In this document: positions 1 to 39,972 of the stretch, piece by piece
How positions within the stretch are numbered: position 1 is the first letter of the stretch
Layout: each line of letters opens with the position of its first letter
Assembly (NCBI GenBank): GCA_023664365.1
Contig: JAMPFR010000010.1
Span: 1-39,972, forward strand
Length of the DNA: 39,972 nt
Direction: 5' to 3'
Source: Acetatifactor muris
GTDB taxonomy: Bacteria; Bacillota; Clostridia; Lachnospirales; Lachnospiraceae
Notes under the pieces: generated by a model
Told to the model about the DNA's origin: nothing
Database searches by the model: none
The model's input: only the letters and a program-made list of their open reading frames with translations
Made by a program: the position numbers and the translations under genes

Positions 1-1
1 C

Positions 2-73
2 TACGGACAGTTTAAGGAAATCTACCCGGCCTGCAAGCCTTTGTTTGAAAAGCTGAAAGGAGAGAAAAAATGA
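2..73 (+). CDS. C-terminal end of a sugar kinase (probably FGGY family), truncated by window edge
   Basis: Only the last 23 codons are present, in the frame beginning at base 2 and ending in TGA at 71-73. The tail, reading YGQFKEIYPACKPLFEKLKG and then EKK, matches the helix that closes FGGY carbohydrate kinases (xylulokinase/fuculokinase type), where a 'YKxLYPxLKPxFxxL' segment is usual. The stop overlaps the next start as ATGA, so the two genes are translationally coupled. With a fucose/arabinose isomerase-like enzyme downstream, a ketose kinase is a sensible neighbour. The assignment rests on a short tail and context only. Confidence 0.6.
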   Translation, partial: YGQFKEIYPACKPLFEKLKGEKK

Positions 74-711
74 ATATTTTAGCTGTAAAAGACCCTGCTT
101 TTAAAAAGTATGGCCGGATTATCACAAATGTGGATGTTACGGAGCTTGTTTCCGCCATGCAAAGGACCCCCGTTCCTGAGGGAGTGACTTATGAACCCAG
201 CATTCCCGAACTGGAGGCGCTGCCTGTAATGCAGGAGCTGTCTTCCGTGGTATACGGCGAGATGCCTGTTCAGATTGGTTACTGCAACGGTCACAACACG
301 AAGCTGAACGCAGTGGAATACCACAGGGATTCGGAGATTAATGTTGCGGCCACGGATACGATTCTGATTCTCGGGAGTCTGCAGGATGTAGAGGTGGATC
401 ATACCTATGACACATCGAAGATGGAGGCATTTCTGATTCCGGCGGGAACGGCAGTGGAGGTTTATGCCACAACTCTGCATTATGCGCCCTGCAGTGTGGA
501 GGGAAAGGGCTTTCAGGTAGCCATTGTGCTGCCCAGAGGCACCAATTATCCTCTGAAGGCATCTCATCCCAAGGCGTCCGGCACAACTACGGACAATGAA
601 GACTGTCTGATTACGGCTGTGAATAAGTGGCTGATCGGGCATGCGGAGGGCGGTCTGGACGCGGGCAGCTTCCTTGGCCTGAAGGGGAAAAATTTGGATA
701 TTAATGAATAA
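70..711 (+). CDS. DUF4867 family protein, probable cupin-like sugar-operon accessory protein
   Basis: This is a 213-residue soluble protein with no signal peptide or membrane segment. It resembles the DUF4867 family, which is found in Clostridia beside fucose/arabinose isomerase-like genes and FGGY kinases. The middle part (about residues 75-165) has alternating strands with scattered His, Glu and Asp, including an HRDSE stretch and a later LHYAPC stretch. This fits a cupin-like fold that could bind a metal or a sugar acid. The start overlaps the upstream kinase stop by ATGA and has an AAAGGAGAG ribosome site. The biochemical role is not established; an epimerase, mutarotase or lyase-like step in the same sugar pathway is a guess from context. 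Confidence 0.75.
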   Translation: MNILAVKDPAFKKYGRIITNVDVTELVSAMQRTPVPEGVTYEPSIPELEALPVMQELSSVVYGEMPVQIGYCNGHNTKLNAVEYHRDSEINVAATDTILILGSLQDVEVDHTYDTSKMEAFLIPAGTAVEVYATTLHYAPCSVEGKGFQVAIVLPRGTNYPLKASHPKASGTTTDNEDCLITAVNKWLIGHAEGGLDAGSFLGLKGKNLDINE

Positions 712-796
712 GCGGAAGGAATCCGGAAGTTATGGCGGAGTCACGCCTTAATGAGTATAAAAAACAAATATAGTACGAAAACAGGAGGAATCAAAA

Positions 797-2281
797 ATGA
801 ACAATTTACCCCAGGTAAAAATCGGTATCGTTGCCGTAAGCCGCGACTGCTTTCCCGAAAGCCTGTCCGTGAACAGGAGAAAGGCCCTGGTAAAGGCCTA
901 TACGGAAAAGTACGGCCAGGCGGACATCTATGAGTGCCCTGTCTGCATCGTGGAGAGTGAGATCCATATGGTGCAGGCCCTTGAGGACGTCAAGGCCCAG
1001 GGCTGCAACGCCCTGTGCGTATACCTTGGAAATTTCGGCCCCGAGATTTCGGAGACCCTGCTGGCAAAGCACTTTGACGGGCCTTCCATCTTTGTGGCGG
1101 CAGCGGAGGAGAGCCAGGGGGACCTGATGGACGGCAGAGGCGACGCATACTGCGGCATGCTCAATGCCAGCTATAACCTGAAGCTGCGCAACATTAAGGC
1201 CTATATTCCCGAGTACCCTGTGGGCACTGCGGAGGAATGCGCGGACATGATTCATGAATTCGTGCCCATTGCAAGGGCCATTATCGGGCTGTCCGGCTTA
1301 AAAATCATCTCCTTCGGCCCCAGGCCCTTGAACTTCCTGGCCTGCAACGCGCCCATCAAGCAGCTGTACAACCTGGGAGTGGAGATTGAGGAGAACTCTG
1401 AGCTGGATCTGTTTGAAGCCTTTAACAAGCATATGGGAGATGAGAGAATCCCTGCAAAGGTGAAGGAGATGGAGGAAGAGCTGGGAGCAGGGAACAAGAA
1501 GCCCGAAATCCTGGAGAAGCTGGCCCAGTATGAGCTGACCCTCCTTGACTGGGTGGAGGAGCATAAGGGGTACCGTAAGTATGTTGCCATTGCCGGAAAG
1601 TGCTGGCCTGCCTTCCAGACCCAGTTCGGCTTTGTGCCCTGCTATGTGAACAGCCGCCTGACGGGCATGGGAATCCCCGTATCCTGCGAGGTTGACATAT
1701 ACGGCTGCCTGTCGGAGTTTATCGGCGCCTGCGTCAGCGCGGATGCGGTAACTCTGCTTGACATCAACAATTCGGTTCCCGCAGATATGTACAAAGAGGC
1801 GATAGAGGGCAAGTTCCCTTACACCCACAAGGACACCTTCATGGGCTTCCACTGCGGCAATACCTGCACCAAGAAGCTGGCCTTCTGTGAGATGAAGTAC
1901 CAGAAGATCATGGCAAGGAGCCTGCCTGTGGAAGTTACCAACGGGACCCTGGAGGGAGACATCCTGCCCGGAGACATCACCTTCTACCGCCTGCAGTCCA
2001 CGGCGGACAACAAGCTCCGTGCCTATATCGCCCAGGGGGAGGTGCTGAATGTGCCCACCAAATCCTTTGGGGGCATCGGTGTGTTTGCCATTCCGGAGAT
2101 GGGACGCTTCTACCGCCATGTGCTGATAGAGAAGAATTACCCCCACCACGGCGCGGTGGCCTTCGGACACTTTGGGAAGGCGCTGTACGAGGTGTTCAAG
2201 TACATAGGGGTGCCGGTGGAGGATCTGAACTACAACCAGCCCAAGTCCCTGCCTTATCCTACGGAGAATCCCTTCTGCTGA
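797..2281 (+). CDS. L-fucose/L-arabinose isomerase family protein
   Basis: This 494-residue cytoplasmic protein belongs to the FucI/AraA-like superfamily of metal-dependent aldose-ketose isomerases. The N-terminal part (to about residue 170) is Rossmann-like and contains the GCNALCVYLGNFGPE segment. The middle carries conserved acidic and Cys-rich motifs (CEVDIYGCLSEF, then HCGNTC), and a beta-rich C-terminal part follows. Length is normal for the family. It starts at ATG 797 after an ACAGGAGG ribosome site, 85 bp after the DUF4867 gene on the same strand, with no terminator between. The role is inferred as isomerisation of a pentose or 6-deoxyhexose feeding the kinase upstream. The exact sugar cannot be read from sequence, so no symbol is given. 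Confidence 0.85.
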   Translation: MNNLPQVKIGIVAVSRDCFPESLSVNRRKALVKAYTEKYGQADIYECPVCIVESEIHMVQALEDVKAQGCNALCVYLGNFGPEISETLLAKHFDGPSIFVAAAEESQGDLMDGRGDAYCGMLNASYNLKLRNIKAYIPEYPVGTAEECADMIHEFVPIARAIIGLSGLKIISFGPRPLNFLACNAPIKQLYNLGVEIEENSELDLFEAFNKHMGDERIPAKVKEMEEELGAGNKKPEILEKLAQYELTLLDWVEEHKGYRKYVAIAGKCWPAFQTQFGFVPCYVNSRLTGMGIPVSCEVDIYGCLSEFIGACVSADAVTLLDINNSVPADMYKEAIEGKFPYTHKDTFMGFHCGNTCTKKLAFCEMKYQKIMARSLPVEVTNGTLEGDILPGDITFYRLQSTADNKLRAYIAQGEVLNVPTKSFGGIGVFAIPEMGRFYRHVLIEKNYPHHGAVAFGHFGKALYEVFKYIGVPVEDLNYNQPKSLPYPTENPFC

Positions 2282-2307
2282 AAGCCGCGTAAGGCATAAC
2301 TAACTGA

Positions 2308-2345
2308 AACACCCCGCTAGGCATTTCGCCCGGCGGGGTGTTCAA
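2308..2345 (+). terminator. Hairpin terminator after the sugar operon
   Basis: A perfect 10-bp stem (AACACCCCGC at 2308-2317 with GCGGGGTGTT at 2333-2342) lies 27 bp after the isomerase stop. It sits between two converging genes. The U-tract is short on both strands, so termination may be modest or act on both strands. Confidence 0.7.
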
Positions 2346-2400
2346 TTATCATATAGGAAGCTTTGCCGCGGACACCTTGTGACAGGAAATTCCGTTGTGC

Positions 2401-4491
2401 TTATTTTTTCGGTGCGGCTTCAGAAGCGGGCTTTGGAAGAAAGGGACTTGGCTCCCCGCTGTACAGGAGAGTCAGCCTGTGCATGGCCCTGGTGCAGGCC
2501 ACATACAGCAGGCTTCTTTCATACTCGGAGCGGTAGTTTTTGCAGTCCGCTTCCGGAATGATTACCTCGTCGAATTCCAGCCCTTTGGACATGGATGCGG
2601 AGGAAACCATAACGCCGCCGTAGAACTCCGCGCTGTCATAGCTCAGCAGGTGCAGGTTTCCGCTGTCCGGAAGCTGACGTTTCAGCCATAGGTACAGCAG
2701 CTTTGCCTGGTCAGGACTCTTACACAATATGCCGAGTCTTACACCGGGCTCTTTCTCTATTGCCTCCTTTGTCAGATGCAGCACCGTGTTCCGTTCCTGT
2801 TCTGCATTCCCGCAGGCAAGTACGGCGGGGGTTTCTCCGTGGCGGTGTACCGGCTCTATATAAACGTCCTGACGAATACGGCCGGCGAATTCCATGATTT
2901 CAAAGGTGGAGCGGTAGCTTTTACAAATCTCTGTCACCCGGGCATCGGGATATAACTCCTTCATGCAGGCAAGTGAGCCATGCACAAAGGGCATTATACT
3001 TTGAGAGAAATCTCCAAGAATAGTCTTTCGACAGGGGTATAATTTGTTGATGACAGCGTACTGGATAGGGGTGTAATCCTGCATCTCGTCGATGATAAGA
3101 TGCTTTATGTCCGGATTTCCCGTGCCGCCCTCCAGGTACAGCTGCAAATACACCAGAGGGAAAATATCCGCGCTTTCCGGCGGCATCCCCTCCCGCCGGA
3201 GGAACAAATCCTCCCGCCCTATCCAGACATAGAAATTCCGGTACAGCTCCAGAAGGTCATTATACCGAAAGCGGCAGGTCAGCCAGTCCAGAATCTCATT
3301 TTTGGGCGGGCAGTATTTCCCTTTGGCTTGGCGGCTTCTGATTTCATCCGCTATCATGCCGGCTGTCTCCCACAGCCGCTGTTTCACGGGAAGGGTGGTC
3401 TGAAGAGAAAGGCATCTGTCGATAAAATCCCTGTCTACCATGCCATTTTTGTATACATAATCCTGAAGGATAAAATAATGCTTGTTGCAGTAATCCAGAT
3501 ATTCTTCCAGCCGGCGGACAAATTCCGGGGTGGCCTTAAAGGCGCTGCGTTCTGCCCAGCCTCTGTCCTCCGATTCCAGGAACCGGTTTATTTGGACGGC
3601 AAAAGGCTCCGGTTTCAGTTCCTTTGGCAGGAAGGGAGCGGCGACGTCCTCCATGGACACGCTGGGTACGGTTTCTTCCCCCAGCTCCGGCAATACGTTT
3701 GAGATATAATCTACAAAAATGCCGTTGGGCGAGATAATCAGGAAGTTTTTCGCAGTCATTTCATTTTTAAAGCGGTATAAATAGTAGGCGGCCCGGTGCA
3801 GAGCCACGGAGGTCTTTCCGGAGCCTGCCACACCCTGTATGATCATAGTGTGCGCCGATTCGTCCCGAATCAATCGGTTCTGTTCCTTCTGGATGGTGGT
3901 GACAATGTCCTTCATCCTGTGATCCGAGTTATGGGACAGCTCCTGCTGCAGCAGATCGTCGGTGATGGTGAGACCGGATTCCAGGGCATATTCCAGAATG
4001 CCCTTTTTGATTTTATACTGGCGTTTACAGAGGATATTTCCCGATATTCTGCCGGAAGGCGCGTCATACCAGGCGTCGCCCTGTTCAAATTCATAATACA
4101 TGCTGGCTACAGGAGTCCGCCAGTCAAACACCCGGTAAGGGCTTGCGGCATCCCAGAAGGAATATTTTCCGATATAGATTTTCATGGCTTCCGGGTCTTC
4201 CGGAGATTGAAAATCAATTCTGGAAAAATAGGGGGAGTCCATCATGGTTAAAATTCGGCGGAACTGCTCTTTCGTGCTTTCGCCGGAATCCACCAGTCTT
4301 TTCAGGGCAAACTCGTGAAAGATGGCCTCGTATTCGTCAAATTCCCACTGGTGTTCCCAGAAATACTGCAGGGACTCATGAGAATTAACGGCGTAGTAGT
4401 CCATATGCTTTAAGAGCTTATCCGCTGTTTTGTGCAGTTCCTGTTCCAGGCCCTCCAGATATTCCTTTTCTTCAGACAGATTGATTGGCAT
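2401..4491 (-). CDS. helD: HelD-like UvrD/Rep superfamily 1 helicase (RNA polymerase recycling ATPase)
   Basis: This 696-residue protein begins with a charged coiled-coil segment (about 5-35), as in HelD, whose N-terminal coiled coil enters RNA polymerase to remove stalled complexes. The superfamily 1 motifs are visible: Walker A GVAGSGKT at 220-227 with Lys226, the DEMQD Walker B at 468-472, a GDFSQS motif III-like segment after it, a YRST motif, and SASMSKGLEFDEVI near the C-terminus. UvrD nucleases or RecB-like proteins usually lack this N-terminal arm and are longer. It is monocistronic and convergent with the sugar operon. The start ATG at 4491 has a GGGAGGG ribosome site just upstream on the minus strand. 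The family is sure; the RNA polymerase role is inferred from the family. Confidence 0.85.
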   Translation of the reverse strand: MPINLSEEKEYLEGLEQELHKTADKLLKHMDYYAVNSHESLQYFWEHQWEFDEYEAIFHEFALKRLVDSGESTKEQFRRILTMMDSPYFSRIDFQSPEDPEAMKIYIGKYSFWDAASPYRVFDWRTPVASMYYEFEQGDAWYDAPSGRISGNILCKRQYKIKKGILEYALESGLTITDDLLQQELSHNSDHRMKDIVTTIQKEQNRLIRDESAHTMIIQGVAGSGKTSVALHRAAYYLYRFKNEMTAKNFLIISPNGIFVDYISNVLPELGEETVPSVSMEDVAAPFLPKELKPEPFAVQINRFLESEDRGWAERSAFKATPEFVRRLEEYLDYCNKHYFILQDYVYKNGMVDRDFIDRCLSLQTTLPVKQRLWETAGMIADEIRSRQAKGKYCPPKNEILDWLTCRFRYNDLLELYRNFYVWIGREDLFLRREGMPPESADIFPLVYLQLYLEGGTGNPDIKHLIIDEMQDYTPIQYAVINKLYPCRKTILGDFSQSIMPFVHGSLACMKELYPDARVTEICKSYRSTFEIMEFAGRIRQDVYIEPVHRHGETPAVLACGNAEQERNTVLHLTKEAIEKEPGVRLGILCKSPDQAKLLYLWLKRQLPDSGNLHLLSYDSAEFYGGVMVSSASMSKGLEFDEVIIPEADCKNYRSEYERSLLYVACTRAMHRLTLLYSGEPSPFLPKPASEAAPKK

Positions 4492-4565
4492 GCAGTTTCC
4501 CTCCCGGCTGCTCGCTAAAAGTAACTAAGCCTCAGTATAGTATGCTCCGGAGCGCATTACCAGAC

Positions 4566-4594
4566 TTGATTTTTTTCGGTTTTTGTGGTAATGT
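4566..4594 (+). promoter_or_regulatory. Possible promoter for the MATE gene
   Basis: TTGATT (4566-4571) and TAATGT (4589-4594) are separated by 17 bp, with a TG one base before the -10 box (extended -10). The box is imperfect, so the call is tentative. Confidence 0.4.
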
Positions 4595-4611
4595 ATATAC
4601 AGGTTAAAAAA

Positions 4612-4659
4612 CAGAAAGAGCAGAAAGGGCAGAAAGAGCAGAAAGAGCAGAAAGAGCAG
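4612..4659 (+). repeat. Tandem 9-bp repeat, unit CAGAAAGAG, 5.3 copies
   Basis: There are five consecutive units from 4612 to 4656 plus a partial sixth (CAG). The second unit differs by one base (CAGAAAGGG). The array lies in the untranslated leader between the putative promoter and the MATE gene. The 302-bp gap 4492-4793 otherwise holds the helD upstream region, this promoter and the hairpin that follows the array. Confidence 0.9.
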
Positions 4660-4689
4660 TCCGGACTCAGGAGGGCGGCTCTTTTTTAG
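4651..4689 (+). terminator. Terminator-like hairpin in the MATE leader (possible attenuator)
   Basis: AAAGAGC from the last repeat unit (4652-4658) can pair with GCTCTTT (4678-4684), which runs into a string of six T. The long loop makes it weak. Every full repeat unit except the variant one supplies the same AAAGAGC, so several alternative pairings with one 3' arm are possible. Confidence 0.4.
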
Positions 4690-4793
4690 TAAAAATGTAC
4701 ATTGCATAATGGAGGGAATGTGACTATACTCTTTAGTCGGTGTCGGCGCAGAAGCAGGCTGCGCGGATAAAAACCGGAAGGGACGATAAGACA

Positions 4794-6140
4794 ATGACTA
4801 AGGATATGACAAAGGGTTCTCCCATGAAACTGATTTTAAGCTTTTCAATACCGCTTTTCTTCGGATTTCTGTTCCAGCAGTTTTATAATCTGGTGGATAC
4901 GGTGATCGTGGGCCGGTTTCTCGGCAAAGAGAATCTGGCGGCGGTGGGGGCCACCGGTTCCGTGAATTTCCTGATTATCGGTTTCTGCATGGGGGTGTGC
5001 AGCGGCTTTGCAATCCCTGTATCCCACAAGTTCGGCGCAGGCGATTATGCGGGCATGCGGAGAGTGGTGGCTAACTGTGTCTGGCTTTCCGCCGGGTTTG
5101 CCGTGTTCATGACGGTGCTGACTACCATTGCCTGTCGTTATATTCTGCTCGTCATGCAGACGCCGGAAAATATTATAGATGCTTCCTATTCTTACATATG
5201 GGTGATTTTTCTGGGGATTCCCGTGACATTTCTGTACAATATGACGTCCGGTATTATCCGATCCATGGGAGACAGTAAAACCCCGGTTATTTTCCTGCTG
5301 TTGTCTTCCGTTATCAACATAGGTCTGGATTTGTTTTTCATTATAAATCTGCAGTGGGGAGTTAAGGGAGCGGCCTGGGCCACGGTGATTTCCCAGGGGG
5401 TTTCGGGTCTGTGCTGTCTGTTGTTTATCAGAAAGAAGTTCGATATTCTGAAGATACGGAAAGAGGAGTGGGCGCCCAACGGACATTTGATGGGAACGCT
5501 CTGCAGCATGGGAGTGCCTATGGGGCTGCAGTATTCTATCACGGCCATCGGCAGCGTGATTTTGCAGAGCGCCACCAATACCCTTGGTTCCGACGCAGTT
5601 GCGGCAGTAACGGCGGCAGGGCGTATCAACAGCTTTCTCTCCTGTCCCTTTGACGCTTTTGGCTCCACCATGGCTACTTACGGCGGGCAGAACGTGGGAG
5701 CCGGACGGCTGGAACGCATTGGTGTGGGGTTAAAGTCCTGTGTGCTGCTGGGAGCGGGATATTCGGTCATTGCCCTGGCAGTGGCGGTGTTTCTGGGACG
5801 GCCCCTGGCAACCCTCTTTCTGGAGGCTTCCGAGACGGCGATTATCGGGGACGTGAGGTTTTTCCTGATTTGCAGCACGGCCTTTTATTTTCCTCTTGCC
5901 CTGGTGAACATTGTCCGGTTCCTGATACAGGGTATGGGTTTTCCTGCCTTTGCGATTCTGGCCGGAGTCTTCGAGATGGCGGCCAGGACAATCGCCGGTT
6001 TTGCGTTGGTGCCCCTGTTCGGGTTTACCGGGGTCTGCTTCGGCAGTCCTGCCGCCTGGATTTTTGCGGATATTTTCCTTATTCCGGCGTATTTTCATGT
6101 AAAGAAGGTTCTGAACCGGAGGCTGACGGGAAAGGCCTGA
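4794..6140 (+). CDS. MATE family multidrug/metabolite efflux transporter
   Basis: This 448-residue integral membrane protein has about 12 hydrophobic segments. It opens with the MATE signature region (LSFSIPLFFGFLFQQFYNLVDTVIVGR) and repeats a related pattern in the second half, as expected for two six-helix lobes. Such proteins expel cationic drugs or metabolites in exchange for Na+ or H+. I chose ATG 4794, preceded by CGGAAGGGA about 10 bases upstream, rather than the GTG at 4740, which would add 18 polar residues with no ribosome site. The substrate is unknown. The 3' end overlaps the converging glycosidase gene by 62 bp. Confidence 0.9.
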   Translation: MTKDMTKGSPMKLILSFSIPLFFGFLFQQFYNLVDTVIVGRFLGKENLAAVGATGSVNFLIIGFCMGVCSGFAIPVSHKFGAGDYAGMRRVVANCVWLSAGFAVFMTVLTTIACRYILLVMQTPENIIDASYSYIWVIFLGIPVTFLYNMTSGIIRSMGDSKTPVIFLLLSSVINIGLDLFFIINLQWGVKGAAWATVISQGVSGLCCLLFIRKKFDILKIRKEEWAPNGHLMGTLCSMGVPMGLQYSITAIGSVILQSATNTLGSDAVAAVTAAGRINSFLSCPFDAFGSTMATYGGQNVGAGRLERIGVGLKSCVLLGAGYSVIALAVAVFLGRPLATLFLEASETAIIGDVRFFLICSTAFYFPLALVNIVRFLIQGMGFPAFAILAGVFEMAARTIAGFALVPLFGFTGVCFGSPAAWIFADIFLIPAYFHVKKVLNRRLTGKA

Positions 6141-7995
6141 TCTTTACTACTTTTCTGTCATAGGTCACCAGTCCGTTTACCTCCTCCTCAACGTCGGAAA
6201 GCTGGGTATATACGGCTCCGCTGAGGCCCTTTGCGGCCAGCGGCATGAGCTGCTGCTCAAGAAGCTGTCTGTAGGCGGCGTTCAGCTCTTCCAGGGTGGC
6301 ATACCGACGGTAGCCGAAGACCTGCTCTACGGAGGAATGTCCTTCAATGTGGCAGGCATAGCCGCCGTATTCGCTGATGACGAAAGCCCGCTTTTTGTCA
6401 TGCTTTACCTTTAATTTTCTGAAATAATTGTGAATGCTTTTAAAGTCTCCGCTTCTCTGGTCGAACCAGCCGCTGGCATGATCCACCGGACGGGCGGGGT
6501 CTTTTTCCTTTACCAGCCGGGCAATGCGTGCAGCGTCAAACTGGCCCCAGCCCTCGTTAAAGGGTACCCAGACGGCTATGGAGGGAGCGCTGTAAAGGTG
6601 TTCTACGGTCTCCAGGCACTCCTGCTCCCAATCCCGGCGGCCGGCCGCCTCATGCCGGGAAAACAGCTTATAGTGGGAATCCCTGGTGTGGCGGGACATG
6701 TTTGGAAATACGGTGGGCATATAGCAGACAAAGGGCATATGGTAGGTGGTGCCTCCGCTGACCATGTCCTGCCATACAATCATACCCAGCCTGTCACAGT
6801 GGTAATACCAGCGCAGGGCCTCGATTTTGATATGCTTTCGCAGCATGTTGAAGCCCGTATCCCGGGCCAGCTGAATGTCATAAATCAAGGCTTGATCGCA
6901 GGGGGCGGTCATCAGGCCGTCGGACCAGTAGCCCTGATCCAGCAGACCGTGGAGGAAGAGGGGCTTATGGTTCAAACAGAAACGGCGCACACCCCTTTCG
7001 TCAGGCTCTACGGAAAAGCTTCTCAGGGCAAAGTAGCTTTGGATGACGTCGTCATCCGCCACGATGGTAAAGCTGTACAGATAGGGTTCCTCCGGCGTCC
7101 AGAGGAAAACCTCATCCTCCGGCAGAATCAGCCGCAGCACATTGGGAGCGGAAGACTCCCGCTGGACGGACACGCCGATAAGGGCGCCGGTGCGTTCCCC
7201 TAAAGGTAAGCAGGACGCGGCGTCATTGGAGGATACAAATTCGGCGGTAGCCTTGTGCACGGTGCAGGAGACGAAGGAAAATTCTTTTTTGGAAAAGAAT
7301 TTGACGGATACGGCGCCGTGGTCCGGGTCGGGGGTGATTTCCAGCCGCTCAATACGGTTATCCGGCGCCCATTCATACCAGACGCTCTGCCAGATACCGC
7401 TTTGGGCGGTGTAAAACATGCCGCCCCTATTCAGCGTCTGCTTGCCCCTTGTATACCAGGAGGTATCGCTGATATCTCTGACCCTTACCCGGAGAACCAG
7501 GGGAGAGTCCGAGACATAGTCGGTGATGTCTGCATGGAAGGGAAGGTATCCGCCGGTATGGGAGGCTGCTTCCCGGCCGTTGCAATAGACGGAAGCCTGC
7601 TGATCCACAGCCTGAAAATGCAGAATACAGCGAAGACCTTTTTCTTTGCGGGCATAATCCTCCTCTGAAAAGACCACTTCCCTTTCATACCAGAGATATT
7701 CATCAGGCTGCAGCTGGCGGTTTACACCGGAAAGCAGGGATTCAGGAGAGAAGGGCACCAGAATATCCTGTTTTTCGGGCGTTTCGCCGGTTTCCTCCAA
7801 GGGGGTGAAGCAGCAGCTCCATTTGCCGTTGAGAATTGTGTAATTGTCCCGCTCCAGCTGGGGTCTGGGATATTCCTGCCATACGGCCGGTGCGGCAGAG
7901 TCCCTGATTTCTTCACCCCATGGGGTGTACAGCGGAATCAGAACTGTTTCAGGCTGTTCTCTGCTTATGTTGGAAACGGCGTCTTTTATTCTCAT
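6079..7995 (-). CDS. Glycoside hydrolase family 2 enzyme (beta-galactosidase/beta-glucuronidase type)
   Basis: This 638-residue protein has the GH2 layout: an N-terminal jelly-roll sugar-binding domain (about 25-205), an immunoglobulin-like domain (about 210-330) and a TIM barrel from about 335. The acid/base glutamate is Glu481 in PFNEGWGQ and the nucleophile is Glu542 in ISEYGG. There is no signal peptide, so it is cytoplasmic and acts on imported oligosaccharides. It is shorter than LacZ and lacks the LacZ C-terminal domain. ATG 7995 follows an AGGTGA ribosome site. It is transcribed divergently from an arabinofuranosidase, suggesting joint use on arabinose-containing plant glycans. Substrate specificity is not readable. 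Confidence 0.9.
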   Translation of the reverse strand: MRIKDAVSNISREQPETVLIPLYTPWGEEIRDSAAPAVWQEYPRPQLERDNYTILNGKWSCCFTPLEETGETPEKQDILVPFSPESLLSGVNRQLQPDEYLWYEREVVFSEEDYARKEKGLRCILHFQAVDQQASVYCNGREAASHTGGYLPFHADITDYVSDSPLVLRVRVRDISDTSWYTRGKQTLNRGGMFYTAQSGIWQSVWYEWAPDNRIERLEITPDPDHGAVSVKFFSKKEFSFVSCTVHKATAEFVSSNDAASCLPLGERTGALIGVSVQRESSAPNVLRLILPEDEVFLWTPEEPYLYSFTIVADDDVIQSYFALRSFSVEPDERGVRRFCLNHKPLFLHGLLDQGYWSDGLMTAPCDQALIYDIQLARDTGFNMLRKHIKIEALRWYYHCDRLGMIVWQDMVSGGTTYHMPFVCYMPTVFPNMSRHTRDSHYKLFSRHEAAGRRDWEQECLETVEHLYSAPSIAVWVPFNEGWGQFDAARIARLVKEKDPARPVDHASGWFDQRSGDFKSIHNYFRKLKVKHDKKRAFVISEYGGYACHIEGHSSVEQVFGYRRYATLEELNAAYRQLLEQQLMPLAAKGLSGAVYTQLSDVEEEVNGLVTYDRKVVKIRPFPSASGSEPSLHENTPE

Positions 7996-8032
7996 GGGAG
8001 TTCACCTCATTTCATGTCATACATCTTACATT

Positions 8033-8062
8033 CAGTATAGCACAAATATGTGTAAAATACTG
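8033..8062. promoter_or_regulatory. 30-bp imperfect palindrome, probable operator between divergent glycosidase genes
   Basis: The site reads CAGTAT at 8033-8038 and ATACTG at 8057-8062 around a core ACAAATATGTGT. Twenty-two of its 30 positions are symmetric. It lies 9 bp upstream of the arabinofuranosidase -35 box, and one arm contains TATACT on the minus strand, a possible -10 for the GH2 gene. That placement suits a repressor controlling both directions, for example an arabinose- or oligosaccharide-responsive factor. The regulator is not in this window. Confidence 0.5.
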
Positions 8063-8071
8063 CTTTTTTAT

Positions 8072-8100
8072 TTGACATTTTCAGCATAAAGGAATACACT
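8072..8100 (+). promoter_or_regulatory. Sigma-A type promoter for the arabinofuranosidase operon
   Basis: A consensus TTGACA (8072-8077) is followed after exactly 17 bp by TACACT (8095-8100). The expected transcript starts near 8107, leaving a leader of about 66 nt before the ATG at 8173. Confidence 0.75.
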
Positions 8101-8172
8101 GAATGTGCAAAGCAAAAAGTTTAATGCTTCACTCAAAAGTGAAATAAAAAGAGAAGAGAAGGGGTAAGGCAA

Positions 8173-9669
8173 ATGGCAAAGTTATATGTGAATCCCAATG
8201 TAAAAAAAGGACATATCAATCCGGAGCTGCAGGGACATTTTTCGGAGCATCTGGGAAGATGTATTTATGAGGGGCTTTTTGTGGGGGAAAATTCAGATAT
8301 TCCCAATGTAAACGGTATGCGCACCGATGTGGTGGAGGCGCTGAAGGAGATTCGGGTTCCCGTTCTGCGCTGGCCGGGAGGATGCTTTGCCGACGAGTAT
8401 CACTGGATGGACGGCATCGGGCCGAAGGAGAAGCGTAAGAAAATGATCAACACCCACTGGGGCGGCGTGGTGGAGGACAACAGCTTCGGCACCCATGAGT
8501 TTATGGAGCTGTGCAGACAGCTGGGCTGTAAGACTTACATAAACGGCAATGTGGGAAGCGGCACGGTGCAGGAGATGAGCGAGTGGGTGGAATACATGAC
8601 CTTCAAAGGAGTTTCTCCCATGGCGGACATGCGAAAGGCAAACGGCCATGAGGAACCCTGGACGGTGGATTATTTCGGCGTGGGCAATGAGAACTGGGGC
8701 TGCGGCGGAAATATGAGGCCGGAGTATTACGGGGATTTGTACCGCAGATACCAGACCTATGTGCGCAATTATGATTCCAAAAAACATATCAATAAGATTG
8801 CCTGCGGCCCCAATGACGATGATTACCATTGGACCGAAAAGGTGCTGGAGACTGCCTTTGACCACGGCAGCGGCTTTATGGATGGCCTGTCTCTTCACTA
8901 TTATACACTGCCTACCGGGAACTGGAGTAAAAAGGGGAGCGCCCTGGACTTTGATGAAAAGCAGTGGTACCGTACCCTGAAGGCAACCCTGAAAATGAAG
9001 AAGCTGATTCAGGTACACGGCGCCATTATGGACAGATATGACCCTGAGAAGAAAATCGGCCTGACTATTGACGAGTGGGGAACCTGGTACGATGTGGAGC
9101 CCGGCACAAATCCCGGCTTTTTGTATCAGCAGAACACTATGCGGGATGCTCTGGTTGCAGGTATCAATCTGAACCTGTTCAATAAGAACTGTGACCGTGT
9201 GAAAATGGCAAATATTGCCCAGATGGTGAACGTGCTTCAGGCAGTGCTTCTCACAGAGGGCGAAAAAATGGTGAAGACGCCCACCTGGCATACCTTTAAT
9301 CTGTATAAGTATCATCAGGACGGCGAACTGGTGGAGTCCTCTGTGGAAACCAGAGAAGTGGGCCTGGAGGAGAAATATATGATTCCCAATCTGTCGGAGT
9401 CCGTATCTTATGGCAAAGACGGCAGACTTCATGTGACGCTGACCAATGCTTCCCTGACCGACAGTGCGGAGATTGAAGCAGTGTTTGCGGAGACTCCCGT
9501 AAAGTCTGTAAAGGCGTCCGTTCTCACCGGGGACATGAGAGCGCATAACACCTTTGATGCGCCGAATCAGGTACATACCGAAGACCTGACCGCAGTTTCC
9601 GTAAACGGCAGCAAGGTGACATTTACCGCGCCTGCCTGCAGCGTGCTGCATCTGGAAGTGGAAATTTAA
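8173..9669 (+). CDS. Alpha-N-arabinofuranosidase, glycoside hydrolase family 51
   Basis: This 498-residue cytoplasmic enzyme releases terminal L-arabinofuranose from arabinan, arabinoxylan or arabinogalactan oligosaccharides. The TIM barrel carries the acid/base Glu173 in VGNENWG and the nucleophile Glu301 in TIDEWGTW. Both spacing and length are normal for GH51, and the C-terminal 100 residues form the usual beta-sandwich. No signal peptide is seen. A strong promoter lies upstream, and the downstream serine hydrolase starts 13 bp after the stop, so both are probably one transcript. Family assignment is secure; intracellular action on imported oligosaccharides is inferred from the lack of a leader. 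Confidence 0.95.
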
Positions 9670-9682
9670 GGAAGTGCTTAAT

Positions 9683-10849
9683 ATGTATCAGTATAAAGAA
9701 ACCATGGACAGGCTGATAGGGCAGGAGGTGGAGAGCGGCCGCGTGAAGGGGGCGGCAGCCCTTGTGCTGCACAGGGGCAGGGAGATTTATAGCAGCGCCT
9801 TCGGCTTTGCCGACGCAGAGCGGGGATACCCCATGATGCGGGATACCATTATCCGCCTCTATTCCATGTCCAAGCCAGTCACGGCAGTGGCCGCCATGAT
9901 TCTGGCGGAGCGGGGGGAAATAGACCTGTGGGATCCCGTATCAAAATATCTTCCCTGTTTTCAGGGGCAGAAGGTATGGGAGGACGGCAGGGGAGAAATT
10001 CCGGCAAAGCGGGAGGTTACCATATATGATTTGCTGAATATGACCTCCGGCATCACCTACCCCGACGAGGCCACGGAGCCGGGCAGACGCATGGGGGCCG
10101 TGGTGGAAAAGCTGGTGGCGGCAAGGGAAAGGGGAGAGCGGGTTGACACCCGGGCCTGCATGGAGAAAATTGCCTCCGTCCCCTTGGTGTTCCAGCCGGG
10201 AGAAAGGTGGATGTACGGTTTTTCTGCCGATGTGCTGGGAGGCGTGGTGGAGGCTGCATCCGGCCGAACCTTCGGAGAATTTCTGGGGCGGGAGATTTTT
10301 GAGCCTCTGGATATGCGTGACACCGGCTTTTTCGTGCCGAAGGAAAAAAGAGAGCGTTTTGCCCAGGCCTACGAGCAGACGGAGGCAGGGCTGATTCCCC
10401 ATAAGGGTGCCCATCTGGGAGAATATTACGGGGAGGATGTGGCTTTTGAGTCCGGCGGAGCCGGGCTGGTATCCACTCTGGATGATTATGCTCATTTTGC
10501 CTCTATGCTGGTGCAGGGCGGCACATACAACGGGAAGCATATTCTGGGAAGAAAGACGGTGGATTTCATGACCGGGAATCATTTGACAAAACAGCAGGCG
10601 GCCTGTCTGGACTGGGACAGTCTGCGGGGCTATGGCTACGGCTGCCTCATGCGTGTGCTGACGGACGCCGGGGCTGCGGGGAGCAACGGGTCCCCCGGAG
10701 AGTTCGGATGGGACGGCTGGACAGGAAATTATGTGACCATGGACAGAAAAGAGGATTTGGTTTTGCTGTATTTTATCCAGCTCTGCGGCGCGGGCACCAC
10801 GCCTTTGGTGCGGAAGCTGCGCATGGTGACTTACGGGGCGCTGGAATAA
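9683..10849 (+). CDS. Serine hydrolase of the beta-lactamase class C / esterase EstB family
   Basis: This 388-residue protein has the class C beta-lactamase fold. The nucleophile motif SxxK is S61-M-S-K64 (RLYSMSKPVTAVA). A YGFS motif near residue 175 stands for the YxN box, and a WDGWTGNY stretch near the end takes the place of the KTG/HxG box. No signal peptide is visible, which argues against a secreted penicillinase and for an intracellular esterase or amidase. I chose ATG 9683, 10 bases after AAGGA, rather than GTG 9674, which would sit on the ribosome site. It is cotranscribed with the arabinofuranosidase, so removal of ester groups from plant oligosaccharides is possible but unproven. 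Confidence 0.85.
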   Translation: MYQYKETMDRLIGQEVESGRVKGAAALVLHRGREIYSSAFGFADAERGYPMMRDTIIRLYSMSKPVTAVAAMILAERGEIDLWDPVSKYLPCFQGQKVWEDGRGEIPAKREVTIYDLLNMTSGITYPDEATEPGRRMGAVVEKLVAARERGERVDTRACMEKIASVPLVFQPGERWMYGFSADVLGGVVEAASGRTFGEFLGREIFEPLDMRDTGFFVPKEKRERFAQAYEQTEAGLIPHKGAHLGEYYGEDVAFESGGAGLVSTLDDYAHFASMLVQGGTYNGKHILGRKTVDFMTGNHLTKQQAACLDWDSLRGYGYGCLMRVLTDAGAAGSNGSPGEFGWDGWTGNYVTMDRKEDLVLLYFIQLCGAGTTPLVRKLRMVTYGALE

Positions 10850-10880
10850 GTTGGAATAAAGGGTAAGACCAGATGGCAAA

Positions 10881-10920
10881 CACCGGAATTCACGCTTCGC
10901 AAAGATTCCGGTGTCATGAA
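10881..10920 (-). repeat. Dispersed hairpin repeat, copy D
   Basis: Read on the minus strand this copy begins TTCATGACACCGGAAT and closes with ATTCCGGTG around a loop containing GCGAAGCGT. Where copies A and C have AATAG/CTATT in the stem, this copy has ACCGG/CCGGT, so both arms changed together. It starts directly at the U-tract of the terminator at 10921-10950. Confidence 0.8.
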
Positions 10921-10950
10921 AAAGGGGAATGGCGCAAGCCATTCCCCTTT
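10921..10950 (-). terminator. Strong intrinsic terminator of the small membrane peptide gene
   Basis: A perfect 13-bp stem (AAAGGGGAATGGC with GCCATTCCCCTTT) closes a 4-base loop. On the minus strand five T follow, so it terminates the gene at 11022-11132. On the plus strand it may also stop transcripts from the serine hydrolase, but the T-run there is only three. Confidence 0.85.
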
Positions 10951-11021
10951 GTACAGTGTGCCTTGCGGCGCACGTTTGTCACAAAACTACATCGGATGAT
11001 GCACAGAGCCGGATATTTCAG

Positions 11022-11132
11022 TTAATCTTCCGAATCGGAATCCGCCGCCACTGCCGCAGATACGGAAGAAACCACCGCTACGATCACCGCAAATATAATT
11101 ACAAGAAGTCCGCCTGCCAATACTATAAACAT
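11022..11132 (-). CDS. 36-residue single-span membrane peptide, unknown function
   Basis: The peptide starts MFIVLAGGLLVIIFAVIV, continues with a small-residue stretch (SSVSAAVAA) and ends in the acidic tail DSDSED. One helix of about 22-25 residues would span the membrane with the acidic tail on one side. ATG 11132 follows GAGGCAG. A longer frame from 11210 exists but its extra 26 residues have no ribosome site. The gene has its own promoter (TTGTGA, 17 bp, TATACT) and a perfect-stem terminator, so it is a complete single-gene unit. I do not recognise a named family; a membrane-modulating or toxin-like peptide, or a regulator of a membrane complex, are possibilities only. Confidence 0.65.
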   Translation of the reverse strand: MFIVLAGGLLVIIFAVIVAVVSSVSAAVAADSDSED

Positions 11133-11167
11133 ATCTCTGCCTCTTTTCTGAAGTACTTGATATTCCA

Positions 11168-11196
11168 AGTATAGCATCTTTGTCCGGAAATCACAA
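11168..11196 (-). promoter_or_regulatory. Promoter of the small membrane peptide gene
   Basis: On the minus strand TTGTGA (11196-11191) and TATACT (11173-11168) are 17 bp apart, placing the transcript start about 30 bases before the ATG at 11132. Confidence 0.65.
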
Positions 11197-11229
11197 GTCA
11201 GAAAATGCAAAAAAATATTATATCGGGTA

Positions 11230-11258
11230 TTGACATTTTGTTTTCGATGATGTATATT
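11230..11258 (+). promoter_or_regulatory. Promoter of the Tad pilus operon
   Basis: A consensus TTGACA (11230-11235) and TATATT (11253-11258) are 17 bp apart. The predicted start near 11265 gives a leader of about 200 nt before cpaF. The 337-bp gap 11133-11469 holds this promoter, the minus-strand promoter above, a terminator-like hairpin, repeat copy A and a small GGCTG/CAGCC hairpin at 11348-11360. Confidence 0.75.
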
Positions 11259-11265
11259 TTAAAAT

Positions 11266-11298
11266 ACCCGCCGGGATTCGGCCGGGTGTCTGTTTTTT
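11266..11298 (+). terminator. Terminator-like hairpin at the 5' end of the pilus operon leader
   Basis: ACCCGCCG (11266-11273) pairs with CGGCCGGGT (11279-11287) with one bulged C, and six T occur at 11293-11298 after five other bases. It begins at the predicted transcript start, so it could act as an attenuator for the operon or stabilise the 5' end. Confidence 0.5.
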
Positions 11299-11343
11299 CA
11301 TGACAATGGAATTTTTGCGAGGCGTGAATTCTATTGTTTCATG
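11297..11343 (+). repeat. Dispersed hairpin repeat, copy A
   Basis: This copy starts TTCATGACAATGGAATT, has the loop TTTGCGAGGCGTG and returns as GAATTCTATTGTTTCATG, an imperfect long inverted repeat. Its first bases are the end of the T-run of the hairpin at 11266-11298. Confidence 0.8.
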
Positions 11344-11469
11344 TCCGGGCTGTTTCAGCCGCAAACGCAACACAGTATGCAGATAAAGACTACAGTGCAC
11401 GGTATTTTTTGCTGCAAAAGATGGGAGGGATGAACAATTAAAACTGAATATGGCGCGTCGGAGATCTCT

Positions 11470-12588
11470 TTGCAGAAGCTGGTGGAAGAGTATACTACCA
11501 GAAAGCAGCAGTCTCTGATGCAAATGAAGAAGGGTCTGGTATCGAAGGAGACGTTTCTGAAAGAGGCGTCCTCTTGTATTGCGGAATATTATCACAGGTC
11601 GGAGGCTGAGGACGCCGCCCTTCTGGCAGAATTCGAGCAATACATCTTCGGCTATTCCAGACTGTCAGGACTGATAGACGACAAAGCAGTGTCTGACATC
11701 CGGGTGGTGAGTCACGACAACATCCGGATCAAAAAGAAGGGGCAGCGGATGACGGCGGACGCCGCGTTTGCATCGCCCAAAGAATACAGGCAGTTTATCG
11801 ATTACATTGCCACAAGAAATCAGGTCAATATTTCCAATCTGAACGCAATTCAGCGGTTCACCGACAATGAGAGCCACCCGGATTTTATTCTCAGGTTTAC
11901 GGTCTCCATGCCGCTGGTGAACACCTATGACGAACCTTATCTCTGTATCAGAAAAATTCCGAAGGTCTTTCCCCAGATAAAGGACTTAATAGAACAGGGT
12001 ATGCTTGACCGGGAGACGGCGGAGCTTTTAATCTGCCGGTTTCGGGAAGGCTCTACGCTTATCTGCGGCGGCAATTCCTCCGGCAAGACCACGCTTTTGA
12101 ATGCCTTGAAGGAGACGCTGCCCGACAACTGCGCGGTTCTGGTGGCTCAGCAGGCGGATGAGCTGACTACCATGTTTCATCCTGACATGATGTTCCTTCA
12201 TTCTCTGCCTGGAACAGGGGAGCAGCAGGTCAGCTATGATCTGGAGCATATCAGCATAGCGGGGCTGACCATGGACGTGGATTTCTTTATCATAGGGGAG
12301 GTCAAGGGCGCCGAGGCAATGTATCTTCTGAACGCGGCATATACGGGGCAGATCTGTGCGGCGACCATTCATGCGCCGTCTGCGGATAAGGCCACCGCCA
12401 AGCTGGTGGACTACTGTCTGGGAAAGAGCAGATATGCCAGAGACGAACTGATGCGAATGCTGGATTGCTTTAAAACGGTTGTATTTATGGAGCATTACAG
12501 AGTAAAGGAAATATATGAGTGCAGAGGCTGGGACGAGGAGAGCAGAAGTCTGTCCTATGAAAAAATATTGGGAGGGAAAGAGGTTTGA
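11470..12588 (+). CDS. cpaF: CpaF/TadA family pilus assembly ATPase
   Basis: This hexameric secretion ATPase of the VirB11/CpaF family powers assembly of Tad (Flp) pili on the cytoplasmic face. The Walker A is GGNSSGKT at 200-207. A Walker B region FFIIGEVKGAEA and an AATIHAPSADKA segment matching the His box follow, and the N-terminal helical domain spans about 1-130. The printed start is TTG 11470 with GGAG 6 bases upstream. A stronger GGGAGGG lies 7-8 bases before an ATT codon at 11437 in the same frame, which would add 11 residues, while an ATG at 11430 hits a stop after three codons. The stop overlaps the next gene by TTGA. It heads the pilus operon. Confidence 0.9.
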   Translation: MQKLVEEYTTRKQQSLMQMKKGLVSKETFLKEASSCIAEYYHRSEAEDAALLAEFEQYIFGYSRLSGLIDDKAVSDIRVVSHDNIRIKKKGQRMTADAAFASPKEYRQFIDYIATRNQVNISNLNAIQRFTDNESHPDFILRFTVSMPLVNTYDEPYLCIRKIPKVFPQIKDLIEQGMLDRETAELLICRFREGSTLICGGNSSGKTTLLNALKETLPDNCAVLVAQQADELTTMFHPDMMFLHSLPGTGEQQVSYDLEHISIAGLTMDVDFFIIGEVKGAEAMYLLNAAYTGQICAATIHAPSADKATAKLVDYCLGKSRYARDELMRMLDCFKTVVFMEHYRVKEIYECRGWDEESRSLSYEKILGGKEV

Positions 12589-13421
12589 AGGTATTAATAC
12601 TGGTATTGCTGGTTACGGGTTTCTTTCTGCTGTTCAGGGAAATGAAAGTACTGAAGCATGTGGCGGATGCGCTGAAGAAAACCCGCAGTGAAATGAACGC
12701 CGCCGCCAGGCAGCGGAGCCTGGCGGACAGGCAGAGGCTGCTGAGTATGCAGGAGAAGCATTCCCGCTGGTATTCCCTGGAGCAGCAGCTGCAGTATTGC
12801 GGTATAAAGAGCCGGTTTCCCGGAATGACGGCGGAATGGTGGCTGTTGGGACATCTCACGGGGGCGGCGCTGCTGTTTACGACGGTATCCGCTGTGGGAG
12901 GCCCGGGAAAGGCGGCGCTGCTGGTCCTGGGCTGTGCAGGGGCGGAAGGGTTGTTTCTGCGGCGGCTGAGAAGGAAAAATTTTCGGCGCACGGAGGAAAA
13001 TCTTACAAAGCTGCTGGATTTTCTGGGTAATTACAGTATCACTTCGGGGGAGATCACCGGAATCTTCGGACAGATCAGCAGATATATGGAGGAGCCGGTA
13101 AAGAGCGCTCTGGATGCCTGCTGCTATGAGGCGGCTACCACGGGGGATGTGGGAATGGCGCTGTCAGCCATGGCGGAGCGTATAGAACACCCGAAGTTCA
13201 GGGAACTGGCCCGGAATATGGAGGTCAGCGTCCGGTACTGTGCGGATTTTTCCGTTTTGGTAAACAGCAGCAGAAGAAGCCTGCGGGAATACCTGCGAGT
13301 GGCCCGGGAGCGGAGAGGCATGCTGCGGGAAGGAGCCGTCAATCTTGCGCTGCTGGCAGGGATGTCGGTGGTGGTACTGCTCATTGTGGGAAGCTTCACC
13401 GGAAGCGGCCGGGGCTTTTAA
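12585..13421 (+). CDS. tadB: TadB-like inner membrane platform protein (type II secretion F family)
   Basis: This 278-residue protein has an N-terminal membrane segment (about 2-18), a basic cytoplasmic stretch, two membrane segments (about 86-104 and 109-125), a helical GspF-type cytoplasmic domain and a last membrane segment (about 250-272). TadB and TadC together form the platform that the CpaF ATPase acts on. The start is TTG 12585, 8 bases after GGGAGGG and overlapping the cpaF stop. No ATG lies close by in frame. TadB versus TadC is assigned from gene order and topology. Confidence 0.8.
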   Translation: MKVLILVLLVTGFFLLFREMKVLKHVADALKKTRSEMNAAARQRSLADRQRLLSMQEKHSRWYSLEQQLQYCGIKSRFPGMTAEWWLLGHLTGAALLFTTVSAVGGPGKAALLVLGCAGAEGLFLRRLRRKNFRRTEENLTKLLDFLGNYSITSGEITGIFGQISRYMEEPVKSALDACCYEAATTGDVGMALSAMAERIEHPKFRELARNMEVSVRYCADFSVLVNSSRRSLREYLRVARERRGMLREGAVNLALLAGMSVVVLLIVGSFTGSGRGF

Positions 13422-13434
13422 GGCGGAGGAAGAT

Positions 13435-14274
13435 ATGGAAGAAATGCAAATAAAAATTGTGATAAATGCAGTCTCGGCACTGACGGCAGCAGAGGTGTTT
13501 GTTGCGCTGAGGATGCTTGGGAAAAGCGGGGAACGGCGGAAAAAGCTGTTAAAGGCATATTATGAGATTTCGGGACTTCTGCGGGAAAAGGGCAGATCCG
13601 GCAGCCTCTATCAGAAAGGAATGAGCTGGCTGTTGAAAAACGGCGCCCCCTGCCATTACGGAAGGTGGGTGGAACCGGTTCGCTTTCTGGCCTGCTGCGT
13701 GGTATTGGGACTGGCAGGGGTTCTGGCGTGTGCACCGCTGGGAGCGGGATATGGGGCGGCGGCATTTTTCCTGCTGGGGTTTCTGCCGGTGTGGCTGCTG
13801 CAATATCTGAACAAAAAGGATAACGAAAAGCTGCTGCCGGAGCTGAAGCTGGTGTACCATGCTCTGGAAATTCAAATCAGAGCGGGCGTTTATGTAACCG
13901 ACGCGATGGCGGAGTGTTACGGTAACGTACAGGAAAAGCGCCTCAGGCAGGCGCTGCTGGAGCTGGCGGGAGATATTGTGATGAAGGCGGACGTACATGA
14001 TTCCCTGGAACGGTTTCAGGGAAAGTTCAGCAACGCCCACATCGATTCCCTTTGTATCATTATCCTGCAGGCCCTGGAATCGGGACAGGCGGTGGAACTG
14101 CTGCAGGATATCGGAGAACAGGTGAAGGATATGGAGGCGGCGGTACTGGAACGCAAAAAGGCGGCATTAGACAGGAAACTTACCTTCTGCCAGCTGGGAG
14201 TGCTGACGGTGGTGCTGGGGATTGCGCTGTATCTGTGCGTAAGCTACATGTTCGGCGCAGCGTCCCTGTTTTAA
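13435..14274 (+). CDS. tadC: TadC-like inner membrane platform protein (type II secretion F family)
   Basis: This 279-residue protein has an N-terminal membrane segment (about 5-25), a hydrophobic pair around 80-125, a GspF-type cytoplasmic helical domain with the LLPELKLVYHALEIQIRAGV segment and a C-terminal membrane segment. It is the second half of the TadB/TadC platform. ATG 13435 is preceded by GGCGGAGGAAG. The longer frame to 13345 overlaps tadB and lacks a ribosome site. It lies 13 bp after tadB. Confidence 0.8.
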   Translation: MEEMQIKIVINAVSALTAAEVFVALRMLGKSGERRKKLLKAYYEISGLLREKGRSGSLYQKGMSWLLKNGAPCHYGRWVEPVRFLACCVVLGLAGVLACAPLGAGYGAAAFFLLGFLPVWLLQYLNKKDNEKLLPELKLVYHALEIQIRAGVYVTDAMAECYGNVQEKRLRQALLELAGDIVMKADVHDSLERFQGKFSNAHIDSLCIIILQALESGQAVELLQDIGEQVKDMEAAVLERKKAALDRKLTFCQLGVLTVVLGIALYLCVSYMFGAASLF

Positions 14275-14299
14275 CGTTAAGAGGAAAAGGAGGAAAACA

Positions 14300-14527
14300 A
14301 TGATAGAAGCATGGAAATACAGGATGATGAAGGTGTGTCGTTATGTGAAAAGGCAGGCAATGAAAAAGGAGCCGGGGATAGACGGCATACTGGTGACAGT
14401 GGGACTGTGTATCATAGCACTTCTGCTGTGCGTGGTGATGAAGGACAGTCTGACTACATTTATCAAGACGCTGGTGGACGCCATGACAGAAAAGGCACAG
14501 CAGATACTGACGGGAGTGAGCGCATGA
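14300..14527 (+). CDS. Flp-like type IVb pilin, putative major or minor pilus subunit
   Basis: This 75-residue protein has a basic 25-residue leader, a Gly at 26 and then one long hydrophobic helix (IDGILVTVGLCIIALLLCVV), the size and plan of Flp pilins. Cleavage after Gly26 by the prepilin peptidase at 20519 would leave a 49-residue mature subunit. Classical Flp pilins have Glu at mature position 5; here that position (31) is Leu and only Asp28 is acidic, so it is atypical. The ribosome site AAAAGGAGG is the best in the operon, consistent with high expression. Its stop overlaps the next start as ATGA. It could instead be a minor pseudopilin. Confidence 0.7.
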   Translation: MIEAWKYRMMKVCRYVKRQAMKKEPGIDGILVTVGLCIIALLLCVVMKDSLTTFIKTLVDAMTEKAQQILTGVSA

Positions 14528-14880
14528 AAAAGGAGAAAGGAAGCATAGGCGATTTGCTGGCGGCATGTATCTGCATGGTTCTGATGACCCTGCTGCTTGT
14601 GTCCTATATGGACAGTGTGCGCCTGGTGGATGAAAAGACGGAAATCAACCAGATAGCAAGAAAGTATATTCTGCGGATGGAGACAGTGGGTATGCTGACG
14701 GAGAGCGACAGGCGGCTTATCGAAAGAGAACTGGAAGCGGCGGGAGCATCGGAGGTAAGCCTGGAGGGCACCACCTTTGAGCGGGTGGGCTACGGGGAAG
14801 AAATAGTGCTCAAAATCAGAGGAAAGCTGAGGGGAATCTATGGATTTGAAGAAAAAAGGATGTCTACTGCAAAGTACTGA
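14524..14880 (+). CDS. Pseudopilin-like Tad locus protein (resembles DUF4320)
   Basis: This 118-residue protein starts MKKEKGSIGDLLAAC. That is a short basic leader with Gly6 as a possible prepilin cleavage point, followed by one hydrophobic helix (about 10-28) and a soluble domain with INQIARKYILRMET and a C-terminal strand region. This is the plan of DUF4320/TadE-like minor pilins that occur in clostridial Tad loci. It starts at ATG 14524 overlapping the pilin stop; the longer open frame from 14311 is an antisense-free artefact of the pilin gene's second frame. It overlaps the next gene by 41 bp. Confidence 0.7.
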   Translation: MKKEKGSIGDLLAACICMVLMTLLLVSYMDSVRLVDEKTEINQIARKYILRMETVGMLTESDRRLIERELEAAGASEVSLEGTTFERVGYGEEIVLKIRGKLRGIYGFEEKRMSTAKY

Positions 14881-15427
14881 GCGCGGTCAGATTGGCTGGG
14901 CGCTGGGGCTGTGGTTCATGCTGTTTCTGGGAATTCTGCTCTGCGCTCTTTTGCAGCTGGAGATATTCCGGGCGTCTTCTCAGTATATGGAGGACGCCCT
15001 GGCCGCATCCAATCTGGCTGCAGCGGTAATAGATGTGGAGGAGTACGGCATCTCTCACAAGCTGCAGATTCATGATACCGGGGAGGCTTATGACCGGTAT
15101 CGAAAGGCCGTCAGGGCGAATTTAAGTTTAAATGATTTATGGGAATGTGAAAATAAGGGACTGATTTCAGGGCCGGTCCGCATTGAGAACTTTACGGTGT
15201 ACAATGTCAGCGGCAGTCAGGTGGAGGTATGCAGCTTTGGCGAAAACGGAACGGAAGTCCGCAGGTACGGAACCCTGGGCAGTGAGACGGCGCCTAATGG
15301 AATGAAGGTGGAAAACACGGGAATATACAGTGAAATATCCTACCGGATCAAGGGAGTGCTGGGAATTGAAGTGACCGCCAGAAAAGGGAAGCTGGTGGAT
15401 GTGGTAAAGAGTGAAAGGAATTTCTGA
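14840..15427 (+). CDS. TadE/TadF-like pseudopilin
   Basis: This 195-residue protein has a short basic leader (MDLKKKGCLLQSTERGQIGW), one membrane helix (about 20-42) and an extracytoplasmic domain of about 150 residues rich in beta strand. TadE/F/G proteins have this layout and serve as minor pilins or pilus-initiation factors. The candidate cleavage Gly is in ERGQIGW. ATG 14840 follows GAGGGG inside the end of the previous gene. Identification is by context and topology rather than by a clear domain hit. Confidence 0.65.
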   Translation: MDLKKKGCLLQSTERGQIGWALGLWFMLFLGILLCALLQLEIFRASSQYMEDALAASNLAAAVIDVEEYGISHKLQIHDTGEAYDRYRKAVRANLSLNDLWECENKGLISGPVRIENFTVYNVSGSQVEVCSFGENGTEVRRYGTLGSETAPNGMKVENTGIYSEISYRIKGVLGIEVTARKGKLVDVVKSERNF

Positions 15428-15452
15428 AAAATAAAAAAGGATGGGAAAATAT

Positions 15453-16133
15453 ATGAAGAAAAGAGAAAACATGAAAAAAGAAAAGCTGAGCCGGGAAGCT
15501 GTGACTGAAAGGTGGAAGGCGGGTGGTATGGCTGCCGCATTAATTGCGGCAGCGGCAGTTTTTGCCGTGATGCTTCAGCTGGAGAAGAGTATGCTGACAA
15601 AGTATGAAAAGGGGACGGTGTATGCCGCTGCGGCGGAAATACCAAAGGGCCAGATGATTACGGCGGACAATCTGAGCCTCTATTTTCAGGAGAAAGCACT
15701 GGACAAGTCCTGTATTCCGGAAAGCGCGCTGCGCAGTCCGGAGCAGGTGACGGGTCTGGCGGCGGTCTTTGACATTGAGCAGGGGGTACTGCTGTCAGAG
15801 GGCATGTTTGAGTCATTGGATGATGTGCTGGAGGAGATCAGCGATCCGGTGGTGGCCGGGTTTAAGGCGGAAGATCTCTATCAGGTGGTCGGCGGTGTGC
15901 TGCGGGCCGGGGACAGAATCCATATTTACAGTGTGTCGGAGGAGGGGGAAGTATCGCTTGTCTGGAGCAATGTCTATGTGCAGGAGGTGTTTGACCAGTC
16001 GGGCGCCGGAATTGTAAGCGGCGATAAGGTGACGGCGGCTCAGCGGATCAATATTTATCTGGACAAAAAGGATGTGGAGACATTTTACTCTGAACTGGCA
16101 GGCGGAGCACTCCGGGTTGTCAAGGTCTTTTAA
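15453..16133 (+). CDS. cpaB: CpaB/RcpC-like Flp pilus assembly protein with SAF domain
   Basis: This 226-residue protein has a charged leader, one membrane segment (about 24-42) and an extracytoplasmic SAF-type domain beginning VYAAAAEIPKGQMITADNLSLY, the pattern of CpaB/RcpC. A second domain (about 125-226) includes an AGDRIHIYSV strand pair. In Tad systems CpaB is thought to guide or stabilise the growing pilus at the cell envelope. I prefer ATG 15453 with AAGGATG 9 bases upstream over ATG 15441, which abuts the AAAAGG. Confidence 0.8.
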   Translation: MKKRENMKKEKLSREAVTERWKAGGMAAALIAAAAVFAVMLQLEKSMLTKYEKGTVYAAAAEIPKGQMITADNLSLYFQEKALDKSCIPESALRSPEQVTGLAAVFDIEQGVLLSEGMFESLDDVLEEISDPVVAGFKAEDLYQVVGGVLRAGDRIHIYSVSEEGEVSLVWSNVYVQEVFDQSGAGIVSGDKVTAAQRINIYLDKKDVETFYSELAGGALRVVKVF

Positions 16134-16157
16134 TAAATGTGATAAAGGGGGAAATGA

Positions 16158-19100
16158 ATGAAGAGAGGAATTCTGGCAGCGCTTCTGACGGTGCTTTCGA
16201 CCGTTCTGCTTTTGGGGGCAGAACCTGTGTCGGCGGCTCCCGTAAAGACAATCTATAGCAGTCCCTATGTGTCCTTTTCTCCGGATGGGCTGGCATGGAC
16301 GACCAACTCCGGGGACAGGAGCATTCAATGGTATCAGAAGGGCATGACGGTGAATACGGGAATTTCGTCTGCTCTGCGGAAGCCGGAGGAGGGAGAACAT
16401 TATTATTACAGGCAGGCGGAAGAGTCGGTGCCGGTAGGGCGCTGGGTAGTGGAGCATACGGCGGGGCAGTGTATCCATGCCGAGTATCCGTCGGATTACC
16501 ATGGCATCAGCTATGGACGGCGGCATTGCGAAACCGGACATTATTCCGGCTGGCGCGCCTACTGTGCGGACTGCGGGGAAGTAATCTCCGATCTTTTTGT
16601 TTATATGAGCAGGGAAGCAGCGGAAACCATAGATTATATTCCGATGGGGATGGATTATTATTATCTTTGTCCCTTCTGCAGCAATCTGGAGCAGGGAAGA
16701 GAATTCAGGCACATGTGTAAAGCAGTTTCGGCCAATATGTACAGAGTAATCTATGATGCAAATTTTCCGGCGGACGCAGAAAATCCTACAGGGTACATGG
16801 CGCACAGCCTTCATATGTACGGAGACGCGGAGGAGTATGAAGGAATCAAGCTGACGCCGGTGAGAGAGCTGTCCTTAAATACATACGGCTGTACGGGATA
16901 CCGGTTTGTCGGATGGAATACAATGCCGGACGGCAGCGGCGAGACTTATGAGGACGGAGCCGTAATAAAAAACCTGACCTCTGAGAACTGGAACGGCAGA
17001 TCCGGCCGTAACGAGAAAGGTACCGTTATTCTCTATGCCTGCTGGGAACCGGTGGAAAGTACGCTTCTGATAGACTCTGCCGGAGGCGCTTATGCGGGAA
17101 GGAGCGGTATTACCCGGGTCACAAAACGGTATGGTGAAACGTATACACCGGATGCCTCCCTGCTGGAGCCGCCGGAGGGATATACAATAGAGTTTCAGGT
17201 AAACGGGGGAGAGGCAGTCAGTCCGGTCAAAGCAAATCTGTACTTTTTGGAATGGGCCATGACGCAGCCCTTTTCCGGCCTTTTTAAAAACGGAATTTAC
17301 AGATATACAGCGTCGGAGGGAAACAGGGATACTCTGCAGGCGGTTTACGGGACGGAAAGTATAGTGCTGCCCCGGCCGGAGCGGGAAGGATATTCTTTCG
17401 GAGGCTGGTATTATGATGCGGCGTTCCGGCTTCCCGCAGGCAGCGCAGGGGACTCTGTTACGCCCGGACGGAATATGACGCTTTATGCGCAGTGGGTGGA
17501 TCTGACACTGAAAGCGGCGGATAATTACCGGGCCTACGGAGGCAGCGGAGCCGTGGATCTTTCCTGGCAGATGCAGGACGGACAGGGAAAAACTTATCTG
17601 CTGTATCAGAGCACTGACGGAAAGGATTGGGTGCAGGTCAGTGCCGCCGATGACGTCTGCAATGTGCCGGACATTCATATGGCGTCAGAAAAGACAGGTA
17701 AGACAGAAAAATACACTGTACCTTATACCGGAATCTATACTATCAGCCTGTCCGGTGCCCAGGGCGGCAGCTATAAAGACAGTGAAGGAGGCAGGGGAGG
17801 CAGCGCCGAAGTCAGGATATGGCTGGAGAAGGGCGAGGTACTCACCTTTGAGGTGGGCGGCGCCGACGGATATAACGGAGGCGGTAAAGGCAGCGTATAT
17901 GGCTGTGGAGGAGGCTGTACGGTGGTTTCCTCCGACAAAAAAGGAGTCATTGCGGTGGCAGGAGGCGGAGGCGGCGCCTCAGAAAGCGGCGATGGCGGCG
18001 TCGGAGGCAGTTCTGCATTTCTGGGGGAGGCCGGGTATGCGGGAGAAGACGGTATGGCGGGAGGCGGAGGCGGCTTCCGGGGCGGTGCAGCCGGAGAGTA
18101 TGTGGCTCATGCGCACACGCCTGCCTGTTACAGGGAAATCAGCGGCACAATCAGCGCGGGCTCCGATTTTTACAACGCATATGACACAGAGTGCAGCGGC
18201 GTGTATGGAAAGAGTATGACGGTTTCAGGGCTGAGCGTCCGCGCCTACGCGCATTCCAGTACAAAGCAGCCTTCCATAAACCTGACGGTGGGCAATAAAA
18301 ATACCTGTTTGGAAACACCCTATGCAGGCACCCTGACCTTTTCGGATACAACCATAAATTCCCTGTATGATGTGTGGGGGGTGGGAGCAAACAGTACACT
18401 GACTAAAATAACGGTCTTTTTTCTGCATGAGGATGGGAGAATTACAAGCGAGACGGTGATGCCGGAGCAGTTAGGCAATACGCTTTCCGTAACCACGGAC
18501 GTCTGGTACAGCCAGGGCCCCTATCGTGCGGAAAGACCCGTATATACCCGGAATGTCTCCCAAAAGCGGTTTTCGGGAAGTATAGAAACCAGGCCCGGCG
18601 CGTCATGCGAATATCCGGCAGGCGCATTTCACGGCACGACGGAGTGGTATCGGCTGGACGGCACCTTTGTGTTTGAAGTGGAGGAGGATGTGACGGGAGT
18701 GTATATCGAGGCGGCCAGGTCAATTCCCATGGGGAACGTGAACTGCTGGATGAGCATCGGAGTACAGAATGTGCAGTACAGGTACGACGGCAGAGAATTG
18801 CAGTGCGGATATGAGGAAGGGCAGATTGAGTCTGCGCTGCCCGCATACGGAGGCAGCAGCTATGTAAATACGGAGGTTGTGCTGGATTACACCCTGACGC
18901 CCGGAGACAGAGAAGGAGACGGCTGTGCAGGTCTTGAAGCCGTACAGCTGGGATTCTGGGAGGAGCAGGCACTGGAAAATGTAAAAGCACCGGATCTGGC
19001 GGCTCCCTGCGCAGTTTCCGTGGAGACGGCAGAAATGCTGCCTGCAGGAAAAGACAGGGTATCCGTTTCCTGGAAAAAGCCGAAGGATAACGGCACGATT

Positions 19101-20522
19101 TATTACCACAGAGCGGAAGCGTACCTGAAGGGGGCGACGTCGCTGCTGTGTACCTCCAATATTACACAGAACATCTTAACCTCAGGTGTGGCGGGATATT
19201 ATTATGTTGTAAACGGCGAAAAAAGCTTTGTGGCGGACAGTACCGGAAGCTATACCGGGACAGAAAATGTGGAGGTTTCTACGGCGGAGGGAATGCGGTA
19301 TCTGCATCTGGCGGCGGTGGATGGCGCAGGCAATATCAGCGAAACGGTGCATATCCCAATCAGTGCGGAAAGCGTGCCCTGGAAGATTGCCACAAGGCAG
19401 CTGCAGATAAGGGAAGGAGAAAATGTGTATGCAGCGGGAGAGAAGACTTATTATGTGAGGTGTGACGGAGTGACCCCGTTCCTTCTGGAGCATGGAGCCT
19501 GTATGGAGGGGCCGGCGTCAGAGAATAACCGGCTGGCATACAGCATTTTTAAATCCCCCCTGTACGGACAAAATATTATTTATGTACCTGGGGGAGGGAA
19601 GCAGGGGGAGCCTTTGTACTTCACAGAGGGGGCGCCTCTGCTGACGCCGTATCCCTATTTTACGGCAGAATACACTGACGAAGAGAGAAGCCTGGCGGTG
19701 GAGCAGATGTTCACGCTGGGCATGGAAGCCCACGGGCAGCAGGTGGAGATACTCCCCGGAGCCGGAGGAACATACAGGGAAAAGGGAATGCAGAAAACTT
19801 ATTATTCCGACCCGGTATCCGATGCGGATAACGGCATGATTCTGGTGGGAGACGGGGAAGGGCCTGTTATTAACGGGCTGGAGGCGCTTTCGGACGGACA
19901 GCTGATTGACAGGCAGGAAGAGGCTGTTCGGCTGTATCTTACGGCCGGAGACGACTTATCAGGCGTGGCGGAATTTTATCTGAAGGTGACAAACCTGGAC
20001 AACCACAATACGAAAATATATTATTCGGAAGGGAATGTGATAGAGCTGGAAATCACAAAGGAAGAACCGCTGTTTACGGGGGAATTTACAGTGACGGCTC
20101 ATGCTGCGGATCATGTGGGAAATGTGACGGAGCTTTCCAGGCAGGTGACGGAGTTCGGGCTGGAAACGGAAATCAAGAGAATTCTCACGCCCCATGACCC
20201 TCTGTTCAAGGGAGGAGAAAGCGGTATTCTGTATATTACCGCATATGGGTATGCAGACAGAGTGGAGGTGGAGTTCCCGCCGGAATTTACGGCGGCGGAT
20301 GAAAGGCTGAAAAAGCTGGTGTTTGACTACAGCGGCGCACAGCTGTACCGACAGGAACAGGCGGTTCAGTTTATGGTGCCTCTGTACATCCCCACAGACA
20401 GAGAATACACGTTGAAGGTACGGGCCTTCAGGGGAGATGAATGTCTGGAAAGCAGCCCGGTGCTGTATGTTACATCGGAGGGCGGAGAAATAGTAAGTGA
20501 ATTCCGCACCCGCTTAAGATGA
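16158..20522 (+). CDS. Giant secreted multidomain protein of the pilus locus, probable adhesin
   Basis: This 1454-residue protein has a signal peptide (1-26, cleavage after VSA). Residues 100-190 carry a zinc-ribbon-like set: Cys105, His123-Cys124, Cys136-x2-Cys139, Cys171-x2-Cys174, Cys187. Two InlB-type repeats (about 195-300 and 390-448) end in GW and LYAQW motifs. An Fn3-like strand region follows, then a glycine-rich domain (about 510-650) with runs of up to five Gly, ending at an HAHTPACY motif. Further beta domains include an Fn3-like one near 955-1000 and a Big/cadherin-like one near 1240-1340 (DDLSGVAEFYLKV). There is no LPxTG or membrane anchor. Its place between cpaB and the prepilin peptidase, overlapping the latter's start, suggests a pilus-tip or pilus-associated adhesin. 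Function is inferred. Confidence 0.8.
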   Translation: MKRGILAALLTVLSTVLLLGAEPVSAAPVKTIYSSPYVSFSPDGLAWTTNSGDRSIQWYQKGMTVNTGISSALRKPEEGEHYYYRQAEESVPVGRWVVEHTAGQCIHAEYPSDYHGISYGRRHCETGHYSGWRAYCADCGEVISDLFVYMSREAAETIDYIPMGMDYYYLCPFCSNLEQGREFRHMCKAVSANMYRVIYDANFPADAENPTGYMAHSLHMYGDAEEYEGIKLTPVRELSLNTYGCTGYRFVGWNTMPDGSGETYEDGAVIKNLTSENWNGRSGRNEKGTVILYACWEPVESTLLIDSAGGAYAGRSGITRVTKRYGETYTPDASLLEPPEGYTIEFQVNGGEAVSPVKANLYFLEWAMTQPFSGLFKNGIYRYTASEGNRDTLQAVYGTESIVLPRPEREGYSFGGWYYDAAFRLPAGSAGDSVTPGRNMTLYAQWVDLTLKAADNYRAYGGSGAVDLSWQMQDGQGKTYLLYQSTDGKDWVQVSAADDVCNVPDIHMASEKTGKTEKYTVPYTGIYTISLSGAQGGSYKDSEGGRGGSAEVRIWLEKGEVLTFEVGGADGYNGGGKGSVYGCGGGCTVVSSDKKGVIAVAGGGGGASESGDGGVGGSSAFLGEAGYAGEDGMAGGGGGFRGGAAGEYVAHAHTPACYREISGTISAGSDFYNAYDTECSGVYGKSMTVSGLSVRAYAHSSTKQPSINLTVGNKNTCLETPYAGTLTFSDTTINSLYDVWGVGANSTLTKITVFFLHEDGRITSETVMPEQLGNTLSVTTDVWYSQGPYRAERPVYTRNVSQKRFSGSIETRPGASCEYPAGAFHGTTEWYRLDGTFVFEVEEDVTGVYIEAARSIPMGNVNCWMSIGVQNVQYRYDGRELQCGYEEGQIESALPAYGGSSYVNTEVVLDYTLTPGDREGDGCAGLEAVQLGFWEEQALENVKAPDLAAPCAVSVETAEMLPAGKDRVSVSWKKPKDNGTIYYHRAEAYLKGATSLLCTSNITQNILTSGVAGYYYVVNGEKSFVADSTGSYTGTENVEVSTAEGMRYLHLAAVDGAGNISETVHIPISAESVPWKIATRQLQIREGENVYAAGEKTYYVRCDGVTPFLLEHGACMEGPASENNRLAYSIFKSPLYGQNIIYVPGGGKQGEPLYFTEGAPLLTPYPYFTAEYTDEERSLAVEQMFTLGMEAHGQQVEILPGAGGTYREKGMQKTYYSDPVSDADNGMILVGDGEGPVINGLEALSDGQLIDRQEEAVRLYLTAGDDLSGVAEFYLKVTNLDNHNTKIYYSEGNVIELEITKEEPLFTGEFTVTAHAADHVGNVTELSRQVTEFGLETEIKRILTPHDPLFKGGESGILYITAYGYADRVEVEFPPEFTAADERLKKLVFDYSGAQLYRQEQAVQFMVPLYIPTDREYTLKVRAFRGDECLESSPVLYVTSEGGEIVSEFRTRLR

Positions 20523-20965
20523 GCCGGGTGCTTTGGGGTATGATTGCCGTATGCCTGTTGTTTGCCTGCATGACGGACTGCAGGAGCCGGGAGGTGTACA
20601 ATGTTACCTGGTGGGCGGCAGGCGCTGCGGCAATCCTGCTTTTACTGGAAGAAAGGCACAGGCTTGATATTCGGTTTTGCGCGGAGCTGGCATTTTTTAT
20701 CGCACTGCAGCTGACACTGTTTACAAAAATGTACGGCCGGGCGGATTGCTATGCCTTCAGCGTCTGTGCCGTGGCGGAGGCAGCCGCCGGACTGTCCCTG
20801 GCGGGCTATTTTATTCACATGCTGCTTTCTTTTATTTTACTTGCATTTGTACAGGCGCTGCGCCATAACATTGGCAGAGGAGGAAATCTGCGGCGGCCCG
20901 TGCCGTTTCTGCCATATATAACCCTTGCTTTCTGGGCGCTGCTTTGGTATAGTGTAACTGTTTAG
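20519..20965 (+). CDS. A24 family prepilin peptidase (TadV/CpaA-like)
   Basis: This 148-residue protein has about four membrane helices. The two catalytic aspartates of the A24 family are Asp20 in CMTDCRSREVYN and Asp76 in YGRADCYAF, the latter replacing the usual GxGD by GRAD. A late RPVPFLPYI segment is also typical. It is a minimal peptidase without the methyltransferase domain, as in Tad systems, and should cleave the Flp-like pilin and pseudopilins of this operon. It overlaps the preceding stop by ATGA. Confidence 0.85.
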   Translation: MSRVLWGMIAVCLLFACMTDCRSREVYNVTWWAAGAAAILLLLEERHRLDIRFCAELAFFIALQLTLFTKMYGRADCYAFSVCAVAEAAAGLSLAGYFIHMLLSFILLAFVQALRHNIGRGGNLRRPVPFLPYITLAFWALLWYSVTV

Positions 20966-20978
20966 AGGAAGGTGCGGC

Positions 20979-22004
20979 ATGATTACGATTTCCCTGTGTA
21001 TGATTGTAAAAAATGAAGAAAAGATACTGAGGAGATGTCTGGACAGCATAGCGGATCTGGTGGATGAAATTATTATTGTGGATACGGGATCCGGGGATGG
21101 AACGAAGGATGTTGCTGCAGAGTATACAGAGCAGATTTATGATTTTGAATGGACGGATGATTTCAGCGCAGCGAGAAATTTTGCTTTTTCCAAAGCCTCA
21201 ATGGAATACATATATTCCGCTGACGCGGACGAGGTGCTGGACGGAGAGAACCGGAGACGGTTCCGGCAGCTGAAGGAGACGCTGCTTCCGGAGATTGAAA
21301 TTGTGCAGATGAAATACGGGAACCAGCTGCAGTTTAACACAGTGTACAATTATGACCGGGAGTACCGCCCGAAGCTGTTTAAGCGGCTGAGGGAGTTTGT
21401 GTGGGAGGCGCCCATACATGAGACGGTGCGGCTGATGCCTCTGGTCTATGACAGCGATATTGTCATCCGGCATATGCCGGAGAACAGTCATTCCGGCAGA
21501 GATCTGGAGAACTTCCGCCGCCACTGCGGGGAAGGGTATCGGCTTCCCAAACGTCTCCACAACATGTATGCCAGGGAACTGCTGATGGCAGGGGAAAAGG
21601 AGGATTTTGACCTTTGCGCGGACTTTTTTGCCGCATCTGCGGAGGACGGAAGCAGGGACAGCGAAGAAATTGCGGAGGCATGCTGCATTGTGGCGCACGC
21701 TGCCAGGCTGGCGGGGGATACGGTGCGATTTTTTAAGTATACCTCTAAGGTGATTGCGGGTGAGGCAAACTCGGAAATCTGCTGTGAACTGGGGCACTTT
21801 TATGAAGCTGCCGCAGATTATGAGGAGGCGGCGGTCTGGTATTACAATGCCGTGTATGAGACCCGGCCGATTCTGAATATCCGGGCCGGAGGCAGCGAAG
21901 GCTTAAAGGGCTTGATTCGATGCTATGAACAGCTGGGGTGTCCCGAACAGGTAAAAGAGTACGAAGAGGAACTGAAACAGCGGACGGACGAAGGAGAACA
22001 GTAA
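20979..22004 (+). CDS. Family 2 glycosyltransferase with C-terminal TPR-like region
   Basis: This 341-residue protein starts ISLCMIVKNEEKILRRCLDSI, the start of GT2 enzymes, with a DTGSGDGT nucleotide-sugar loop and the metal-binding D82-A-D84 in SADADEVLD. After about residue 190 the chain becomes a series of amphipathic helices resembling TPR units. This GT2-TPR combination occurs in protein O- or S-glycosyltransferases (SunS type) and in cell-surface glycan enzymes. It begins 13 bp after the prepilin peptidase behind GAGGAAGGTG, so it is likely part of the pilus transcript. Glycosylation of the pilin or adhesin is a possible job but is inference. Confidence 0.8.
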   Translation: MITISLCMIVKNEEKILRRCLDSIADLVDEIIIVDTGSGDGTKDVAAEYTEQIYDFEWTDDFSAARNFAFSKASMEYIYSADADEVLDGENRRRFRQLKETLLPEIEIVQMKYGNQLQFNTVYNYDREYRPKLFKRLREFVWEAPIHETVRLMPLVYDSDIVIRHMPENSHSGRDLENFRRHCGEGYRLPKRLHNMYARELLMAGEKEDFDLCADFFAASAEDGSRDSEEIAEACCIVAHAARLAGDTVRFFKYTSKVIAGEANSEICCELGHFYEAAADYEEAAVWYYNAVYETRPILNIRAGGSEGLKGLIRCYEQLGCPEQVKEYEEELKQRTDEGEQ

Positions 22005-22006
22005 AG

Positions 22007-23077
22007 ATGAAGTGGGAAGCCAATGTGCGCAAGGTGGTGCCTTATGTGGCGGGAGAGCAGCCGGATAAGCCGGATGTGATTAAACTGAATACAAATGAGT
22101 GCCCTTATCCTCCGGCGCCGGGAGTGGCCGGAATGGCAGCCGGGATGGATTGCACTGCGTTGCGGCTCTATCCCAACCCTGACGGAGCGCCCCTGGCGGA
22201 GGCTCTTGCGGCTTATTATCATGTAGATCCGAAGCAGGTGTTTGTGGGTGTGGGTTCGGATGATGTGCTGGCCATGTCGTTTCTGACATTTTTCAACGGC
22301 AGTGCACCCATATTGTTTCCTGACGTGACCTATTCCTTTTATGACGTCTGGGCGGATTTATACAGGATTCCCTACAGAACCTGTCCTCTGGATGACGCCT
22401 GGCATATTTGTCCTGAGGACTATAAGCAGCCAAACGGCGGTGTGATTTTCCCCAATCCCAATGCGCCCACCGGAGTGTCGGAAAGCCTGGAGACGGTGGA
22501 GAAAATCCTGGCGGCAAACAGGGATGTGGTGGTGATTGTGGATGAGGCCTATGTGGACTTTGGAGGAACCAGCGCCCTGCCGCTGCTGAAAGAGTATGAT
22601 AATCTGCTGATAGTGCAGACCTTTTCCAAGTCACGGGCTCTGGCAGGACTGCGGATCGGTTTTTGCATCGGCAGTGAAAAGCTGATCGGATATTTGAAGG
22701 ATGTAAAGTTTTCCTTTAATTCCTACACCCTGAATCTGCCGGCCCAGCTGTTGGGAGTGGAGGCGGTGAAAGACCGGGCATATTTTGAGGAAACCACGGC
22801 AAAGATTATCGCCACCAGAGAACGGGTGAAGCAGGAGTTAAGAGGGCTGGGGTTTACCTTTCCGGACTCCGGGGCGAATTTTATTTTTGCCACTCATAAA
22901 TCTGTTCCTGCAAAGCAGATTTTCCAGGCGCTGCGTGAGGCGGATATTTATGTGAGATACTGGGATAAGCCCAGGATTTCGGAATATCTTCGGATCACTG
23001 TGGGCACTGATGAGCAGATGGATAAGCTGCTGGCGTTTTTAAGGGAGTATGTGAAGGGCGCGGAAACACGGTCATGA
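22007..23077 (+). CDS. HisC-like PLP-dependent aminotransferase (histidinol-phosphate aminotransferase type)
   Basis: This 356-residue class I/II aminotransferase has the PLP Lys208 in QTFSKSRALAGLRIGF. Other HisC-type features are KLNTNECPYPPAP near the N-terminus, VVIVDEAYVDF before the lysine and YLRITVGT near the end. Histidinol-phosphate is the classic substrate, converted to imidazole acetol phosphate with 2-oxoglutarate, but solitary HisC paralogues may act on aromatic amino acids. It starts at ATG 22007, two bases after the glycosyltransferase stop. No other his gene is present. Confidence 0.85.
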   Translation: MKWEANVRKVVPYVAGEQPDKPDVIKLNTNECPYPPAPGVAGMAAGMDCTALRLYPNPDGAPLAEALAAYYHVDPKQVFVGVGSDDVLAMSFLTFFNGSAPILFPDVTYSFYDVWADLYRIPYRTCPLDDAWHICPEDYKQPNGGVIFPNPNAPTGVSESLETVEKILAANRDVVVIVDEAYVDFGGTSALPLLKEYDNLLIVQTFSKSRALAGLRIGFCIGSEKLIGYLKDVKFSFNSYTLNLPAQLLGVEAVKDRAYFEETTAKIIATRERVKQELRGLGFTFPDSGANFIFATHKSVPAKQIFQALREADIYVRYWDKPRISEYLRITVGTDEQMDKLLAFLREYVKGAETRS

Positions 23078-23148
23078 GATGCAGGCAATCCGGTAAAGCA
23101 CCGGCGGCAGAAGGCAGCAAATAATAGAAAGAAAGCAGGAAAAATTGA

Positions 23149-24000
23149 ATGATTAAGAGTATTTTAAAGGGTATTGTAATCGGAATCGCAAATATTGTTC
23201 CCGGAGTCAGCGGCGGTACAATGATGGTGTCCATGGGAATTTATGACAGGCTGATTCACTGTATTACCCATCTGTTCAGCGAATTCAAGAAAAGCGTGAA
23301 ATTTCTTTTCCCCATAGCGGTGGGTATGCTGGCTGCCATTGTGGGAAGTTCATTTGCGCTGAAGGAACTGTTTGTAAGGATCCCCATTCAGACCAACCTG
23401 CTCTTTGTAGGGTTGATTCTCGGCGGTCTTCCCGCCATTTGGAAAAATGTAAAGGGGAATCGTATTAAAATCGGCCATATCATAGCGGCCCTTGCTTTTT
23501 TTGTACTGGTGGCGGGAATGGCCGCCATGGGAGACACAGAAGGAAAGGCGGTGAATCTTTCCTTCAGCTTTGCAAATGTGCTGATACTTTTTGCGGTGGG
23601 AGTAATTACTTCCGCCACCATGGTGATACCCGGAGTCAGCGGTTCCATGGTACTGATGCTGATGGGCTTTTACGAGCCCATACTTGTGTCCATAACGGAT
23701 TTTATCACAGCGCTGGTGCATTTGGATATGAATGGAATTCTGGCGGGCTGCGGTATTCTGATTCCATTTGGCGTCGGTGTGGTTGCGGGGATTTTCGGAA
23801 TTGCCAAGCTGGTGGAGATTATCTTTGAAAAGTTTCCGCTGTATGCCTACTGGGCAATTATCGGTTTGATTGTGGCTTCTCCGGTGGCGATTCTGCTGAT
23901 GAATCTGGGAGTATTCTCGCAGATAACGGCTTTCAGCGGGGTGACAGGTGTAATCGCGTTGGCAGCAGGCTTTTTTGTGGCGTTGAAGCTTGGCGACTAG
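23149..24000 (+). CDS. DUF368 membrane protein (PopT-like polyprenyl-phosphate translocase)
   Basis: This 283-residue protein has about eight hydrophobic segments. It opens with the DUF368 signature IGIANIVPGVSGGTMMVSMG and repeats a related motif (TMVIPGVSGSMVLMLMG) in the second half, an inverted-repeat transporter plan. DUF368 proteins (PopT) have been shown to recycle undecaprenyl phosphate across the membrane for cell-wall synthesis. ATG 23149 follows AAAGCAGGA, 71 bp after the aminotransferase. A small CCGGT/ACCGG hairpin at 23090-23104 has no U-tract. Confidence 0.85.
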   Translation: MIKSILKGIVIGIANIVPGVSGGTMMVSMGIYDRLIHCITHLFSEFKKSVKFLFPIAVGMLAAIVGSSFALKELFVRIPIQTNLLFVGLILGGLPAIWKNVKGNRIKIGHIIAALAFFVLVAGMAAMGDTEGKAVNLSFSFANVLILFAVGVITSATMVIPGVSGSMVLMLMGFYEPILVSITDFITALVHLDMNGILAGCGILIPFGVGVVAGIFGIAKLVEIIFEKFPLYAYWAIIGLIVASPVAILLMNLGVFSQITAFSGVTGVIALAAGFFVALKLGD

Positions 24001-24040
24001 CGCCGTAAAGAATCTGCGGAAGCCGGGGAGGGAATGGAAG

Positions 24041-24835
24041 ATGGGAATGTATCGGGATTTTGCCGCAGTGTATGATACTTTTATGGATAATACGCCCTAT
24101 GAACTATGGGGAGACCGCCTGGATAAGCTTATCAGAAAATACGGGGTGTCCAGGCCGGAGCGGGATGCAGAGGATATTCTGGATTCCGAACGGAATCTGG
24201 TGGTGGATTTGGGCTGCGGCACAGGTACACTGACAGAATTGATGTATCGGAAAGGATATGATATGATCGGTGTGGATACGTCGGAGGCCATGCTGAACAT
24301 TGCCATGGAGAAAAAGGAGAAGAGCGGCTCCGAAATTCTCTATCTGATGCAGGATATGCGGGAGCTGGATCTGTACAGCACCGTGGGAACCGTGTTCAGC
24401 GTCTGCGACTCCCTGAATTACATTCTGGAGGAAGAAGAGCTGCTGACGGTGTTTTCGCTGGTGCGTAACTATCTCTTTCCCGGAGGAATTTTCGTGTTTG
24501 ATTTCAATACGGATTATAAGTACAGGGAAGTCATCGGAGATACTACCATTGCGGAAAACAGGGAGGACTGCAGCTTTATCTGGGAAAACATTTATGACCC
24601 GGAGGAGGAAATCAATGAATATGACCTGACTGTGTTTGTCCGGGAGGAAGATGACAGGTTCCGGCGGTTTACAGAGACACATTTGCAGCGGGGCTATACA
24701 GTCGAACAGATAGGAGAGCTGGTTCGACAGGCAGGGCTGAAGCTTCTGGAAATGACGGACGCCGACGCCGGTGGAGAGGCCGGGCCGGAAAGCCAGCGGG
24801 TACTGGTAGTGTCATGCCGGGAAGACGGAAAATAA
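24041..24835 (+). CDS. Class I SAM-dependent methyltransferase
   Basis: This 264-residue protein has motif I VVDLGCGTGTLTE (about 54-66), motif II IGVDTSEAML and a later SVCDSLNYI segment, with a beta-rich insert near the C-terminus. It belongs to the broad methyltransferase 11/25 group, and the acceptor cannot be named. ATG 24041 has GGGGAGGG upstream. The longer frame from 23990 overlaps the DUF368 gene without a ribosome site. Confidence 0.8.
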   Translation: MGMYRDFAAVYDTFMDNTPYELWGDRLDKLIRKYGVSRPERDAEDILDSERNLVVDLGCGTGTLTELMYRKGYDMIGVDTSEAMLNIAMEKKEKSGSEILYLMQDMRELDLYSTVGTVFSVCDSLNYILEEEELLTVFSLVRNYLFPGGIFVFDFNTDYKYREVIGDTTIAENREDCSFIWENIYDPEEEINEYDLTVFVREEDDRFRRFTETHLQRGYTVEQIGELVRQAGLKLLEMTDADAGGEAGPESQRVLVVSCREDGK

Positions 24836-24860
24836 GTATAAGGGCATAAGAGGTGCGGAT

Positions 24861-25739
24861 ATGAGGGATTACATTGTGCGGGCAACGGCTGCAGATGCGC
24901 AGATACGCTGCTTTGCCTGTACCACCGGAGAACTGGTGGAGAAGGCAAGGCAGATTCACAATACAAGCCCGGTGGTGACGGCTGCCCTGGGACGGCTGCT
25001 GAGCGCAGGGGCCATGATGGGAAGTATGCTGAAGGGAGAAAAGGATTTGCTGACCCTGCAGATCAAAGGAGACGGGCCCGTGCAGGGGTTGACGGTGACT
25101 GCAGATTCTCAGGGGAATGTGAAGGGCTATCCGGAGACGGCAGATGTGATTCTGCCTGCAAATGCCGCGGGCAAGCTGGATGTGGCGGGGGCCGTAGGAC
25201 AGGGCAGCCTGCGGGTTATTAAGGATATGGGCTTAAAGGAGCCTTATGTGGGCCAGACTTTATTGCAGACCGGGGAGATTGCCGAGGATTTGACCTATTA
25301 TTTTGCGGCTTCCGAACAGGTTCCCTCTTCGGTGGGGCTTGGAGTGCTGATGAACCGGGACAACACGGTAAGGCAGGCAGGAGGCTTTATTGTTCAACTG
25401 ATGCCCTTTGCGGAGGAGGCAGTAGTCAGCAGGCTGGAGCAGAACCTGAGTCAGGTGCGGTCGGTGACGGCAATGCTGGACGAAGGAAAATCGCCGGAGC
25501 AAATACTGGAAATTCTGCTGGAGGGTCTGCATCCCGCAGTGAGCGATACTATGGCGGCCCTGTTTTCCTGCAGCTGCAGCCGGCAGAAAATAGAAAGGGT
25601 GCTGATTAGCCTGGGGAAACAGGAGATCGGGGACATGATAGAGGAAGGGCAGGAGATAGAGGTCAACTGTCATTTCTGCAATACCCGCTATAAATTTACC
25701 GTAGATGAATTAAAGGAACTGTATCGGAAAAGCAGATAA
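24861..25739 (+). CDS. hslO: Redox-regulated chaperone Hsp33
   Basis: This 292-residue protein has the Hsp33 fold and the full zinc switch: Cys237-x-Cys239 (SCSCSR) and Cys270-x2-Cys273 (CHFCNTRY). Under oxidation the four cysteines release zinc and form disulfides, unfolding the linker and activating holdase function in the cytoplasm. The N-terminal start MRDYIVRATAADAQIRCFA is typical, and ATG 24861 follows AAGAGGTG. It ends 11 bp before a strong terminator, closing the plus-strand run that began with the pilus operon. Confidence 0.95.
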   Translation: MRDYIVRATAADAQIRCFACTTGELVEKARQIHNTSPVVTAALGRLLSAGAMMGSMLKGEKDLLTLQIKGDGPVQGLTVTADSQGNVKGYPETADVILPANAAGKLDVAGAVGQGSLRVIKDMGLKEPYVGQTLLQTGEIAEDLTYYFAASEQVPSSVGLGVLMNRDNTVRQAGGFIVQLMPFAEEAVVSRLEQNLSQVRSVTAMLDEGKSPEQILEILLEGLHPAVSDTMAALFSCSCSRQKIERVLISLGKQEIGDMIEEGQEIEVNCHFCNTRYKFTVDELKELYRKSR

Positions 25740-25750
25740 AAGGGCAGATA

Positions 25751-25779
25751 AAAAGGATGTGTGGGCCGCACATCCTTTT
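25751..25779. terminator. Bidirectional intrinsic terminator after hslO
   Basis: AAAAGGATGTG pairs with CACATCCTTTT (11-bp stem). T-runs follow on both strands (TTTTCATT on plus, TTTTTATC on minus), so it can stop both hslO and the converging gene at 25853. Confidence 0.85.
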
Positions 25780-25781
25780 CA

Positions 25782-25815
25782 TTCATGACAATAGATTTTT
25801 GGCGAAGCGTGAATG
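25782..25815 (+). repeat. Dispersed hairpin repeat, copy B (degraded right arm)
   Basis: The left arm and loop are conserved (TTCATGACAATAGATTTTT, then GGCGAAGCGTGAAT) but the right stem arm has been replaced by GC-rich sequence. A separate hairpin follows at 25825-25841 (GCCGGC, CGAAA, GCCGGC). As in the other copies, it begins right after a terminator U-tract. Confidence 0.7.
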
Positions 25816-25852
25816 CCGGTGCCTGCCGGCCGAAAGCCGGCCCCGGGAAGAC

Positions 25853-26329
25853 CTACTGTGAAGCGGAGGCTTTATCCAGGGAGCTTTTTATGGATTCCAG
25901 CAGGACCAGAGAGGTATATTTACTGTCGGAGGAATAGGTGACGCCCTCCAGCGTCTGCAGTTCGTAAACCTGGCTGCAGATGGAATCGAAGGTGGGCTCC
26001 AGCAGGGGATACATGGTGGTGATGGCGTCGTTCAGGTTTACCATGCGGATGGAAGTAATGGAATGACTGTCCACAATGACCTCCACGTCGATAGATTGAT
26101 TTCCCAGCACCAGCTCGGTGGTATAGACGCCGGGTATGTAGAGAGCCTCTGAGTCTGCGGCAGTGGGATCCTCCTCCGAAGTCCGGCTGTCCGGGGCAGG
26201 GTTTTCCTCCTTGCCGGGCAGGAACATCATGATAAGCAGTACTATGAACAGGATGCCCAGAGCGGCAAAGATTGCGGTATAAATCAGTTCCTTCATGTGA
26301 AGCACAACTATCTTTGTTTTAGCACTCAT
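25853..26329 (-). CDS. Membrane-anchored protein, possibly FMN-binding-domain-like
   Basis: This 158-residue protein has one N-terminal membrane helix (about 16-37), an acidic low-complexity linker (EENPAPDSRTSEEDPTAADS) and an extracytoplasmic domain from about residue 65 beginning YIPGVYTTELVLGNQSIDVEVIVD. The strand pattern and the final SLVLLESIKSSLDKA helix resemble small FMN-binding domains that receive covalent flavin on a Thr/Ser, but the flavinylation motif is not evident. The start ATG 26329 has AAGGGG upstream; a second ATG at residue 12 would also keep the anchor. It is monocistronic and divergent from glnA. Function is unknown. Confidence 0.6.
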   Translation of the reverse strand: MSAKTKIVVLHMKELIYTAIFAALGILFIVLLIMMFLPGKEENPAPDSRTSEEDPTAADSEALYIPGVYTTELVLGNQSIDVEVIVDSHSITSIRMVNLNDAITTMYPLLEPTFDSICSQVYELQTLEGVTYSSDSKYTSLVLLESIKSSLDKASASQ

Positions 26330-26340
26330 TTATATTCCCC

Positions 26341-26369
26341 TTGGTTGTCATAAATTTTTTCTTTATAAT
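26341..26369 (+). promoter_or_regulatory. Possible upstream promoter for glnA
   Basis: A perfect TATAAT (26364-26369) lies 17 bp after TTGGTT (26341-26346). A transcript from here would include the full leader with both alternative hairpins. The -35 box is weak. Confidence 0.35.
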
Positions 26370-26410
26370 AAGTATGTGGGGGCAGCAGGGTTTATGCTAA
26401 GGATTTCTCA

Positions 26411-26439
26411 TTGACAAGAAGGCTTTGCGTTGTTATGAT
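26411..26439 (+). promoter_or_regulatory. Strong promoter for glnA
   Basis: A consensus TTGACA (26411-26416), a 17-bp spacer and TATGAT (26434-26439). The predicted start near 26446 is only a few bases before the leader terminator hairpin. Confidence 0.75.
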
Positions 26440-26451
26440 AAAGAACAGGAC

Positions 26452-26489
26452 AAGGGCGTTCTATGAGGAGATAGGACTGCCCTTTTATT
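26452..26489 (+). terminator. Leader terminator (attenuator) upstream of glnA
   Basis: AAGGGCGTTCTAT (26452-26464) pairs with ATAGGAC-T-GCCCTT (26471-26484), 13 bp with one bulge and one G-U pair. It closes loop GAGGAG and is followed by TTTTATT. It lies between the promoters and glnA with no gene before it on this strand, so it is a leader terminator. AGAAC at 26442-26446 can pair with GTTCT at 26458-26462, a competing hairpin that would break the terminator stem. Confidence 0.65.
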
Positions 26490-26530
26490 CATGACAATAG
26501 AATCCTCGCAAAGCGTGGATTCTATTGTTC
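26488..26530 (+). repeat. Dispersed hairpin repeat, copy C
   Basis: This copy reads TTCATGACAATAGAATCC, then loop TCGCAAAGCGT, then GGATTCTATTGTTC. The 11-bp stem CAATAGAATCC/GGATTCTATTG (26495-26505 and 26517-26527) is perfect. It starts at the U-tract of the glnA leader terminator and ends 22 bases before the glnA start. Confidence 0.85.
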
Positions 26531-26552
26531 GCTGGAAAGGAAGGGGCGTATT

Positions 26553-27875
26553 ATGAAAAATTATACGAGGGAGGACGTTTTAAGGCTTGCCGGAGAGGAG
26601 GATATCGAATTTATCCGCCTGCAGTTTACAGATATGTTCGGTAATTTAAAGAATATTGCGGTTACGGCAAGCCAGCTGGAAAAGGCGCTGGACAACAAAT
26701 GTACCTTCGACGGCTCAGCCATAGACGGATTTGTAGGGGTGGAGGAGTCGGATATGTATCTGTATCCTGATTTATCCACGCTGGAGATATTTCCCTGGAG
26801 GCCCCAGCAGGGAAAGGTGGCCAGAATGATCTGCGATATTCATCGGCCGGACGGCACGCCCTTTGCGGGAGACCCCAGGCTGGTGTTGAAAAGGGCTGTC
26901 AGAGAAGCGGCGGAGATGGGATATACTTTTGAAGTGGGCCCGGAGTGTGAGTTCTTTCTGTTTAATACGGATGAAAATGCCATGCCTACCACAGAGACTC
27001 ATGAGCAGGCGGGCTATTTCGATATTGGCCCTCTGGACGGCGGTGAGAACGCCAGGCGGGATATTGTAATGACCCTGGAGGATATGGGGCTGGTGATTGA
27101 GGCTTCCCACCATGAAATGGCGCCTGCCCAGCATGAAATTGATCTGCGTTATGACGAGGCCCTGGCCGCCGCAGACAATATTATGACCTTCAAGCTGGCG
27201 GCCCGTACCATTGCAAAGCGTCACGGGCTGCATGCCACCTTTATGCCCAAGCCGAAGTACGGAGTCAACGGTTCCGGCATGCACATCAACATGTCCCTGC
27301 ACAGAGAGGGCAGAAATATTTTTGAGGACAGCAGCGACGCCAACGGGCTGAGCCGGGAGGCATACTTTTTCATCGGCGGTATTATGAAGCATATCAAGGG
27401 TATGGCGGCGGTGACAAATCCTCTGGTAAACTCCTACAAGAGGCTGGTTCCCGGCTTTGCGGCGCCGGTATACATTGCCTGGAGCGCCACCAACAGAAGC
27501 CCGCTGATTCGTATTCCCGCCGGAGGCGGCAGAGTGGAGCTGAGAAGTCCGGATTCGGCGGCCAATCCCTATCTGACCCTTGCTCTGTGCCTGAAGGCAG
27601 GACTGGATGGAATCACCCATGAAATCCTGCCTCCCGAAAGCGTGGACAGCAATATTTACACCATGACGGAGCAGGAAAGAAAAGCGCTGCACATTGAGAA
27701 CCTTCCGGGCACTCTGATAGAGGCCGTGGAGGAAATGCGGCGCGACAGGTTCATTCTTGAAGTGCTGGGAGAGCATATAGCGGACAGCTATATTGCGGCC
27801 AAGGAAGGGGAGTGGCAGAAATACCGCGCCTATGTGTCGGAGTGGGAGATACAGGAGTATTTATACCGCTACTAG
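26553..27875 (+). CDS. glnA: Glutamine synthetase type I
   Basis: This 440-residue enzyme makes glutamine from glutamate, ammonia and ATP and forms cytoplasmic dodecamers. Family segments seen in order: FTDMFGNLKNI, the DGSAIDGF loop, FEVGPECEFFLF, APAQHEIDLRY, HGLHATFMPKPKYGVNGSGMH, NPLVNSYKRLVPGFAAPVYIAWSATNRS and VELRSPDSAANPYLTLA. The length fits the GSI-alpha group, without the adenylylation-site extension of the beta group. ATG 26553 is preceded by GGAAGGGG. Regulation is probably by leader termination and the ANTAR protein encoded next. Confidence 0.95.
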   Translation: MKNYTREDVLRLAGEEDIEFIRLQFTDMFGNLKNIAVTASQLEKALDNKCTFDGSAIDGFVGVEESDMYLYPDLSTLEIFPWRPQQGKVARMICDIHRPDGTPFAGDPRLVLKRAVREAAEMGYTFEVGPECEFFLFNTDENAMPTTETHEQAGYFDIGPLDGGENARRDIVMTLEDMGLVIEASHHEMAPAQHEIDLRYDEALAAADNIMTFKLAARTIAKRHGLHATFMPKPKYGVNGSGMHINMSLHREGRNIFEDSSDANGLSREAYFFIGGIMKHIKGMAAVTNPLVNSYKRLVPGFAAPVYIAWSATNRSPLIRIPAGGGRVELRSPDSAANPYLTLALCLKAGLDGITHEILPPESVDSNIYTMTEQERKALHIENLPGTLIEAVEEMRRDRFILEVLGEHIADSYIAAKEGEWQKYRAYVSEWEIQEYLYRY

Positions 27876-27911
27876 GGTGAAGAGATCTATGCTTCACCCC
27901 TGAAGAGACCG

Positions 27912-28472
27912 ATGCCGGGGGGTGGGTGTTTGATTAATATTATTATAGCGCTGCCGCGGCTGGAGGACGCCAGGGGCATTAAGAACGTTCTGGTCAGAGG
28001 CGGCTTTACGGTGACAGGCACCTGTACCACCGGAGCCCAGGCCATCAGCCTGGCGGACGGCCTGCATGGCGGCATTGTAATCTGCGGCTACAAGCTGACG
28101 GATATGGTATATTCGGAACTGCATGAGTGTCTTCCCTCCGGCTTTGAATTGCTGCTGATAGCATCCGGCCATCTGCTGGGGCAGTGTGAGGAAGGCGGAA
28201 TCATGTGTCTTTCCATGCCCCTGAAGACGGGGGAGCTGCTGAGTACTGTAGGCATGATGGAGGAGAGTATCCGGCGCAGAAGAAGGCGGGCGCGGCTGGA
28301 GCCCAGGGCAAGGAATGCAGGGGAGGAAGAGGCCATAAAGAAGGCCAAGGAGCTTTTGATGGCAAGAAATCATATGTCCGAGGAGGAGGCGCACCGGTAT
28401 TTGCAGAAGTGCAGTATGGACAGCGGCACTAACATGGCGGAGACGGCGCTGATGGTGCTGGCTATGACGTGA
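27912..28472 (+). CDS. ANTAR domain antiterminator of the glnA locus (NitR-like)
   Basis: This protein of about 186 residues has a receiver-like N-terminal domain (IIIALPRLEDARGIKNVLVRGGF onward) that lacks an obvious full phospho-acceptor pocket. A basic linker (RRRRRRARLEPRAR) follows, then a C-terminal ANTAR domain (about 135-186: AIKKAKELLMARNHMSEEEAHRYLQK). ANTAR domains bind RNA hairpins and prevent termination. Genes of this type follow glnA in many Clostridia (nitR in C. saccharobutylicum). ATG 27912 has GAAGAGA upstream; a TTG at 27930 after GGGGGGTGGG would give the more usual start INIIIALPRL. The natural target is the terminator in the glnA leader. Confidence 0.85.
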   Translation: MPGGGCLINIIIALPRLEDARGIKNVLVRGGFTVTGTCTTGAQAISLADGLHGGIVICGYKLTDMVYSELHECLPSGFELLLIASGHLLGQCEEGGIMCLSMPLKTGELLSTVGMMEESIRRRRRRARLEPRARNAGEEEAIKKAKELLMARNHMSEEEAHRYLQKCSMDSGTNMAETALMVLAMT

Positions 28473-28483
28473 CGCCGCAGACG

Positions 28484-28519
28484 GGAGACAGACGAAAGGC
28501 AGACTGGAGACAGACGAAA
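28484..28519 (+). repeat. Short direct repeat, 14 bp twice
   Basis: GGAGACAGACGAAA occurs at 28484-28497 and 28506-28519 in the 108-bp gap between the ANTAR gene and dapF. It is probably a small tandem duplication. Confidence 0.7.
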
Positions 28520-28580
28520 AACAGGCGGGAGACTGTGTCGGCATGCAGGAGTTCAGGGAAGAGGAAAGGCGGAGACAGGT

Positions 28581-29453
28581 ATGAAATTTACAAAGATGCA
28601 GGGATGCGGAAATGATTATATCTATATCAACGGATTTAAGGAGCATGTTCCTCAGGAGAAAAAGCCGGAGGCGGTGCGGTTTTTAAGTGACAGACATTTC
28701 GGCGTGGGAGGGGACGGCGTTATTTTTATCAATCCCTCCAAAGAAGCGGACTTTGAGATGGAGATGTTTAATGCGGACGGCAGCCGGGCCCAGATGTGCG
28801 GAAACGGCATTCGCTGCGTGGCAAAGTATGTCTATGACAAGGGGCTTACAGCTTCGGAGCATATTACGGTCATCAGCGCGGGCAGTATGAAATATCTTGA
28901 TTTGACGGTGGAAAAGGGGCCGGGAGCACAGGGGGCAGGGGGAACCGTGACCGGGGTCAGGGTCAACATGGGAAGCCCCGTTCTGAAGCCGGAGCTGATT
29001 CCCGTGGTGGCGGACGGGGAGAGTGTGGTAAACGAGCCTATATATGTGGAAGAGCAGGAATACAGGATGACCTGCGTCTCCATGGGAAATCCCCACGCAG
29101 TGATCTTTGCAGAGGGCGTGGCGGATCTGAAGCTGGAGGAGACAGGCCCTCTTTTTGAGAACCATGTGAGATTTCCGGAAAGAGTGAATACGGAGTTTGT
29201 GGAGGTTCTGGATCGAAAGACGGTTTTCATGCGGGTCTGGGAGCGGGGCACGGGGGAAACCCTTGCCTGCGGCACAGGCTGCTGTGCCGCGGCTGTGGCC
29301 TGTGTATTGAACGGATTGACGGATACGGAGATTACGGTTAAACTGTTGGGAGGAGAACTGCAGATTGAGTGGGATCGTCAGGAGAATACGGTTTACATGA
29401 CGGGGCCTGCGGCTGTGGTATTTGAAGGTGAGGTGGACTTATGTTTCGATTGA
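28581..29453 (+). CDS. dapF: Diaminopimelate epimerase
   Basis: This 290-residue cytoplasmic enzyme interconverts LL- and meso-diaminopimelate without cofactor. The two catalytic cysteines are visible: Cys73 in NADGSRAQMCGNGIR and Cys230 in ETLACGTGCCAAA. The N-terminal FTKMQGCGNDYIYING and the two-lobed symmetry are as expected. It overlaps dapL by 13 bp, so substrate made by DapL is handed to the next enzyme in the lysine and cell-wall pathway. Confidence 0.97.
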   Translation: MKFTKMQGCGNDYIYINGFKEHVPQEKKPEAVRFLSDRHFGVGGDGVIFINPSKEADFEMEMFNADGSRAQMCGNGIRCVAKYVYDKGLTASEHITVISAGSMKYLDLTVEKGPGAQGAGGTVTGVRVNMGSPVLKPELIPVVADGESVVNEPIYVEEQEYRMTCVSMGNPHAVIFAEGVADLKLEETGPLFENHVRFPERVNTEFVEVLDRKTVFMRVWERGTGETLACGTGCCAAAVACVLNGLTDTEITVKLLGGELQIEWDRQENTVYMTGPAAVVFEGEVDLCFD

Positions 29454-30655
29454 ATGAAAATTATCTGAAGCTTCCGGGGAGTTACCTGTTTTCCACCATC
29501 GGGAAAAAGGTGAGCGCATACAGCGAGGCTCATCCGGACAAAAAGATTATCCGGCTGGGAATAGGAGATGTGACGCAGCCGCTTGCTCCCGCCATTGTAG
29601 AAGCGCTCCACAGTGCGGTGGAGGAGATGGGGCATGCCGAAACCTTTCGGGGATACGCCCCCGATTTGGGCTATGAGTTCTTAAGGAAGGCTATTGCGGA
29701 CAATGACTATAAAGCCCGGGGCTGTGATATTTCACCGGATGAGATCTTTGTGTCCGATGGCGCAAAGAGCGATTCCGGCAACATTCAGGAGATATTCAGC
29801 CTGGATAACAGAATTGCGGTGTGCGACCCGGTATATCCCGTGTATGTGGACTCCAATGTGATGGCGGGACGGACGGGCGCCTATGACAGGGAGCGGGAGA
29901 CCTGGAGCAATGTGATTTACATGCCCTGTACCGCAGAAAATAATTTTGTGCCGGAGCTGCCCGGGGAGACGCCGGACATGATTTATCTCTGTTTCCCCAA
30001 TAATCCCACAGGCGCCGCCGTCACCGGGGCGCAGCTTCAGGAATGGGTGGATTATGCCAACAGGGTGGGAGCGGTCATTATCTATGACGCTGCCTATGAA
30101 GCCTATATTTCCGAGGAAAATGTGCCTCACAGCATCTATGAGTGCCGGGGGGCCAGAACCTGTGCCATTGAGCTGCGTTCCTTTTCCAAGAATGCGGGCT
30201 TTACCGGGGTGCGTTTAGGGTTCACCGTGGTTCCCAGGGAATTGAAATGCGGTGATGTGGCGCTGCATTCCCTGTGGGCGAGGCGGCACGGCACCAAGTA
30301 CAACGGAGCGCCCTATATTGTGCAGCGGGCGGGGGAGGCTGTCTATTCCGAGGCGGGAAAAGAGCAGCTGAAGGCCCAGGTGGCTTATTATATGAATAAT
30401 GCGCGGTATATATATAACGGCCTGAAGGAGGCGGGGTATGACGTCTCCGGCGGAGTCAACGCGCCCTACATCTGGCTGAAAGCGCCGAAGGGCATGACAA
30501 GCTGGGAATTCTTTGACTATCTGCTGGAGGAGGTAAATGTGGTGGGAACCCCCGGCTCCGGCTTTGGCCCCAGCGGCGAATCCTATTTCCGTCTGACGGC
30601 CTTCGGCAGCTATGAAAACACCGTGGAGGCCGTAGAAAGGATAAAGCGGGCATAA
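29441..30655 (+). CDS. dapL: LL-diaminopimelate aminotransferase
   Basis: This 404-residue PLP enzyme converts tetrahydrodipicolinate directly to LL-diaminopimelate, bypassing the acylated intermediates. PLP Lys250 lies in RSFSKNAGFTGVRLGF; CFPNNPTGAAVT and the N-terminal LPGSYLFSTIGKKV are DapL hallmarks. It is translationally coupled to dapF (start inside its end) and to the next gene through TAATG. Confidence 0.96.
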   Translation: MFRLNENYLKLPGSYLFSTIGKKVSAYSEAHPDKKIIRLGIGDVTQPLAPAIVEALHSAVEEMGHAETFRGYAPDLGYEFLRKAIADNDYKARGCDISPDEIFVSDGAKSDSGNIQEIFSLDNRIAVCDPVYPVYVDSNVMAGRTGAYDRERETWSNVIYMPCTAENNFVPELPGETPDMIYLCFPNNPTGAAVTGAQLQEWVDYANRVGAVIIYDAAYEAYISEENVPHSIYECRGARTCAIELRSFSKNAGFTGVRLGFTVVPRELKCGDVALHSLWARRHGTKYNGAPYIVQRAGEAVYSEAGKEQLKAQVAYYMNNARYIYNGLKEAGYDVSGGVNAPYIWLKAPKGMTSWEFFDYLLEEVNVVGTPGSGFGPSGESYFRLTAFGSYENTVEAVERIKRA

Positions 30656-31800
30656 TGAGTGTGACGACAAAGCAGAAAAAAGCCATATGGATTATGGCGG
30701 GCATAATGACGGCAGTATCCGCTCTTGTGATGTATATGACCCACAGAGAGGTTCCGTTTATGATGGACGATTTCTGGTATTCCACCGTACTGTTCGAGGA
30801 CAGGCCCATCACCTCCTTCGGGGATATTATCAAAAGCCAGATATGGCATTATTATAACTGGGGCGGCAGAAGCATGGCCCACGGAATCCTGCAGCTTACG
30901 CTGCTTTCGGGAGAGCAGGCGGCGGATATTTTAAATGTGGGAATGACGCTGCTGCTTGGCCGGGCAGCCTGCATGGCGGCCGGACAAAAAGGGCTTCCCT
31001 TCTTCTGGGCGGCTGTGGGTATGACGCTGGGGCTGAACGCCAACTGGAAGATGAGTATGTTCTGGCAGGCAGGAGCCGCTAATTATCTGTATATGACGGT
31101 ATTTATTCTGCTGTATGCGTTCTGTTACCTGAGAGAGCTTCCGGAGGAGGGGGAGGCGTTCAGCGCAAAGCCTTTGCCCGGCATTACGCTCTGGATTATG
31201 CCGCTGGGGATTCTGGCGGGCTGGAGTAATGAGAACATGGGGCCTGCAGTATGGATACTCAGCCTTCTGGTAATAGTAGATACCGTACGGAAAAAGAAAA
31301 AAATTGCAGCCTGGATGCCGTTGGGCAGTCTGTCCTGCCTTGCGGGAAGCGGTATGCTGATATGCGCTCCGGGGAACTTTGTGCGTAGCGGCGAGTCAGT
31401 GGAAAATCAGTATGGGCTGCTCTGGCGCTGTTATCTGAGGATGTATGCGGAGAGTAAGGCCTTGCTGGAATACCTGTTTCCGGTACTTCTGGTACTTGGC
31501 CTGGTGCTTGTTCTGGGCAGGTGCGCCCTTAAGATTTCTCTGGGCAGGAGAAACGGGGCGCTTCTGTTTACGGCGCTGCTGTCCTGGGGGGCAATGCTGC
31601 TGTCGCCCCATTATCCGGACAGAGCCGCTTTCGGCACCATGCTGCTGTTGATTTGCGTGATATTGTCCATGGCGGGGAAAATTGTGAGAGAGCGGCAGGA
31701 TTTATGCTGGCCCCTCTTTGGCGCGGCGGCGGTTATCTGGCTGAGGGGCATGTATTTCTGCGGAGAATTTCTGGGAGTCTGCTGGGGATGGATAAAGTAA
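30655..31800 (+). CDS. DUF6056-like polytopic membrane protein (glycosyltransferase C-like)
   Basis: This 381-residue protein has about ten membrane segments. Between the first two is a DDFWYST acidic loop followed by HYYNWGGRSMAH, and later FWQAGAANYLY and SNENMGPA. These loops are characteristic of DUF6056 and resemble the extracytoplasmic catalytic loops of GT-C glycosyltransferases using polyprenyl sugars. The start overlaps the dapL stop. Its place inside an amino acid and tRNA operon gives no clue to substrate. Confidence 0.7.
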   Translation: MSVTTKQKKAIWIMAGIMTAVSALVMYMTHREVPFMMDDFWYSTVLFEDRPITSFGDIIKSQIWHYYNWGGRSMAHGILQLTLLSGEQAADILNVGMTLLLGRAACMAAGQKGLPFFWAAVGMTLGLNANWKMSMFWQAGAANYLYMTVFILLYAFCYLRELPEEGEAFSAKPLPGITLWIMPLGILAGWSNENMGPAVWILSLLVIVDTVRKKKKIAAWMPLGSLSCLAGSGMLICAPGNFVRSGESVENQYGLLWRCYLRMYAESKALLEYLFPVLLVLGLVLVLGRCALKISLGRRNGALLFTALLSWGAMLLSPHYPDRAAFGTMLLLICVILSMAGKIVRERQDLCWPLFGAAAVIWLRGMYFCGEFLGVCWGWIK

Positions 31801-31817
31801 ATCAGGGAGGAGCTGTT

Positions 31818-33569
31818 ATGGAAAAAGGAAACTGTTACAGGGACATTACGGTAGGGGAAATCGGAGAGCAGCATATCGGACAGGTGCTGCGGGCAGCCGG
31901 CTGGATTGAGAACATACGGGATCACGGCGGCGTTTCTTTTATAGACCTGCGGGATATGTACGGTGTGCTTCAGGTGGTTATCCGGAAGCCGGAGCTGCTG
32001 AAGGGTCTGGTGAAGGAGACTTGTATCACGGTGCAGGGGCCGGTGGAGAAACGGGATGAAGACACCTATAATCCGAAAATCCCCACGGGAACCATTGAGC
32101 TGGAGGCCCGGGAAATTACGGTGCTGGGCAGGGTATACAGGCAGCTGCCCTTTGAGATTATGACGTCCAGGGAGACCAGGGAGGATGTGCGGCTGAAGTA
32201 CCGCTATCTGGATTTGCGAAATGCAAAGGTACGGGATAACATTCTGTTTCGCGCCCAGGTCATTGCGTTCCTGCGTCAGAAAATGACGGAAATGGGTTTT
32301 GTGGAAATCCAGACCCCCATTCTCTGCGCCTCTTCGCCGGAGGGCGCCAGGGACTATATCGTTCCTTCCAGAAAATACAAGGGGAAGTTCTATGCTTTGC
32401 CCCAGGCTCCCCAGCAGTATAAGCAGCTGCTGATGGCGTCCGGCGTCGATCGGTATTTTCAGATTGCCCCCTGTTTCCGGGATGAGGACGCAAGGGCGGA
32501 TCGTTCTCCCGGCGAGTTTTATCAGCTGGACTTTGAGATGAGCTTCGCCACCCAGGAGGATGTGTTCCGGGCGGGAGAGGAGGTGCTTTCCGCCACATTT
32601 GAGAAGTTTAAACCGGCGGGAGCCGAAGTGACGCCGGCGCCCTATCCGGTTATCAGCTATCGTCAGGCTATGCTGGAGTTTGGCTGTGATAAACCGGATC
32701 TGCGCAATCCCCTGCGTATTATGGATTTGACGGACTTTTTCCAGAAATGTACCTTTAAGCCTTTTCTGGGGAAGACTGTCCGGGCAATCAGGGTACACGC
32801 GGAGATGAGCAAGGGCTTTCATGAAAAGCTGCTTTCCTTTGCAACCGGTTTGGGCATGGGAGGGCTGGGGTATCTTGAAGTGGGGGAGGATTTTTCCTAT
32901 AAAGGCCCTATCGACAAGTTTATTCCCGAGGCCGCAAAGCCGGAGCTTCGAAGCCTGGCGGGACTGGAAGCGGGCGATACCCTGTTTTTCATTGCGGATA
33001 AGGAGGCAAAAGCCTGCTATTATGCCGGAAAAATCCGCAATGAGCTGGGGGAAAAGCTGGAGCTGACGGAAAAGAACGCTTTCCGCTTCTGCTACGTCAA
33101 TGATTTTCCCATGTACGAGTGGGATCCGGACACAAAGCGGCCTGTCTTTACCCATAATCCCTTCTCCATGCCCCAGGGAGGTCTGAAGGCGTTGGAAACA
33201 CAGGATCCGCTGGATATTCTGGCCTATCAGTACGACATTGTATGTAACGGCATTGAGCTTTCCTCCGGTGCGGTGCGCAATCATGATATCAATATTATGG
33301 AGAAGGCATTTGCCATTGCCGGCTATACGAAGGAGACGCTGGAAGCGAAGTTCGGAGCGTTGTATCAGGCGTTTCAGTTCGGGACGCCGCCCCATGCGGG
33401 CATGGCGCCGGGGGTGGAGCGTATGTTGATGCTGCTTCGGGGAGAGGAGAACATCCGGGAGGTGACGGCCTTTCCCATGAGCGGTTCCGCCCAGGATCTT
33501 ATGTGCGGCGCGCCCGGGGATGTGACCGAGCAGCAGCTGCGGGAAGTCCATGTTAAGGTGCGGGACTGA
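31818..33569 (+). CDS. aspS: Aspartyl-tRNA synthetase, bacterial type, possibly non-discriminating
   Basis: This 583-residue class II synthetase has an N-terminal OB anticodon-binding domain (about 15-110). The catalytic core starts at YRYLDLRN, with the motif 2 region FRDEDARADRSPGEFYQLDFEMSF, the GAD insert (about 300-400) and a motif 3 region GTPPHAGMAPGVERMLMLL. I chose ATG 31818 after GGGAGGAG, which removes 55 residues that overlap the previous gene. Residue His36 in RDHGG matches the His found in non-discriminating AspRS that also charge tRNA-Asn. Since gatCAB follows directly, the mischarged product could be amidated to Asn-tRNA. Enzyme identity is certain; the specificity is inference. 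Confidence 0.96.
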   Translation: MEKGNCYRDITVGEIGEQHIGQVLRAAGWIENIRDHGGVSFIDLRDMYGVLQVVIRKPELLKGLVKETCITVQGPVEKRDEDTYNPKIPTGTIELEAREITVLGRVYRQLPFEIMTSRETREDVRLKYRYLDLRNAKVRDNILFRAQVIAFLRQKMTEMGFVEIQTPILCASSPEGARDYIVPSRKYKGKFYALPQAPQQYKQLLMASGVDRYFQIAPCFRDEDARADRSPGEFYQLDFEMSFATQEDVFRAGEEVLSATFEKFKPAGAEVTPAPYPVISYRQAMLEFGCDKPDLRNPLRIMDLTDFFQKCTFKPFLGKTVRAIRVHAEMSKGFHEKLLSFATGLGMGGLGYLEVGEDFSYKGPIDKFIPEAAKPELRSLAGLEAGDTLFFIADKEAKACYYAGKIRNELGEKLELTEKNAFRFCYVNDFPMYEWDPDTKRPVFTHNPFSMPQGGLKALETQDPLDILAYQYDIVCNGIELSSGAVRNHDINIMEKAFAIAGYTKETLEAKFGALYQAFQFGTPPHAGMAPGVERMLMLLRGEENIREVTAFPMSGSAQDLMCGAPGDVTEQQLREVHVKVRD

Positions 33570-33619
33570 GGAGCATGGCAGCGCAGTATTGATGAAATGC
33601 GGAAAGGAAGGTTATTGCA

Positions 33620-33913
33620 ATGGCGAACAACATCACCGATGAAACGATAGAATATGTCAGCATGCTTGCCAAGCTGGATCTGGACGGCCGGGAGCGAAAA
33701 GAGGCCATGCGGGATATGAGCAGGATGCTGGACTATATCGACAAGCTGAATGAACTGGACACCACGGGCGTGGAACCCATGTCCCATGTGTTCTCCCTCC
33801 GGAATGTGTTTCGGGAGGATCAGGTCACCAATGGGGATGAAAGCGAAGCAACACTGGGGAATGCCCCTGAGGAGAAAGAGAGCATGTTTGTGGTGCCCAG
33901 GTCTATTGAATAA
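33620..33913 (+). CDS. gatC: Asp/Glu-tRNA amidotransferase subunit C
   Basis: This 97-residue protein is the small GatC subunit, which wraps around GatA and holds the GatCAB complex together. The pattern ITDETIEYVSMLAKLDL near the start and the later LDTTGVEPMSHV, VFREDQV and VPRSIE are typical. It lies 50 bp after aspS with an AAAGGAAGG ribosome site, and 22 bp before gatA. Confidence 0.95.
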   Translation: MANNITDETIEYVSMLAKLDLDGRERKEAMRDMSRMLDYIDKLNELDTTGVEPMSHVFSLRNVFREDQVTNGDESEATLGNAPEEKESMFVVPRSIE

Positions 33914-33935
33914 GGAGCATCATCAGGAGGTTGCT

Positions 33936-35399
33936 ATGGAAACGACAGAACTGTTAGGTTTAAGCGCCCTGGGATTGGGCGCCGCCATCAAATCCGGAAA
34001 GACCACTGCGGTGGAAGCCATGGAAGCCGTGCTGGGGCAGATTGAACGGCAGGATAAGGAATATAACTGTTATGTGACGGTGGACAGGGAAGGAGCCCTG
34101 AAAAAGGCAGCGGAGGTTCAGAAGAAGATAGAGGCAGGGGAGCTTACGGGCCCGCTGGCCGGTGTGCCTGCGGCCCTGAAGGATAATTTGTGTACCGGGG
34201 GGCTGCGCACCACCTGCGCCTCCCGGATGCTGGATAATTTTGTGCCGGCCTTTTCCGCAGAGGCGGTGCTGAATCTGGAAAGGGCGGGGGCAGTGGTTAT
34301 CGGCAAGACAAATATGGATGAATTTGCCATGGGTTCCACCACGGAAACTTCGTATTACGGCCCTACGAAAAATCCCGAAAATCCGGCGCATGTACCCGGC
34401 GGGTCATCCGGCGGATCGGCAGCGGCGGTGGCGGCCCGGGAATGCTTTTTTGCTCTCGGCTCAGATACCGGCGGCTCCATCCGTCAGCCTGCGTCCTACT
34501 GCGGTGTGGTGGGTATGAAGCCCACTTACGGAACGGTTTCCAGATACGGTCTGATTGCCTACGGATCCTCTCTGGATCAGATTGGCCCTCTCACCGGGAA
34601 TGTGGAGGACTGTGCCGCCGTACTGGAGCTGATTGCCTCTTATGACCCGAAGGATTCCACTTCCATTCGGCGTACCGATACTGATTTTACGAAAGCCCTG
34701 GTGGAGGACGTGAAGGGGATGCGCATCGGCATTCCGAAGGATTATTTCAGGGAAGGCCTGGATCCTGAGGTCGGTGCGGCAGTCTTAAAGGCGGCGGAGG
34801 CGCTGGAGAAAAAAGGAGCCCTCACGGAGGAATTTGATCTGAGTCTGGTGGAATACGCCATTCCCGCCTACTATACCATCGCTTCCGCGGAGGCCAGCTC
34901 CAATCTGGAGCGTTTCGACGGAGTAAAATACGGCTTTCGGGCCGGAGCGGAGGAGGGGCTGCATAAAATGTACAGAAAGACCCGTTCCCAGGGGTTCGGG
35001 CCGGAGGTAAAGCGCCGCATTATGCTGGGTACCTTCGTGTTAAGCGCCGGATATTATGACGCCTATTATCTGAAAGCGCTCCGGGTCAAGGCAATGATTA
35101 AGGAGGCCTTTGACAGGGCCTTTGCAAAATATGACTGTATTCTGGGGCCGGTGGCTCCCACCACGGCGCCCAGGCTGGACGCAAGCCTTTCCGATCCCCT
35201 TAAAATGTATCTGGGAGATATTTATACGATTTCGGTGAATCTGGCAGGTCTGCCGGGAATCAGCCTGCCCTGCGGAAGAGACAGCAGCGGGCTGCCCATC
35301 GGGCTGCAGCTGATCGGGGACTGCTATCAGGAGAAGAAGCTGCTTCGGATTGCCTATACCTACCAACAGTGCGGAGGGATTTGCCATGAAACAATATGA
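33936..35399 (+). CDS. gatA: Asp/Glu-tRNA amidotransferase subunit A
   Basis: This 487-residue amidase-signature subunit releases ammonia from glutamine for transfer to mischarged Asp- or Glu-tRNA. The Lys-cisSer-Ser triad is Lys82 (PAALKDN), Ser157 (PGGSSGGSAAAV) and Ser181 (DTGGSIRQPA), with the normal 24-residue spacing between the serines. ATG 33936 follows a perfect AGGAGG. The longer frame from 33750 is gatC read in another frame. It overlaps gatB by 14 bp. Confidence 0.97.
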   Translation: METTELLGLSALGLGAAIKSGKTTAVEAMEAVLGQIERQDKEYNCYVTVDREGALKKAAEVQKKIEAGELTGPLAGVPAALKDNLCTGGLRTTCASRMLDNFVPAFSAEAVLNLERAGAVVIGKTNMDEFAMGSTTETSYYGPTKNPENPAHVPGGSSGGSAAAVAARECFFALGSDTGGSIRQPASYCGVVGMKPTYGTVSRYGLIAYGSSLDQIGPLTGNVEDCAAVLELIASYDPKDSTSIRRTDTDFTKALVEDVKGMRIGIPKDYFREGLDPEVGAAVLKAAEALEKKGALTEEFDLSLVEYAIPAYYTIASAEASSNLERFDGVKYGFRAGAEEGLHKMYRKTRSQGFGPEVKRRIMLGTFVLSAGYYDAYYLKALRVKAMIKEAFDRAFAKYDCILGPVAPTTAPRLDASLSDPLKMYLGDIYTISVNLAGLPGISLPCGRDSSGLPIGLQLIGDCYQEKKLLRIAYTYQQCGGICHETI

Positions 35400-36816
35400 A
35401 ACGGTTATCGGTCTGGAGGTTCATGTGGAGCTTGCCACCAGAACCAAGATATTCTGCGGCTGTTCCACTGCCTTTGGGGGACGGCCCAATTCTCACACCT
35501 GTCCGGTGTGTACGGGGATGCCCGGTTCCCTGCCGGTGCTGAACAGGAAGGTGCTGGAATATGCAGTGGCGGTGGGCCTGGCAACAAACTGTGAGATTAC
35601 CCGTTACTGCAAGTTTGACAGAAAGAATTATTTTTATCCCGACAATCCCCAGAATTATCAGATTTCCCAGCTTTACCTGCCCATCTGCCGCAACGGGTAT
35701 GTAGAGATTGACACGGCGGCGGGCAGCAAAAAGATCGGCATCCATGAAATCCACATGGAGGAGGATGCGGGAAAGCTGATTCATGACGAATGGGAGGATT
35801 GTACGCTGGTGGACTACAACCGCTCCGGTGTTCCCCTGATTGAGATTGTATCGGAGCCTGATATGCGCAGCGCCGATGAGGTCATTGCCTATCTGGAGAA
35901 GCTGCGGCTGATAATTCAGTATCTGGGAGCTAGCGACTGTAAGCTCCAGGAAGGCTCCATGCGGGCGGATGTGAATCTGTCTGTCCGGGAAGCGGGCAGG
36001 GCGGAATTCGGCACCCGGACGGAGATGAAGAACCTGAGCTCCTTCCATGCCATTGCCAGAGCCATCGAAGGGGAAAGAAACCGTCAGATTGATTTGCTGG
36101 AGGCCGGGGATAAGGTGGTCCAGGAGACCCGGCGCTGGGACGAGGCCGGGGATACCTCCTATGCCATGCGCTCCAAGGAGGACGCCCGGGATTACCGCTA
36201 TTTTCCTGACCCGGATCTGGTGCCCGTAAGCATCAGTGAGGCGTTTCTGGAGGAAATCAGGAGCAGACAGCCGGAGCTGCGCACGGAGAAAATGAAGCGT
36301 TACCGGGAGGAGTTTGACATTCCGGACTATGACATAGAAATCATCACAGGCTCCAAGCATATGGCGGATATTTTCGAAGAGACCGTAGCTCTGGGGGCGC
36401 AGCCCAAGAAGGTATCCAACTGGCTGATGGTGGAGACATTACGGCTGCTGAAGGAAGAGGAGGCGGATCCGGAGGATATCCGCTTTTCGCCGGAAAATCT
36501 GGCAAAGCTGATTGCACTGACGGAGGGAAAAACCATCAATTCCACAGTGGCAAAGGAAGTCTTTGAGGTTATGTTCCGGGAGGATATGGATCCGGAAAAG
36601 TATGTGGAAGAAAAGGGGCTGAAGATGGTCAGCGATCAGGGGGCGCTGCGCAGGACGGTGGAGGAGGTCATTGCGGCAAACCCCAAGTCCGTGGAGGATT
36701 ACCGGGGCGGCAAGGAGAAGGCTATAGGTTTTCTGGTGGGACAGACCATGAAGGCAATGAAGGGTAAAGCAAATCCTGCAGGCGTCACCGAACTGCTGAA
36801 GGAACTGCTGCAATAG
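35386..36816 (+). CDS. gatB: Asp/Glu-tRNA amidotransferase subunit B
   Basis: This 476-residue kinase/transferase subunit activates the tRNA-bound carboxylate and amidates it. It starts YETVIGLEVHVELATRTKIFCGCS and contains CPVCTGMPGSLPVLN with the zinc cysteines, YFYPDNPQNYQISQ, and the C-terminal Yqey-like helical domain (about 330-476). ATG 35386 has GGAGGG upstream within the gatA end. The last codons are the left arm of a 12-bp inverted repeat shared with the converging gene. Confidence 0.97.
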   Translation: MKQYETVIGLEVHVELATRTKIFCGCSTAFGGRPNSHTCPVCTGMPGSLPVLNRKVLEYAVAVGLATNCEITRYCKFDRKNYFYPDNPQNYQISQLYLPICRNGYVEIDTAAGSKKIGIHEIHMEEDAGKLIHDEWEDCTLVDYNRSGVPLIEIVSEPDMRSADEVIAYLEKLRLIIQYLGASDCKLQEGSMRADVNLSVREAGRAEFGTRTEMKNLSSFHAIARAIEGERNRQIDLLEAGDKVVQETRRWDEAGDTSYAMRSKEDARDYRYFPDPDLVPVSISEAFLEEIRSRQPELRTEKMKRYREEFDIPDYDIEIITGSKHMADIFEETVALGAQPKKVSNWLMVETLRLLKEEEADPEDIRFSPENLAKLIALTEGKTINSTVAKEVFEVMFREDMDPEKYVEEKGLKMVSDQGALRRTVEEVIAANPKSVEDYRGGKEKAIGFLVGQTMKAMKGKANPAGVTELLKELLQ

Positions 36817-36838
36817 GTATCCTGTGCTATTGCAGCAG
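36805..36838. repeat. Perfect 12-bp inverted repeat spanning two convergent stop codons
   Basis: CTGCTGCAATAG (36805-36816) and CTATTGCAGCAG (36827-36838) flank a 10-base loop. Each arm encodes Leu-Leu-Gln-stop of its own gene. No U-tract follows on either strand, so it is a hairpin at both mRNA ends rather than a classical terminator. Confidence 0.9.
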
Positions 36839-37573
36839 AAAGTCCAGAAATGCGGAGGCTGTTTCAGGATGCTTTGTATTGATTAAAACGCTGATGACAG
36901 GCTGCTCTCCCCGGAAAAAATAGTTCTGCAGCAGGAAGCAGTCCTCCGGCAGGAAAAGGCCCACGGGGATGGGATCCTGCATATCCTCCGGGCGCATGGG
37001 ATCCCCGTAGACAGGCTCATATTCGGATTCATAGTTCTTTCTGGCGGCCTCGATTTCCTCTGCAACGGTTCCGTCTATATAGTAAAAGAAATCCCTGTAT
37101 TTATCCAGCTGCTCCGAGGAGAGAAGCTCCCGCAGATCGTAAAAATCTCCCATGTAGGCGTACTGCAGAAGATAGGAAGTGTCGCCGGCCATGACGTCTA
37201 CCTCCGCGGCGCTGACATGAACCATTATCTGCTGGGCGGCGTAATAATCGGTGCTGACCTCTGATCCGAACTGCACGGAGGTGTCGTATATAATTTTGCT
37301 TTTTTTGGCGTCAATGCCTGCATATGCCGCAAAGGCAGCTGCGTTTTCTTCTTCTGCGGAAGCATCATAAGGGGAGGCGTTAAGCAGCATGGCGTCAAAT
37401 GCCGTCTCCTTGTTTGTGATTATCTGGCAGATAAGAGAGACTGCAAAGATGACGGCCACCACGCCAAGGACAACGTGCCATTTATAGTAGTCAAAGAAAT
37501 AGGCAAGCTTTTGTCTGGGCGTACCGTTTTTCATGGCGGCCCGTTCTTCCTTAAATTCATCCATTACAGGCAT
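36827..37573 (-). CDS. Membrane-anchored protein with extracytoplasmic domain, unknown function
   Basis: This 248-residue protein has a polar N-terminus (about 1-30), one membrane helix (about 34-55, WHVVLGVVAVIFAVSLICQII) and an exterior domain with alternating helices and strands. The domain ends VISVLINTKHPETASAFLDFLLQ, which recalls the closing segment of solute-binding proteins. I do not recognise a named family. ATG 37573 follows GGGAGGAAA; an earlier in-frame ATG at 37612 lacks such a site. It is monocistronic with a consensus promoter and converges on gatB. Confidence 0.75.
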   Translation of the reverse strand: MPVMDEFKEERAAMKNGTPRQKLAYFFDYYKWHVVLGVVAVIFAVSLICQIITNKETAFDAMLLNASPYDASAEEENAAAFAAYAGIDAKKSKIIYDTSVQFGSEVSTDYYAAQQIMVHVSAAEVDVMAGDTSYLLQYAYMGDFYDLRELLSSEQLDKYRDFFYYIDGTVAEEIEAARKNYESEYEPVYGDPMRPEDMQDPIPVGLFLPEDCFLLQNYFFRGEQPVISVLINTKHPETASAFLDFLLQ

Positions 37574-37623
37574 ACTTTTTCCTCCCGCTGTCAGCCCGAT
37601 CCTGCCGGACATTTTCTCATTCC

Positions 37624-37652
37624 ATCATACGAGGCCTGCAAAAGCTTGTCAA
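37624..37652 (-). promoter_or_regulatory. Promoter for the membrane-anchored protein gene at 36827-37573
   Basis: On the minus strand a consensus TTGACA (37652-37647), a 17-bp spacer and TATGAT (37629-37624), about 50 bp before the ATG. Confidence 0.8.
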
Positions 37653-37714
37653 TGAAGTCCGTCTAATCAGAATCTAAAAAAATGATAAAAACCCTCGGGT
37701 TTCAGAAAGTTTGC

Positions 37715-37743
37715 TTGCAACTTGGACAAAGTTGAGCTATCAT
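37715..37743 (+). promoter_or_regulatory. Probable promoter for the DUF6106-like gene
   Basis: TTGCAA (37715-37720), 17 bp, TATCAT (37738-37743). An alternative pair is TTGGAC (37722-37727) with GATAAT (37747-37752) at 19 bp. Confidence 0.5.
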
Positions 37744-37780
37744 AGAGATAATATCATTTTGTAAAGGATAAGGTGGAAAA

Positions 37781-38281
37781 ATGAGTGAAGCGTACATTGA
37801 ATGTCTGGTAAAGGCAAAGACTTCCACGTTGGGAAAGTTCTTCAAGGTTCTGTTGTATCTGCTGACGGCAGTATTGCTGGTTCTGATGTTTCTGACTATG
37901 AATATGCTTTTGTTCCTTTTGGCCGTGGCGGCAGGAATCGGGGCGTATTTTGTGGGAATGTACACGGATTTGGAATATGAATATCTGTATCTGGACAAGG
38001 AGCTGACTATAGACAAGGTAATGGGCAAGACAAAGAGAAAGCGGGTTGCCGTATATCAGCTTGAGAGGATGGAAATATTTGCGCCCATCAAAAGTTATCA
38101 TCTGGATAATTACAAAAATCGTCAGGTAAAGGATAAGGATTACAGCATCGGGTATGAGGAGCAGCCGGATTTGCGCTACGCCATGTATTATGAGGGCGGC
38201 GAGCGGCTGATTTTAAGCCCCAGCCCCGAGTTGGTAAAGATTATGAAGAACGCTGCCCCCCGAAAGGTGTTCAGCGATTAA
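37781..38281 (+). CDS. DUF6106-like membrane protein
   Basis: This 166-residue protein has two adjacent membrane helices (about 20-40 and 43-62) forming a hairpin, then a cytoplasmic or exterior domain starting YEYLYLDKELTIDKVMGKTKRKRVAVYQLERME. This arrangement resembles bPH2/YdbT-like domains that follow a membrane hairpin. It matches the pattern of DUF6106 proteins of Lachnospiraceae as I recall them. AAGGATAAGGTGG precedes ATG 37781. A hairpin follows the gene. Function is unknown. Confidence 0.7.
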   Translation: MSEAYIECLVKAKTSTLGKFFKVLLYLLTAVLLVLMFLTMNMLLFLLAVAAGIGAYFVGMYTDLEYEYLYLDKELTIDKVMGKTKRKRVAVYQLERMEIFAPIKSYHLDNYKNRQVKDKDYSIGYEEQPDLRYAMYYEGGERLILSPSPELVKIMKNAAPRKVFSD

Positions 38282-38294
38282 ACAACCTGGTAAA

Positions 38295-38326
38295 ATAACC
38301 CCGGCATTATCTGTGTCCGGGGTTAT
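38295..38326 (+). terminator. Hairpin after the DUF6106-like gene
   Basis: ATAACCCCGG (38295-38304) pairs perfectly with CCGGGGTTAT (38317-38326). There is no real U-tract, so it may end transcription weakly or sit in the guaB leader. Confidence 0.55.
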
Positions 38327-38366
38327 GAGTTATACATACAAGTGAATCATAAGCGCAGGAGGATGA

Positions 38367-39824
<1,458 letters not shown>

Positions 39825-39871
39825 AGAAGCGCAGCGCTTATGTGAGCGGGCGTTCTGTGCGGAGGTAGGGC

Positions 39872-39972
39872 ATGCAGACAAATGTGTCCGGAGTATCTGA
39901 TGTATCCGTTGGATCCAATGTATCCGTTGGATCCAATGTATCCGTTGGATCCAATGTATCCGTTGGATCCAA
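39872..39972 (+). CDS. Start of a hexapeptide-repeat protein (VSVGSN), truncated by window edge
   Basis: ATG 39872 sits six bases after GGAGG (39861-39865) and opens a frame with no stop to the window end. It reads MQTNVSGVSD, then VSVGSN repeated. The unit is 18 bp, so copy-number changes keep the frame. No signal peptide is seen in the 33 codons available. Degenerate repeats (VSGVSD) precede the perfect ones. The repeat region is also open on the minus strand (LDPTDT repeats ending at TAA 39838-39840), but that frame has no visible start here. I favour the plus strand because of the ribosome site. The product is unknown. Confidence 0.55.
   Translation, partial: MQTNVSGVSDVSVGSNVSVGSNVSVGSNVSVGS
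39901..39972. repeat. Perfect 18-bp tandem repeat, four copies, continuing past the window
   Basis: The unit TGTATCCGTTGGATCCAA occurs four times without a mismatch and ends exactly at the window edge. It contains the 10-bp palindrome TTGGATCCAA. Identical copies imply recent expansion or active homogenisation. Confidence 0.95.

Follow-up and report, generated by a model that had tools for sequence, protein, structure and literature searches.

The Acetatifactor muris window (the whole 39,972-nt stretch of DNA that was analysed) contains four copies of a short hairpin repeat, each lying behind a terminator-like structure. Is this repeat a mobile element that settles at terminators, or an RNA module that acts after termination? 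The motif TTCATGACA, reported as shared by four places in the window, occurs exactly four times, at those same places; shuffled sequences contained it 0.22 times on average (n = 100) and none contained four. A repeat finder also pairs the copies, with B, C and D grouped as D3 and copy A matched to B and C as I1/I2. The complete unit is 40 nt long: CATGACA, an imperfect hairpin with apex CGCGAAGCG, and TGTT. The 5' tag and the hairpin tip (GCGAAGC) are conserved, and the family has the form expected of REPs, an imperfect hairpin within 20-40 nt in many intergenic copies.

Alignment and folding place copy A at 10879-10918 on the minus strand, behind a predicted terminator hairpin and T-run at 10921-10950 on the same strand, and copy B at 11299-11338 on the plus strand, behind a terminator-like hairpin folded at 11264-11289 (plus) that lies near a promoter-like site (11230-11258). 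Copy C (25784-25823, plus) is decayed: its 5' part and tip are retained and its 3' arm is unpaired. It follows the terminator (25751-25779, plus, by folding) of the HSP33 gene (24861-25739). Copy D (26490-26529, plus) folds best among the window copies, and its target is a terminator-like hairpin in the glutamine synthetase leader (26452-26484, plus). A stem had been claimed for every copy; A, B and D do fold (z = -3.9, -2.6 and -6.9), but C does not (z = +0.85), and its 3' arm AATGCCGGTG is unable to pair with CAATAGATT. Both stem variants described earlier exist with their labels swapped, CCGG/CCGG belonging to copy A and AATAG/CTATT to copy D. Folding also bore out that an unrelated hairpin and T-run, oriented like the copy itself, directly precede each of the four copies, although a simple terminator scan of the window listed none of these four terminators.

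Unoccupied sites bear on the nature of the repeat. The copy D site is empty in three relatives (83-86% DNA identity), which retain the terminator and read CCCTTTTATT^(C/A)GTTGG across the insertion point. The insertion is exactly 40 nt, with no duplication except a possible TT. A second site is occupied in genome G091 (locus L065) and unoccupied in A. muris (locus L043), where it reads TATT^TTCGC between flanks that are 80% and 92% identical; the G091 unit terminates in TGTA. These two are the only clean unoccupied sites found. In relative G218, copy B is missing with a junction that is not clean, copy A is a partial copy whose 3' half is deleted, and a repeat copy lies on the opposite side of the same HSP33 terminator. 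The unoccupied sites also correct the proposal that the repeat starts at the U-tract: the T-run is present there without the repeat, as is the ATT that precedes the insertion point, and both are part of the target.

Exact 40-nt units are also found in tandem. In 5 of 203 copies the next CATGACA follows at a spacing of exactly 40 nt (the second unit is degenerate in one), a sixth scripted case with a spacing of 38 being spurious and excluded; at locus L048 the 40-nt tandem is also visible by eye. Because relatives without copy D keep the terminator and the insertion measures exactly 40 nt, the repeat is judged to be a mobile element and not an RNA module with a control function. It is very probably a non-autonomous, REP-like 40-nt element moved by a putative enzyme supplied in trans. 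Of the two readings offered from the sequence alone, the mobile palindromic one is thus upheld by the two clean 40-nt sites, the tandems, patchy copy number, identical copies and placement at terminators.

The genome-wide covariance-model search proposed with that reading returned 30 strong matches in the A. muris genome, and five 40-mers there are identical. Its distribution is patchy: among 121 same-genus genomes, matches occur in 48 (0-51 per genome) and are absent from 73, and across Lachnospiraceae 14 of 150 sampled genomes, A. muris included, carry the repeat. Stems are genome-specific, with an identity of 0.34 at positions 9-16 between A. muris and G167 and of 0.82-0.84 within each. They also covary between genomes, with compensatory changes alongside the conserved 5' tag (CATG) and apex. 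The covariation set, limited to copies with at least 8 of 12 pairs, contained 267 doubly changed cells where shuffling gave a mean of 96. Double changes affected 12 pairs, which exceeds neither the slid controls (13-14) nor the highest shuffle value (12). Covariation is therefore seen on most measures, not on all.

Neighbouring genes are mostly unrelated between loci. When the 611 ORFs near 156 loci (some overlapping) were clustered, the largest of the 25 clusters listed were ABC ATPases (17 loci), and none of the 25 was mobility-like. A phage or plasmid carrier was rejected. A strict repeat pattern had zero matches in IMG/VR, and plasmids gave none either. There were 28 matching "Bacteriophage sp." records; the three examined are all UNVERIFIED faecal clones, and the ten ORFs scanned in them match bacterial families (e.g. 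DNA polymerase A, PEP-utilising enzyme), so these were taken as bacterial chromosome. Rfam 15 covariance models had zero matches in the window and likewise in six loci (E up to 0.05). No description of the repeat appears among the literature matches listed, from a search that covered sources outside subscription journals.

Target choice was assessed on 138 non-redundant copies. A hairpin with MFE < -10 precedes 82 of them; for T-tracts between genes the figure is 256 of 2280 (odds ratio about 11.6, Fisher p about 2e-38). Neither outcome named beforehand as refuting the observation, copies unassociated with terminators or stems without covariation, was what these tests showed. The association with terminators thus extends beyond the window, but the word "always", which holds for the four window copies, does not. 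In A. muris 20 of 27 copies follow such a hairpin, the remainder lying at T-tracts without a strong one, and the share is lower elsewhere (G167 15/36, G198 5/16). Because 56 of the 138 copies have no hairpin below -10, a T-tract alone may suffice as target; terminator targeting is strong, not absolute. The consensus is T at -5 (90%), T at -4 (75%), A at -3 (73%), then TT, the last being partly built in, as the models and patterns used to find copies contain TT. The preferred site is TTTATT^, mostly a few nucleotides past the terminator stem and in the same reading direction as the terminator. At the lowest cut-off, the downstream side read backwards was also above T-tract controls (15/138 versus 38/800); upstream the count was 67/138.

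These features suggest how the element might move. A trans-supplied enzyme would recognise a hairpin and T-tract as single-stranded DNA and cut 3' of the T's; both the single-strand step and the cut positions are inferred. To such an enzyme the 3' end of the element (hairpin-TGTT^) and a terminator (hairpin-TTTATT^) may look alike, and terminators are proposed to be targets because they mimic the element's own end. CATGACA, together with the GCGAAGC tip, would label the DNA that is moved. Whether this amounts to a new kind of single-strand transposition, in which a non-Y1 enzyme cuts at "hairpin + T-tract" and the 3' end acts as a terminator mimic, is put forward tentatively, the odds being somewhat against it. 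If it does, any intrinsic terminator would offer such a system a target already in place, and 40 nt of mobile DNA would hold all recognition in one hairpin and a short 5' tag.

Y1 transposases are the usual explanation for short palindromic repeats in bacteria. The repeat could be a true REP/RAYT member, its palindromes mobilised by a Y1 tyrosine transposase whose gene was lost or is missing from some assemblies. It shares with REPs and REPINs of TnpA-REP (RAYT) a length of 20-40 nt, a conserved 4-nt tag (here CATG) at the base, on the 5' side, of a mismatch-interrupted hairpin, genome-specific stems, tandems, intergenic spread and non-autonomy. Y1 proteins are present in 49 of 138 same-genus genomes, among them the copy-rich G014 (19 matches), whose Y1 is intact; outside the genus, G167 combines 33 matches with 13 Y1 pieces and G091 23 matches with 4. 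However, a search for the REP-type (Y1) transposase that had been suspected found none in the A. muris genome, and none in G198, G019, G021, G201, G102, G130 or G053; of the six same-genus genomes with the most repeat matches, five (A. muris included) lack a Y1 match. Among the 17 same-genus genomes with at least 5 repeat matches only five have Y1 (two of these broken or partial), against 49/138 overall, and the 20 Y1 loci scanned (L071-L090) had zero matches to repeat model R1 (E up to 1). The REP tags named in the available part of PMC3733652, GTAG or CGTC, are absent here, and unlike REPs the repeat inserts mostly behind terminators. REP/RAYT membership is on balance rather unlikely. The family has sharp ends, unoccupied sites and a clear rule of target choice, and it is abundant in several genomes without a Y1 match, so that the hunt for the enzyme that moves it can be put directly to the test.

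A terminator-targeting group IIC intron ribonucleoprotein, with the hairpin as its parasite, is a poor candidate for that enzyme. The excerpted text of PMC4424553 describes these introns as inserting immediately after an intrinsic terminator's stem and T-tract, and that of PMC10190682 reports the structure of a Eubacterium rectale group IIC intron bound to its DNA stem-loop target. The repeat likewise inserts behind terminators, on the same side of the stem and in their orientation, though not universally (82/138). It differs in being only 40 nt long, with neither ribozyme domains nor a reverse transcriptase. The best RVT_1 match in A. muris is a UG26-type protein (PADLOC) adjoining RT-5 RNA and the other is weak (27 bits), with no group II intron RNA at the Rfam gathering score in either locus. 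A reverse transcriptase was also rejected as the common factor, as RVT_1 is found in 7 of 10 copy-bearing genomes and missing from three (G102, G178, G053).

The nearly perfect inverted repeats ACAATAGAA/TTCTATTGT would fit a classical MITE derived from a DDE insertion sequence and consisting of nothing but the terminal repeats. Such an origin is very improbable: the target duplication expected of it is at most an ambiguous TT at the two clean sites, the apex is conserved and the CATGACA tag is one-sided. Six genomes gave 116 left-end matches, of which 51 distinct ones were examined (L310-L359); 11 lacked a nearby 3' arm. Within the 0.4-2 kb examined behind these 11, one had a right end at a distance of 91 nt and another at 1512 nt, but the more distant one is a fragment that carries a 5' arm itself. 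No parent insertion sequence sharing the repeat ends was evident in the loci examined. 5'-only copies outnumber 3'-only copies, a count biased by many loci having been chosen by their 5' end.

Least credible is a host RNA module for 3'-end protection or readthrough control, which the covarying stem, conserved tip and position of copies B and D between a promoter-like site and a gene would suit, but which was discarded given unoccupied orthologous sites (copy D absent from three terminator-keeping relatives, copy A halved in one), mostly unrelated neighbours, the 73 same-genus genomes without a match and the lack of Rfam matches in the window and six loci.

The element leaves stable hairpins downstream of genes and within the glutamine synthetase leader, and may in this way alter where transcripts end and how genes are controlled in common gut bacteria. 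The uptake sequences of Neisseria and Haemophilus are likewise short repeated words concentrated at terminators, but they form the terminator itself, whereas the 40-nt hairpin described here is distinct from the terminator and inserted after it. The SPRITE repeats of Streptococcus pneumoniae, as described in the accessible portion of PMC3049150, are also interspersed repeats of a Firmicute tied to gene 3' ends and terminators. In that description, however, SPRITE is itself terminator-like (an 18-bp duplex and a U-rich tract), while the repeat reported here sits behind the host's terminator.

The strand of the element agrees with GC skew for 27 of 31 copies in G167 and 6 of 9 in G102, and GC skew on the element strand is positive at 93 of 132 loci. 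A replication-strand rule was rejected as not strict on these counts; the agreement fits co-orientation with terminators as well as replication.

The repeat is a 40-nt unit made of CATGACA, a hairpin and TGTT, and its copies in the window are A (10879..10918, minus strand), B (11299..11338), C (25784..25823) and D (26490..26529), the last three on the plus strand. The window contains the motif TTCATGACA exactly four times (0.22 expected), and every occurrence is the start of one copy, in agreement with the sequence-only reading that these four places share a repeat. As that reading also had it, each of the four copies immediately follows a hairpin and T-run that point the same way as the copy, and those hairpins are unrelated in sequence. 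The shared stem it described was borne out in part: in single-strand folding copies A, B and D folded well, but copy C, whose 3' arm is lost, did not fold. The stem assignments of the sequence-only reading were swapped, the CCGG/CCGG stem being that of copy A. The copies form two close pairs (10879-11338 and 25784-26529), each flanking one small ORF, with a copy density far above the genome average (30 per 3.86 Mb).

A genome-wide search with a covariance model built from 14 copies, as had been proposed, gave 30 matches (E < 2e-6) in the source genome, a 3.86 Mb draft of which the window is contig C11. This model found matches in 48 of 121 same-genus genomes, ranging from 0 to at least 51 per genome, and in 14/150 genomes of a family-wide sample, the source genome being counted in both. 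The exact strict pattern was found in 0/40 other same-genus genomes; the covariance model is the better test. In GTDB species genomes the strict pattern was present in 107 stretches. Among the 80 matches listed of these, 63 have titles with Lachnospiraceae or a genus of that family (two of these titles give only Eubacterium), 14 have neither, and 3, from one assembly that may reflect a binning error, are Muribaculum, of another phylum. The strict pattern was not found in IMG/VR, nor the repeat in plasmids by BLAST.

Copy D is absent from the glutamine synthetase leader of three relatives with 83-86% identical DNA. Their unoccupied site reads CCCTTTTATT and then (C/A)GTTGG, while the occupied site contains exactly 40 nt extra (CATGACA, hairpin, TGTT); the ATT 5' of the insertion point is part of the target. 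A second pair of loci, occupied L065 and unoccupied L043 (TATT^TTCGC, ^ marking the insertion point), again differs by 40 nt, with a unit ending in TGTA; the other relatives compared are too divergent for the junction to be judged. In the relative G218 copy B is missing and the junction is not clean, copy A is present with its 3' half deleted, and at the terminator of copy C a copy lies on the opposite side in reversed direction, interrupted by about 24 nt of other sequence. In 5/203 copies another CATGACA-like start follows at a spacing of exactly 40 nt, and five copies in the source genome are identical across 40 nt. Together, the unoccupied or altered sites, the 40-nt tandems and the identical copies mark the repeat as a recently mobile element; a mobile palindromic element was one of the two possibilities first raised from the sequence.

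Some loci depart from this form. In L231 of G218 (~3580-3650) about 24 nt foreign to the repeat stand between TTCATG and the stem of a copy, and a near-identical version adjoins the L007 copy in the source genome, as though neighbouring DNA had moved together with the element. Locus L307 of G102 (3926-4033) contains three tandem units derived from the repeat with a period of 36 nt instead of the usual 40, and in a tandem pair in L351 of G198 (~5576) the first copy's stem-loop is inverted with TTCATGACAA unmoved.

Among 138 non-redundant copies, the bases 5' of the element are T (90%, -5), T (75%, -4), A (73%, -3) and TT, the last being partly a result of the copy-finding procedure. A fold below -10 kcal/mol in the 42 nt 5' of the T-tract was found in 82/138 copies; the controls gave 256/2280 for intergenic T-tracts of the same loci and 220/2000 for coding sequence. 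After matching for T-richness the counts were 57/91 for copies and 158/1490 for controls. By a stricter stem score, hairpins were detected upstream of the element in 67/138 copies, on its far side read backwards in 15/138, and in 38/800 TTTATT controls. The stem ends 3-10 nt 5' of the insertion point in 118 of the 133 copies having a strong hairpin, 3 nt being the smallest distance that the fold permits; with the stricter score the distance is 2-11 nt, most often 6-8. Copies are genuinely associated with terminators, by a factor of about ten in odds, but the sequence-only 'always' was too strong: strong hairpins precede 20/27 copies in the source genome, 15/36 in G167, 5/16 in G198 and 5/10 in G102.

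Covariation in the stem had also been claimed. In the 14 founding copies 4 pairs changed on both sides, compared with 1.1 in shuffles. Across 156 distinct sequences there were 267 doubly changed cells. In 300 shuffles the mean was 96 and the highest value 120, and sliding the partners gave 46-111. Double changes affected 12 pairs, which is not above the slid controls (13-14). Cells were paired in 90% of cases (shuffles 78%, slid partners 33-51%), a percentage inflated by filtering of the set for pairing. Compensation between genomes is plain from the sequences, AATAG/CTATT in the source genome corresponding to AAGGAAAAG/CTTTTTCTT in G167. Much of the conserved information resides in the 5' CATGACA and the tip. 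GCGAAGC is an unusually stable DNA mini-hairpin, and this tip hints at single-stranded DNA.

At its 3' end the element has a hairpin and then TGTT; the usual target is a hairpin and then TTTATT. From the insertions observed we infer an enzyme, a single-strand step and a cut behind 'hairpin + T's'. A cut of this kind would free from behind a terminator precisely the 40-nt unit that is observed, and the unit could then be joined behind another terminator or another unit. This one rule would explain where the unit ends, which way it points, why terminators are preferred and how the 40-nt tandems arise. Copies at T-tracts lacking a strong hairpin fall outside it, unless the T-tract alone is sometimes enough.

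The element works much like REP sequences; however, it lacks their defining GTAG/CGTC tag, and no Y1 gene flanked by the repeat was found in the source genome, and for these two reasons it is not classed as REP. A search for the suggested REP-type transposase gave no Y1 (PF01797) match in the source genome. Such matches occur in 49/138 same-genus genomes. Among the six with most repeat matches (G198, at least 51; G019, 33; the source genome, 29; G021, 21; G014, 19; G201, 16) only G014 has one. Y1 was detected in 5/17 same-genus genomes with at least five repeat matches (G014, G026, G193, G218, G222), partial or broken in G193 and G218. Outside the genus, the copy-rich G167 and G091 have Y1 matches, and G130 and G102 have copies but no match. 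The presence pattern therefore does not require Y1, yet a Y1 enzyme may still be involved. Among the 25 listed clusters of genes around 156 loci, none resembled a mobility gene. Of two reverse-transcriptase matches in the source genome one is weak; the better is a UG26-type protein (PADLOC) adjoining an RT-5 RNA (Rfam RF03026) in locus L095 on contig C124. An enzyme of another family may exist in these genomes. Target choice is shared with group IIC introns, which are described as inserting at intrinsic terminators (PMC4424553). Among the titles listed in searches of open-access literature, no paper on the repeat was found.

The glutamine synthetase leader (26411-26552) contains a promoter-like site and a hairpin, GGACAAGGGCGTTCT...AGGACTGCCCTTTT, both arms of which are present in 23/29 same-genus loci. 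The leader had no meaningful Rfam match, and the hairpin is a candidate conserved attenuator. A hydrophobic 36-aa peptide with an acidic tail is encoded at 11022-11132 (minus strand), and its DNA is well conserved in G218 and G252. The window also contains a 9-bp repeat at 4612-4659 and, at its end (39900-39972), a perfect 18-bp tandem repeat.
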